The translations under genes and the position numbers were made by a program. 64,000 nucleotides of DNA from Phytoseiulus persimilis. Its lineage: Eukaryota; Arthropoda; Arachnida; Mesostigmata; Phytoseiidae. Shown here one piece after another: positions 1 through 64,000 of this stretch; the first letter of the stretch is position 1, and each line of letters opens with the position of its first letter. The notes beneath the pieces were generated by a model. It worked only from the letters and a program-made list of their open reading frames with translations, was not told where the DNA came from and made no database searches. The DNA is taken from NCBI GenBank assembly GCA_037576195.1, contig CM075104.1, forward strand, positions 440,775 through 504,774. Direction: 5' to 3'.

Positions 1-3000
1 AGCTCAACGCTAAGACTAAATTTCAGAAGCATGCCTTAGCCCAAGACTGAATTCCACAGGCATACATTTAGCATACATTAGCTTAAGGCTAACACTAAAT
101 TTCAGAAGCATACCTTAGCCCAAGACTAGATTCCACAAGCATACATTAGCTCAAGGCTAAGACTAAATTTCAGAAGCATGCCTTAGCCCAAGACTGAATT
201 CCACAAGCATACATTAGCTCAAGGCTAAGACTAAAAATCAGAACTATGCCTTAGCCCAAGACTGAATTCCACAAGCATACATTAGCTCAACGCTAAGACT
301 AAATTTTAAAAACAGCCAACCTTAGCTCAAGGCTAAGGCTAATTTTCAGAAGCATGCCTTAGCCTAAGGCTACTTTTCAGAAGCATGCCCTAGCCTAAGA
401 CTAAATTCCACAAGCAAACATTAGCTTAAGGCTAACACTAAATTTCAGAAGCATACCTTAGCCCAAGACTAAATTCCACAAGCATACATTACCTCAAGGC
501 TAAGACTGAATTCTAAAGACAGCCAGCCTAAGCTCAAGGCTAAGGCGAATTTTCAGAAGCAAGCCTTAGCCTAAGACTAAATTCCACAAGCATACATTAG
601 CTCAACGCTAAGACTAAATTTCAGAAGCATGCCTTAGCCCAAGATTGAATTCCACAAGCATACATTAGCTCAACGCTAAGACTAAACTTCAAAAACAGCC
701 AACCTTAGCTCAAGGCTAAGGCGAATTTTCAGAAGCAAGCCTTAGCCTAAGGCGAATTTCCAGAAGCATGCCTTAGCTTAAGACTAAATTCCACAAGCAT
801 ACATTAGCTTAAGGCTAAGACAAAATTTCAGAAGCATGCCTTAGCCCAAGACTGAATTCCATAAGCATACATTAGCTCAACGCTAAGACTAAACTTCAAA
901 AACAGCCAACCTTAGCTCAAGGCTAAGGCGAATTTCCAGAAGCATGCCTTAGCCTAAGGCTAATTTTCAGAAGCATGCCCTAGCCTAAGACTAAATTCCA
1001 CAAGCAAACATTAGCTTAAGGCTAACACTAAATTTCAGAAGCATACCTTAGCCCAAGACTAAATTCCACAAGCATACATTAGCTCAAGGCTAAGACTAAA
1101 TTTCAAAGACAGCCAACCTTAGCTTAAGGCTAAGGCGAATTTTCAGAAGCAAGCCTTAGCCTAAGACTAAATTCCACAAGCATACATTAGCTCAACGCTA
1201 AGACTAAATTTCAAAAACAGCCAACCTTAGCTTAAGGCTAAGGCTAATTTTCAGAAGCATGCCTTAGCCCAAGACTGAATTCCACAAGCATACATTAGCT
1301 CAAGGCTAAGGCAAATTTTCAGAAGCATGCCTTAGCCTGGGACTAAATTCCACAAGCACACATTAGCTCAAAGCTAAGACTTAATTCCACAAGCATACAT
1401 TAGCTCAAGGCCAAGGCGAGTTTTCAGAAGCATGCCCTAGCCTAAGGCGTATTTTCAGAAGCGTGCCTTAGCTTAAGACTAAATTCCACAAGCATACATT
1501 AGCTCAACGCTAAGACTAAATTTCAGAAGCATGCCTTAGCCCAAGACTGAATTCCACAGGCATACATTTAGCATACATTAGCTTAAGGCTAACACTAAAT
1601 TTCAGAAGCATACCTTAGCCCAAGACTAGATTCCACAAGCATACATTAGCTCAAGGCTAAGACTAAATTTCAGAAGCATGCCTTAGCCCAAGACTGAATT
1701 CCACAAGCATACATTAGCTCAAGGCTAAGACTAAATTTCAGAAGCATGCCTTAGCCCAAGACTGAATTCCAAAGCATACATCAGCTCGAGGCTAAGACTG
1801 AATTTCAGAAGCATGCCTTAGCCCAAGACTGAATTCCACAAGCATACATCAGCTCAAGGCTAAGGCGAGTTTTCAGAAGCATGCCTCAGCCTAAGGCGAA
1901 TTTTCAGAAGCATACCTTAGCTTAAGACTAAATTCCACAAGCATACATTAGCTCAACGCTAAGACTAAATTTCAGAAGCACGCCTTAGCCCAAGACTGAA
2001 TTCCACAAGCATACCTTAGCCCAAGACTAAATTCCACAAGCATACATTAGCTCAGGGCTAAGACTGAATTTCAGAAGCATGCCTTAGCCCGAGACTGAAT
2101 TCCACAAGCATACATTAGCTCAAGGCTAAGGCGAGTTTTCAGAAGCATGCCTCAGCCTAAGGCGAATTTTCAGAAGCATACCTTAGCTTAAGACTAAATT
2201 CCACAAGCATACATTAGCTCAACGCTAAGACTAAATTTCAGAAGCACGCCTTAGTCCAAGACTGAATTCCACAAGCATACCTTAGCCCAAGACTAAATTC
2301 CACAAGCATACATTAGCTCAGGGCTAAGAATGAATTTCAGAAGCATGCCTTAGCCCAAGACTGAATTCCACAAGCATACATTAGCTCAAGGCTAAGACTA
2401 AATTTCAGAAGCATGCCTTAGCCCAAGACTGAATTCCACAAGCATACATCAGCTCAAGGCTAAGACTAAATTTCAGAAGCATGCCTTAGCCCAAGACTGA
2501 ATTCCACAAGCATACATTGGCTCAAGGCTAAGGCGAGTTTTCAGAAGCATGCCTTAGCCTAAGGCGAATTTTCAGAAGCATACCTTAGCTTAAGACTAAA
2601 TTCCACAAGCATACATTAGCTCAACGCTAAGACTAAATTTCAGAAGCACGCCTTAGCCCAAGACTGAATTCCACAAGCATACCTTAGCCCAAGACTAAAT
2701 TCCACAAGCATACATTAGCTCAGAGCTAAGACTGAATTTCAGAAGCATGCCTTAGCCCAAGACTGAATTCCACAAGCATACATTAGCTCAAGGCTAAGAC
2801 TAAATTTCAGAAGCATGCCTTAGCCCAAGACTGAATTCCACAAGCATACATCAGCTCAAGGCTAAGACTAAATTTCAGAAGCATGCCTTAGCCCAAGACT
2901 AAATTCCACAAGCATACATTAACTCAGGGCTAAGACTGAATTTCAGAAGCATGCCTTAGCCCAAGACTGAATTCCACAAGCATACATCAGCTCAAGGCTA

Positions 3001-6000
3001 AGACTAAATTTCAGAAGCATGCCTTAGCCTAAGGCGAATTTTCAGAAGCATGCCTTAGCCTAAGACTAAATTCCACAAGCACACATTAGCTCAAGGCTAA
3101 GACTAAATTTCAGAAGCATGCCTTAGCCCAAGACTGAATTCCACAAGCATACATCAGCTCAAGGCTAAGACTAAATTTCAGAAGCATGCCTTAGCCCAAG
3201 ACTAAATTCCACAAGCATACATTAGCTCAGGGCTAAGACTGCATTTCAGAAGCATGCCTTAGCCCAAGACTGAATTCCACAAGCATACATCAGCTCAAGG
3301 CTAAGACTAAATTTCAGAAGCATGCCTTAGCCTAAGGCGAATTTTCAGAAGCATGCCTTAGCCTAAGACTAAATTCCACAAGCACACATTAGCTCAAGGC
3401 TAAGACTAAATTTCAGAAGCATGCCTTAGCCTAAGGCGAATTTTCAGAAGCATACCTTAGCTTAAGACTAAATTCCACAAGCATACATCAGCTCAACGCT
3501 AAGACTAAATTTCAGAAGCACGCCTTAGCCCAAGACTGAATTCCACAAGCATACCTTAGCCCAAGACTAAATTCCACAAGCATACATTAGCTCAGGGCTA
3601 AGACTGAATTTCAGAAGCATGCCTTAGCCCAAGACTGAATTCCACAAGCATACATTAGCTCAAGGCTAAGGCGAGTTTTCAGAAGCATGCCTCAGCCTAA
3701 GGTGAATTTTCAGAAGCATACCTTAGCTTAACACTAAATTCCACAAGCATACATTAGCTCAACGCTAAGACTAAATTTCAGAAGCACGCCTTAGCCCAAG
3801 ACTGAATTCCACAAGCATACCTTAGCCCAAGACTAAATTCCACAAGCATACATTAGCTCAGGGCTAAGACTGAATTTCAGAAGCATGCCTTAGCCCAAGA
3901 CTGAATTCCACAAGCATACATTAGCTCAAGGCTAAGACTAAATTTCAGAAGCATGCCTTAGCCCAAGACTGAATTCCACAAGCATACATCAGCTCAAGGC
4001 TAAGACTAAATTTCAGAAGCATGCCTTAGCCCAAGACTAAATTCCACAAGCATACATTAGCTCAGGGCTAAGACTGAATTTCAGAAGCATGCCTTAGCCC
4101 AAGACTGAATTCCACAAGCATACATCAGCTCAAGGCTAAGACTAAATTTCAGAAGCATGCCTTAGCCTAAGGCGAATTTTCAGAAGCATGCCTTAGCCTA
4201 AGACTAAATTCCACAAGCACACATTAGCTCAAGGCTAAGACTAAATTTCAGAAGCATGCCTTAGCCCAAGACTGAATTCCACAAGCATACATTAGCTCAA
4301 GGCTAAGGCGAGTTTTCAGAAGCATGCCTTAGCCTAAGGCGAATTTTCAGAAGCATACCTTAGCTTAAGACTAAATTCCACAAGCACACATTAGCTCAAG
4401 GCTAAGACTAAATTTCAGAAGCATGCCTTAGCCTAAGGCGAATTTTCAGAAGCATACCTTAGCTTAAGACTAAATTCCACAAGCATACATTAGCTCAACG
4501 CTAAGACTAAATTTCAGAAGCACGCCTTAGCCCAAGACTGAATTCCACAAGCATACCTTAGCCCAAGACTAAATTCCACAAGCATACATTAGCTCAGGGC
4601 TAAGACTGAATTTCAGAAGCATGCCTTAGCCCAAGACTGAATTCCACAAGCATACATTAGCTAAAGGCTAAGGCGAGTTTTCAGAAGCATGCCTCAGCCT
4701 AAGGTGAATTTTCAGAAGCATACCTTAGCCTAACACTAAATTCCACAAGCATACATTAGCTCAACGCTAAGACTAAATTTCAGAAGCACGCCTTAGCCCA
4801 AGACTGAATTCCACAAGCATACCTTAGCCCAAGACTAAATTCCACAAGCATACATTAGCTCAGGGCTAAGACTGAATTTCAGAAGCATGCCTTAGCCCAA
4901 GACTGAATTCCACAAGCATACATTAGCTCAAGGCTAAGACTAATTTTCAGAAGCATGCCTTAGCCCAAGACTGAATTCCACAAGCATACATCAGCTCAAG
5001 GCTAAGACTAAATTTCAGAAGCATGCCTTAGCCCAAGACTAAATTCCACAAGCATACATTAGCTCAGGGCTAAGACTGAATTTCAGAAGCATGCCTTAGC
5101 CCAAGACTGAATTCCACAAGCATACATCAGCTCAAGGCTAAGACTAAATTTCAGAAGCATGCCTTAGCCTAAGGCGAATTTTCAGAAGCATGCCTTAGCC
5201 TAAGACTAAATTCCACAAGCACACATTAGCTCAAGGCTAAGACTAAATTTCAGAAGCATGCCTTAGCCCAAGACTGAATTCCACAAGCATATATTAGCTC
5301 AAGGCTAAGGCGAGTTTTCAGAAGCATGCCTTAGCCTAAGGCGAATTTCCAGAAGCATACCTTAGCTTAAGACTAAATTCCACAAGCATACATTAGCTCA
5401 ACGCTAAGACTAAATTCCAGAAGCACGCCTTAGCCCAAGACTGAATTCCACAAGCATACCTTAGCTTAAGACTAAATTCCACAAGCATACATTAGCTCAA
5501 CGCTAAGACTAAATTCCAGAAGCACGCCTTAGCCCAAGACTGAATTCCACAAGCATACCTTAGCTTAAGACTAAATTCCACAAGCATACATTAGCTCAAC
5601 GCTAAGACTAAATTTCAGAAGTACGCCTTAGCCCAAGACTGAATTCCACAAGCATACCTTAGCCCAAGACTAAATTCCACAAGCATACATTAGCTCAGGG
5701 CTAAGACTGAATTCCAGAAGCATGCCTTAGCCCAAGACTGAATTCCACAAGCATACATTAGCTCAAGGCTAAGGCGAGTTTTCAGAAGCATGCCTTAGCC
5801 TAGGGCGAATTTTCAGAAGCATACCTTAGCTTAAGACTAAATTCCACAAGCATACATTAGCTAAAGGCTAACACTAAATTTCAGAAGCATGCCTCAGCCC
5901 AAGACTGAATTCCACAAGCATACATCAGCTCAACGCTAAGACTAAATTTCAGAAGCACGCCTTAGCCCAAGACTGAATTCCACAAGCATACCTTAGCTTA

Positions 6001-9000
6001 AGACTAAATTCCACAAGCACACATTAGCTCAGGGCTAAGACTGAATTTCAGAAGCATGCCTTAGCCCAAGACTGAATTCCACAAGCATACATTAGCTCAA
6101 GGCTAAGACTAAATTTCAGAAGCATGCCTTAGCCTGAGGCGAATTTTCAGAAGCATGCCTTAGCCTAAGACTTAATTCCACAAGCACACATTAGCTCAAG
6201 GCTAAGACTAAATTTCAGAAGCATGCCTTAGCCCAAGACTGAATTCCACAAGCATACATTAGCTCAAGGCTAAGGCGAGTTTTCAGAAGCATGCCTTAGC
6301 CTAAGGCGAATTGCCAGAAGCATACCTTAGCTTAAGACTAAATTCCACAAGCATACATTAGCTCAACGCTAAGACTAAATTTCAGAAGCACGCCTTAGCC
6401 CAAGACTGAATTCCACAAGCATACCTTAGCCCAAGACTAAATTCCACAAGCATACATTAGCTCAGGGCTAAGACTGAATTTCAGAAGCATGCCTTGGCCC
6501 AAGACTGAATTCCACAAGCATACATTAGCTCAAGGCTAAGGCGAGTTTTCAGAAGCATGCCTCAGCCTAAGGTGAATTTTCAGAAGCATACCTTAGCTTA
6601 ACACTAAATTCCACAAGCATACATTAGCTCAACGCTAAGACTAAATTTCAGAAGCACGCCTTAGCCCAAGACTGAATTCCACAAGCATACCTTAGCCCAA
6701 GACTAAATTCCACAAGCATACATTAGCTCAGGGCTAAGACTGAATTTCAGAAGCATGCCTTAGCCCAAGACTGAATTCCACAAGCATACATTAGCTCAAG
6801 GCTAAGACTAAATTTCAGAAGCATGCCTTAGCCCAAGACTGAATTCCACAAGCATACATCAGCTCAAGGCTAAGACTAAATTTCAGAAGCATGCCTTAGC
6901 CCAATACTAAATTCCACAAGCATACATTAGCTCAGGGCTAAGACTGAATTTCAGAAGCATGCCTTAGCCCAAGACTGAATTCCACAAGCATACATCAGCT
7001 CAAGGCTAAGACTAAATTTCAGAAGCATGCCTTAGCCTAAGGCGAATTTTCAGAAGCATGCCTTAGCCTAAGACTAAATTCCACAAGCACACATTAGCTC
7101 AAGGCTAAGACTAAATTTCAGAAGCATGCCTTAGCCCAAGACTGAATTCCACAAGCATATATTAGCTCAAGGCTAAGGCGAGTTTTCAGAAGCATGCCTT
7201 AGCCTAAGGCGAATTTCCAGAAGCATACCTTAGCTTAAGACTAAATTCCACAAGCATACATTAGCTCAACGCTAAGACTAAATTCCAGAAGCACGCCTTA
7301 GCCCAAGACTGAATTCCACAAGCATACCTTAGCTTAAGACTAAATTCCACAAGCATACATTAGCTCAACGCTAAGACTAAATTCCAGAAGCACGCCTTAG
7401 CCCAAGACTGAATTCCACAAGCATACCTTAGCTTAAGACTAAATTCCACAAGCATACATTAGCTCAACGCTAAGACTAAATTTCAGAAGTACGCCTTAGC
7501 CCAAGACTGAATTCCACAAGCATACCTTAGCCCAAGACTAAATTCCACAAGCATACATTAGCTCAGGGCTAAGACTGAATTCCAGAAGCATGCCTTAGCC
7601 CAAGACTGAATTCCACAAGCATACATTAGCTCAAGGCTAAGGCGAGTTTTCAGAAGCATGCCTTAGCCTAAGGCGAATTTTCAGAAGCATACCTTAGCTT
7701 AAGACTAAATTCCACAAGCATACATTAGCTAAAGGCTAACACTAAATTCCAGAAGCATGCCTCAGCCCAAGACTGAATTCCACAAGCATACATCAGCTCA
7801 ACGCTAAGACTAAATTTCAGAAGCACGCCTTAGCCCAAGACTGAATTCCACAAGCATACCTTAGCTTAAGACTAAATTCCACAAGCACACATTAGCTCAG
7901 GGCTAAGACTGAATTTCAGAAGCATGCCTTAGCCCAAGACTGAATTCCACAAGCATACATTAGCTCAAGGCTAAGACTAAATTTCAGAAGCATGCCTTAG
8001 CCTAAGGCGAATTTTCAGAAGCATGCCTTAGCCTAAGACTAAATTCCACAAGCACACATTAGCTCAAGGCTAAGACTAAATTTCAGAAGCATGCCTTAGC
8101 CCAAGACTGAATTCCACAAGCATACATTAGCTCAAGGCTAAGGCGAGTTTTCAGAAGCATGCCTTAGCCTAAGGCGAATTTTCAGAAGCATACCTTAGCT
8201 TAAGACTAAATTCCACAAGCATACATTAGCTCAACGCTAAGACTAAATTTCAGAAGCACGCCTTAGCCCAAGACTGAATTCCACAAGCATACCTTAGCCC
8301 AAGACTAAATTCCACAAGCATACATTAGCTCAGGGCTAAGACTGAATTTCAGAAGCATGCCTTAGCCCAAGACTGAATTCCACAAGCATACCTTAGCTTA
8401 AGATTAAATTCCACAAGCATACATTAGCTCAGGGCTAAGACTGCATTTCAGAAGCATGCCTTAGTCCAAGACTGAATTCCACAAGCATACATTGGCTCAA
8501 GGCTAAGACTAAATTTCAGAAGCATGCCTTAGCCTAAGGCGAATTTTCAGAAGCATGCCTTAGCCTAAGACTAAATTCCACAAGCACACATTAGCTCAAG
8601 GCTAAGACTGAATTTCAGAAGCATGCCTTAGCCCAAGACTGAATTCCACAAGCATATATTAGCTCAAGGCTAAGGCGAGTTTTCAGAAGCATGCCTTAGC
8701 CTAAGGCGAATTTTCAGAAGCATACCTTAGCCTAAGACTAAATTCCACAAGCATACATCAGCTCAAGGCTAAGACTGAATTTCAGAAGCATGCCTTAGCC
8801 TAAGGCGAATTTTCAGAAGCATACCTTAGCTTAAGACTAAATTCCACAAGCATACATTAGCTCAACGCTAAGACTAAATTTCAGAAGTACGCCTTAGCCC
8901 AAGACTGAATTCCACAAGCATACCTTAGCCCAAGACTAAATTCCACAAGCATACATCAGCTCAAGGCTAAGACTGAATTTCAGAAGCATGCCTTAGCCTA

Positions 9001-12000
9001 AGGCGAGTTTTCAGAAGCATGCCTTAGCCTAAGGCGAATTTTCAGAAGCATACCTTAGCCTAAGACTAAATTCCACAAGCATACATCAGCTCAAGGCTAA
9101 GACTGAATTTCAGAAGCATGCCTTAGCCTAAGGCGAATTTCCAGAAGCATACCTTAGCTTAAGACTAAATTCCACAAGCATACATTAGCTCAACGCTAAG
9201 ACTAAATTCCAGAAGCACGCCTTAGCCCAAGACTGAATTCCACAAGCATACCTTAGCTTAAGACTAAATTCCACAAGCATACATTAGCTCAACGCTAAGA
9301 CTAAATTCCAGAAGCACGCCTTAGCCCAAGACTGAATTCCACAAGCATACCTTAGCTTAAGACTAAATTCCACAAGCATACATTAGCTCAACGCTAAGAC
9401 TAAATTTCAGAAGTACGCCTTAGCCCAAGACTGAATTCCACAAGCATACCTTAGCCCAAGACTAGCCGTGTGGCATAAACCAACGCCTTGGGTGCCACGC
9501 TAAGCTAGCAATCGCGGGTTCGATCCCCGGCCGGGACAACAAATTTCTTATGTGGTGAAAAGAGGATTTAATTTATATCAGAATTAAATCTGAACCATCT
9601 TAAGACCCAAGCCCACCGCCCGCAATGGGATTTGCGAGGCGATAGGGAGTGTTACTGAAGCAATACCGAAAGGTGAATCCGGGACACTCCTGAGGGCTGG
9701 CTGAGAGGTTCAGCCGAAAACAGAGCCCAAGACTAAATTCCACAAGCATACATTAGCTCAGGGCTAAGACTGAATTCCAGAAGCATGCCTTAGCCCAAGA
9801 CTGAATTCCACAAGCATACATTAGCTCAAGGCTAAGGCGAGTTTTCAGAAGCATGCCTTAGCCTAAGGCGAATTTTCAGAAGCATACCTTAGCTTAAGAC
9901 TAAATTCCACAAGCATACATTAGCTAAAGGCTAACACTAAATTTCAGAAGCATACCTTAGCCCAAGACTGAATTCCACAAGCATACCTTAGCCCAAGACT
10001 AAATTCCACAAGCATACATTAGCTCAGGGCTAAGACTGAATTTCAGAAGCATGCCTTAGCCCAAGACTGAATTCCACAAGCATACATTAGCTCAAGGCTA
10101 AGACTAAATTTCAGAAGCATGCCTTAGCCCAAGACTGAATTCCACAAGCATACATCAGCTCAAGGCTAAGACTAAATTTCAGAAGCATGCCTTAGCCCAA
10201 GACTGAATTCCACAAGCATACATTGGCACAAGGCTAAGGCGAGTTTTCAGAAGCATGCCTTAGCCTGAGGAGAATTTTCAGAAGCATACCTTAGCTTAAG
10301 ACTAAATTCCACAAGCACACATTAGCTATACGCTAAGACTAAATTTCAGAAGCACGCCTTAGCCCAAGACTGAATTTCACAAGCATACATTAGCTCAAGG
10401 CTAAGGCGAGTTTTCAGAAGCATGCCTTAGCCTAAGGCGAATTCTCAGAAGCATACCTTAGCTTAAGACTAAATTCCACAAGCATACATTAGCTCAACGC
10501 TAAGACTAAATTTCAGAAGCACGCCTTAGCCCAAGACTGAATTCCACAAGCATACCTTAGCCCAAGACTAAATTCCACAAGCATACATTAGCTCAAGGCT
10601 AAGACTAAATTTCAGAAGCATACCTTAGCCTAAGACGAATTTTCAGAAGCATGCCTTAGCCTAAGACTAAATTCCACAAGCACACATTAGCTCAAGGCTA
10701 AGACTAAATTTCAGAAGCATGCCTTAGCCCAAGACTGAATTCCACAAGCATACCTTAGCCCAAGACTAAATTCCACAAGCATACATTAGCTCAGGGCTAA
10801 GACTGAATTTCAGAAGCATGCCTTAGCCCAAGACTGAATTCCACAAGCATACATTAGCTCAAGGCTAAGGCGAGTTTTCAGAAGCATGCCTTAGCCTAAG
10901 GCGGATTTTCAGAAGCATACCTTAGCTTAAGACTAAATTCCACAAGCATACATTAGCTGAAGGCTAACACTAAATTTCAGAAGCATACCTTAGCCCAAGA
11001 CTGAATTCCACAAGCATACCTTAGCCCAAGACTAAATTCCACGAGCATACATTAGCTCAGGGCTAAGACTGAATTTCAGAAGCATGCCTTAGCCCAAGAC
11101 TGAATTCCACAAGCATACATTAGCTCAAGGCTAAGGCGAGTTCTCAGAAGCATGCCTTAGCCTAAGGCGAATTTTCAGAAGCATACCTTAGCTTAAGACT
11201 AAATTCCACAAGCATACATTAGCTCAACGCTAAGACTAAATTTCAGAAGCACGCCTTAGCCCGAGACTGAATTCCACAAGCATACCTTAGCCCAAGACTA
11301 AATTCCACAAGCATACATTAGCTCAGGGCTAAGACTGAATTTCAGAAGCATGCCTTAGCCCAAGACTGAATTCCACAAGCATACATTAGCTCAGGGCTAA
11401 GACTAAATTTCAGAAGCATGCCTTAGCCCAAGACTGAATTCCACAAGCATACATTAGCTCAAGGCTAAGACTAAATTTCGGTAGCATGCCTTAGCCTAAG
11501 GCGAATTTTCAGAAGCATACCTTAGCTTAAGACTAGATTCCACAAGCATACATTAGCTCAGGGCTAAGACTGAATTTCAGAAGCATGCCTTAGCCCAAGA
11601 CTGAATTCCACAAGCATACATTAGCTCAAGGCTAAGGCGAGTTTTCAGAAGCATGCCTTAGCCTAAGGCGAATTTTCAGAAGCATACCTTAGCTTAAGAC
11701 TAAATTCCACAAGCATACATTAGCTCAACGCTAAGACTAAATTTCAGAAGCACGCCTTAGCCCAAGACTGAATTCCACAAGCATACCTTAGTCCAAGACT
11801 AAATTCCACAAGCATACATTAGCTCAGGGCTAAGACTGAATTTCAGAAGCATACCTTAGCCCAAGACTAAATTCCACAAGCATACATTAGCTCAGGGCTA
11901 AGACTGAATTTCAGAAGCATGCCTTAGCCCAAGACTGAATTCCACAAGCATACCTTAGCTTGAGACTAAATTCCACAAGCATACATTAGCTCAGGGCTAA

Positions 12001-12819
12001 GACTGAATTTCAGAAGCATGCCTTAGCCCAAGACTGAACTCCACAAGCATACATTAGCTCAAGGCTAAGACTAAATTTCAGAAGCATACCTTAGCCTAAG
12101 GCGAATTTTCAGAAGCATGCCTTAGCCTAAGACTAAATTCCACAAGCATACATTAGCTCAGGGCTAAGACTGAATTTCAGAAGCATGCCTTAGCCCAAGA
12201 CTGAACTCCACAAGCATACATTAGCTCAAGGCTAAGACTAAATTTCAGAAGCATACCTTAGCCTAAGGCGAATTTTCAGAAGCATGCCTTAGCCTAAGAC
12301 TAAATTCCACAAGCACACATTAGCTCAAGGCTAAGACTAAATTTCAGAAGCATGCCTTAGCCCAAGACTGAATTCCACAAGCATACATTAGCTCAAGGCT
12401 AAGGCGAGTTTTCAGAAGCATGCCTTAGCCTAAGGCGAGTTTTCAGAAGCATAACTTAGCTTAAGACTAAATTCCACAAGCATACATTAGCTCAACGCTA
12501 AGACTAAATTTCAGAAGCACGCCTTAGCCCAAGACTGAATTCCACAAGCATACCTTAGCCCAAGACTAAATTCCACAAGCATACATTAGCTCAGGGCTAA
12601 GACTGAATTTCAGAAGCATGCCTTAGCTCAAGACTGAATTCCACAAGCATACATTAGCTCAAGGCTAAGACTGAATTTCAGAAGCATGCCTTAGCCTAAG
12701 GCGAATTTTCAGAAGCATGCCTTAGCCCAAGACTGAATTCCACAAGCATACATCAGCTCAAGGCTAGGACTAAATTCCAGAAGCATGCCTTGGCCCAAGA
12801 CTGAATTTCACAAGCATAC
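1..12819. repeat. Satellite array, ~68-bp dimeric unit with higher-order repeats
   Basis: The whole stretch is built from two related half-units of about 33-35 bp. One contains CCAAGACTGAATTCCACAAG and the other contains CTCAAGGCTAAGACTAAATT. Both carry a TTAGCYYAAG-type core whose two arms are partly self-complementary (CTTAGCC / GGCTAAG). Longer blocks repeat too: the first 88 bases recur at 1501, a block near 5287 recurs near 7155 (spacing about 1868), and one near 3661 recurs near 6531. This is higher-order satellite organisation. There is no coding sequence. The array is broken once by a SINE at 9465-9723 and ends at the LTR that begins at 12820. A centromeric or heterochromatic location is possible but not shown. 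Confidence 0.95.
9465..9723 (+). mobile_element. tRNA-derived SINE inserted in the satellite
   Basis: This 259-bp insertion is unlike the satellite and is flanked by a perfect 12-bp target-site duplication, AGCCCAAGACTA (9453-9464 and 9724-9735), copied from the satellite unit. Its head holds a polymerase III B-box-like GGTTCGATCCC near 9519, followed by CGGCCGGGACA as in a tRNA T-arm, and a degenerate A box near 9471 (GTGGCATAAACC). The body is unrelated to tRNA and ends in GCCGAAAACAG without a long A-tract. It is a SINE and not a working tRNA gene, because no acceptor stem can be folded across the head. Confidence 0.85.
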
Positions 12820-13150
12820 TGTCGAAGATTCCGTGCACTTTAAACTTAATCTGAATGATGAGAGCCTCTGGTTCCGAATACTCGAAGAGTCGTTAGCACC
12901 GTTCTTCAGAAAGCGGACTGAGAACTGATACAGCGTCGGCGTAGGGTACGCGACGATTACGACGACTACAACGATAGATAGAATACGATCTTTATTGAAG
13001 TAAAGTATGCTGCTTATATATCCTATGGATCGGGGTTACATGAGAGGGTAACTATAGACTTGCGCTTCCGTCAGGGACGCCGTACCATGGCCATCGGCTC
13101 GTCAGCCGATGCCGCTGTATGCTTGGCCGTCTGAGCGAAATATTACAACA
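12820..13150 (-). mobile_element. LTR of a minus-strand retrotransposon (family D), probably its 3' LTR
   Basis: The 331-bp segment begins TGTCGAAG and ends TTACAACA, so on the minus strand it runs TGTTGT...CGACA. Read on the minus strand it has a TATA box (TATATAA, revcomp of 13014-13020) and an AATAAAG signal about 20 bp further on (12990-12996), the same compact layout as the Copia LTRs at 30.8 and 34.1 kb. A purine tract (revcomp of 13151-13160, TGGGGGGCTT) abuts it on the internal side, as expected of a polypurine tract before a 3' LTR. No partner LTR was found, so the element is truncated or a recombination product. Confidence 0.65.
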
Positions 13151-13812
13151 AAGCCCCCCATTTCAAGCAGGCGGGCAAGAATGCATATAGGCGTAATTCG
13201 TAATAATCAAAATGAACCTTATCCAAAAATATGTCGCCTAGAATTCTATACTATGATTCTAGTCATACGTATCATATGTTCACATTCTAGAGCGTGAGGC
13301 TGATGCGGGAGATTCCTTGAATGTTGGTTCTTGTTGTTCGATCTCCCCGCTTATGTCACCAGACTCCCTTAGTTCGATGTTGAGTCTGTCGAGTTTCATA
13401 TTGTCTTGAAATCTCGAGCTCTGAAGATGTCTCCGTTGATTGCGCGTCTCACTCGATTTCGACGGTTTCGTGGTTCGTGGTTCCTACGGTGTTGCTCAAG
13501 CTGAGCAATACGAAATGAGTGAGGTCAATCCTGACGGTGATCTGGAGCCTCGTTATGTTCCGGACGTGATTGTTTCCGGTCCTGTTTCCTGTTGTACACG
13601 TCCGCTCCTTCTGTTGCTCGTCCTTTGCCTATTGTCATTGGTTGGGAATGTGGCAATGTTGGCCTGGATCACTGACTACTAATCAGCCTCAAATACTACG
13701 TCGAATGTAAGTTCTAGAATAGCAGAATCCCGCGAAATATGGTGTCATTCCTCGGATTTGGATTGGCTTGTCGTGATTCCGTGAGTATGAGCAAACTTGT
13801 TCGATCTTATAG
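13151..13812. other. Residue of retroelement D and 5' flank of the hAT-like gene
   Basis: The first bases are the putative polypurine tract of element D. Beyond that I recognise no domain. A short open stretch at 13440-13682 contains a run of leucines that could be membrane-spanning, but it starts at TTG and has no visible context. The end of this stretch would hold the promoter of the hAT-like gene; no TATA box or terminal inverted repeat was recognised. Confidence 0.4.
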
Positions 13813-16712
13813 ATGTCGAAGAAGTTTTCTCGTAAGTATTTCAATTTTAAACTCCCTACTCATTGATGGAACGCTCCCAGTGGTCTTTTGGATGGTTGGG
13901 GTTATTCAGCCGTCCGTATTTGTAACTATATGGACCGAGTCGTCGGGTGTTGGAATGAATTCATGGTTAGAATGGAAGTACTTCTCCAGCAGAAGATATA
14001 CCAGAGGAAGAGCCTCAGCCGGGTTCCAGCAAGACTTGTGAGAGCCGAGTGAGACGCTCCACAAGGACGAGGAGACAGAGAGCTGAGACAGACGGTGGTT
14101 GCAAGGGGCGCCTGGACGCTGGATCCGACTCGGAAGATTTTTCCGATGAAGATCAAGAGTGGAAGCCGGCAACCGCTGCAGCAGAAAGTGACGTGGAGCC
14201 CAGGTCTAGACCTGCATCTCCAGAAAGAAGCGGCAAACGACAGCGGCGCGAACCGGCGTCGAAGGAACCGTCTGCAAGCTCTTCTTCCGCGTCATTGTCT
14301 CCGATGAAGGGACGGCGCCCAAGAGGACGCCCCGCAGCGCTTGAGAAGTCGAAAGACCCAGTGTGGGGCCAGTTCTTCCCCACCCAGAGCGAGGACGTTT
14401 TCCAATGCAAGCTTTGCCCCAAGAGGATTAAGGCAGTCCGCGGCAGCAAGACTAGCATGGTAGTGCATTTGAACATGCATCGCAAAAAAGGGACCCTCCA
14501 AACGAAAGCCGAGGCGGACGCCTGGATCATCGCCGGCTTGGTAGCTGCATGCAACATACCATGTAACACGTTCAAGACACCGTTCATGAAGGTTCTATTC
14601 AAGAGAGCAAATCTAGGACCGATCAATGACAACATCGCCAGACGAGTTACGGACTCGGAAGCCAGGTAAGTGGAGAAATATTGTTCCTAGTCGACTTATA
14701 CGAGGAGGAACTGAGTGAGACGTCGAAACTCGGAAATGAATGTTCGATATCTGAGGCCTCATATCTTCATTATATGGATTTGGGTTTCGCAGGAAAGCAT
14801 ACGAGCGTCTGAAGGAACAACTGATCCAGCTCCGAGATAACGGGACTGTCTTCACTTTGACGGCAGACGAATGGACCTGGCGTCGCAAGCGATTCGTGGG
14901 TAAGCTGCGTGCATGGAAACCTTCCGTTCAGCTGGGAATATTGTGGTAAAATTAACGAGAGTGAGACTGACGAATCGCGTGTTTTCAGGTGTCACTCTCC
15001 ACACTTCGAAGATGATACCCTGCCTCAATGGAAAGTCGATTGAGCTCCTTTCGAGGTTTCACGATCGTGCCAACTCGCGCAACCTCGAATTGGCCTTGCA
15101 GAGTTCGTTGCAGCGGGTGGGCTTGGCTCTTGGAGATCTCCGCGGGTTGACTACCGATAGAGCTTCCGTGATGGTGAAGCTTGGGAGGAAACTGAAGGAA
15201 GCCGTGTTTCCTCGGCCCTTCTACCACCAGCTCTGCTTGGCCCATGAGCTTCACTTGGCTGTCAATGATACTCTCAATGACCGCAGTAATAATCGACGTA
15301 TATCCGATCCCGAATACAACGCTGAGGACCGCGAAATCGAAGAACTCGGGCCAGGCACTTGGCAACTAGTCGACGCCTCTAATGGAGCTGCAGGTATGCT
15401 ACGCTACGTGACACGTCCAGAGTTCCAGAGCATTCAGAACGTGGAATTTCAATATCCTTCGTAGTCTTCCATTGATATGATCCTCATGAAGTTCTCATAT
15501 CCAGAACATTGAATTACAGATGTCGTGGACTACGAAGAAGAACTGGCCGGATTCCCGCTTTTCCATGGCGGTGATGGTGAACTGGTCGCAAAGGTCCGCG
15601 AGGCGTGTCGCGTTTCCCACAGGAAAGCGCATCTCAACGACGAGCTCATGGCGCTAACCCGGGATTCGCAGTTGGCAAAAATGAAACTCGTCCTGGACAT
15701 CAAGACGAGATGGGGGTCGACGCTCTACATGCTGCAAAGTTTCTTGGCGCTCGTTGAACCCTGCCAGAGGGTCCTCGTAGCCAGGTCGACGAAAGACTTT
15801 TCCCTCACAGAGGACGAGCTCGCGAGGATTGAAGAGCTTTGCAAATGCTTGGGCTACGTCGAAAAAGCCTCTAAGCGCCTGTCAGAGGGAGACATCACTA
15901 TGCGGAACGCTGATATTGCCCTCGAAGTAAGTCAAGGTTTTCTTCGCAACCATATAATCCGATACGATTTCCGCGAGCGTGAGAACCCGACAGCTGTGAT
16001 CGGAGTTTGATGACGGGGGCCTTGTTTCTTACAGATGATGTTGAAGAAACTCAAAACTCGGAAGTCTGATTTCGCCGCCTCCTTGTACAGGAATCTGTGC
16101 ATCAGAGTCCTGCAGAGAAGAGGGGTTGCCTCTCGCTTGGCGCGCTTCCTCCGGAAGAGGAGTGAATCAACGCTGCTGGACGAGATGCTCGCCGAAATGC
16201 GCGACAAGATCATCGCAGAGGGCGATGAGAAGCTGTACTCCACTTTCGCCGACGAAGGCATAATAGTCGATGAGGTAGCGGCCTTCCAGACACTGCGGGA
16301 GGGGAACCGTGTCGAGGAAAAGGAGCCCGACGGGGACTCGGATGACGATGACTTCGATCGATGGAAAGACGCCGACGAAGAAGACCGAGAGGGTCTCAAT
16401 TACTCGGCCAAGCGTCTCGTCAAGATGCACAGCCACGGTGCGAAGATTTTGCCGACTGTGCTGTACGAAACTTTGGAGACGCTGCAGCCTACCAGTGTTC
16501 CGGCTGAGAGCGTCTTCAGCAAGGCGCGGCATGCGAGGCGCTATTGTCAGGAGAGCCAGGATGATACGCGTTTTGCGAACAACATATTCCTCAAAGACTT
16601 CTATGCACAGGGAAAGCCATGGGAGAAAGCCACGGAGGTTGATGCCAAGAATGGATCGGAGTCGGACTCGTTCGTGCTGGATGCAACCGACGATGGCAAT
16701 GGCGAAAAATAA
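13813..16712 (+). CDS. Intact spliced hAT-family transposase-like protein with BED finger (6 predicted exons, 763 aa)
   Basis: Predicted exons are 13813-13831, 13990-14665, 14793-14899, 14989-15393, 15520-15926 and 16035-16712. All introns are GT-AG, and the exons sum to 2292 nt with no internal stop. The start ATG follows an in-frame TAG. Domains: an acidic/basic N-terminus; a BED-type zinc finger at about residues 128-175 (FQCKLC...HLNMH); the RNase H-like core with Asp in TADEWT (about 260) and Asp in TTDRAS (about 325); the CLAHELHL segment; the TRWGST motif (about 468); and the C-terminal dimerisation region with VPAESVFS (about 698), whose Glu would be the third catalytic residue. A 763-aa length is normal for hAT. 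It could be a live hAT transposon, but I saw no terminal inverted repeats, or a domesticated host gene. The first tiny exon is the least certain part. Confidence 0.85.
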
Positions 16713-17364
16713 TATCATTCCCATTAATTCATCTATCCGTGTTCTGTATTATGTAACATCCTATATGTAATACGTGTTATGTGATATGTCACATGCTATC
16801 AATTAATCCTTTTTCCGTTTATTCACTTTGAGAAGTGTGGTCATTCGCATCCGAGCTATTGCAGAGGCTTCGAACGGAAGCCTGAAAAATCGCAAATCTT
16901 GGATATGCAGCAACTCAGATCCCTCAGGCTCAGGACGGGGAGAGACGAGAGACCTTCCAAATCGAGGGAAGGAATCCGAGAAATCCCGTTTTCCATTGAA
17001 ACGGGACAACGGGAAATCAGCGCTCCGTTTCACCTCCTCAATGGGTTCCCCCCTTCAACCATTACCCCTCCCGTGACTCAATACGAAGGAAGGTGAGCTA
17101 TAACTTCCCAATATCTTCAAAATGCGTAGTCTACGAGCATCCGCGTTTCGTTTTCCGTTAAAACGGAGAGCGGAAAACGGGATATCTACCATCGATCTCG
17201 AATTAATAGATCATTCATGTATTTCAGCTCTCCAAGACTACTCACCATCTGCTAGAGGACCGACAGCGATGAAACTTGGCGAATGAGCTGCACAGCCACC
17301 GCGGATCAGCATCGATGAATTTCCGTTTTCCGTTTTAACGGAAAATTGATTTTCCGTTTTCCGT
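16713..17364. repeat. Downstream region with clustered CCGTTTTCCGTT palindromes
   Basis: After the hAT-like stop codon the sequence is AT-rich for about 100 bp. It then carries several copies, in both orientations, of a motif like CCGTTTTCCGTTTTAACGG (near 16985, 17152, 17325 and 17355). Neighbouring copies can pair into hairpins. No gene is visible. The motif cluster may belong to a small foldback element or to the hAT-like gene's 3' region. Confidence 0.5.
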
Positions 17365-18508
17365 TTAACGGGAAATCAGGCCTACTTGGATCTCTATCGC
17401 CTGGACGCGCCGCCTGCCGTTCGACTGCGGATCGTGCCGGCCACCTGATCTCTTTTGACCGAACCGGCTACCATCATTTGTCCTCTTCTTCGAATTCTTG
17501 AAGCATACGGCCCTGATATGACCAATCTTGCCACATTCCTTGCAGGTAGAATTCCTGTGAGAGCAATCCTCTCTGAAATGCATTCCTCCGCATCCGTGAC
17601 AGGGATGGGTAGGTTTTCCTTGGGACACCGCATGAACTTCGTTGCGGGTTCCAGTTGAGATGGACCTAGATGTACTCTGTAGGCGTGTGAAATTCTTGAC
17701 GTGTTGATGCAGCTCTCGTAGTGTTGATTTCGGCTTCTCCTCCACGAATTGTAGGGCAAGTTCTCGAACATCATCGTGCTCAGAACCTTCAAGTCCACAG
17801 ATCCAGACAAGACATTTCATTTGATCCGCGGTTACCTTGGACATTTCTGACAGCTCATGTGTCCGGTTCACCATACCAGTGTAATCGTCGTACGTCCCAT
17901 CGCTGATGTCCGTACACTTCGTCTGTAGGTACCGATAACGGCGAGCAAACTCAGAACCTCGGCGAACAATTCTTTGAGCAGTGTAATCGTGTCTTCGAAC
18001 CCGAGTTCAGAATACTTTTTCGGAAGTATGTCGAACCAGCTCGAAAGTCAGCCCTCCATCCGGATCATATTTGAAATTCGGAATCTGTTTCACCAGGGTA
18101 GTCGTAGCTGCTACTGCCGGTGCCATAATAGCGTCTTTACTGAACTGTTCGATGACACGCTTCAGCATCGCTTCTACTGCTGCTTCACTCAACATTTTTC
18201 CAAAGATCTTCGTCGAACTTCTGGAAGCACTCTTGATCCAGCTTTTGTATGATGAGACGAACTTTGGCAGCATCATCTAGTGTTGCTCCTTCGACTTGAA
18301 GTAGGTTCTCGTACCGGCTATACCACAGCTCGAAAGTCAGCCCTCCATCCGGATCATATTTGAAACTCGGAATCTGTTTCACCAGGGTAGTCGTAGCTGC
18401 TACTTCCGGTGCCATAATAGCGCCTTTACTGAACTGTTCGATGACACGCTTCAGCATCGCTTCTACTGCTGCTTCACTCAACATTTTTCCGAAGATCTTC
18501 GTCGCCAC
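17365..18508 (-). pseudogene. Degraded LTR-retrotransposon Gag with two CCHC zinc knuckles
   Basis: Read on the minus strand, the 5' part (18508 to about 18185) encodes FKYDPDGGLTFELWYSRYE, a motif typical of Gag proteins of metazoan Ty3-like elements. The 3' part (17874-17365) encodes two zinc knuckles, CHGCGGMHFREDC and CKECGKIGHIRAVC, followed by a basic tail. Between them the frame is broken. A tandem duplication of about 289 bp repeats the N-terminal segment (near 18038-18226 and 18327-18510), with the second copy slightly diverged. No protease or polymerase follows, so this is a remnant. It lies just downstream of a probable 5' LTR end and primer site at 18509-18582. Confidence 0.8.
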
Positions 18509-18582
18509 TTGATATGACCGTCTAATTACGAGGCTGCTTTCGTTATTCGCGTGATCTAGTGATCCGACATCTTTATTATATA
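18509..18582 (-). mobile_element. 3' end of a 5' LTR and primer site belonging to the Gag remnant
   Basis: On the minus strand this stretch reads TATATAATAAAG near its start and ends in CATATCA, followed after two bases by TGGCGACGAAG, which has the form of a tRNA primer-binding site. The predicted Gag begins at that point. The rest of the LTR is missing because unrelated sequence starts at 18583. The identity of the priming tRNA is not determined. Confidence 0.45.
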
Positions 18583-18774
18583 CTAGCCGGCCTTCGGCCG
18601 ACTACGCTGGCTGGCCCGTCCCTTGCTTTGGGAGTCTACTGCTGACAGACACACCTTGCCTAACATGCGGTGTCATCGGGACACCTTCGGGGGTGGCCAC
18701 CGATTCTCGATAGGATTCTGACCTGGGATCGAGGCACTTTTCCTTCTCTTCACTGGGTCAGCATTAGGGTTTCG

Positions 18775-20395
18775 AGAAGTAATGCTCAGATCGGTCCCGG
18801 AATCACCCCTCCAGAGTTGGGAAGTAATGCTCAGATTGGTCTCGGAATCACCCCTCCAGAGTTGGGAAGTAATGCTCAGATTGGTCTCGGAATCACCCCT
18901 CCAGAGTTGAAAAGTAATGCTCAGATCGGTCTCGGAATCACCCCTCCAGAGTTGGGAAGTAATGCTCAGATTGGTCTCGGAATCACCCCTCCAGAGTTGG
19001 GAAGTAATGCTCAGATCGGTCTCGGAATCACTCCTCCAGAGTTGAAAAGTAATGCTCAGATCGGTCTCGGAATCACTCCTCCAGAGTTGGGAAGTAATGC
19101 TCAGATTGGCCCCGGAATCACCCCTCCAGAGTTGAAAAGTAATGCTCAGATCGGTCTCGGAATCACTCCTCCAGAGTTGGGAAGTAATGCTCAGATTGGT
19201 CTCGGAATCACCCCTCCAGAGTTGAAAAGTAATGCTCAGATCGGTCTCGGAATCACCCCTCCAGAGTTGGGAAGTAATGCTCAGATTGGTCTCGGAATCA
19301 CCCCTCCAGAGTTGGGAAGTAATGCTCAGATTGGTGTCGGAATCACCCCTCCAGAGTTGGGAAGTAATGCTCAGATTGGTCCCGGAATCACCCCTCCAGA
19401 GTTGGGAAGTAATGCTCAGATTGGTCTCGGAATCACTCCTCCAGAGTTGGAAAGTAATGCTCAGATCGGTCTCGGAATCACCCCTCCAGAGTTGGAAAGT
19501 AATGGCCAGATTGGTTTCGGAATCACCCCTCCAGAGTTGGAAAGTAATGGCCAGATTGGTCTCGGAATCACCCCTCCAGAGTTGGAAAGTAATGGCCAGA
19601 TTGGTCTCGGAATCACCCCTCCAGAGTTGGAAAGTAATGGCCAGATTGATACCGGAATCACCCCTCCAGAGTTGAAAACTAATGGTCAAATTGGCACCGG
19701 AATCACCCCTCCAGAGTTGGAAACTAATGGTCGGATTGGTCTCAGAATCACCCCTCCAAACAAAGTTGGAAAGTAATGTCCAGATTGGTCTCGGAATCAC
19801 CCCTCCAGAGTTGGAAAGTAATGGCCAGATTGGTTTCGGAATCACCCCTCCAGAGTTGGAAAGTAATGGCCAGATTGGTCTCGGAATCACCCCTCCAGAG
19901 TTGAAAACTAATGGTCAAATTGGCACCGGAATCACCCCTCCAGAGTTGGAAAGTAATGGCCAGATTGATACCGGAAACACCCCTCCAGAGTTGAAAACTA
20001 ATGGTCAAATTGGCACCGGAATCACCCCTCCAGAGTTGGAAAGTAATGGCCAGATTGATACCGGAATCACCCCTCCAGAGTTGAAAACTAATGGTCAAAT
20101 TGGCACCGGAATCATCCCTCCAGAGTTGGAAAGTAATGGCCAGATTGGTCCCGGAATCACCCCTCCAGAGTTGGAAAGTAATGGCCAGATCGGTCTCGGA
20201 ATCACCCCTCCAAAGTTGGAAAGTAATGTCCAGATTGGTCTCGCAATCAGCCCTCCAGAGTTAGAAACTAAAGGCCAGATTGGTCTCGTAATCACCCCTC
20301 CAGAGTTGGAAACTAATGGCCAGATTGGTCTCGGAATCACCCCTCCAGAGTTGGGAAGTAATGGCCTTATTGGTCTCGAAATCACCCCTCCAGGA
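18775..20395. repeat. 45-bp minisatellite, about 36 copies
   Basis: The unit contains AGTAATGCTCAGATTGGTCT and CGGAATCACCCCTCCAGAG. It drifts along the array from GGGAAGTAATGCTC at the left to GAAACTAATGGCCAG at the right. Because 45 is divisible by three, every frame stays open for long distances on both strands. On the plus strand this gives a repeated 15-residue peptide of the form SNAQIGLGITPPEL. A single break near 19760 shifts the frame. I treat these as non-coding. Diverged copies of the same repeat recur at 63.0-63.7 kb. Confidence 0.95.
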
Positions 20396-20689
20396 ATTTT
20401 TATGATAGATTTTTATGATAGATGTATAGGAGAGGAGGTGGGGAAGGATATCCGATGACGATGGGATGAGTCTGGCTGGCGTCATAACGGGGCGGTGCAC
20501 CTTATCGTCAGAATTTGGATGCGGGTGACAGTATGGAGGGGGTCAAAGTTGGGGTAAATCGCGAGGGGGGAAGGAGGGGAGGGGGAGGGGGGGGGGGGTG
20601 GGTGGCCTATGTCCTTCCCGGTGAGTCGCCCTACATTATGAAGTTTGTTCCAAGTCGATCCGATCAATACCGGAGGAGCCTATTGAGGA

Positions 20690-20752
20690 CAAACAAACAA
20701 ACAGACAGACAAACAAACAAACAAACAAACAAACAAACAAACAAACAGACCC
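20690..20752. repeat. (CAAA)n / (CAGA)n microsatellite
   Basis: A simple repeat of ACAAACAAAC with a few ACAGAC variants lies after the phrase CAATACCGGAGGAGCC and before TGGATTTTTATATATA. Such a tract is typical of the 3' tail of some retroelements, but no coding region is attached here. Confidence 0.9.
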
Positions 20753-20818
20753 TGGATTTTTATATATATAGATTAATGTGATGGTGATGATGATCCGCTC
20801 AGGGAAGCGGCGGATCTC

Positions 20819-21499
20819 TCAACCACTATAACGGAAGGTCGCGATGAGCCCGCGAGCAACGCGAAGTCTCATGACCTTGACTGCAATGTATCGAATGTGC
20901 TCTGGGGTAGTCCCACGCCGATCTCGTCGCCTTATCTCGCTCGTGACAACCATGTATGGAGTTATCCTCAGGCCTGGTCTGAAAACACGAGCCACACCGT
21001 GGTAAATGCCAGGCTTATGAATGATGTGTTTTTTCAAGGACACGTTGAAGGCTTGATCGTCTTCCAGGCAACGCGGAAGAGAAGTCACCATTTGCTGCAC
21101 GTCGACAGGGATGTTGATGATCTATCCAGTAATCGAAGGGGTGCCCGCCCCATAACGGAGCCGTCGAATTTGCATGAAAGGCAGCCGTGGGCTAATCAGT
21201 CTTGTTGTGATGGCATTCAAGGGTGGCAATCCTGGAGGTTTCGGTGGATACTTGACTTCATTAAAGACAGCTAAGTTGGGGATTTTCCCGTGATCAAGTG
21301 AAGCAGCACACGTCGAACAAAGTTTTGTCCGCGGAAGCTCACAGCCGAGAACTTGAAGGAGTGACTCGTGGCAGGGTCGAGCAGGTCGGAGATTACAACT
21401 AAATTGAAGCCGGTCACACACGGTACACGCGACCCCGTATTCCTGCTTTGAGAAAGCTTTCTCGAATTCTTTCGTAGCTTGAACTTCGGAAACCGCCAC
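20819..21499 (-). pseudogene. Helitron protein fragment (DUF6570-type domain)
   Basis: On the minus strand this encodes CTVCDRLQF, KLCSTCAASLDHGKIP, RLISPRLPFMQIRRLRYG, and, after an in-frame stop, QQMVTSLPRCLEDDQAFNV. These are the hallmarks of the DUF6570 region found N-terminal to the Rep/helicase part of many arthropod Helitron proteins. The stop codon follows PSITG, and the frame continues immediately after it. Neither the Rep nor the PIF1-like helicase domain is present nearby, so this is a truncated, inactivated piece. Confidence 0.8.
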
Positions 21500-21563
21500 A
21501 TCAGCTGGGCATCGTCCGACTGGAGACTAGAGTTGAATCGTCCTCAACAAGGATGCTGTAGAG

Positions 21564-21923
21564 CAGGGGTGGGCAACTTTGTGCGGCCCGCGGGCCGCAG
21601 TGCAGAGGAACATCGCGGCGGTTCAAACTTACGGGCCGCTTCAGAGAACGTATCTCAGCGAGCTTTTTGTATTCGTGGGCCTTATGACGTGACTCCAAAG
21701 AGCAACAACCGACAAAGATGGGGTTTCGAACTCAGGCATTGTTTTCTTGGCGAGAATGAGAAATCTGGGCTCCAGAAATATCATGACACGTCGATGTGAC
21801 GAACGAAAAGTGAACACTCCATGGAAGCGATTTGAGCGATTGAGCTGTGCAAAACCCTGCTCAAACGCAGGTGTCAACTCGCGGGCCGCATGCGGTCCGC
21901 GGGCCGCACTTTGCCCACCTCTG
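21564..21923. mobile_element. Non-autonomous hAT element (MITE), 360 bp
   Basis: The element starts CAGGGGTGGGCAACTTTG and ends GCACTTTGCCCACCTCTG, imperfect inverted repeats of the common hAT type. They are followed inward by GCGGCCCGCGGGCCGCA and its inverse. It is flanked by a perfect 8-bp target-site duplication, CTGTAGAG, at 21556-21563 and 21924-21931. The interior has no transposase. Confidence 0.92.
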
Positions 21924-21931
21924 CTGTAGAG

Positions 21932-22660
21932 GGTCTTGTTGGCTCGCTACAAGTCTGCTCAATTACTGCTCTAAGTCGCCGTCGACGTGAACGCTCAGTT
22001 GAACTCAACGGTGGAGGCATGATGAAGGAGCAACACAGACGAACGGTCGGCATGAATGACAATCCCACCCAAAATCCTCAGAGCGAACGCCTCTAGCGTC
22101 CCAATTGGGATTGCGTTGAAGGACCACGTGGGTTTTCGAAGTGAAAGAAAACGATGTATAAATAATCCTCTCTCCAGCGAACCGACCGGCTGCAACCGTA
22201 TCCCCGACGCGGAAGACGCCAGCGTGAATTCACCTCTAGAAATTCTGCAGTTTTTGTTCAAGACTCATGGGAAACACGCTGATCAATCTACCGAGTTATT
22301 CGACAAGAACACGGTCGTTGGGCCGATGTACCGAAAGCAAGGTGCGCTGTGAGTCGCCGAGTTGTAAGAGGAGGAAGGTGGATCATCGCGCGACCACAAA
22401 AACGAATCATTTTTCCGATTTCCGTATGCTCGTGGCCCGGGCGGTGTTCAAGTTCAACCACGTCGAAGTGTGCAAAAAAGGGTCGAAATCTTGAACTGCT
22501 TATCAACTCGATCTCATTCACGATCAGTCTTAAGGAAGCGAGTCGCTGACGGGTAGCGGCAGAGCGAGTGGTGTATTCCAGACGACAGTGCTGCAAACCA
22601 CAACTCTGGGTGGTTTCAGATTCGTTGCGGCTAGCTTCCGACAAAACAAGCCAACCCTCG
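21932..22660. other. Unassigned sequence between the MITE and the R1-like LINE
   Basis: No recognisable domain, RNA gene or repeat was found. Only short, overlapping open frames on both strands are present, none with family features. It may be 5' sequence of the following LINE or older transposon debris. Confidence 0.4.
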
Positions 22661-25070
22661 CCGGTAGAACGTAAGCCTACGTTGAAACTCGAGATACCGA
22701 CTGATAAGATACACGAGGCAGTGAGGAAGCTTTTCCCTGCTAGAACCCCTCTCGAGAGGGAGGAGTTCCAAATCTACGTAGCGGGCATCCCTCCACTTAC
22801 CGAGGACGAAGTGTTGGCTGCTGCCGAGAGTGTGGCTCCCAGAGGGCTGCGGGTCCCATCGGAGGTCACGAAGATACTTCTTGCGAGATGGCCCAGCGTC
22901 ATCAGCAAGACGACTGATCGAAATCTGAGAAGAGGCATCTTCCCTCAAGCTTGGAAGACAGCGAAACTAGTGCTCATCCCGGAGCAGAACACAAAGGACG
23001 CCTATCGGCCAATCCTGCCTCCTGAACACAGACGGTGGACGGTGACAGAGGCGGTCGAGTCAATCCTCAATCGAAGGCTGCAGGAGGAGCTCGAGGAGTA
23101 AGGCAGGCTCTCAGACAACCAATTCGGCTTCAAGAGGAGCTCGAGGAGTAAGGCAGGCTTTTAGATGACCAATTCGGCTTCAGGCAAGGCCGATCCGCTC
23201 TTCCGGCACTGGGAAACTTCATGAAGATAGTAGAGAAAGAGAAGCAAATACGCTGGCAACGTCGGAACAGATGTTTCATGGTTCTCCACGACGTTAAGAA
23301 CGCCTTCGGCTCGGTTGAGTGGAGCGTCGTTTTGGCCAGCCTCAAGAGACGGAACTGTTGAGTATTTGATGTTTTACCCAGAGCAGTCGTCGGCACTATT
23401 TGGATAGTCAGGGACGACGCCAGTCGAGTAGGCGAAGCGTCGGTGAACTTCGAGCGTAATCACCGCGCGCAGGCAATTACTGTGAATTACCGAGATGGAA
23501 ATCGTACGTCTGTAAACTGAAGTCAAGCGTCAGTAATTGCCGTGTTACCCTTCCCTGTCAGTGACTATAAAAGCCGGAAAAGAACTTTAGTGTATTGGGG
23601 GAGCCAAACATTCTGTCCAACAGAATTCTCGTCTTCATTCAGTAGCCGTCGTCTCTAGGCAAGTCTTGAGTGCACCGCCGATCTTATCATCCAGCCGCAA
23701 ATAAGCTGGAGCCAGGCCCAGAAGGCTTATCAGGAACATCTCCCCCTACCTTTGGAGCGTGCTCAGATCCTACCTTCAGGACCGCTCCTTTGTCGATGAA
23801 GGAGGGAAGACGCACAGGATGACAGCGGGGGTCCCGCAAGGGTCAGTGCTCGGACCGACGCTCTTGGACATCGGCTATGACGATGTACTTCGTGTCAGGC
23901 TGCCGGAAAGCGCAACAACCATAGCCTACGCAGATGATTTGGCGCTAGTCACCATGAGCAGATCGATTGAAGACCTCTAAGAAATAACTCAAGAGTCACT
24001 GGACGCAATATCTCGGTGGATGAGAGAAAACTCTCTGTCCCTGGCACCGGAGAAGACAGAAGCTGTCATGCTGATGAAGGGGATAGCGGAAAAGGTTCCC
24101 ACAGGTTCATGTCGAGGGACACCCGGTCCCTGTTACCCGCTCGATCAGATTTCTAGGAGTTTGGCTCCAGTCCCAGGCGACGGGAGTGGAGCATGTCGAA
24201 GCAGCCACGGAACGAGCAGCGAGGGCTGCGGCGGAAAAGGCCAAATCCTTCCCTGTACTCATGGAGCGAATTAGGCGTAGCGCAGCGGAGCATACTTGAC
24301 ACGTTGTCTCAGGCGATCGCGCTCCACGCGGCACCGATCTGGGCACCGGCCGCGCTCAAATTGCAGGAAAATCGAACGGCCCTAGAGCGAGCTCAATGAG
24401 TCAGCGGAATTCGGATTGCTCGCTGCTACCTAACTGTCTGAATTGTCTGTCTACCTAATGTCGAACATGGTTCTGGCCAGGATCCATGGTCATTGCTGGC
24501 AGACGAGCGCACCGAGTTGCACAGAATCAAGCGAATCCGAGAACGGCCATACAATTCTGATACGCAGGAGGAGACTGAGGAAGCCATAAGAGGGGAGACC
24601 TTTGCCAAGTGGCAGTCGCATGGAAGGCGACGCACGGGAGATGGACACAAACATGTCTCCCAGATGTAAAAATATGGAATGATCGGACATTGGGCGAGCT
24701 CACGTATTACACCTCGCAGATGCTTACAGGTCACGGGTCGTTCCAGAAGTTCCTCCAATCGATCGGTAAAGCCCCGAGCACGATCTGTATCCACTGCGAC
24801 AGGGGAGAGGAATATGACGCGCACCTTAACATACTGGCGTGTTCCAAATTCAGAGGACAGCCTGACAGGGCGACTCTGTGCCGGAACTTGTAGAGCAGAT
24901 GATGACCCCCGAGAACGAATGGAACAGGATGAGCCGGAAGGTCGCCTGTTCCCTCAAAAAAAGGAAGTCCTCGCGCGACTCACGTCGACGCCTTCCGCGG
25001 CTTCGGCTACAGCTGGTGGACCCCCAGCCGGGTAGAGACGATGTGAAACGATGAGAAGTGTGAATCTTCA
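22661..25070 (+). pseudogene. R1-like non-LTR retrotransposon ORF2 remnant (reverse transcriptase and C-terminal zinc finger)
   Basis: The plus strand encodes, in pieces, the RT N-terminal region (FPARTPLEREEFQ, RGIFPQAWKTAKLVLIP, YRPI), the palm (MTAGVPQGSVLGPT near 23818, YADDLALV near 23929) and a C-terminal zinc-finger-like CIHC...H...C motif near 24800. The order and spacing match R1-clade ORF2. The copy is dead: stops and frameshifts occur around 23100, 23980 and 24100, and a roughly 50-bp stretch is tandemly duplicated at 23092-23170. It is also interrupted by a solo LTR at 23356-23732. The endonuclease domain is not visible upstream, so the copy is probably 5' truncated. Confidence 0.8.
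23356..23732 (+). mobile_element. Solo LTR (377 bp) inserted in the R1-like LINE
   Basis: The segment starts TGTTGAGTATTTG and ends GGCTTATCA. It is flanked by a perfect 5-bp target-site duplication, GGAAC (23351-23355 and 23733-23737), and has a TATAAAAG box near 23565. Taking out the LTR and one GGAAC copy makes the RT frame continuous across the site. This is the product of LTR-LTR recombination. The ending TATCA resembles the ends of family A LTRs, but the rest does not. Confidence 0.9.
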
Positions 25071-25500
25071 TGGCAGAAGTCAGTCAAGTTAAGCCTCCGC
25101 CGGCCCGGAAGTGATGTTAACGAAGGGTGCCTGACAACAGATATCCCGGGTAGTCCCCAGTCGGCGGAAAGAGGAGATAGGTGTGTTTGTTTCCAGAGGA
25201 GTCACCTCAGTAACAGCCCCATATCTGGTCTCCAAAGGGATTTTTCACACCATACTCCCGAAAGGAAGGGAAAAAAACTGATCGTCTCAATCCAAGAATG
25301 GTTCGCTCCCGATCGGAGACTCGGAGAACTGCCCTCATCGCTCATGAATTATGAAACATGGCGGAGGATGGCTAACGCAACAAATCCTTCAAGGTGATTT
25401 TAGACTTGCTGCTGCAGATGCAGAGCACAGAAAAATTCGCCATCAATTTGGTCGTTCTCGGTGTTGTTGACATCAAGACCGCTCTTGTGAACATGCGGAT
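25071..25500. other. Boundary sequence between the R1-like LINE and LINE E
   Basis: No gene or structured repeat is recognisable. The left part is probably the 3' untranslated end of the R1-like LINE. The right end (near 25494-25530) reads, on the minus strand, AATAAACCAATCTACCAATC, which could be the 3' tail of LINE E. Confidence 0.4.
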
Positions 25501-25615
25501 TGATTGGTAGATTGGTTTATTAACAATTTCTTGCCCATTTAAATTTCGTTATATGTCAGGAACCCCGTGCGCGGGGGCGAGTACTTTCAGCTGGTTAGGG
25601 TTGTTAGTCGCTGAT

Positions 25616-25981
25616 CTAGCAGGAGCGTTGGATGTGTTCTTTCGTTGCTCTCTCCCATCTATCAAGCCTCCGTTTGGTCCGCTCTACATTTCCTCTCGTT
25701 GAGTCTTCATGCAGGCCTTGTCTTCTGCAGATCTCCGCTTCATTCCGCTGTTCCTCCTTGCACTCCATTATCACGTGCTCTAGGGACTCTGTGTGATGTC
25801 CGCACAGCACACATTTACCATCGACTCCTTTGAATCTTGCTCTGAAGGAGTTGGTGTTGAGGAAGCCCGCTCTTGCACTGGCAATAAGCGTGCTCTCTCT
25901 GTAGTTGTCATATATATGATCTATCGTGCCTCTCTGCTTCTTATACTTCCTATATCTTGTTAGGCTGGATTTTCTTTCCAT
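25616..25981 (-). pseudogene. LINE E ORF2 C-terminal zinc finger part
   Basis: The minus strand encodes about 120 residues with a CVLCGHHTESLEHVIMEC motif (C-x2-C-x7-H-x4-C). This is the CCHC-type finger near the end of ORF2 proteins in I-, Jockey- and R1-group LINEs. It ends with a basic region and a stop, followed by probable 3' untranslated sequence down to about 25500. It is separated by a stop or frame break from the part at 26005-26808. Confidence 0.75.
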
Positions 25982-26004
25982 TCCTTATCCGCATATGCTT
26001 TGGT

Positions 26005-26808
26005 TTATTCTTCCACCTCTTGGCGGAAGGATCCCCAGCTTCTACCACCTCCTGTCGAATTCGGAGCTTCTATGTTCTCACATTCGTACATTCTCTTTAG
26101 GTGTAGCATTCTCTTGTGTGCTGAGCTGAATACGTCGCATGTTTCCATTGCCTCCAGGATTAGTTCTGGCCATTTATGTCTCGACATTTTTCCGACTCTG
26201 GCAAAGTACAAAATTTTACTTTTGGCTTCTCTGCTTCCGTATGAAGCCCACCCCAGTTTTCCCTCAAAAAACTCATTCGCTATGTTGAAGGATGGCTGTC
26301 CTAGCGCCCATTTGCCTGCCCCTCGCTGGGATGTTTCAATCCTCTTGCGTGTGTCGGCTGACGTCACCAGGACTGAATTGCAGTATGTCGACGCGGGCAC
26401 GCACGTTGCCTTCCATTGTATCTTGGTCGTCTCAAACCTATTGAACTTCCACAGCGATTTGGCGTACATTTGTCTAAGCGTTTTTGTGGCTTCCTCTTTC
26501 CATAGCTTCTCTTGTTCAGCTAGGTAGTTCCTGTCATGGCTCAGCAGGATCCCAATATCTTCGTATGACTTCGCTCTAGGGATCGCGCGTCCCTGAATTT
26601 CAAGCCCGGGGTTGACACCACTTTGTATTTTCTTGTTGATGACCCGGGCGAAAATACGGTATAGAAGATCTGTAATTGTTTTCGGCCTGCATGTGGTTCC
26701 CCTGGCTGAGTCTTTTTTCTCTGGGGTTACCACCTGGCCTCCACACCAGCTTTTGGGGATCTCTTCTTTCCCCACGAGCATTCTTGTGAAAAGAATCCGG
26801 CCATTCGT
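26005..26808 (-). pseudogene. LINE E reverse transcriptase start joined to thumb/connection region
   Basis: The minus strand reads GKEEIPKSWCGGQVVTPEKK followed by CRPKTITDLLYRIFARVI, equivalent to RT motifs 1-2 (the family usually has YRPI). It then jumps to residues typical of the region after the palm (NYLAEQEKLWKEE, KWALGQPSFNIANEFF). The catalytic palm with its FADD-type motif is missing, so an internal deletion removed it. The frame is open for about 258 codons despite this. Confidence 0.75.
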
Positions 26809-27252
26809 GGCCCCGTGGATTTTGCACTACTCCTGACAAAACTTGGTCAACTTCGAAGGCTCATATCTCGGCTCCCAGATGGGTTACAGCGCCGATCGAA
26901 CTATTTTTGGAAAGCTGAAGAAGAGAGCTATCGAGAGTCTGAGAAAAAAAGCGCCTTCTTCCTCTGATTTTCTATTTTTTTTGCAAAACCCTCGACGCTC
27001 AGTGACCTCTCGATTCAGTTCAGCTCCAGAGTGCGCACTCGACGCTATCTATTTTCGCATCGGTCTCGAATTCATCGATTTAAAAGGTATTCGTCCATCT
27101 TCGATCCAAACGGCATGTATGTCATTCGATAGCTCTCTTCTTCAGCTTTCCAAAAATCGACCCAAACAAAAATGTCACCCATCTGGGAGCCAAGATATGA
27201 GCTTTTGAAGTTGACCAAGTTTTGTCAGGAGTAGTGCAAAATCCACGGGGCC
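26809..27252. mobile_element. Foldback / long-TIR element within LINE E
   Basis: The 444-bp segment begins GGCCCCGTGGATTTTGCACT and ends with its near-perfect inverse. The arms are about 125 bp each and stay similar through the phrase GGCTCCCAGATGGG and a TTTTTGGAAAGCTGAAGAAG block. Between the arms is about 200 bp of unique sequence with no coding potential. GGCCA occurs just outside both ends (26799-26803 and 27256-27260) and may be the target-site duplication, in which case the element is a few bases longer. The family is unassigned. Confidence 0.75.
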
Positions 27253-28157
27253 GATGGCCAAGCCTTAATGGCCGAGACCCTTTCCGCGAGGACCATGTGT
27301 CCTTCTTCCACTAGGCTTTTGATAGTTCCTCCTGCTATCATGTCCGGGCCTGTGGCTGTCTCATTGGCTACGTTCTGTTATGCGATGTTCACGTCCGTGG
27401 CATTGATTCCGAACTCCGTGATAGGTTCTGTGACTCTAATTACGTTGTTCGATCCCTCTTTGTCGTCGACTTTCTCTCCGCCCAGAAGCTCTTTCAGCGT
27501 TCCGGTTAGATGTTTCCTGATCATGTTGTCTACTATCGGCACTCCCCTCTCGTCTCTGATTACCGTAGCGCTCTTGGGCCTCTCGTTTGTCTTTTTGAGG
27601 TACGCCCAGAACCGTTTGGCTCTCTCGCTTCTTGGGCATCTGATTATATAGTCGTACATTCTATTATCTTTTTCAGCAATTTTATCTGCTCTTTGTTTGC
27701 TCACATCCCTGACTGCTTTTTGGTATTCTCTGCTGATCTCCCCAGCTTTTCCCCCACATTTCTTCCTCCTCGCCTCTCTGAGTCGTCTTCCGATCTCTTT
27801 ACGGGCTTTGTCCAGGGTTCGAAGATTCTTCGACCACTTGGGGTACCCTCGGTTCATTTCGACCTTCACGGTCGCAGTACTAGCATGCTTTTTAATGATC
27901 TCCATCAATTTCTTGTATTCCACTGTTTTGCCTCCGGCTTTGAGCTCGTTCAGCTCCAGTCTAGTGAGCTCTCCTATCCTACTCCTGTCAAGTTTGGCTA
28001 CCACATTTTTCCCTCTTTTCTCCGGGGCCTTGCCTCCCGGAACTGAAATCTCAAGGTTGATCATGTTGTGGTCAGACAGCTCTCTGCTTCTGACGCCCTC
28101 TTGATCTATTTCCATGCTCCTCACCTGTTTTCTGAGCTTGTCGTTGCACAGTACATA
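27253..28157 (-). pseudogene. LINE E end of endonuclease and start of RT region
   Basis: Starting at the element F junction, the minus strand continues the endonuclease with the conserved SDHNMINLEI motif (the SDH box of APE endonucleases). It then runs through a basic linker rich in RRLREARRKK to RFWAYLKKTNERPKS and TEFGINATDVNIA before a break near 27378. That order is normal for LINE ORF2. The remaining 125 bp up to the foldback element contain LAERVSAIKAW in the same strand. Confidence 0.8.
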
Positions 28158-28274
28158 TGTAGGGTTTCAGCCCTACTTAGAAGGGTACTCGTGTCGCTGG
28201 CTTACGGAGTGGGGACTGGTTTATTCACTCCGTTCCTGTATGTCATCAGAGACAGGCGACGCTAGACCGCAACA
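28158..28274 (-). mobile_element. 3' LTR of element F
   Basis: This 117-bp LTR (TGTAGGGTTTCAGCCCTAC... ending CAACA on the plus strand) matches the LTR at 62153-62271 with scattered differences. On its internal side (28275-28286), the minus strand reads GGGGGGAAGTAC, the polypurine tract. Outside it is LINE E sequence and the CATA duplication. Confidence 0.88.
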
Positions 28275-28475
28275 GTACTTCCCCCCAGTGTTGCCGGCAA
28301 CACGATCTGAAGCTCGAAGTCTTGGAAACGTGTAGGTGGCCGAACGTTCCGGCCCGAGCGTCGGGGCCGATTTTCAACGGCGGTGCTGGTTGGCCTGCAG
28401 TCAGTTTCGCCTGCTGCTCCTCCTCGACTTATGCTCGCCTGAGCCGGTCGACGGACACGTAGTTATTCTCTGCCG
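28275..28475 (-). other. Polypurine tract and integrase tail of element F
   Basis: Minus-strand reading after the polymerase frame ends at 28476 shows the expected integrase tail (SVDRLRRA) in another frame, so two small frameshifts separate it from the main frame. The purine run GGGGGGAAG lies at 28278-28286. Confidence 0.6.
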
Positions 28476-30753
28476 TTAAGACAAAGTTTGAAGGTTTTGG
28501 GTCCCTTCTCGGGCACCCGAAACGGACCTTCGTATTTGCGACAGGGGCGGTTTCACCGCGTCAACTCTCACGAACACGTATCTTGCGTTCTGCAGAAGGG
28601 CCGGGACCGCCTTTTCGGCTCCTGGGCCAGCTTCCCGTTGCCACCGCAGTGAGATTGGCATGAGTGCACCGAGTTTGTCGCGGAGCTGCCGAAGTCGCGC
28701 TGCTGGAATTTCGGAGGCCGTCCCCTCGACGAATTCGCCAGGGACCCTGAGTGCCGTGCCGTAGACCATTCCGGCGGTAGAACAACCCAAATCGTCTCTG
28801 GGAACTGCCTGCAGCCCCAGCAATACCCAAGGAAGCTCCCTCATCCATGTAGACTTTGTCAGCCGAGCCGTCAGCGATGCCTTCAGCTGCCTGTGGAAAC
28901 GCTCGACCACTCCGTTAGCTTGTGGGTGGAAACTCGTGGTGCGGTGCGCGTCTACTCCCAACGCTTCACCGAGGTGTGTCCAAAGGCCCGACACGAACGG
29001 ACCTCCCCGATCTGATGTGATGTGCGAGGGCACGCCGAACCGCGCGACCCACGATTCCAGGAAAGCTCGAGTGCAGGTCTCCGCGGAGATATCCCGCAAC
29101 GGAACAGCTTCAGGCCACCTGGTGTGTCTGTCCACGGCTGTCAATAAGTACTGGAAGCCGGCCGAATTTGGTAACGGGCCCACCGGGTCGACGTGAACAT
29201 GCGTAAACCGAGTTTGGGGAAGTCGGAATCGGCCGACCTCACTCTTCACGTGACGATGTATCCTTGCTCGCTGGCAATTCATGCATCCCCTTGCCCAAGT
29301 GCGGACAGTCTTTGCCAGACGATGCCACACGAAGCGTTTCGAGATCATCTTGACTGTGGCATTTTTACCCGGGTGCGACACGTCGTGGAGGAGACTGAAG
29401 ACTCGCCGTCGCCAGTTCTCGGGGAGCCACGGTCTCGGACTGCCCATTGAAACGTCGCAGGTCAAGACTGGTCCGGAGGGTGCAACCTCGACGTCTTCCC
29501 AAGAGAGCCCCGAGACAGCGCTTCGCAGCGTCTCGGACTCAGGGTCTGCTCTCTGCTCTGCGGCGAGCTTGTCGTAATCGATACCGAGGAATACGCTGTT
29601 CGCACCCGCTGGCCGCGAGAGAGCATCTGCAACCACATTTTGCTGACCGGAGATATGTAGGACGTCCGACGTGAGCTCCGCGATGAAGGAGATATGTCGT
29701 TGTTGCCGTGCCGACAAGGGTGTAGTCCTCTCCGAGATGCCGAAAAATAGAGGCTTGTGGTTCGTGAAAATGGTGAACTGACGCCCTTCAACGTAGTGGA
29801 GGAAATGTCGGCATGCCAGGTACATGTCCAGGAGCTCTCTGTCAAAGGTGCTGTACCTCGTTACCGGGCCCCTCAATTTCCTGCTGAAGAAAGCGAGTGG
29901 TTGCCGAACTCCGCTCTCTAACTGCTGTTGTAGAACTGCTCCCACCGCCACGTCTGAGGCATCAGAAACGATTGCAAGGTGTGCTCCCTCGACGGGGTGT
30001 GCGAATAAGGTCGCGTGTGCCAGTAGCTCTCTGGTCGCTCCCCACACCGACAGGGTTTCATCACTCCACGTTATAGCTTGGTTCTTCGCTTTCGGATGGG
30101 CGTCTAGAGCCTGGATCAGGGGCGCCATTATCCTTGCCACCTGTGGTAAGGTGCGGTGGTAATAGTTCACCATCCCAATGAATCTTTGTGGTTCGAGCAT
30201 CGTTTCTGGCTTGGGGAAACCGCGGATCCCGTCTACTTCTTCTGGCAATGGTGAAATACCCTCCGTGGTCACACGGTGGCCCAGGAAATCGACCTCACGG
30301 AGCCCGAATCGACACATCCCGGAGTCGACCACGAGACCGCAGTCCCGGGGGCGCTCGGGGAGAACCCTCAGGTGGTCGAGGTGTTGCTTCCTGCCACGGG
30401 AGGCCACCAAAACGTCGTCGAGATAGACGAATACGAACGGGGGTCCGCTCACGACCGTGTCCGTCAGGCGCTGGAATGTCTGTGCGCTATTACGCAGCCC
30501 GAACGGCATCCTCACGTACTCCCAAAGGCCGAACGGTGTGATGATCGCTGTCTTGGGGATGTTCCCAGCAGCCATCGGGATCTGGTGGTAGCCTTTGACC
30601 AAATCAACCTTCGAAAATATTGTGATACCGTGGAGATGCCCGGGAAAATCGTGGATGTGGGGCAAAGGGTACCTGTACAGTTCGGTGATATCGTTTATCT
30701 GTCGAGAGTCGCCGAAAGGGCGTTTTATGCCGTCCGCTTTGTGTACGACATGC
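28476..30753 (-). pseudogene. Element F pol: RT (from motif 2), RNase H, integrase
   Basis: The minus-strand frame is open from the Copia B junction at 30753 down to 28476. Domains in order: RT with VDLVKGYHQIP and the catalytic FVFVYLDDVLVAS; RNase H with SDASDVAVGAVLQQ; an integrase zinc region (HPGK...CMNCQRARIH); and an integrase core with Asp in HVDPVGPLP, Asp in SDRGGPF and Glu in NGVVERFH. After FVRVDAVKPPLS the C-terminus is frameshifted. The polymerase begins in mid-RT only because Copia B separates it from residues encoded at 60774-60856. It would act as the replication and integration polyprotein of F if intact. Confidence 0.88.
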
Positions 30754-30758
30754 AGGGG

Positions 30759-31073
30759 TGTTGAAATACAGCCATATTTCTGGGTAGCTGTAATTAGTCT
30801 GAAACACTGATGGGTCCAGAAGACGAGGACATTCTGACCGGAACCCTCTTCTGTGAGATACTGACAACGGCGTCCGTGAAGGACTTCCGGTCTTCACGGA
30901 CGGGTGCAGCTTTCCACACTGATATATAAACCCTGAATAAAGAACTGCTCGGGGAGCTACATGATTCTAACACCGAATCTCTGTCTCATAATTCCGTGCC
31001 GTGATCTTCCAGACCCACACAGAGTACTTCCAGATCGTGTCCACCGACTGACCCCAGTGGGTTATTTCCAACA
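30759..31073 (+). mobile_element. 5' LTR of Copia B
   Basis: The 315-bp LTR has a TATATAAA box near 30926 and an AATAAAG signal 7 bases after it, so promoter and polyadenylation signal are almost fused. It ends in CCAACA and is followed at once by the probable primer site. Confidence 0.9.
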
Positions 31074-31075
31074 TT

Positions 31076-31090
31076 CGTTATTGCGCACGA
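31076..31090 (+). promoter_or_regulatory. Probable half-tRNA-Ile primer-binding site of Copia B
   Basis: Two bases after the LTR the sequence reads CGTTATTGCGCACGA. The complement of the anticodon arm of insect tRNA-Ile(AAU), as I recall it, is CGTTATTAGCACGA. The two agree over CGTTATT and GCACGA, separated by GC instead of A. Copia-type elements are known to prime from an internal tRNA half, so the position fits. Confidence 0.5.
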
Positions 31091-31179
31091 TACCGCTCTA
31101 CGGACCCATACGACTGGACAGTGTACTGTGAGGTGTGTGACTCTCCCGTGAATAGTTCGGTGCAACTCCAACGAGTGAA

Positions 31180-33106
31180 ATGTATCAAATGGAGAGTCAG
31201 CCAACACACGAAGATTCCAGTAGCTCCCACGGCTCAAGCAACGCAGGCGACCAGATGCCCGGGCACTCAGCAACAATAGAAAGTGGTAGACTGAAAGCAG
31301 AAAACAAGCAGAAGCGAGAGTATGGTGAGGACATGGAGGACTTCAACAACCTCGACGTAGGCTCGAGAAACCGGTACCAATACATCGGTGTGCTGCGGCC
31401 TGATGGTGCGAACTACACCGAATGGATTGTTTTCCGCGACTTTGGATGCAGACCCGTTCGCCCTCGATGTGACCCTGTGGAAACTGATGCCACCGCGAGC
31501 GATCTCCAGGCGGTCATTCACCGCGAGGGAGGAATCCGGAAAATCCCTTGCGCCCCTAGTGAATGCCATGGAGATTGAAGCTCTCAGACTGGTACCCACG
31601 AGGTGACGGTTCTGTCCATGGAGCTCCAGGCTTCCCATGGAGAACAGCATCGCAGAAACACTCATAACCGTAGGGCCAGCATCAACCGAACGGTCACCAG
31701 CTCCAGCGAGAGATCCTGTTTCAATTGTGGAAGGTCAAATGATCAGACTGCCCAATTTCGGGCCCCAATTCAGAGAAGGAACTCAAGCCGATAACGTCAA
31801 GAACATCGCTCACAAAGCCCTCAACAGTCCCACCGATACCAGCATGTACGTCCCAAAGGACGACCCTTGAATCGACAACAGCTATGAAGTGCCAACGACA
31901 TCGAAACTCACGTTATCGAAGCTCTCAACTATGAGACAGGTATCGTAAAATCGAGCAACGTACCAACCGATAATGAATACTTCGTGGACAGTGGAATGAT
32001 CCCTCACACGATCATCTACACGCCCTATCATCAGCCACGTGGGATCAGATCGAGTGGTTCTAGGACCCTGAGCGCTCCTGGGTTAGGAACTGTTCGTTTC
32101 ACCTCCATCTACAACGGATGTTCTCAGACTGTGCAGCTGAATGAGGTGTTGTATCTTCCACAAGTCCGACGAGATATCTTATCAGTCTCAGAACTGGCTG
32201 ACGATAATTTCGAGATGGCTGTTCTTCAAGACTTTATCACCTTGAAACAAGGTAACATGACTCTTCTGGAAGAACGCAAGAAATGTCTCCACGTTCTACG
32301 CTTTACCTACACTTCTGAAAGAAATGAAGCTGAAGGCAACAACAGTGTCAGCCTCGCGCCAAAGGACCGAAGAGACGCTCACATCAACGTAGGATAGCTG
32401 AAGTCAATGTTTGAGAGAGAAGGATATGGAGTGATCCCAGAATTTACCAGCCGTGAGAGCTGTGTTGACGGAAAGATGCATCGAGCTGGCTACCGGCAGA
32501 AGCCTAGCAGCAGACTTGCCCCTCGCATTGTATGGATCAACTGCGCTGTCGGTTCCGTAAGCACGCCTTCTTACGGAAGACATGACGCATGCCTCAAATT
32601 GACTTATGACCTCAGCCGTATCCGTGAATCGTACCTCCTCCGGGAAGAATCCGAAGTCTTCGATCGGATTAGGGATATGCTCGAAAGGTTCTACAACTGC
32701 AAATCTTACAAGATCAAGCTCGACCAGCGAGCTATTGCCAGAACCGCTATCAACATAGAAGAAGATGGACCGAGTTGAAGAATCCTCAAACTCGGAACTA
32801 AGGACGTTCATCGAATCCGTGACATCACTGGACAGAAACCAGTACTACCCAATGGAAACGCTAACCGGCGTCCTCCACTGTCCCCAGATGAACCCAACTT
32901 CGACGGACATCATCGGGCTTCCCTTACCAAGAAGAAACGTGCCATCTCCCAGAAAAACATCGACGGTTGAGACAGCGTCAGAGAATGGCAACTGGAGTGG
33001 AGTGAGAAATCATGATAAGATGATGAGTTTGAAAGTTAGGAGTGGCTGTCGATCGCGTATCCAGCACTCAGATCCTACCTGCCACAGGTCCGCGCGGACA
33101 AAATAG
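31180..33106 (+). pseudogene. Copia B gag and protease/pre-integrase remnants
   Basis: From the ATG at 31180 a Gag-like N-terminus is readable to about 31450 (it includes GVLRPDGANYTEWIVF, the Copia Gag substrate-like motif). The frame then shifts several times. At 31984-32397 a piece reads VDSGMIPHTI, close to the Copia protease region (normally DSGAT), followed by LNEVLYLPQVRRDILSVSEL, a strongly conserved Copia segment. At 32404 onward lies a GAG-pre-integrase-like piece with SCVDGKMHRAGYR. No RT is visible before family A interrupts at 34059. The lesions are numerous. Confidence 0.7.
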
Positions 33107-34058
33107 GAAGGTTCCCGGCAAGGACAAAGGATCAAGACGAGGGATGCAAGTATGATTTGAGAAATCGAGGTAGCTCGTCGCTCGAAGCTCGTAGCTCATA
33201 GCTCGGAGCTTGTGAAAGCCAGATCGCATTGAGGCTCGGATAGCCCACTGTGTCTTCAGTAGTACTACGACTTACAAGATTATCAAGAAACTAGGCAGTT
33301 CGAAACCACAGGTAGACGTACCTTCCCGCCTATAAGATAATAAGAACTTGACACATACACAGGAAAATGAACAACTAACAGCGATGGCTTCTGAACTAGG
33401 ATAGTTCGAATCGAACCGGTATGACAAGCTGGTCGATCCAGCTCCAGGATTGCGTGTCCTGTTGAGCCGCTTGGTTTCTCCTTGTAAGCAGACAAGGATT
33501 GAAACATGATCGAGCGAAAGGCGAGGCTTCAAGTAACAGATTGTGATCGGCATCACTTTCGGAAGCCATTACAGCCCTGTGGCGAGACTCGCAACTATAC
33601 GGTCAATATTGTCTGTCTCGGCCAAGGAGCAATCATGTCTCACTCAGGCAGATGCTGGCACCGGGCACCTCTCAGTTCCTTTGGATGCGGAGCTCAGCTC
33701 GAGCAAACCAGCTGATCTTGTGCACGGAAGCGATCGAGGTCGCGAAGCCGATAGGACAGCAAATGTGACTGTCATCGAGTAATGCACTGCTGAGTTTGAG
33801 GACTGTTAACAGACAGGGAATGTACAGGACCCTTGTCTGTTCTTCTCGAATTCCCCTCAGAGAGTTCCATGTCCACGCATGATCGTTCAATCAACTTCAG
33901 CAACGACAAAGGCTTGAGGACACAGTTTGAAAAACTCAAGAACTCACCTCGAAGTGGTTCGAGTTCGTCTTAGGATTGAGATTGAAAAATCTCTCCAGAC
34001 TGAGGGAGGATACGGATCAATCAGACCCAGTTCAAAGCTGAGACTTTCGATTGCTCCC
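33107..34058 (+). other. Unrecognised interior of Copia B
   Basis: No domain was recognised. A short phrase-repeat (AGCTCGTAGCTCATAGCTCG, near 33180-33210) is the only structure. The last five bases, CTCCC (34054-34058), are the left copy of the target-site duplication made by family A. Confidence 0.5.
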
Positions 34059-34519
34059 TGTTGGAGATCAGAATCTGAAGCCTGTCGGGCTCAGATCTCG
34101 CACGCGTCTGAGAGCATGACACACTCAGATGACTCACTGTACTCCCAAGTCACGACGTCTGGGAAATGCAACGAAATCGGGGTTCCAACCCCGACAGCAG
34201 ATGTAAGGGACTGATACAGACAGTCCACATAAAACCAAGAGTACGGAGTCGGGATTACAACCCCTCCGACCTACAAACTAGACCATCTGTCAACTTATGT
34301 TAAGATGTGACTCATCTGGTGTCTGGACTCTAGACCAATCATGGGAGAGCTACGCTCCCCTTCTAGGTATATAAGGACCCTCTTTTCGAATAAACTTCAC
34401 TGTGGTACAGAGCCTCCTACTCTACACGTCTCTTGCGTTGTCACTCTTGTTGTCAACTGAGCTAGTGTTCCACATCTTCGATCCTCTACCTTCGAACCCT
34501 ACGACTTCCAGTCCTATCA
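34059..34519 (+). mobile_element. Family A LTR 1
   Basis: TGTTGGAGATC...CCTATCA, 461 bp. It carries a TATATAA box (34368-34374) and an AATAAA signal (34389-34394) 14 bases later. It differs from LTR 3 at about 5 positions and from LTR 2 at about 7. Confidence 0.95.
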
Positions 34520-34529
34520 CGTTATCAGC
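34520..34529 (+). promoter_or_regulatory. Probable half-tRNA-Ile primer-binding site, copy A1
   Basis: Immediately after the LTR the sequence is CGTTATCAGC. It is complementary to the anticodon stem-loop of tRNA-Ile(AAU) if the wobble inosine at position 34 pairs with C. The further bases CACG also match after a 1-base offset. This is the same tRNA region implied for Copia B. The tRNA sequence is from memory. Confidence 0.55.
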
Positions 34530-34582
34530 CACGTATTCGCTACGTGACGACACAGCGTGACTTCGCGATCGACTACTGTCGG

Positions 34583-34640
34583 GTAAGCTGACCTCTACCT
34601 ACTCACCTAGCTACAGCTCAGCTAATACAGTTGCAGTCAG
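34583..34640 (+). promoter_or_regulatory. Leader splice donor and acceptor candidates, copy A1
   Basis: The untranslated leader contains GGGTAAGC, with a consensus-like donor at 34583. This is followed by several CAG acceptor candidates up to TTGCAG at 34631-34636, just before the gag ATG at 34658. A leader donor would allow subgenomic RNAs for the downstream env-like and coiled-coil genes, as in retroviruses. The same sequence is present in copy A2 (donor at 42997). Confidence 0.35.
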
Positions 34641-34657
34641 GTATATTTTTTCGGCCC

Positions 34658-37600
34658 ATGCAAAGTGCTCCAGAGACCGAAGCTTCGTTTAATCTTGACG
34701 ATTACGAGCTCCTAGAGTCTCCTGAAGAGAGAGTGATGGCTGACTCCTCTTCCGCAAGCGGATCTGGTTCAAAATCCAATCATGCATGCAGCATCACATT
34801 GGCTGATGATGGCAGAAACTGGCTCGCGTGGTCTTCACTGGTCACCGTGGTCCTGCAGAACAGCGGTGACGCCTACAAAGTTGTTTCTGGCGATCTTGTC
34901 ATAACAGCGACCGGCTATGAAGCTGCGAACGCTATGGCCAAAACAATCATCCTTAACTCAATCTCCCCCGTTCTGATAGCCACGTACTTCAGCATTTCTA
35001 CCCAAGATCTCAATGCGAAAGATCTCTATGAGGCACTGAAGAAGCGTTTTGCTCAAACAAGCGGTATTGCTCAAGACATAGCTCTTAGCTCGTTCTATAG
35101 CTTCCGCTACAATTCTTCGAAATCTACGACGAAGAATATAGATAATTTCAACAAATTATGCAGCGCATCGCACTTGCTGGCACGAAGGTGGACGAGAAAC
35201 AGGCATGCCAGCGTCTCCTGCAAAGCTTGCCCTCGTCCTGGGAAGGTCTTCGTTTGTTCTGGAGTGTTAAAACCGGAACCGATCAGACTCTTTCCAACCT
35301 TTACGTTCTTCTCCGTGAAGAAGCAATGCGACGTGAAAACTCCTCCCAGGCGGATCCGACCGCCTTGTTCTCTCGTCTCTCTATTCGCTCAAATAGACGA
35401 CCCAACTTCAACAATCGTCCTCAATACGATAATCGTCGTAATCAGAACTCCTCTTACCGACCTCAATCACGTCCTTCAAATACTTTTCAACGCGCTTCCC
35501 GCTTCAATTCCAACTCGTACAACTCCAACTCCAATGCTCGCTACCAGAACTCGAATCAAAACCGAAGAGTCGCCTCCAATCCAACTCAGGCTCCACCCGC
35601 TAATGCTTGGCGATCCAGCCAACCTCCTCGACCTCGTGTTTCGACCCAACCCCCACGCTCTCGCCAGCCACCTCTGAATCAGAGGCGCACTTCTCGCCCA
35701 ACAGCCTATAATGCTGAGACAATCGATCCCTTCGGATCTGATGTCGAGGTTCACATTGCCTCTGCTGCGCATAACAATCTTGATTCCTCAGTATGGTTAA
35801 TCGATTCTGGGGCAACCCACAACATTTGCAATGATTTGGATCTTTCCCGAAATTATCTCGCATACTCTTGTCCCCGTACTGTGAAAGTCGGCGGTCACCA
35901 ACAACTTCAAGCGTTTGGTGAAGGCGAGATCTTGCTTGTTGTGAACGGCTCCAATGGAGAAACTCTTTTACATCTCCATGAGGTTCTCTACGTGCCCGAA
36001 ATGAGGCGAAACCTCGTGTCGATGGCCTGTCTGATGAATGACAATTGGTCAATTACTGCCACTAAGACCACCCTTCGCTTGAACCGAGACTTAGCTACTC
36101 TCAGGGTTCGAGTGAACGACGGCCTTTTTGCCCTCCGAGCTACAGCTGTGACGGTTCCCATATCTGCCGAATGCTTGCTTTCATCGTCACAATCAGTCAC
36201 TCTGCAGAGTGCTCATGAAACACTTGGACACGTTAATAAACGCCAAGTTCAGCAATTTTTAGCTCGAGAGGGGATTCCCTTCAAAAGGGACCAGATCACC
36301 TGCACTGCCTGTATTGAAGGAAAACTGAGTCGGGCGACGTATCGCTCGAAACCCGATTCAGCTGTACCGCGGTCCCTGGGATACATTTCCACCGATCTGT
36401 GTGGTCCTATGTCAACTCCTGGTCTCAAAGGAGAACGTTACTTTATGAATATGAAAGACACCATGTCTCGTTTCAATCGAATCTTCTTGCTCAAAACCAA
36501 AGATCAAGCTCCCGCTCTCATCTAGCAATTCCTAACTTGGTTTCACACTCAAACCGGTACTCAAGTCAAGCAACTCTTCTGTGACCACGGCCTAGAATTC
36601 AATAATGCTCAAGTCAAAGCTTCTCTAGCTTCAATCGGCGCAGAGCTCGTCATGAGCCATGTTGCCTGTTCTCCCCAGAACGGCCGCGCTGAACGTCAAA
36701 ATCAAACTATCACTAAACTCGCTAGAACCATGCTCCTTGATTCAAAACTTCCGGAATTCTTGTGGCCAGAAGCTTGCAGATGTGCCGTTTTCATTCTCAA
36801 TATCGTAGACGTTTGTCCCCAAACAAACAAGTCTCCGTATGAAACAATTTACAAAGTGAAACCAAAGATCTCTCATCTACGCCCTTTCGGCTCCCCCTGC
36901 TTCATCTACAACGAAGGAGAAACTGACAAATGGACACACCGCGGCATCCCCGCGTTTCTGATCGGTTACACCGACCGTGTTGACGGCTTTCGTGTGTATC
37001 TCCCAGGTTCTCCTCCCTCAATTAGGGAAACCAAAGACGTCAGGTTCTTGGGGAAGGCACCAAAGAGTGCAGCGCATGTCCCCGGTTTGGGAACCGCCGA
37101 TGAAGCCACTGATTTTATGGACGCGCATGATTCCTCCGATTGCGATAGCATCGTTGAGGACCGGCATCCTGACGAGGAGCCCTTTCCGCCTGGAGCATTT
37201 GACTCGGCTGACGAAAGTGATTCTGCAGCTACGCGCTCGATCACGATACCCCCAATGGAGCCAATGAAAATGAACCTTCGACGCCGTACGAATCTTCGTA
37301 AGCCAAAGCGCTACGAAACAGAGGTGCAGCTAGCAGCGCCCTCTTCACCTGAGCCACAGACTCTTGCACAGGCTTTTGCGAGTCCAGAAGCAGAGTACTG
37401 GAAAGAAGCAATGGCTGAGGAAATGGCCGCACTTAAAGCTCATGGTGTTTGGACATTGGTCGACCCACCACAGAACAAGAAACCCGTAACTTGTCGCTGG
37501 GTCTTCCGCAGGAAAACCAATGCTGAAAATGAAATAGACCGATACCGTGCACGTCTCGTTGTTCGCGGTTATAATCAAATTCCTGGTCAAGAATTTCAGG

Positions 37601-38898
37601 AGCTCTTTAGCCCTGTTGCCAGGCTGGACACTGTCCGCGTTTTGCTTGCCACGAGTGCATCAATGCGTCTAAAACTTCGTCAATTTGACGTCACTACCGC
37701 CTTCCTCTATGGCGATCTCCAGGAACAAATCTGGATGACTCAACCCCCCGGATGGTCAGATGACACCGGCAGGGTATGCCTGTTGCACAAAAGTCTATAC
37801 GGGCTCAAACAAGCTCCGCGATACTGGAATCAAAAATTGGCAGATGTTCTACGGAATCTCAACTTCACTCAAAGCCAAGCCGATCACTGCCTATTCTACT
37901 GGCACGGCTCAAATGGCGAACTTCTAATGCTAGCAGTGTACGTCGATGATGGGCTAATCGCCTCGACGCATGAACACTTGATTACAGATACACTTACCAA
38001 ACTGGGAAAATCATTCAAACTCAAGACTTCTCCTCTGAGTCTTTTCCTTGGCATTCAGATTCATATCGATTCCGATCACAATATCTGGCTCAACCAGTAC
38101 AAGTACATCAAAAACATCCTGAAAAGGTTCAATCTTGAGGACTGTCGTCCCGTCTCAATTCCCGCAGACTCGGGAATATACGACATTGAGCCTACAACTG
38201 AAACTCGCGCAGAAGATCGACCTTATCGCCAACTTCTTGGCGCTCTCATGTTCTTATCTATCTGTACGCGACCAGATGTCTGTTTCTCCGTGGGTTTCCT
38301 AGCTCGCTTCCTTGAGAACTATTCAGAACAACACTGGCAGGCAGCACTGAAGATCCTGCGTTACTTGCAGGCGACACCCAACCTGTCAATTGTTTACTCC
38401 GGAAGCTCGTCCACCCCGCTAGCTGAAACGCTTAAGCTTTATTCGGACGCCGATTTTGCTGCTTGTAAACAGACCCGACGCTCGGTAAGTGGCTCACTTG
38501 TCACACTTGCCGGCGGTCCAGTCCTGTGGTCTTCCCAACAGCAACGATCAGTCTCACTGTCCTCCACCGAGAGCGAGTTCATAGCGGTCACTGACTGCTC
38601 AAAGTCTGCTCTCTGGCTTCGAACACTCTTCCAAGAATTACGAATCACTATTCGTCCAGTGATCTTCGTGGACAACATTGGAGCGATAAAGCTCATAGAG
38701 AATCCAGTCTTCCACAAACGCACGAAACACATTTCCACGAGATTCTTCTTCATTCGTCAACTACACGAACGTAAACAAGTCGAATATCGATATATTCCGA
38801 CGACAGAGAATCTCAGTGACGGTCTGACGAAACCACTTCACAAACCAATCTTCGAGCGTTATGGTTATGGTTATGGTTATTTATTGATCCTCCAATGA
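34658..38898 (+). pseudogene. Copia A1 gag-pol (one frameshift, one in-frame TAG)
   Basis: The ATG at 34658 opens a Copia polyprotein. Domains: Gag (residues of the form DDGRNWLAW, then an Asn/Gln/Arg-rich tail without a CCHC knuckle); protease IDSGATHNIC near 35800; integrase zinc region H-H-C-C at 36213-36330; integrase core with Asp in STDLCGP (36395), Asp in CDHGLEF (36583) and Glu in NGRAERQ (36690); RT with FDVTTAFLYGD (37686) and YVDDGLIAS (37942); RNase H with YSDADFAACKQTRRS (38440). A 1-base deletion near 35150 (compared with copy A2) shifts the frame in gag, and a TAG at 36523-36525 interrupts the integrase; everything else is open. The stop is displaced by a 114-bp replacement at 38859-38972. 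Confidence 0.9.
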
Positions 38899-38972
38899 GA
38901 TATCTACATTTTCTTTTATATACATATCACATGGGACCCAGTTCCTGGGGCGATTGCGTTCAGCGGATCTCT
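38859..38972 (+). other. 114-bp replacement unique to copy A1, with TTATGG repeats
   Basis: Where copy A2 has TCTTCG (47269-47274), copy A1 has 114 bp beginning with three TTATGG repeats, then an AT-rich stretch, ending CAGCGGATCTCT. It changes the last residues of pol and separates the pol stop from the env-like ATG. There is no target-site duplication. Its source is unknown; a templated repair patch is a possibility. Confidence 0.8.
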
Positions 38973-38993
38973 AACACTGATCGGCTTGCGACC

Positions 38994-39491
38994 ATGGCCG
39001 CTACCACAATCTTGTTCATAGTGTTCACGCTCTACGTTCTCTCTGTCCAATCCGCGTCTCCGAACTATTTTCGCTTCGAAGACTGCGATGACTCCTGTGT
39101 TTCATTAAACATCAGCTGTACAATTAGCAAGAAACCAACCGGTTTCCAATGCGCCTGTACACGCTCAGCATCGGCATGCTACAATGAGGCATCCGAGTCC
39201 GTGGTCTGTCTGAGGCCTCTTCTCCCTGCTGTGGGTGGCGAACAAATTTGGAAAGAATTCCGGGATCAACACTACCCCGTCCTTCCCCCTGTCATCATTG
39301 GAAACAGGTTTCTGCACTATGCTTTCGCAAGTGCAGGCGCTATACTCGCATTGGCCGTCTTTCTCGGAATCACGGTCCTTTGCATGGTCTACGATAAGCG
39401 TAGAAACTATCATTCATTTGCGAACCCATCGCCAAACCCGGCAGTTGATGGCCCCTACATGCCAACCACGGAGCTCGTCTCTCAACCCTAA
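38994..39491 (+). CDS. Env-like small type I membrane protein, copy A1 (165 aa)
   Basis: The ATG has a good Kozak context (GACCATGG). The protein has an N-terminal signal peptide (about residues 1-20, ending SVQS), a short ectodomain with seven cysteines (31, 35, 42, 53, 55, 62, 72) and one N-glycosylation sequon (Asn39), a transmembrane helix at about 108-132 (ASAGAILALAVFLGITVL), a basic stop-transfer KRR, and a Pro-rich tail of about 30 residues. The topology is that of a type I surface protein. I recognise no family; it is much shorter than retroviral Env and lacks an obvious furin site or fusion peptide. It is intact in both copies, which differ at few residues (Gly103/Asp, Val132/Ile). 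Expression may need splicing from the leader. Confidence 0.75.
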   Translation: MAATTILFIVFTLYVLSVQSASPNYFRFEDCDDSCVSLNISCTISKKPTGFQCACTRSASACYNEASESVVCLRPLLPAVGGEQIWKEFRDQHYPVLPPVIIGNRFLHYAFASAGAILALAVFLGITVLCMVYDKRRNYHSFANPSPNPAVDGPYMPTTELVSQP

Positions 39492-39880
39492 TTTCATTTA
39501 TCCGATGCACTTCATTCCTATTTTACCCATTCGGTCCTAGCATGCAACTTAGGTAGCACAAACAACTCGAAATGCTCAATTCAATTCTCCCATAGCCCTC
39601 CAAACTGCCGTGAATCTGCGAGGTATCCGAGAGAGGCACCTAGCTGTGCTGTGCGTGGTTCATACGCATCTCTTCTCTCTCTGTTTCTCAACGCACTTCT
39701 TCGGCCTCTATTCACTTCTTCCACTCCTCTCGCATGATTCTCCTTCGGCATGGCATAATATCACGGTATTAACCCGATGTACACCTCCAGGTCCCTCGTG
39801 TTTTTCCCTTGGTTCCTTGGACGCAGTTCGCCCCGACCGCTAGCATCCCATCGCTTGGTTTACCTCCAAATCCCTGCACT
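39492..39880 (+). other. Spacer between env-like and coiled-coil genes, copy A1
   Basis: This is a pyrimidine-rich stretch (CTTCTCTCTCTGTTTCTC near 39670) with short open frames only. The equivalent place in copy A2 contains element C. The empty site here reads GGCATAATATCACGG. Confidence 0.5.
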
Positions 39881-40765
39881 ATGCCCAAACAGTCACCTTT
39901 CTGGATTCACGTACTGGAACTCCAGGATCTGCATCGCGTTCCACGCGATGTTGCTCAAAAGGCGTCAGATCGCCTTTGGCCTCAAATGGATGAACAATCC
40001 CGATTTTACTACAGACAGGCAGTCGCGCCTGAATTCAACGAGAAAGCGAAACTTCTCCACACCGCGGCACGCCGCGCCAGACTGACGGCCCCTGCACTCG
40101 GATCGGCAGAATATGCCGAAACACTAATCGTGGAGTGCGCCACAAATCAAAAGAAAATTTCGGATCTAGAAAACACTGTCGAATGCCTGCGACGAAAATC
40201 GCAAAGCTCCTCGGCAGAAATCTCCACAGACCCTGCGCCTGAGGACACTCGGCCTACATCGGCAGACCACCTAAATGCAGATCCAGACTATCTAGACGAA
40301 GAAGTCTACAGCCCGTCAATCCCAACTGGTGCGGATGACCCTGTCGAATCAGAAGAAGCTCGTCAACTTGAGCTCGCTGAGACAGAGATCCGCATGCTCA
40401 AACAAAAGATCTACGATCTACGCGCTGAATCAGAGGCTAAACAGCGCCTCTATGATCGAGACAGAGGAAACTGGCATGACGGACGCGCATTCTATCAAAA
40501 GAAAATTGCTCGTCTCGAAAACGAACTAGAAGAATCAACAGCCTCAAAATACTTGTGTGATCACACTGATCACATTGAGCAACTCGAAACTCTCAACAGA
40601 AAGCAATCCGAAAGTAATTCCAAAGATCGACAACAACTACTCGATCTCCTTAACGAGAATTACGAGCTGAAAACACAGCTACTCAAAACGAAAATTGAGC
40701 TGAAACGCGCTCAACCAATCGACTGGCCGGAGTCCAGTTCTAGCACTCACAGTGGTTCTGTCTGA
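39881..40765 (+). CDS. Coiled-coil protein with HMG-box-like N-terminus, copy A1 (294 aa)
   Basis: I chose the ATG at 39881 because the protein-like pattern starts there. Residues about 5-60 have the spacing of an HMG box (PFWIHVLEL..., LWPQMDEQSRFYYRQA: Trp, then basic/acid, then Tyr and Ala). This is a weak resemblance, nearest to the HMG fold of the maelstrom type. A short coiled coil follows (about 88-105), then an acidic Ser/Pro/Asp linker (106-156) and a long coiled coil (157-275; e.g. EIRMLKQKIYDLRAE, KKIARLENELEES). The C-terminus is Ser/Thr-rich. The frame is intact and nearly identical in copy A2. A plus-strand AATAAA follows at 40873. The role is unknown; an RNP or DNA-binding accessory is only a guess. 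Confidence 0.75.
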   Translation: MPKQSPFWIHVLELQDLHRVPRDVAQKASDRLWPQMDEQSRFYYRQAVAPEFNEKAKLLHTAARRARLTAPALGSAEYAETLIVECATNQKKISDLENTVECLRRKSQSSSAEISTDPAPEDTRPTSADHLNADPDYLDEEVYSPSIPTGADDPVESEEARQLELAETEIRMLKQKIYDLRAESEAKQRLYDRDRGNWHDGRAFYQKKIARLENELEESTASKYLCDHTDHIEQLETLNRKQSESNSKDRQQLLDLLNENYELKTQLLKTKIELKRAQPIDWPESSSSTHSGSV

Positions 40766-40872
40766 ACCTCTTCTATTATGTAATGCATGCTAGGTGCCCT
40801 CAATCATCAACAATAGCCATATCAAACTCCTAAGTTACCTCAGACATATGCATGAACGTTATATCCTGAGTT

Positions 40873-40878
40873 AATAAA
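40873..40878 (+). terminator. Plus-strand polyadenylation signal AATAAA, copy A1
   Basis: AATAAA lies about 108 bases after the coiled-coil stop and about 31 bases from the opposing minus-strand signal. This makes a compact tail-to-tail junction inside the element. Confidence 0.6.
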
Positions 40879-40908
40879 CACAATGCAAGCTTAGAAAAAC
40901 ATTTCTCG

Positions 40909-40914
40909 TTTATT
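40909..40914 (-). terminator. Minus-strand polyadenylation signal overlapping the antisense stop codon, copy A1
   Basis: On the minus strand the sequence reads TAATAAA. The TAA (40915-40913) is the stop codon of the antisense gene and shares its last two bases with AATAAA. Confidence 0.65.
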
Positions 40915-41837
40915 ATACTCGTTCTGTCTCCACAAACGACTCAAACCCACGACAGAGAGGCAGCGGGATGCGTCCGCTGCTCTTTGCCTGCACCGCGGCC
41001 GGTTTCACGGCCCGGCCTGCTCGCAGTGCAACGCACTGCCTCCGCTGCGGAGAATAGCAGACCAGACACCGGTCCACTAATCGGCAGACGAAGCCTTCAA
41101 GGGAGATCCTCTCAACCTCCCCAACGTCCGGCTCGGCTCCCTCCCCCTCAGGTGTCCTCACTAATGGGGCGTCGTCCCCCGTGACCCACCGAGCCGAGCT
41201 GGTGGTCACCCTCTCGACTGCCAACGAGAACCTCGTCGAGGTCTCGTCTTGGCCCGACCCTCTCGTGGCCACCGCATGGCCGCCCGTCTGTTCCAGGCCT
41301 GGAAAGATGGAATGACGTTAAATCAGGCCTCAACAGACACTGACAAAACACGGAAAAATCGACCGCTCAGCACTTACTGATCACGGCCGCGCCCACGACA
41401 AGGGCAACAAAACTGATGATCGCCGCGGCGATCATCCTTGTTCGGGAGCACCCGCTCCCACAGGTGCCCCCGCTCCCACAGGTGCCCCTTGGCATCCCGC
41501 CACTGCTGAGGCCGAGGACACTGCGGAGGCCCCAGCTCCCGGAGCTTGTGCTCCGCTCCGTGGACTGGCGAGCCCGCTCCCGCGGTCGCCATGGGGAGAC
41601 ACGGCCGACCGATTCGACACTCGATGATCGGCCTTCCCTCGCCAAGCGATCGGCGCGGAGAGCCTCCGACGCTCTCCAAGTGGCCTCCGCGGCTGCTGCC
41701 GCCGGGCTCTCGCCGATCTCCAGGTCCACCTCCTCCTGGGAGCTCAACCAGGCACCCATCCTCTCCTCGGTTGTTCCTCGAGTCGTTCGGTTTTCCGAGC
41801 TGGGGGTGAGGGTGCGGCGACCGGAGCGTAGAAGCAT
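40913..41837 (-). CDS. Antisense spliced gene for a predicted type II membrane protein, copy A1 (281 aa)
   Basis: Predicted exons on the minus strand are 41837-41378 and 41298-40913. The 79-nt intron has donor GTAAGTG and acceptor TTTCCAG, the splice phase matches (phase 1), and the total is 846 nt including the stop. A TATA-like ATAAAAAG lies about 58 bases upstream of the ATG (revcomp of 41895-41902). The protein has an Arg/Ser/Glu-rich N-terminal region (1-133) with small GSGGTC repeats, a hydrophobic helix (about 135-153, IAAAIISFVALVVGAAVI) preceded by Arg, and a C-terminal region with five cysteines (225, 231, 234, 242, 269). Topology suggests type II. The region is markedly more GC-rich than the rest of the element, hinting at a captured gene. 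No known family is recognised. The opposite strand also has a long frame, so the strand choice is inference. Confidence 0.65.
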
Positions 41838-42472
41838 CACGAGGCACAAATTACAAGTTCAAAACGAACTGTACTCTGAACTAATTCCGCACGCCTTTTT
41901 ATCCTATCCGCCTAGGGCGAAATCAACCGACTTTTTCCCTCATTCTCGCAACTTGGATCAGCGACTCTGGGCAACCAAACTAAAAATCTTGAAAAACCAT
42001 CGAAACCTCTACGGATTTTCATCTTTATTGAAAGAAATCATTACTTCCCTGTGAGAGGGGAAAATGGTACAAATCTTGAGACACATGGATCATGATTTCC
42101 AGGTCAAATCACCAAGAAAAATGTCATATTTCACACTTCCTCAACTTTTATTTAAATGCCCCCCAACTGGCTCCACCCATAACACGCTCTCCGGAGAAAC
42201 TACGTCGAACTTCCTAACTGCGCATGCAGTCTCGATGAAAAACGAACGGTTGTAGCGTCTACCGACTACCGCGAATATTTGGATCCACGAACAATTCAAA
42301 CTGAAATAATCACTGTGAAGGAATCACTCGATTTTCTCAAGAAAAATTCGAACTCGACCGATTCCTCAATCTTCATAGCCAGAGGGGATATTCAATGTTT
42401 AATCACATTACGGAACTATCTTACGAATACTTTTTCAGCTGCGAGATCTTCGGACTCGACAGCCAGAGGGGA
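41838..42472 (+). other. 3' non-coding region of copy A1 with two polypurine-tract-like motifs
   Basis: The first part would be the promoter of the antisense gene. AGCCAGAGGGGAT occurs at 42377-42389, and its near-copy AGCCAGAGGGGA occurs at 42461-42472 directly before LTR 2, where it is the probable polypurine tract. No convincing plus-strand gene is seen. Confidence 0.6.
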
Positions 42473-42933
42473 TGTTGGAGATCAGAATCTGAAGCCTGTC
42501 GGGCTCAGATCTCGCACGCGTCTGAGAGCATGACACACTCAGATGACTCACAGTACTCCCAAGTCACGACGTCTGGGAAATGCAACGAAATCGGGGTTCC
42601 AACCCCGACAGCAGATGTAAGGGACTGATACAGACAGTCCACATAAAACCAAGAGTACGGAGTCGGGATTACAACCCCTGCGACCTGCAAACTAGACCAT
42701 CTGTCAACTTATGTTAAGATGTGACTCATCTGGTGTCTGGACTCTAGACCAATCATGGGAGAGCTACGCTCCCCTTCTAGGTATATAAAGACCCTCTTTT
42801 CGAATGAACTTCACTGTGGTACAGAGCCTCCTACTCTACACGTCTCTTGCGCTGTCACTCTTGTTGTCAACTGAGCTAGTGTTCCACACCTTCGATCCTC
42901 TACCTTCGAACCCTACGACTTCCAGTCCTATCA
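42473..42933 (+). mobile_element. Family A LTR 2 (shared middle LTR)
   Basis: This 461-bp LTR serves as 3' LTR of copy A1 and 5' LTR of copy A2. It has its own differences (about three private substitutions, including AATGAAC in place of AATAAAC at the polyadenylation signal). No host sequence or target-site duplication flanks it. Confidence 0.95.
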
Positions 42934-42943
42934 CGTTATCAGC
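42934..42943 (+). promoter_or_regulatory. Probable half-tRNA-Ile primer-binding site, copy A2
   Basis: CGTTATCAGC follows the middle LTR directly, identical to copy A1, so copy A2 has a complete primer site. Confidence 0.55.
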
Positions 42944-43071
42944 CACGTATTCGCTACGTGACGACACAGCGTGACTTCGCGATCGACTACTGTCGGGTAA
43001 GCTGACCTCTACCTACTCACCTAGCTACAGCTCAGCTAATACAGTTGCAGTCAGGTATATTTTTTCGGCCC

Positions 43072-46000
43072 ATGCAAAGTGCTCCAGAGACCGAAGCTTC
43101 GTTTAATCTTGACGATTACGAGCTCCTAGATTCTCCTGAAGAGAGAGTGATGGCTGACTCCTCTTCCGCAAGCGGATCTGGTTCAAAATCCAATCATGCA
43201 TGCAGCATCACATTGGCTGATGATGGCAGAAACTGGCTCGCGTGGTCTTCACTGGTCACCGTGGTCCTGCAGAACAGCGGTGACGCCTACAAAGTTGTTT
43301 CTGGCGATCTTGTCATAACAGCGACCGGCTATGAAGCTGCGAACGCTATGGCCAAAACAATCATCCTTAACTCAATCTCCCCCGTTCTGATAGCCACGTA
43401 CTTCAGCATTTCTACCCAAGATCTCAATGCGAAAGATCTCTATGAGGCACTGAAGAAGCGTTTTGCTCAAACAAGCGGTATTGCTCAAGACATAGCTCTT
43501 AGCTCGTTCTATAACTTCCGCTACAGTTCTTCGAAATCTACGACGAAGAATATAGATAATTTCCAACAAATTATGCAGCGCATCGCACTTGCTGGCACGA
43601 AGGTGGACGAGAAACAGGCATGCCAGCGTCTCCTGCAAAGCTTGCCCTCGTCCTGGGAAGGTCTTCGTTTGTTCTGGAGTGTTAAAACCGGAACCGATCA
43701 GACTCTTTCCAACCTTTACGTTCTTCTCCGTGAAGAAGCAATGCGACGTGAAAACTCCTCCCAGGCGGATCCGACCGCCTTGTTCTCTCGTCTCTCTATT
43801 CGCTCAAATAGACGACCCAACTTCAACAATCGTCCTCAATACGATAATCGTCGTAATCAGAACTCCTCTTACCGACCTCAATCACGTCCTTCAAATACTT
43901 TTCAACGCGCTTCCCGCTTCAATTCCAACTCGTACAACTCCAACTCCAATGCTCGCTACCAGAACTCGAATCAAAACCGAAGAGTCGCCTCCAATCCAAC
44001 TCAGGCTCCACCCGCTAATGCTTGGCGATCCAGCCAACCTCCTCGACCTCGTGTTTCGACCCAACCCCCACGCTCTCGCCAGCCACCTCTGAATCAGAGG
44101 CGCACTTCTCGCCCAACAGCCTATAATGCTGAGACAATCGATCCCTTCGGATCTGATGTCGAGGTTCACATTGCCTCTGCTGCGCAATCTTGATTCCTCA
44201 GTATGGTTAATCGATTCTGGGGCAACCCACAACATTTGCAATGATTTGGATCTTTTCCGAAATTATCTCGCATACTCTTGTCCCCGTACTGTGAAAGTCG
44301 GCGGTCACCAACAACTTCAAGCGTTTGGTGAAGGCGAGATCTTGCTTGTTGTGAACGGCTCCGATGGAGAAACTCTTTTACATCTCCATGAGGTTCTCTA
44401 CGTGCCCGAAATGAGGCGAAACCTCGTGTCGATGGCCTGTCTGATGAATGACAATTGGTCAATTACTGCCACTAAGACCACCCTTCGCTTGAACCGAGAC
44501 TTAGCTACTCTCAGGGTTCGAGTGAACGACGGCCTTTTTGCCCTCCGAGCTACAGCTGTGACGGTTCCCATATCTGCCGAATGCTTGCTTTCATCGTCAC
44601 AATCAGTCACTCTGCAGAGTGCTCATGAAACACTTGGACACGTTAATAAACGCCAAGTTCAGCAATTTTTAGCTCGAGAGGGGATTCCCTTCAAAAGGGA
44701 CCAGATCACCTGCACTGCCTGTATTGAAGGAAAACTGAGTCGGGCGACGTATCGCTCGAAACCCGATTCAGCTGTACCGCGGTCCCTGGGATACATTTCC
44801 ACCGATCTGTGTGGTCCTATGTCAACTCCTGGTCTCAAAGGAGAACGTTACTTTATGAATATGAAAGACACCATGTCTCGTTTCAATCGAATCTTCTTGC
44901 TCAAAACCAAAGATCAAGCTCCCGCTCTCATCTAGCAATTCCTAACTTGGTTTCACACTCAAACCGGTACTCAAGTCAAGCAACTCTTCTGTGACCACGG
45001 CCTAGAATTCAATAATGCTCAAGTCAAAGCTTCTCTAGCTTCAATCGGCGCAGAGCTCGTCATGAGCCATGTTGCCTGTTCTCCCCAGAACGGCCGCGCT
45101 GAACGTCAAAATCAAACTATCACTAAACTCGCTAGAACCATGCTCCTTGATTCAAAACTTCCGAAATTCTTGTGGCCAGAAGCTTGCAGATGTGCCGTTT
45201 TCATTCTCAATATCGTAGACGTTTGTCCCCAAACAAACAAGTCTCCGTATGAAACAATTTACAAAGTGAAACCAAAGATCTCTCATCTACGCCCTTTCGG
45301 CTCCCCCTGCTTCATCTACAACGAAGGAGAAACTGACAAATGGACACACCGCGGCATCCCCGCGTTTCTGATCGGTTACACCGACCGTGTTGACGGCTTT
45401 CGTGTGTATCTCCCAGGTTCTCCTCCCTCAATTAGGGAAACCAAAGACGTCAGGTTCTTGGGGAAGGCACCAAAGAGTGCAGCGCATGTCCCCGGTTTGG
45501 GAACCGCCGATGAAGCCACTGATTTTATGGACGCGCATGATTCCTCCGATTGCGATAGCATCGTTGAGGACCGTCATCCTGACGAGGAGCCCTTTCCGCC
45601 TGGAGCATTTGACTCGGCTGACGAAAGTGATTCTGCAGCTACGCGCTCGATCACGATACCCCCAATGGAGCCAATGAAAATGAACCTTCGACGCCGTACG
45701 AATCTTCGTAAGCCAAAGCGCTACGAAACAGAGGTGCAGCTAGCAGCGCCCTCTTCACCTGAGCCACAGACTCTTGCACAGGCACTTGCGAGTCCAGAAG
45801 CAGAGTACTGGAAAGAAGCAATGGCTGAGGAAATGGCCGCACTTAAAGCTCATGGTGTTTGGACATTGGTCGACCCACCACAGAACAAGAAACCCGTAAC
45901 TTGTCGCTGGGTCTTCCGCAGGAAAACCAATGCTGAAAATGAAATAGACCGATACCGTGCACGTCTCGTTGTTCGCGGTTATAATCAAATTCCTGGTCAA

Positions 46001-47323
46001 GAATTTCAGGAGCTCTTTAGCCCTGTTGCCAGGCTGGACACTGTCCGCGTTTTGCTTGCCACGAGTGCATCAATGCGTCTAAAACTTCGTCAATTTGACG
46101 TCACTACCGCCTTCCTCTATGGCGATCTCCAGGAACAAATCTGGATGACTCAACCCCCCGGATGGTCAGATGACACCGGCAGGGTATGCCTGTTGCACAA
46201 AAGTCTATACGGGCTCAAACAAGCTCCGCGATGCTGGAATCAAAAATAGGCAGATGTTCTACGGAATCTCAACTTCACTCAAAGCCAAGCCGATCACTGC
46301 CTATTCTACTGGCACGGCTCAAATGGCGAACTTCTAATGCTAGCAGTGTACGTCGATGATGGGCTAATCGCCTCGACGCATGAACACTTGATTACAGATA
46401 CACTTACCAAACTGGGAAAATCATTCAAACTCAAGACTTCTCCTCTGAGTCTTTTCCTTGGCATTCAGATTCATATCGATTCCGATCACAATATCTGGCT
46501 CAACCAGTACAAGTACATCAAAAACATCCTGAAAAGGTTCAATCTTGAGGACTGTCGTCCCGTCTCAATTCCCGCAGACTCGGGAATATACGACATTGAG
46601 CCTACAACTGAAACTCGCGCAGAAGATCGACCTTATCGCCAACTTCTTGGCGCTCTCATGTTCTTATCTATCTGTACGCGACCAGATGTCTGTTTCTCCG
46701 TGGGTTTCCTAGCTCGCTTCCTTGAGAACTATTCAGAACAACACTGGCAGGCAGCACTGAAGATCCTGCGTTACTTGCAGGCGACACCCAACCTGTCAAT
46801 TGTTTACTCCGGAAGCTCGTCCACCCCGCTAGCTGAAACGCTCAAGCTTTATTCGGACGCCGATTTTGCTGCTTGTAAACAGACCCGACGCTCGGTAAGT
46901 GGCTCACTTGTCACACTTGCCGGCGGTCCAGTCCTGTGGTCTTCCCAACAGCAACGATCAGTCTCACTGTCCTCCACCGAGAGCGAGTTCATAGCGGTCA
47001 CTGACTGCTCAAAGTCTGCTCTCTGGCTTCGAACACTCTTCCAAGAATTACGAATCACTATTCGTCCAGTGATCTTCGTGGACAACATTGGAGCGATAAA
47101 GCTCATAGAGAATCCAGTCTTCCACAAACGCACGAAACACATTTTCACGAGATTCTTCTTCATTCGTCAACTACACGAACGTAAACAAGTCGAATATCGA
47201 TATATTCCGACGACAGAGAATCTCAGTGACGGTCTGACGAAACCACTTCACAAACCAATCTTCGAGCGTCTTCGAACACTGATCGGCTTGCGACCATGGC
47301 CGCTACCACAATCTTGTTCATAG
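43072..47323 (+). pseudogene. Copia A2 gag-pol (4-base deletion, shared TAG, private TAG)
   Basis: Same domain order as copy A1. Here gag is open from the ATG at 43072 through the protease border, but 4 bases are missing near 44187 (compared with copy A1), giving a stop at 44193. The integrase TAG recurs at 44933-44935 in the identical context ATC TAG CAA TTC. A further TAG occurs at 46247-46249 in the RT (Leu codon in copy A1). The reading frame otherwise runs to 47323 and overlaps the start of the env-like gene by 28 bases (ATG at 47296), probably the original arrangement. Gag has no CCHC knuckle and ends in an Asn/Arg/Gln/Pro-rich stretch. Confidence 0.9.
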
Positions 47324-47793
47324 TGTTCACGCTCTACGTTCTCTCTGTCCAATCCGCGTCTCCGAACTATTTTCGCTTCGAAGACTGCGATGACTCCTGT
47401 GTTTCATTAAACATCAGCTGTACAATTAGCAAGAAACCAACCGGTTTCCAATGCGCCTGTACACGCTCAGCATCGGCATGCTACAATGAGGCATCCGAGT
47501 CCGTGGTCTGTCTGAGGCCTCTTCTCCCTGCTGTGGGTGGCGAACAAATTTGGAAAGAATTCCGGGATCAACACTACCCCGTCCTTCCCCCTGTCATCAT
47601 TGACAACAGGTTTCTGCACTATGCTTTCGCAAGTGCAGGCGCTATACTCGCATTGGCCGTCTTTCTCGGAATCACGGTCCTTTGCATGATCTACGATAAG
47701 CGTAGAAACTATCATTCATTTGCGAACCCATCGCCGAACCCGGCAGTTGATGGCCCCTACATGCCAACCACGGAGCTCGTCTCTCAACCCTAA
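47296..47793 (+). CDS. Env-like small type I membrane protein, copy A2 (165 aa)
   Basis: Intact second copy with the same signal peptide, seven cysteines, glycosylation sequon, transmembrane helix and tail as the copy at 38994. It starts inside the pol frame (+1 relative), an overlap that copy A1 has lost through its 114-bp replacement. Few residues differ from copy A1. With gag-pol broken in both copies, the intact state of this small frame is notable but may only reflect youth. Confidence 0.75.
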   Translation: MAATTILFIVFTLYVLSVQSASPNYFRFEDCDDSCVSLNISCTISKKPTGFQCACTRSASACYNEASESVVCLRPLLPAVGGEQIWKEFRDQHYPVLPPVIIDNRFLHYAFASAGAILALAVFLGITVLCMIYDKRRNYHSFANPSPNPAVDGPYMPTTELVSQP

Positions 47794-48063
47794 TTTCATT
47801 TATCCGATGCACTTCATTCCTATTTTACCCATTCGGTCCTAGCATGCAACTTAGGTAGCACAAACAACTCGAAATGCTCAATTCAATTCTCCCATAGCCC
47901 TCCAAACTGCCGTGAATCTGCGACGTATCCGAGAGAGGCACCTAGCTGTGCTGTGCGTGGTTCATACGCATCTCTTCTCTCTCTGTTTCTCAACGCACTT
48001 CTTCGGCCTCTATTCACTTCTTCCACTTCTCTCGCATGATTCTCCTTCGGCATGGCATAATAT
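47794..48063 (+). other. Spacer after env-like gene, copy A2, left of element C
   Basis: Nearly identical to 39492-39761 of copy A1. Its last four bases, ATAT, are the left target duplication of element C. Confidence 0.6.
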
Positions 48064-48548
48064 TGTCATGAAGCTCAAGGAAGCCACATTCAGTCGAGGT
48101 ACTCCAAAGACGACCGTATCTGGACAGGTAGCCAGAGAGCAGTCAGCGGAGACCACATGTACGTCACATGCAAGCGATTCTGTGCGCAAGTCGTGTAGGG
48201 AGCGAGAGTAAGGCGAGAGAGGAGAGACTGAATAAAAAGACACCACGAGACGAAGACAGTGGAGTCGAATTGTGGACCCTCACGCCCGTTCCTTTCTTCC
48301 AACCCAACAGCCCTAGCTTTAGAGTTGAAGCGCCCCCGCTCCGCTCTAAGAGTAATTGTGCCCTGACCCAGCGTCCCGTCCTTGCCCTAGCCAGCGTCCC
48401 AAGACCCGTCCGACCTCGCCCTTCCACGCTTCCGAATTGTGTCCGAGTAAGTTCGCCTACTTACTCTGGGAGCGACGGCCTATCCATCCCCCAGGTCGCT
48501 AGGACGCCCTGTGAGCGAGCTTTAGCAGATAGCGGAAACCTCGTTACA
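48064..48548 (+). mobile_element. 5' LTR of element C
   Basis: 485 bp, TGTCATGAAG to CGTTACA. It contains GAATAAAAAG near 48231, which could serve as TATA-like or polyadenylation signal. It is almost identical to 49395-49879. Confidence 0.93.
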
Positions 48549-49394
48549 GTTGGTGGAGATGCGATCGATCCGCCCTACGGTCGATCGAAATAACGTGTAA
48601 ACCAGTGCTAGGAGAAGCAATCGTAGAGCAACAGCCCAATACCCGTGGTCTTTCGTGCCAGAAGACAAAACTTCTTTGTGAAGAGTGAAACTGCCGCGTC
48701 ACCCCCCGGGGAGGAGCGCAATAGAGCGCGAGCGCAGTTCACTAATCTTACCCAACCCAGTGTCCACAGCACAATTAATGCTTATGAACCGAAAAATGAA
48801 GAATATTTGTCAAAATTGAGAGAGATGGCGAATAATTTCATTCAAAAATACTTGACGGAAGAGGGAATGTACAAGAAGCCCCGAACGATCAGAAATTAGA
48901 AGCAGAACAATCATCCGTTCCGACCCGCCTCACAACGACCCAGTCCCTGACGTCCGATCCTGAACGATACGAATTGGATTCTTGAGTCAACCACTCAACG
49001 GCGCAACGTCCAGGACCCGCTGGAACAAACCTCATCGCCTTCGACCAGTCGCAACGCAAAAACCCAGTCAAGAAAATGGCTATCGATCTCGGACCGAAAT
49101 TCTTGATCGTCGAAACACTGCCCTACGGAACAACCCAAAAATTTGCCGATTTTTCCAGTAAGCAAGCTGTTCTCGCAACATCGCGTCCCGAGGCCTTCAT
49201 CAGCAACCGATACCCAGCGTGCACGTCTCACTTGTTACGAGAGGTGAACGCGGTCTACCAGCTAGAGCATCGGAGAACGACAGCGAAGCCGCACGCGAAA
49301 GAACAGGCAATAACGCAGGACCCCGCAATGGTTGTCGGAGTCTCAAAGTTGAAAGCCCAAGAGCCGGGCCGGCTCTTCTCGAGGAGGGAGGCAG
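48549..49394 (+). other. Internal region of element C without recognisable coding domains
   Basis: A frame at 48645-48899 encodes a basic then acidic 84-residue peptide, and one at 49076-49402 encodes 108 residues. Neither shows zinc knuckle, protease, RT or integrase motifs. The stretch may be remnants of gag plus untranslated sequence. Confidence 0.6.
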
Positions 49395-49879
49395 TGTCAT
49401 GAAGCTCAAGGAAGCCACATTCAGTCGAGGTACTCCAAAGACGACCGTATCTGGACAGGTAGCCAGAGAGCAGTCAGCGGAGACCACATGTACGTCACAT
49501 GCAAGCGATTCTGTGCGCAAGTCGTGTAGGGAGCGAGAGTAAGGCGAGAGAGGAGAGACTGAATAAAAAGACACCACGAGACGAAGACAGTGGAGTCGAA
49601 TTGTGGACCCTCACGCCCGTCCCTTTCTTCCAACCCAACAGCCCTAGCTTTAGAGTTGAAGCGCCCCCGCTCCGCTCTAAGAGTAATTGTGCCCTGACCC
49701 AGCGTCCCGTCCTTGCCCTAGCCAGCGTCCCAAGACCCGTCCGACCTCGCCCTTCCACGCTTCCGAATTGTGTCCGAGTAAGTTCGCCTACTTACTCTGG
49801 GAGCGACGGCCTATCCATCCCCCAGGTCGCTAGGACGCCCTGTGAGCGAGCTTTAGCAGATAGCGGAAACCTCGTTACA
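49395..49879 (+). mobile_element. 3' LTR of element C
   Basis: 485 bp, preceded by a purine-rich tract and followed by the right ATAT duplication. Copia A sequence then resumes at ATATCACGGTATTAACC. Confidence 0.93.
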
Positions 49880-50002
49880 ATATCACGGTATTAACCTGAT
49901 GTACACCTCCAGGTCCCTCGTGTTTTTCCCTTGGTTCCTTGGACGCAGTTCGCCCCGACCGCTAGCATCCCATCGCTTGGTTTACCTCCAAATCCCTGCA
50001 CT

Positions 50003-50887
50003 ATGCCCAAACAGTCACCTTTCTGGATTCACGTACTGGAACTCCAGGATCTGCATCGCGTTCCACGCGATGTTGCTCAAAAGGCGTCAGATCGCCTTTG
50101 GCCTCAAATGGATGAACAATCCCGATTTTACTACAGACAGGCAGTCGCGCCTGAATTCAACGAGAAAGCGAAACTTCTCCACACCGCGGCACGCCGCGCC
50201 AGACTGACGGCCCCTGCACTCGGATCGGCAGAATATGCCGAAACACTAATCGTGGAGTGCGCCACAAATCAAAAGAAAATTTCGGATCTAGAAAACACTG
50301 TCGAATGCCTGCGACGAAAATCGCAAAGCTCCTCGGCAGAAATCTCCACAGACCCTGCGCCTGAGGACACTCGGCCTACATCGGCAGACCACCTAAATGC
50401 AGATCCAGACTATCTAGACGAAGAAGTCTACAGCCCGTCAATCCCAACTGGTGCGGATGACCCTGTCGAATCAGAAGAAGCTCGTCAACTTGAGCTCGCT
50501 GAGACAGAGATCCGCATGCTCAAACAAAAGATCTACGATCTACGCGCTGAATCAGAGGCTAAACAGCGCCTCTATGATCGAGACAGAGGAAACTGGCATG
50601 ACGGACGCGCATTCTATCAAAAGAAAATTGCTCGTCTCGAAAACGAACTAGAAGAATCAACAGCCTCAAAATACTTGTGTGATCACACTGATCACATTGA
50701 GCAACTCGAAACTCTCAACAGAAAGCAATCCGAAAGTAATTCCAAAGATCGACAACAACTACTCGATCTCCTTAACGAGAATTACGAGCTGAAAACACAG
50801 CTACTCAAAACGAAAATTGAGCTGAAACGCGCTCAACCAATCGACTGGCCGGAGTCCAGTTCTAGCACTCACAGTGGTTCTGTCTGA
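50003..50887 (+). CDS. Coiled-coil protein with HMG-box-like N-terminus, copy A2 (294 aa)
   Basis: Second intact copy, apparently identical in protein to the copy at 39881. Element C lies about 120 bases upstream and could affect its expression. The plus-strand AATAAA follows at 50995-51000. The HMG-box resemblance is weak (Trp33, Tyr43/Tyr44 and Ala47 pattern); the coiled coil at about 157-275 is strong. Confidence 0.75.
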   Translation: MPKQSPFWIHVLELQDLHRVPRDVAQKASDRLWPQMDEQSRFYYRQAVAPEFNEKAKLLHTAARRARLTAPALGSAEYAETLIVECATNQKKISDLENTVECLRRKSQSSSAEISTDPAPEDTRPTSADHLNADPDYLDEEVYSPSIPTGADDPVESEEARQLELAETEIRMLKQKIYDLRAESEAKQRLYDRDRGNWHDGRAFYQKKIARLENELEESTASKYLCDHTDHIEQLETLNRKQSESNSKDRQQLLDLLNENYELKTQLLKTKIELKRAQPIDWPESSSSTHSGSV

Positions 50888-51034
50888 ACCTCTTCTAATA
50901 TGTAATGCATGCTAGGTGCCCTCAATCATCAACAATAGCCATATCAAACTCCTAAGTTACCTCAGACATATGCATGAACGTTATATCCTGAGTTAATAAA
51001 CACAATGCAAGCTTAGAAAAACATTTCTCGTTTA

Positions 51035-51941
51035 TTATACTCGTTCTGTCTCCACAAACGACTCAAACCCACGACAGAGAGGCAGCGGGATGCGTCCGCT
51101 CCTCTTTGCCTGCACCGCGGCCGGTTTCACGGCCCGGCCTGCTCGCAGTGCAACGCACTGCCTCCGCTGCGGAGAATAGCAGACCAGACACCGGTCCACT
51201 AATCGGCAGACGAAGCCTTCAAGGGAGATCCTCTCAACCTCCCCAACGTCCGGCTCGGCTCCCTCCCCCTCAGGTGTCCTCACTAATGGGGCGTCGTCCC
51301 CCGTGACCCACCGAGCCGAGCTGGTGGTCACCCTCTCGACTGCCAACGAGAACCTCGTCGAGGTCTCGTCTTGGCCCGACCCTCTCGTGGCCACCGCATG
51401 GCCGCCCGTCTGTTCCAGGCCTGGAAAGATGGAATGACGTTAAATCAGGCCTCAACAGACACTGACAAAACACGGAAAAATCGACCGCTCAGCACTTACT
51501 GATCACGGCCGCGCCCACGACAAGGGCAACAAAACTGATGATCGCCGCGGCGATCATCCTTGTTCGGGAGCACCCGCTCCCACAGGTGCCCCTTGGCATC
51601 CCGCCACTGCTGAGGCCGAGGACACTGCGGAGGCCCCAGCTCCCGGAGCTTGTGCTCCGCTCCGTGGACTGGCGAGCCCGCTCCCGCGGTCGCCATGGGG
51701 AGACACGGCCGACCGATTCGACACTCGATGATCGGCCTTCCCTCGCCAAGCGATCGGCGCGGAGAGCCTCCGACGCTCTCCAAGTGGCCTCCGCGGCTGC
51801 TGCCGCCGGGCTCTCGCCGATCTCCAGGTCCACCTCCTCCTGGGAGCTCAACCAGGCACCCATCCTCTCCTCGGTTGTTCCTCGAGTCGTTCGGTTTTCC
51901 GAGCTGGGGGTGAGGGTGCGGCGACCGGAGCGTAGAAGCAT
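51035..51941 (-). CDS. Antisense spliced gene for a predicted type II membrane protein, copy A2 (275 aa)
   Basis: Exons on the minus strand are 51941-51500 and 51420-51035, with the same donor, acceptor, TATA-like box (revcomp of 51999-52006) and TAATAAA stop/polyadenylation overlap as copy A1. It is in frame. One six-residue unit (TCGSGG) before the membrane helix is missing compared with copy A1, an 18-base in-frame length difference. A Ser-to-Arg change occurs near the C-terminus. That splice sites, frame and length difference all stay compatible with coding supports, but does not prove, that this strand is the gene. Confidence 0.65.
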
Positions 51942-52576
51942 CACGAGGCACAAATTACAAGTTCAAAACGAACTGTACTCTGAACTAATTCCGCACGCCT
52001 TTTTATCCTATCCGCCTAGGGCGAAATCAACCGACTTTTTCCCTCATTCTCGCAACTTGGATCAGCGACTCTGGGCAACCAAACTAAAAATCTTGAAAAA
52101 CCATCGAAACCTCTACGGATTTTCATCTTTATTGAAAGAAATCATTACTTCCCTGTGAGAGGGGAAAATGGTACAAATCTTGAGACACATGGATCATGAT
52201 TTCCAGGTCAAATCACCAAGAAAAATGTCATATTTCACACTTCCTCAACTTTTATTTAAATGCCCCCCAACTGGCTCCACCCATAACACGCTCTCCGGAG
52301 AAACTACGTCGAACTTCCTAACTGCGCATGCAGTCTCGATGAAAAACGAACGGTTGTAGCGTCTACCGACTACCGCGAATATTTGGATCCACGAACAATT
52401 CAAACTGAAATAATCACTGTAAAGGAATCACTCGATTTTCTCAAGAAAAATTCGAACTCGACCGATTCCTCAATCTTCATAGCCAGAGGGGATATTCAAT
52501 GTTTAATCACATTACGGAACTATCTTACGAATACTTTTTCAGCTGCGAGATCTTCGGACTCGACAGCCAGAGGGGA
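51942..52576 (+). other. 3' non-coding region of copy A2 with polypurine tract
   Basis: Nearly identical to 41838-42472. It has AGCCAGAGGGGAT at 52481-52493 and AGCCAGAGGGGA at 52565-52576, the latter abutting LTR 3 as polypurine tract. Confidence 0.65.
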
Positions 52577-53037
52577 TGTTGGAGATCAGAATCTGAAGCC
52601 TGTCGGGCTCAGATCTCGCACGCGTCTGAGAGAATGACACACTCAGATGACTCACAGTACTCCCAAGTCACGACGTCTGGGAAATGCAACGAAATCGGGG
52701 TTCCAACCCCGACAGCAGATGTAAGGGACTGATACAGACAGTCCACATAAAACCAAGAGTACGGAGTCGGGATTACAACCCCTGCGACCTACAAACTAGA
52801 CCATCTGTCAACTTATGTTAAGATGTGACTCATCTGGTGTCTGGACTCTAGACCAATCATGGGAGAGCTACGCTCCCCTTCTAGGTATATAAAGACCCTC
52901 TTTTCGAATAAACTTCACTGTGGTACAGAGCCTCCTACTCTACACGTCTCTTGCGTTGTCACTCTTGTTGTCAACTGAGCTAGTGTTCCACACCTTCGAT
53001 CCTCTACCTTCGAACCCTACGACTTCCAGTCCTATCA
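52577..53037 (+). mobile_element. Family A LTR 3
   Basis: 461-bp LTR closing the array, followed by the right CTCCC duplication (53038-53042) and then Copia B sequence. Confidence 0.95.
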
Positions 53038-53042
53038 CTCCC

Positions 53043-53600
53043 GAATGTCAATCCGAAAAGTGTTTCCGGTTCCTATCGATGTCACGTTCGGGCCGCCATT
53101 CGGGGAAGTGTTGATCTCACTTTGAAGTATTGTCAGCGTATTGGAGTCTCTTAAGTTGGCACCGATCGCAGGCAAGAATAAGATCAGTCACGTAGTAGGT
53201 TTTCTCTCAAGATGTCCAGAGAAACCTATACGTCATCTGTAGTATACAGTATTCTCCCGCTACTTCCCGGTTCGATCATCACGGTTTCACTCTATCGCGG
53301 TTTTTCACAGCCGGCCGAAATGGGTCATTGAAACAGAGAACAGGCTCTTCATCGGACAGAACTCATGAAACCATGTAGATCGTGGAGTAAGCGTACCAGT
53401 TCGGGAGGGACTCTACTCGTCGAACCAGACGCGTACTGCAACACAGATTGGGCTGATTGCAAACGAACGAGAAGAGTGTTTGAGTGGCGCGTTTACAACG
53501 TTCGGCAGCGTCGCCGCAATTTGGTCAACGCGGCTCCAGAGTTGCGCAACTCTCAGAAGCATGGAAAGTGCAGTCGTTACCCACAGTGAAACTAGCTGAC
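53043..53600 (+). pseudogene. Copia B remnant with RNase H piece
   Basis: At about 53413-53500 the plus strand encodes DAYCNTDWADCKRTRR, matching the Copia RNase H signature (YsDADWAgc..TRRS). The surrounding sequence is broken by stops, and the preceding RT is not recognisable. This places the 3' end of Copia B pol here. Confidence 0.7.
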
Positions 53601-55866
53601 TAGTCACGCTAACGCTTTGTGTTGACTATGACGGACACCCTTAGCTGTTCACGAGGATTCAGGTAACAAATTGTAGAGAGCATATTGAGTCCAGGCGATT
53701 TCAATCCTACGAAAATATGGAGGGTAAAGAATTCAACATCGAAGGATATTCAATTGATAAGAATATTCCGTGGCCAGGAACTCACTACGCTCGCTTACAG
53801 AAACTAGCAGGACTTGTGGATCATAATACAAGACAGAAACGTAAGCATCCACCTGCTGGCTGCAAGACCAGCCACGCTTTTCCAATAAGGCTCTGAGTGT
53901 TCACCATCTTTCATCAAACAAAAACTATCGTCAGGATTTCCGAGATAAGTCCGAACTTATTTCCCAGAAAATTGTCCCTCAGTTAGCACCACCTGTACAG
54001 AGAGAGCGTCAACAAAGATAGCATGCCTGCTGTCGAATGGAACCTGTCTAGGCGAAGATGACAAACGGATCGCATTTCAGCTACACTCATAGAATCACCA
54101 GCTTATCCATACATGGAACAAACTTTCTCCAACTCTGAGCAGAGCTTGTAAGCAACTTGAGTTTGCTCATAGCACTTCTTACTGCAAGAGTTGTTCGCTC
54201 CAAAACAGGCGACAGTCACGCTACCAGCAGCCCGGCGGAAACCAGCTTTCTTTCTCTGGCTTCCCAGTACTCGCTAGCTCTCCATGGAAAGTCTATAGTA
54301 GAGAAAGGTAGATTCTCACCCCTCTTCCCCATTTCTGATGGACAAGTGGTCTTCAACATTTCGTACGAGTGCAACTTCATTCAGTCTTAGGTGATGAAAT
54401 TATCGAAGTCGTGCCCTGATTCTGTGGTCAACTTGTTATTTTCTGTTCATTGGGGAATCTCACGACTCTGTGCCCATGTGTTGCTGAATGGAAGTACAAA
54501 AGTAATTGTAATTGTTCCTCAGACGCTTGTCTAAAATAGATTGGGTGGACTCATGGATGGAGCAGTGGTGAGCGGAGCAGTGATAGGATTTTCGATGCTG
54601 GTTACTACGGTTGGACTATGAGTGCTCGAAGCACCAGTATGTACTTGATTCACCGATAGTAGTTTCGGAAGCTGTTTTGTCAACAGAGGACTTGGTAGTC
54701 AACATTAACGCCATGCCTCATCGTGGAGCTCTGTAGAGAAAGGAGACTGAGTGTTTAAGCTTGAACTGGAGTGGGTAACTAACGACCCTGACCATTTAGG
54801 GATTCAAGTTGACGGTCTGATCAGCTGTTCTTTCATTGACTCTACTTGGTGCATGTACTGATGGTAAGCATTGACCCCGCAGAAAATCGTGAGAGGGTCA
54901 CATTCAGGTCTTCCAGTAACAGAGAACTGGTAAAGACGCAAGATACGAGAACAAAGATGAAGTCAAGTGCACAATGACATGAGACAAAGAGGATTGTCTG
55001 AACATGCCGGCATGATTGAAACAGCATGCCCAATGAATCTTTGCTTCGAGTATCGAAAAGGGAATCGTTAAACCTCTGACGAAAGAGAGGATGGTTTCTG
55101 AACTCTCTCGGTGCTACTATAGCATTCTGGTCAAGGATCCAATGGCGATTGTAATGGAATTATCAATCTCGGATTCCTTGCTTCCTCGACCCTGCTTATG
55201 AATATGGCGGGTTAAATCCAACCGGAAGTTGAGATGGAGGGAGGAGAGTTCTGTGGTCGAAAGTTCGCGTGGAAGCGATTATGCTAGTGATTCTCGATTA
55301 AACTGAGAACACATCCACCGAGGCAAAGCGAATGCTTTAGAGAATGCTTCGCACACACCTCACTGATAGGCGAACTGACTAACGTAGATCTTACTGAAGC
55401 ATGGGAGGATGAATTGATCCTAAGATTCAAAAGGATATTCCTCAGATAAGTGCCTGCAGAAGATCAGGGGTCTTTTATGACACCCAATCAGTTTTGATCT
55501 CGGTGAAATCTGTTCGATGGAGCAGACAAGAGCACCAGACTCCCGAGAAGGTCAGAGGTTGGAAGTATGAATCGTGTTGGATTCATCCCAATGAGAAAAA
55601 CGACCTGGAACAATCTCACTAGAAGGTAATCTCGAAAGTCTCACGTGAGAAGCTCATCTGAATACCTGAGTGATTGGAAAGTTCCGAAATCAGCAAAACT
55701 GAAAACAAGGCAGAGCATTTCGATGGAAATGTGGTTCCATATTTGACATTCTCGCAGAGAGCAAATACAGAGCTGTCTCTCGAGAACCTCGAATGCTCAT
55801 GTCCTTGATCCTGACTTGAACAACCGAGACCCGAAACGTGGTATCCATGTGAGAACCAGCTCCAGC
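53601..55866 (+). other. Long unrecognised 3' portion of Copia B, left part
   Basis: About 2.3 kb after the pol remnant with no open frame above about 80 codons and no domain I recognise. Together with 58916-60460 it makes about 3.8 kb between pol and the 3' LTR, far more than an ordinary Copia needs and close to the 3.6 kb post-pol region of family A. No match to the family A accessory genes is visible by eye. Confidence 0.5.
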
Positions 55867-56128
55867 TTAAGGCTCATTTACACTGTTTCACTCTTGGCGA
55901 GGATCACAGGAAGTGAACGCGAGATGAAACTCCCTAGTGATCATCGGCTGTCTTCACCGTTTCATCGGGGAAGCGCGTCCGTCAAGCCGATGAACACTCA
56001 GAACGGGCATAACGGTTGCTGAGCAGTAATTAGAGAGCCAGAAGAGCTCCTGCGAGTTGCATACAGGTTGGATAGAGTTCGTGGTCTGTCGAATCAGACG
56101 TGTACGTGAGAACGTTGAAACCAGGACA

Positions 56129-58055
56129 ATGTCACGAAGTCGGAGGCAGGAGGAGATCACGAGCGAGATCATCCGGACAGGAATCAGAATCATCGCACGC
56201 GGCCTGGTCGACGATGTGAGGGAGCAATTGGAAAGGAAAAACCGTCGCCGCCAACGACGCTGGTGGGTGAAATCCTGGATAGCGAGAAGACCGACCCTCG
56301 GAGCGTCTTCGACGGTCCTTCGCGAATGGGCCCTTGAAGCCCCCGACGACTACAGGAATCATCTGAGGATGTCTGAAGATCAACTCTCGTTTTCGCTCGA
56401 GAGGGTGAGGCCGGCCATCGAAAGAAAAGACACGTGGATGCGGCAAGCTATACCAGTTCGGACAAAGCTTGAGATGACGCTCCGATTCCTCGCGACCGGA
56501 GACAGTTTCGCGAGTCTGAGCGCGTTCTACAGAGTACCGAAATGTACGTTCTCGGCATTCCTTCCCGAAGTCTGCCAAGCCATATATACCGCCTTAGAAG
56601 AGTTCATCCAGGTAAGGAACAACTTTCAAGATATCTGAGAGCAGTTGAAAGCTCGTTTTCCGGGATCAGATTTATTAAACAGATTCAAACAGGAGAGCCA
56701 CTAGCCTAAATCGTGATAAGCCGGCTCGTCGTCGTCCATCTCGGTCCCAGCTCCGCAGTTCAGGGGTGATGCTCGACGGGCCGATGGACCGCTCATAGTG
56801 TACCCGCCAGAAGCGGCGCACTCCACGCAAGCTGGAAACGATTGCAACTGTGACAGCCGCTCCGCCGTCATCACCCGCTGAAGCTCTGCTTGGCACGCAA
56901 GGGCCCGGTCGAGAGGCATTGAGTCCAGCTGTAGTGCGAGGCTATCGCAGAAGATAGCGAATGCGCTCGGCGGTCTAGGCCTGTTGGCGTCAGAAAGCTT
57001 TTGTAGCCTGCTCAAGGCTTCGTCGAGTGTTGGGGGCATTGTTGCGGAGGAGCGCTTCCGCTTGCAATTTCCAGCCTTGGAAGAAGCTGAGGCGGAGCGC
57101 GTTGGGTCGCGGTTCTCGCGAGGCACAACCTCCTCTTCGTCGAAGAGCTGCGTGTCAGACTGCCCAGGTGGGGACTCGGTCTCGGGCGCCAGAGTTTCGT
57201 TGGGAGCAGCGATGTCGGAATTCTGAAACGAGAAGTCGCTTTACATCTATTTCAATTTTCGCGCAGGTACCGAGGTCTATCGATGAATGGGAAACTGTGA
57301 TGCGAGACTACGAAGCTATGTGGCACTTCCCCAACGTTTGTGGAGCAATGGACGGGAAACATGTGGTCATCAAGTGTCCCCCGAGCAGCGGGTCAGAATA
57401 CTTCAGTTACAAGAAAAACTTCAGTACAATCCTGTTCGCTGTCGTCGATGCGAATTATAACTTCCTTTACATTGACGTCGGAACCAACGGGAGAGTCAAT
57501 GATGCTGCTGTATTCACAAAGTCTGCGTTCAACGTGGCGTTGCAACTGGGTACCCTGAATGTGCCAAAAGACGGCATTTTCGTGGGGGATGACGCTTTCC
57601 CGTTACGAACGAATATACTGAAACCCTTTTCACGTTGCGGATCCCTGAACGAAACGCAGAAGATTTTCAACTACAGACTCTCCCGGGCTCGCCGAGTTGT
57701 GGAGAACGCTTTCGGTATTCTGGTAGCCAAATTCCGGATCTTCGAAAGACCAATCCCGCTTGCTATCCATACCACTGAGCAGGTAGTTAAAACCACTTGC
57801 GCCCTACATAACTGGCTGCGAAAAACCTCTTCCACCCGAAGCCCATACATTCAGAGAGATATGCTCGCAACTGAAGATTGGAACGAGCGTCGCGTCTTAC
57901 CAGGAACCGTCAGCGGCGCTGCCCACGATGGACTGCACGATCTTCCTCGCGACGCGGCGACGAATCATAGCAAGGCAGCCAGCGCAGTTCGGCAGCGATA
58001 CGCCGAAAGATTTGTGACTACAAACATCGTGCCATGGCAATGGTCAATGATATGA
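56129..58055 (+). CDS. PIF/Harbinger DDE transposase (two exons, 423 aa)
   Basis: Exons 56129-56611 and 57267-58055, donor CAG|GTAAGG, acceptor TTCGCGCAG, phase 0. Exon 1 has the family's N-terminal region (RRWWVKSWI, NHLRMSEDQLSF, TLRFLATGDSFASLSAFYR, the last part of a helix-turn-helix). Exon 2 has the DDE_4-type nuclease with Asp190 (CGAMDGKHV), Asp231 (YIDVGTNGRVND) and Glu307 (RVVENAFGIL), all in place. A length of 423 aa is normal. The enzyme would cut and paste the element at TTA-type sites, usually together with a MADF/Myb-like partner. Its 655-nt intron contains the last exon of that partner gene on the opposite strand. Confidence 0.92.
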
Positions 58056-58588
58056 CCCATCGACGACACCACTTGTTGGCGTCTTATGAATCATCACATG
58101 CCATGCTTTTCACCCGAATAAACACTATATTCATGACCTCGACATCTGCCCCGATTTATCCTGCCATGGAAGCGAAAAAAACGTTCCTCTGTCAAGGCTA
58201 TGATGGCTTACCCAGTCATGGAAGATTCACTCACCTTCAGATTCGAAGAACTCGCTTTTGGGTTGCTTACTTGACGCAAAAATGCGTCCGCGTCCTTGAA
58301 CCAGGTAACTGTCGGCCTATGTACTTCGTCCGCACTGACTCCGCTCTTTGTCGTCTCTCTGACTCTGGCTCGTTCGAACGCATACTTCGTCCGAACCGTT
58401 TTGATTTTCGCCTTCACGTCGTGCGTTGTAAGGCCTTCAAACTGCAACTCCGACACCATACCATCCAGGGCGTTGTTGCGGACATTGAGCTTGTGATAAT
58501 CCGGATGTTTGATGTTCCATAAGCATTCGTTTCTCCTGTAGCTTTCGAGGAACATTGACATATGTTGATCACGCCATTTGAACGCCAT
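56701..58588 (-). CDS. MADF-domain partner protein of the Harbinger element (two exons, 291 aa)
   Basis: Minus-strand exons 58588-58235 and 57222-56701, donor AAG|GTGAGT, acceptor CGTTTCAG, phase 0, 876 nt with stop. The N-terminus (about residues 5-100) is a MADF/Myb-SANT-like DNA-binding domain: FLESYRRNECLWNIKHPDY, VKAKIKTVRTKYAFE and WFKDADAFL. After a Ser-rich and acidic linker with a basic KRKR patch, the C-terminus carries CDSLALQLDSMPLDRALACQ, which resembles the BESS-type protein-contact helix. Harbinger elements usually encode such a protein, which binds DNA and brings the transposase to the nucleus. Its 1012-nt intron contains transposase exon 2. Confidence 0.85.
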
Positions 58589-58915
58589 GTCGGAAGTTCT
58601 TGTTTCTTCCCGAATAAAAGCCCCCGGAACGAATATATGGTTTAATCAATCCCTATCTGGCTGTCGTGCGCGCGCCTTCTGCCCACGGCGGCGCTGGACG
58701 CCTGTTCCTTGGCCCTCTCCCCGCCTCGGCTGCCCGTTCCAACCGTCGCCTATGAACGCCGCGTTCATCGAAATTTGGTAGAGAGCAAATTTGTTTCATC
58801 TTTCATTGCGAGGGATCACGCCCTGTGAAACTGCGGTGAACCGCAATCTACATTTTCATTTTCGATGCACATATCGGATGACCCTCGAAAGTGAAACAGT
58901 GTAAATGGGCCTTTA

Positions 58916-60460
58916 TCGAGACTGTGATTTGAGGGGTGTTCTTGGTCTGGAACTCATCAAACATCGTTGACAGCCCCACAGATATCGGAGATGTTCAAGT
59001 GCAGAGGACGAATGTGCTAAAACGGTTACAATATGAGCACCAGACTCATTTTCAGGATGACCGTAAGCCCAAATGGTTGAGCTAACGTTTCAGTTTGGAC
59101 TATCGTCTCGGTACAGGTCTATTCAAGACTGTGTTAGACTGTACTGATCTGATCCCTGATATTGTCGCCGATGTTACCGGTGAAAGCTCCCAAGATAAAA
59201 GATGAACAAAGCATCTTTGCTGACCAGAGTGTTCTGCAACGAACACTTCAAGGGTTGATTCATCGCGATCCCAGCTGTCTAAGTTCATTTAAAAGCTACG
59301 AACTCACGTTGCCTCTTGGTTTGCTATCCAAACAAGAGATCGAACTTGGCAGAATTCTATCGAACAAAATCAATGCATAAACATCAATTCTGAACTAACG
59401 GTTCTGAAGTTTCACGCCTGGAGTGGCTGATCGTGACAAAGCATTGTAACGGAATCCAGTGGCAATACAAAGTGTATGCCTGGAGTAGAGAATCCAACGT
59501 TTCGGTTGTCACCTTACGATCGAACCCTCACTCAGTCGATTCCAGACAGGATAGAAGCCAGTATTTAAGATCAGTAGGAGCTCACTAAAACATGTGACTC
59601 GATGATCTCCCAGTTATGTGAAGCAACCTAACTCCACGAGTCACGGAAGTGGAGAATCCCCAGAAATCACAATTCGATGATTCGCCGCGGTGGATACCAG
59701 AGGAGCAAAGATGAACTTCCCAAGCTGAGGTTAGACAGTTTTGTGAACGACGACGCGATTGATCCCCGCTTACCATGATGGTGCAACAGGCACAGTTTCG
59801 AGAGGAAGAGGATTGATCCAAGAGAGACAATCTCCTCTGCGCCATGGTAAATTACTACGTTCCGAAGTCTTCCTTTCTATCGGATTCGATGAGGTTACCC
59901 GGAAACAAAAGACCTCATTCTTGGCGTTTGTGGAAGACTAGTCGAAGATCCAAGTTACGCGCCCAAAGGGGAATGTGTAAGGTTCGCTTGCAAGCACATC
60001 ATCGCATCAGAGACGGAAACGGAACACGACGAATTCGTTCAAGAGGACATTTCTGTCCTAAGTCAGAACAACTCTTCATCGATGATGAAGAAAGACCTAA
60101 CATACATTGCCAGAGGGAACATCCTGGTCCGTCACCGAGTAGAGTCAATCGAGATCCTCGGAAAGGATCATGAGGATCCACCTTGAGAACTTCATGATGT
60201 CAGAAAGTTCCTAGGATGACCACTCCGAACGTTGTTCCGGAATCATACGGCAATGAGTGATCTAATATGACTAACTATTAGATACAATATCTCACGCGGA
60301 AGCCGCGTTGGAGATAAAATGAGAACCAGATAGAAATTAATGAACAAAAATTAATTTTTGTGGACCGCATGCCAGTGAAGTCTAGATAGGAAGAGGGGAA
60401 ACTAAGTGTTCATCAGTGAAAGGTGAAAGCTCATTCAGACTTCTTCCACCTAAGGGAGGA
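58916..60460 (+). other. Right part of the Copia B 3' region
   Basis: No domain is recognisable, and only short frames occur on both strands. Just before the 3' LTR the purine-rich CTAAGGGAGGA (60450-60460) is a fitting polypurine tract. Confidence 0.55.
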
Positions 60461-60773
60461 TGTTGAAATACAGCCATATTTCTGGGTAGCTGTAATTAGT
60501 CTGAAACACTGATGGGTCCAGAAGACGAGGACATTCTGACCGGAACCCTGTTCTGTGAGATACTGACAACGGCGTCCGTGAAGGACTTCCGGTCTTCACG
60601 GACGGGTGCAGCTTTCCACACTGATATATAAACCCTGAATAAAGAACTGCTCGGGGAGCTACATGATTCTAACACCGAATCTCTGTCTCATACTTCCGTG
60701 CCGTGATCTTCCAGACTCACAGAGTACTTCCAGATCGTGTCCACCGACTGACCCCAGTGGGTTATTTCCAACA
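60461..60773 (+). mobile_element. 3' LTR of Copia B
   Basis: 313 bp, differing from the 5' LTR by three substitutions and a 2-bp deletion. It is followed by AGGGG (60774-60778) and the RT of element F. Confidence 0.93.
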
Positions 60774-61368
60774 AGGGGGCTTGCCCATGGGCTGCATGAC
60801 TTCCTGATGATCCCCAACTTCTCGAGCGAATTGAACTCCTCCCTGACTTCTCTCAATACCTCCGGGGCAAGGCGGCGCGCCCCGGCGTGCCTTGGCGGAC
60901 CTTTGGTCAGGAGGTGAGGGCGGACATCGTGTTCGACCTCTGCGGCGAAATGCGGTGTGAGAACAGTTGGGAACTCCAGGAGGAGTGCTTCGAACTCGTT
61001 ACTCGCGCGGATGAGAATGCCGATGTTGTCGCAGCCTCTTGCATGGGGATGGACACCAGTGGAGAGCTATCGATCAGTTTCCGTCCGCGGAGGTCAATCA
61101 TCAAGCCCGCGCTTATCACGAAATCTGAGCCCAAGATAGGTTGCTTGACGTCGGCGGTGATGAAATTCCAGGTGTGTGTGAAACGCCCTGCAAGCTTCAG
61201 GGTGAGTCTTTTCATTCCGTATGTGTTTATCTTGCTCCCATTGGCTGCGACGAGATGATAATCAGAGAAGTTGGTCTTTCCTTGGAGAGTCGCCGGCACG
61301 ATGCTCACTTGAGCTTCCGTGTCTACCAGATAACCTCGACCAGATGAGGCGCACCGACCGGGAAACAA
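60774..61368 (-). pseudogene. Element F protease and start of RT
   Basis: The minus strand from 61368 encodes a retropepsin with YLVDTEAQVSIVPA, KINTYGMKRLTLKLAGRF and PILGSDFVISAGLMIDL. The normal active-site triad is DTG; here the codon reads DTE (GAA), one transition away, so the enzyme should be dead. Downstream, the RT N-terminus (REVREEFNSLEKLGIIRKS, then SPWASPL) runs to the Copia B junction and resumes at 30753. The AGGGG duplication lies at 60774-60778. Confidence 0.8.
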
Positions 61369-61403
61369 TTTTCCTTTCGGTTGAGAGCCGGCCGCAGTAG
61401 CGA

Positions 61404-62128
61404 CTACTGGCGGCCGGCCGTCCCGTTTCCCTGGGCCTGAAAAACCCTGCCATTCCAGGCGACGCCGGGGTTCCTGGGAGCGACACCTTCTCCTCGACGT
61501 CCCCTTCCCTGCATTACTTTGTGGACAGCGTCTACCTCTAGTTCTTGGAGCGCGGACACGGCTGAGATTTGGGAGTTTCGCTGAGCGAAAATCTTATCCG
61601 CGAGTTTTGCTACCTCTCTGAGCTCTAGATGGTCGCACGCAGCCACGTGGTCAGGCATGGGAGGCGGAAGCTTCTGCAGAAAGTGGAAACGGAGAAGCGG
61701 GTTTTTCGAGGCGTTAGCGTCTCGCCTGTAAAGCCCGAGCATCCTGTCGAGGAGCCTGGAAGGCGTGTCATCACCCATCGAGAGGTTCACCAGCGCTGCG
61801 AGTCGCTCGTGCCGGCTCACCTTGAAGGAATCTAGGACCCTTGCCTTGAACGCGTTGTGTCGGGCCCATGGAGCCGGGAGATCGTCGAAAAAATCCGCAA
61901 CCCTCTCCTGAGTGTCGGGGTCGAGGGCGGTGGGGGCGTATCAAATTTTGTCTGGTCCTCGCTGATCCTTCGCAAACTGAATTGCGCCTCAATGGTCTGG
62001 AACCACATGGAGGCCTGCTTGGGCCAGAACGGCGGCAACTTGAGGGGGACCGCGTTGATTCCCGGGGTGGAACGGCTTGTCCCCTGCTGCGGCTCTTCAT
62101 ACACATCCTCGGAATTGTCGTCACTCAT
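61404..62128 (-). pseudogene. Element F gag
   Basis: The minus-strand ATG at 62128 lies a few bases past the primer site. It opens with an acidic stretch and then LPPFWPKQASMWFQTIEAQF, typical of CsRn1-type Gag (an FWP...W motif). The frame breaks near 61832 and continues at 61820 with DDTPSRLLDRMLGL, LLRFHFLQKLP and ELREVAKLADKIF, again standard for this lineage. A clear nucleocapsid zinc knuckle is not visible before the protease. Confidence 0.8.
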
Positions 62129-62133
62129 TCTGG

Positions 62134-62151
62134 ATCACGTCCGGGTCACCA
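62134..62151 (-). promoter_or_regulatory. Primer-binding site of element F (tRNA-Trp type)
   Basis: One base inside the 5' LTR, the minus strand reads TGGTGACCCGGACGTGAT. Compared with the 3' end of insect tRNA-Trp as I recall it, 17 of 18 bases are complementary. tRNA-Trp priming is a known trait of CsRn1-clade elements. Confidence 0.75.
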
Positions 62152-62152
62152 C

Positions 62153-62271
62153 TGTAGGGTTTCAGCCCTACCTAGAAAAGTACTCGTGTCGCGGGCTTAC
62201 GGAGTAAGGACAGACTGGTTTATTCACTTCGTTCTTGTGTCATCAGAGACAGGCGGCGCTGGACCGCCACA
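62153..62271 (-). mobile_element. 5' LTR of element F
   Basis: This 119-bp partner of 28158-28274 starts TGTAGGG and ends CCACA on the plus strand. It is bounded by the primer site inside and the CATA duplication plus LINE E endonuclease outside. Such short LTRs are unusual for Ty3 elements, so promoter elements must be compact; no clear TATA box was seen. Confidence 0.88.
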
Positions 62272-62275
62272 CATA

Positions 62276-62842
62276 GTCCAGGACTTCTCCCCCTCTGGTT
62301 AGCCTTCCCTTGCATATCTCGTCGAGGTTGAGGATCTCAAGCCGATCCTTCTGCAAAGAATCCACTAGTAGATCCCCATAAACATTCTGCACGTCTGCAA
62401 ATTGTGCTAGGTGTACGTTCATGTCTCCTCCTACTAGGATGAAGGAGTTGTTCTTTCTCCTTCTCTCGAGAACTCCTTCCAGTGTCTTGTATGTCTCAAC
62501 ATTATTGCGGACGCTTTCGTGTGCTACGTACACACTGATGAGTATCAAGTCTTGTTTTTGCAGTGCCATGCCCACTGCCACAAAGTCCTTTTCTCTTTCC
62601 ACCCATTCTTTCTCTTTGAGGCTGTCCGGGATCAGGATGCCGATTCCACCGCTGGCGTTTTTCCCAGATCGATCATCCCTGTTTGAGCGTACAAATCTGT
62701 AGCCTTTGATTTTTGGTGATACCTCGTCATTCATGAGTTTTTTCTGCTTAACATGATCATTCTCTTTCGTAACTCCGAAAGAATTCATCATAAGCTCCTC
62801 CCATTTTAGCGCAGAAATGCGCTTTTCTTCGGGCGTGTTCAC
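62276..62842 (-). pseudogene. LINE E endonuclease N-terminal portion
   Basis: The minus strand encodes KGYRFVRSNRDDRSG, GGIGILIPDSLKEKEW, LILISVYVAHESVRNNVE and FILVGGDMNVHLAQF, the core strands of an APE-type endonuclease (the GDMN motif contains a catalytic Asp and Asn). The domain stops at LDYV, where the LTR of element F begins, and continues at 28157. The very N-terminus with the first catalytic residues is not visible, consistent with 5' truncation near 62842. Confidence 0.82.
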
Positions 62843-63700
62843 TAGGGTGTAACTGGGAGTGAGACGAAAAAATGGGAACGAAAAAATCGCAGCGGGAGGC
62901 CTTTAGGATTTTTCTCCGGAGCGAGGTAAATTTGAATTCAAGTCGAATTTCATGTGGTAAATCTCGGTGTCTTGTCATAGGTCAATGACAATGAAGTGAT
63001 GGTAGGTAAAGAAATAGTAAAGATCGGTCCCGGAATCACCCCTCCAGATTTGAAAAGTGAAGGTCAGATTGGTCCCGGAATCCCTCCTCCAGACTTGGAA
63101 AGTAATGGTCAGATTGGCCCCGGAATCACCCTTTAGACCTGGGAAAGTAATGGTGAGATCGGTCCCGAAATAACCCCTCCAAACTTGAAATGTGAAGGTC
63201 AGATTGGTCCCGGGATCACCCATCCCAGCCCTCAAGATTTTTTCCAGAGCGAGGGAAATTTGAATTCAAGTTGAATTTCATGTGGTAAATCTCGGTGTCT
63301 TGTCAGAGGTCAATGACAATGAAGTGATGGTAGGTAAAGTAATGTTCAGATCGGTCCCGGAATCACCCCTTCAGACTTGAAAAGTGAAGCTCAGATTGGT
63401 CCCGGGATCACTCCTCTAGACTTGGAGAGTAATGGTCAGATCGGTCCCGGAATCATACCTCCAGACTTGGGAAGTAATGGTCAGATTGGTCCCAGAATCC
63501 CCCCTACAGACTCGGAAAAATATTGTTAGATTGGTCCTGGAATCACCCCTCCAGACTCGAGAGTATGCTCAGATTGGTCCCGGAATCATCCCTCCAGACT
63601 CGGCAAAATATTGTCAGATTGGTCCTGAAATCAACCCACCAGACTCGGAAAAGTATACTCAGCAACTGACACAACTGGGAGCGGGGGCTGGATGCTTAGT
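62843..63700. repeat. Diverged 45-bp minisatellite with a ~320-bp duplication
   Basis: Units of the form AGATCGGTCCCGGAATCACC + CCTCCAGACTTG recur irregularly from 63018 to about 63660. They are relatives of the array at 18775-20395 but more diverged. A block starting near 62917 (GAGGTAAATTTGAATTCAAG...) is repeated from about 63235, so the region itself was duplicated in tandem. No gene is present. Confidence 0.85.
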
Positions 63701-63975
63701 CGACCTTTGACGCTAGGGCAGCGGAAGAGAGGGACGTTTTGAGGACGGTCACAACTTGTCGGCGAGCAAATCTACTTTTCTACTCTCGAGCTTTTTTCAT
63801 CCATTTCCCTCTTGCAGGGTCTTTCTCTTCTCGCCGGTCGCGTTCTTGCTTAACATTGGTCCCGGGTGCCTTCGCTTCTTCACTATTAATCTCTACCCCG
63901 CGCCTGCGCCCTCGAATGCAATGCCGGTTTCAACTCCAGCGCATAACACACATGTGGCCACTGTGATCGTTATAT
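63701..63975. other. Unassigned sequence before the terminal LTR
   Basis: There are short open frames on the plus strand without recognisable features. The last four bases, ATAT (63972-63975), look like the target of the LTR that follows. Confidence 0.4.
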
Positions 63976-64000
63976 TGTAACGAGGTTTCCGCTATCTGCT
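63976..64000 (-). mobile_element. Start of a minus-strand element C LTR, cut by the window end
   Basis: The last 25 bases are the exact reverse complement of the final bases of the element C LTR (ending AGCAGATAGCGG...CTCGTTACA). They are preceded by ATAT, as at the copy in Copia A2. Confidence 0.85.

What the first reader, a model, noticed from the sequence alone, without database searches (positions are those of the whole stretch)
34059..53037. Copia retrotransposon with three extra genes beyond gag-pol
Each unit of family A carries, between pol and the 3' LTR, about 3.6 kb encoding a signal-peptide/transmembrane protein, an HMG-box-like coiled-coil protein and an antisense spliced membrane protein. 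All three stay open in both copies although gag-pol is broken in both. Env-like genes are known in some Copia elements (plant Sireviruses), but this three-gene cassette including an antisense membrane protein is not something I know. It could be a Copia-derived virus-like element or a cassette of captured host genes.
Basis: partly seen in the sequence, partly recalled or inferred. Interest (0 to 1): 0.92.

Follow-up and report, generated by a model that had tools for sequence, protein, structure and literature searches.

The report
Jumping gene with swappable surface protein
A virus-like jumping gene in an unnamed eukaryotic genome carries three extra genes besides its copying machinery, and one of them, a predicted cell-surface protein read from the opposite DNA strand, comes in at least five very different versions swapped among almost identical copies, as if the element used it as an identity or entry tag.

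Summary
Window 34059-53037 is one insertion (TSD CTCCC) of a Copia element as two units sharing a middle 461-bp LTR. Between pol and the 3' LTR lie three genes with purifying-selection signatures.

ORF1 is a 165-aa single-TM protein with six conserved cysteines. Homologues down to 22-40% identity usually sit about 0.7 kb after the RT domain; 94 of 150 scored Copia RT hits have one. Eight public homologues were found.

ORF2 is a coiled-coil protein, never found beside divergent ORF1s. The HMG-box reading is unsupported.

ORF3 is an antisense, apparently spliced membrane protein with four conserved cysteines; a second Copia family without ORF2 has it as one exon.

New: among 20 family-A copies ORF3 falls into five classes, 38% identical in protein on average and synonymously saturated, while ORF2 of the same copies averages 95.3% DNA identity between classes and 96.3% within. 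Classes are shuffled among near-identical backbones.

Best reading: ORF1 is an envelope substitute; ORF3 is a recombining specificity or interference determinant, as retroviral env variable regions are. Expression and function are untested; host unidentified. My literature searches listed no description of this combination.

The parts
34054..34058 (.). target-site duplication CTCCC, left
34059..34519 (+). 5' LTR (TG...CA, 461 bp)
34631..36525 (+). unit 1 gag and start of pol, frame-broken
   Evidence: ORFs 34631-35677 and 35158-36525; Pfam domains found on the unit 2 equivalents
36652..38898 (+). unit 1 pol remainder with RT domain
   Evidence: RVT_2 hit C4:478221-478940
38994..39491 (+). unit 1 ORF1: signal-like start, single TM, 165 aa
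39881..40765 (+). unit 1 ORF2: coiled-coil protein, 294 aa
40913..41298 (-). unit 1 ORF3 exon 2 (domain with four conserved Cys)
41378..41837 (-). unit 1 ORF3 exon 1 (basic N-terminal part plus TM)
42473..42933 (+). middle LTR shared by both units
43045..44193 (+). unit 2 gag (Retrotran_gag_2)
44126..47323 (+). unit 2 pol in three separate frames (Pol_BBD, SH3_retrovirus, RVT_2)
47296..47793 (+). unit 2 ORF1
48064..49878 (+). nested insertion with direct repeats of about 0.48 kb, between ORF1 and ORF2 of unit 2
50003..50887 (+). unit 2 ORF2
51035..51420 (-). unit 2 ORF3 exon 2, class a
51421..51499 (-). predicted 79-nt intron of ORF3 (GTAAGT...TTTCCAG)
51500..51941 (-). unit 2 ORF3 exon 1 (basic N-terminal part plus TM)
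51006..51957 (.). exchanged segment (edges approximate): about 50% DNA identity between classes, flanks far higher
52577..53037 (+). 3' LTR
53038..53042 (.). target-site duplication CTCCC, right

Best explanation
A Ty1/Copia-type LTR retrotransposon that has become virus-like. SHOWN: besides gag-pol it carries ORF1 (small single-TM protein conserved across many Copia lineages of this genome), ORF2 (coiled-coil, seen only in this family's neighbourhood) and ORF3 (antisense, with a TM and possible intron). All three show purifying selection. ORF3 exists as at least five deeply diverged classes on otherwise nearly identical backbones. INFERRED: ORF1 goes to the cell surface and recycles through its tyrosine (YxxPhi) signal, acting as an envelope substitute that helps capsids pass from cell to cell, for example soma to germline. 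ORF3 is a type II surface protein from an antisense transcript starting near the 3' LTR, with its cysteine-bearing domain outside. ORF3 sets recognition: which cell or receptor is used, or which related element is excluded (interference). Rare classes then gain an advantage, so old classes persist, while template switching between co-packaged RNAs keeps moving them onto the prevailing backbone.
For: ORF1: 94 of 150 scored RVT_2 hits have an ORF1 hit downstream on the same strand within 6 kb; of 72 such divergent pairs, 68 are 671-891 nt apart. Six Cys, W and a PY motif invariant in 11 of 11 genome sequences; YxxPhi in 15 of 19 homologues, including 11 of 11 from this genome; confident ectodomain and TM model; pN/pS 0.17 and 0.25 for one pair each in two other families. 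ORF3: protein similarity between classes is strongest in antisense frames (E down to 2e-29); a phase-1 donor right after the TM with an in-frame acceptor is available in 4 of 4 classes tested; 47 of 53 hits antisense to element hits; a second family has it as one stop-free frame of 288-312 codons in 8 copies. Exchange: over 151 between-class pairs exon 2 averages 37.9% aa identity (max 46%) with ORF2 at 95.3%; over 39 within-class pairs 92.5% and 96.3%. Exon 2 pS is 0.62-0.82 against 0.02-0.14 in ORF2 of the same copies, and in 3 of 3 between-class pairs plotted identity falls over ORF3 and recovers beyond. A class-b copy, L004, matches the window (class a) at 98.7% over 3.7 kb of pol and ORF1.
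Against: No expression data; splicing, promoter and topology are predictions, and the two class-d copies use different acceptors. ORF1 and the ORF3 domain match no known fold significantly. ORF1 lacks the size and N-myristoylation motif of FAST proteins. A signal-peptide-like peak passed my hydropathy threshold in only 6 of 19 homologues, a TM peak in 18 of 19. Fifty-six of 150 RT hits had no ORF1 hit with this one query. Ten of 30 ORF2 loci show no ORF3 match within about 1.5 kb. The second family's ORF3 is not visibly hypervariable: its 12 longest matches are 86-100% identical. Balancing selection is inferred from age and shuffling, not tested.
Confidence: 0.5

Rival explanations
1. ORF3 is a self-restriction or regulatory factor made from an antisense transcript (as Ty1 copy-number control or HTLV HBZ are regulators, recalled). 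Each class damps its own kind, and divergent classes escape. Membrane location would then be secondary.
For: Antisense position before the 3' LTR; basic N-terminal part before the TM; AATAAA on both strands where ORF2 and ORF3 meet in classes a, d and e, on one strand only in b and c.
Against: A TM in the exons of classes a-d and in the second family and a conserved Cys pattern fit a surface protein better; no Pfam match at E<=1 for ORF3 sequences.
Confidence: 0.2
2. The ORF3 classes carry no selective meaning. Divergent Copia lineages arrived separately (hybridisation or horizontal transfer), and recombination or gene conversion homogenised everything except the segment too diverged to recombine.
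For: Sharp edges of the divergent segment and homogeneous flanks; two Copia families in the same genome carry ORF3; one full-length ORF2 relative at 68% identity exists, with a class-e-like remnant seen by eye.
Against: Five classes persist together; class c is spread over backbones differing by up to about 9% in ORF2, which looks hard to keep by drift; ORF3 class a stays constrained.
Confidence: 0.22
3. The accessory frames are passengers: captured host sequences or chance open frames in GC-rich DNA.
For: Long open frames also occur on the other strand of the GC-rich ORF3 region; for ORF3 exon 1 alone one sense frame scores almost as low (0.52 against 0.45); many copies carry stops or indels.
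Against: Low pN/pS, lower still for changes shared by copies (0.17-0.31); ORF1 homologues at 22-40% identity in fixed position; a phase-1 intron position available across unalignable classes; no independent host gene family seen.
Confidence: 0.04

Closest known systems
sORF2 / FAST-like proteins of MDG1-group (Ty3/Gypsy) retrotransposons (PMC11952523; abstract and passages seen)
   Same: Small single-TM accessory protein, sense orientation, basic residues after the TM, in an LTR element without a classical Env; there linked to capsid transfer from soma to oocyte.
   Different: That group is Metaviridae; 63-107 aa, N-myristoylation motif, usually upstream of gag. ORF1 here is 165 aa with signal-like start, cysteine-bearing ectodomain and YxxPhi tail, downstream of pol, in Copia.
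Sirevirus env-like ORF (plant Copia; PMC8515867, passages seen)
   Same: Copia element with an extra ORF downstream of gag-pol called a putative envelope protein.
   Different: Plant-restricted genus; no antisense membrane gene or allele classes in the passages I saw. No sequence comparison made here.
Retand/Grande/RIRE2 antisense ORFs between pol and 3' LTR (PMC11963269, passages seen)
   Same: Conserved antisense ORF in the same place in many copies.
   Different: Plant Ty3/Gypsy; mostly TRP28 domain with predicted DNA binding. ORF3 has a TM and conserved cysteines and no Pfam match.
HIV-1 ASP (PMC3182985, abstract seen) and HTLV-1 HBZ (search listing PMC9822710, PMC10186651; details recalled)
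   Same: Antisense retroviral gene; ASP is at the plasma membrane, HBZ has a spliced antisense mRNA (recalled).
   Different: ASP overprints another gene (listing of PMC8781085); ORF3 does not overlap ORF1, ORF2 or pol and has deeply diverged classes.
Retroviral env recombination and interference groups (PMC10536682 abstract; PMC1325250 search listing; ALV subgroups recalled)
   Same: Surface-protein gene swapped among otherwise similar proviruses; variants tied to receptor use and superinfection resistance.
   Different: Sense-strand env of retroviruses; here a separate antisense gene of a Copia element, and no sequence or fold relation was found.
Bdelloid rotifer LTR elements with varied ORF3 (PMC5408684, abstract and passages seen)
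   Same: Small TM ORFs suggested as env substitutes; modular exchange of accessory ORFs.
   Different: Retrovirus-like rotifer families; sharing of unrelated ORF types, not classes of one antisense gene, in what I saw.

Membership tests
Ty1/Copia LTR retrotransposon (Pseudoviridae) | Copia-type RT (RVT_2) and Copia-type gag | tested here: met
   unit 2: RVT_2 2.7e-45, Retrotran_gag_2 4e-15, SH3_retrovirus 4.9e-14, Pol_BBD 3e-19
Ty1/Copia LTR retrotransposon (Pseudoviridae) | TG...CA LTRs with 5-bp target duplication | tested here: met
   LTR TGTTGGAG...TCCTATCA, CTCCC on both sides
Ty1/Copia LTR retrotransposon (Pseudoviridae) | primer-binding site complementary to a host tRNA | not tested
   the sequence after the LTR was printed but not compared with tRNAs
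Sirevirus | restricted to plants | not testable with these tools
   genome unnamed; the three host probes gave nothing
Sirevirus | env-like ORF downstream of gag-pol on the same strand | tested here: inconclusive
   ORF1 fits the position; relation to Sirevirus env not tested
FAST / sORF2-like protein | 63-107 aa with N-terminal myristoylation motif (from PMC11952523) | tested here: not met
   ORF1 is 157-187 aa in 18 of 19 sequences, the other a 139-aa piece; none of the 19 starts MG
FAST / sORF2-like protein | single TM with adjacent basic residues, sense orientation | tested here: met
   TM peak in 18 of 19, TM helix in the model, basic residues after it in the alignment, same strand as RT
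Retroviral class I Env | large ectodomain with a furin-type RxxR site | tested here: not met
   window ORF1 only: about 85 residues between signal-like start and TM, no RxxR there (sequence, model)
Retand-type antisense ORF | TRP28 domain (PF04195) | tested here: not met
   no Pfam match at E<=1 for the 7 ORF3 frames scanned
Antisense retroviral gene (HBZ/ASP-like) | antisense ORF upstream of the 3' LTR | tested here: met
Antisense retroviral gene (HBZ/ASP-like) | antisense transcript from the 3' LTR | not testable with these tools
   no RNA data
HMG-box protein (ORF2) | HMG-box domain | tested here: inconclusive
   no HMG-box match in Pfam at E<=1 or by PDB profile search at E<=10; the ORF2 fold was not predicted

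The most novel reading that the evidence does not exclude
An LTR retrotransposon runs an allelic recognition system: an antisense-encoded, hypervariable surface protein (ORF3) gives each copy an identity class that governs entry or superinfection exclusion between related elements. Negative frequency-dependent selection keeps at least five ancient classes alive while template switching moves them onto the current backbone, with ORF1 as envelope substitute.
Probability: 0.3. Interest if true: 0.93.

Novelty: new variant of a known kind. Interest (0 to 1): 0.8.

Why it matters
Pseudoviridae are described as having no extracellular phase (abstract of PMC8515867 as listed). A Copia lineage with a conserved small surface protein plus an antisense surface protein in deeply diverged, recombining classes would be a second route, after FAST-like sORF2 in Gypsy elements, by which retrotransposons without a classical Env move between cells. 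It would also be the first allelic recognition or interference system known to me in a retrotransposon, making questions about competition among transposon copies testable. It shows too that an antisense gene of a retroelement can be old, apparently spliced and membrane-directed.
Full report
WHAT IS THERE. The window lies at C4:440775-504774 of an unnamed 181-Mb assembly of 127 contigs, four of them 28-55 Mb long. Three LTR copies start at 34059, 42473 and 52577; the LTR is 461 bp, begins TG and ends CA, and the outer LTRs differ at 5 of 462 aligned sites. The 5-bp duplication CTCCC flanks the whole block. So two units sharing a middle LTR form one insertion, which looks young. The two units are 99.1-99.5% identical in three aligned blocks. 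Gag, integrase-region and RT domains are of Copia type. Gag-pol is split over several frames in both units. Another copy, with an ORF1 99% identical, has a 1318-codon stop-free frame over its RT domain; it lacks about 136 nt present in the window units, and completeness of any copy was not checked. Unit 2 also holds a nested insertion between ORF1 and ORF2.

ORF1. The 165-aa protein has a signal-like hydrophobic start and one TM. A search of the genome gave 150 scored matches (of 170 candidates): 45 at 83-100% identity and 105 at 22-40%, many of both kinds partial. Paired with 150 scored RVT_2 matches (of 443 candidates), 72 of 105 divergent and 24 of 45 close ORF1 matches have an RT domain upstream on the same strand within 6 kb; 68 of the 72 lie 671-891 nt away. 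Control placements were rare: 5 with RT downstream on the same strand, 7 on the opposite strand. Seen from the RT side, 94 of 150 have an ORF1 match; the other 56 may lack it or be too diverged for one query. The window sequence and ten from divergent loci align with six invariant cysteines, W, the tyrosine after the TM and a C-terminal PY. Eight homologues in the public protein set (E 4e-38 to 2e-19) show that the family is not confined to this assembly. YxxPhi follows the TM in 15 of 19; by my threshold a TM peak shows in 18 of 19 and a signal-like peak in 6 of 19. Calling YxxPhi a sorting signal is recalled knowledge. The model is confident for the ectodomain (block pLDDT 93-96) and TM (91-92), with no significant fold match in PDB or BFVD.

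ORF2. The 294-aa coiled-coil protein gave 94 matches, whole or partial, at 46-100% identity. Sixty-six of the 94 lie within 3.5 kb of a close ORF1 match, 28 near no ORF1 match, and none near any of the 105 divergent ORF1 matches. One full-length relative is 68% identical. There is no public homologue at E<=0.1 and only a weak coiled-coil Pfam match (TPR_MLP1_2, E 0.0035, below cut-off). The HMG-box idea has no support.

ORF3. On the minus strand, exon 1 (51500-51941) encodes a basic stretch ending in a TM, and exon 2 (51035-51420) a domain with four invariant cysteines. A GTAAGT donor and a pyrimidine-rich acceptor join them in frame over 79 nt. A phase-1 donor directly after the TM with an in-frame acceptor is also available in classes b (85 nt; picked among scanned donors), c (98 nt) and d (112 nt in L062, but only a 128-nt choice in L047); class e was not tested. 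In a second Copia family, whose ORF1 is 30-37% identical to the window's, the homologue is a single stop-free antisense frame of 288-312 codons in 8 copies, of which I read the C-terminal 198 residues in one. Of its 12 longest matches, 0 have an ORF2 hit within 5 kb and 9 have ORF1 211-379 nt away in the opposite orientation. ORF3 is therefore probably older in these elements than ORF2; that is inference. Of 53 exon 2 matches in the genome, 47 lie antisense to ORF2, ORF1 or RT hits, one has only a same-strand RT hit near it, and five have no element hit in reach.

SELECTION. pN/pS over family-A copies: ORF1 0.34 (30 copies), ORF2 0.31 (23), ORF3 exon 1 0.45 (8), exon 2 0.28 (9). Changes shared by copies, which should mostly predate insertion, give 0.31, 0.21, 0.30 and 0.17; singletons give 0.77, 0.52, 0.68 and 0.43. 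Copies with an internal stop number 5, 3, 3 and 2; copies with an indel 8, 11, 5 and 1. For exon 2 the antisense frame is the lowest of six and has stops in 2 of 9 copies, against 9 of 9 in each other frame. For exon 1 one sense frame is nearly as low (0.52, stops in 2 of 8 against 3 of 8), so exon 1 alone does not settle the strand. Comparison between classes does: the best antisense-frame match is E 2e-29, the best sense-frame match 3e-6. One ORF1 pair in each of two other families gives 0.17 and 0.25.

THE MAIN RESULT. Of 30 ORF2 loci, 20 have an ORF3 exon 2 within about 1.5 kb. They fall into five classes: a 6, b 4, c 6, d 3, e 1. Over 39 within-class pairs ORF2 DNA identity averages 0.963 and exon 2 protein identity 0.925 (lowest 0.80). 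Over 151 between-class pairs ORF2 averages 0.953 (0.909-0.988) while exon 2 averages 0.379 and never exceeds 0.46. By ORF2, the nearest neighbour belongs to another class for 10 of 20 copies. Between class representatives exon 2 pS is 0.62-0.82, against 0.02-0.14 in ORF2 of the same copies. In three between-class pairs DNA identity is 92-100% through ORF2, 75-88% in the next 100 bp, 35-56% from 51003 to 51902, 68-80% in the next 100 bp, and 87-98% beyond; a within-class pair shows no such trough. The class-b copy L004 matches the class-a window at 98.7% over 3.7 kb of pol and ORF1; L002, at 99.0%, probably belongs to the class-b copy L053 across an insertion of several kb, which I infer from coordinates only. 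A class-c search shows the same gap: 10 matches of 79-100%, longer others at 31-41%, plus short fragments of 27-60 residues at 50-90%. The 10 loci not counted are L041, L052, L054, L055, L056, L058, L059, L061, L065 and L066: array units, interrupted copies, and the 68% relative L065, which shows a class-e-like remnant by eye. Point mutation in place does not account for this; exchange of whole ORF3 genes among backbones does.

HOW IT MAY WORK. Two predicted membrane proteins, one conserved and with a trafficking motif, one variable and modular, suggest cell-surface work. Gypsy elements of the MDG1 group are reported to use a small TM protein to pass capsids from follicle cells to the oocyte (PMC11952523; abstract and passages seen); I propose ORF1 as a Copia counterpart by function, not by descent. 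The pattern of ORF3 resembles retroviral env, where recombined variants go with receptor use and superinfection resistance (PMC10536682 abstract; PMC1325250 listing). Antisense genes near the 3' LTR are known: plant Retand (PMC11963269 passages), HIV-1 ASP at the plasma membrane (PMC3182985 abstract). Every functional step here is inference.

NOVELTY. Accessory genes in LTR elements are known. Searches for Copia with env-like, antisense, transmembrane or accessory genes listed no title or abstract start describing an antisense membrane gene in a Copia element or classes of such a gene; the library holds open-licence papers only, and long lists were cut to 12. I file it as a new variant of a known kind.

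Noticed in passing
window 70-12819: Large satellite array with nested periods of about 31, 68 and 167 bp.
   Followed up: no
window 48064-49878: Insertion with about 0.48-kb terminal direct repeats nested in unit 2; probably a short non-autonomous LTR element.
   Followed up: partly
G000 C3:16.5397-16.5526 Mb (L055, L057-L059, L061, L066) and C2:7.0183-7.0227 Mb (L048-L050): Tandem arrays built from family-A pieces: ORF1 tail plus ORF2 in about 1.28-kb units, and ORF2 with ORF3 exon 2 in about 1.72-kb units; an accessory region turned into a satellite.
   Followed up: partly
window 18777-20393 and 62907-63662: Two arrays of a similar 45-bp repeat, about 43 kb apart.
   Followed up: no
L042: In this class-b copy the two ORF3 frames read as one uninterrupted 301-codon frame, unlike L045, L051 and L053.
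   Followed up: partly
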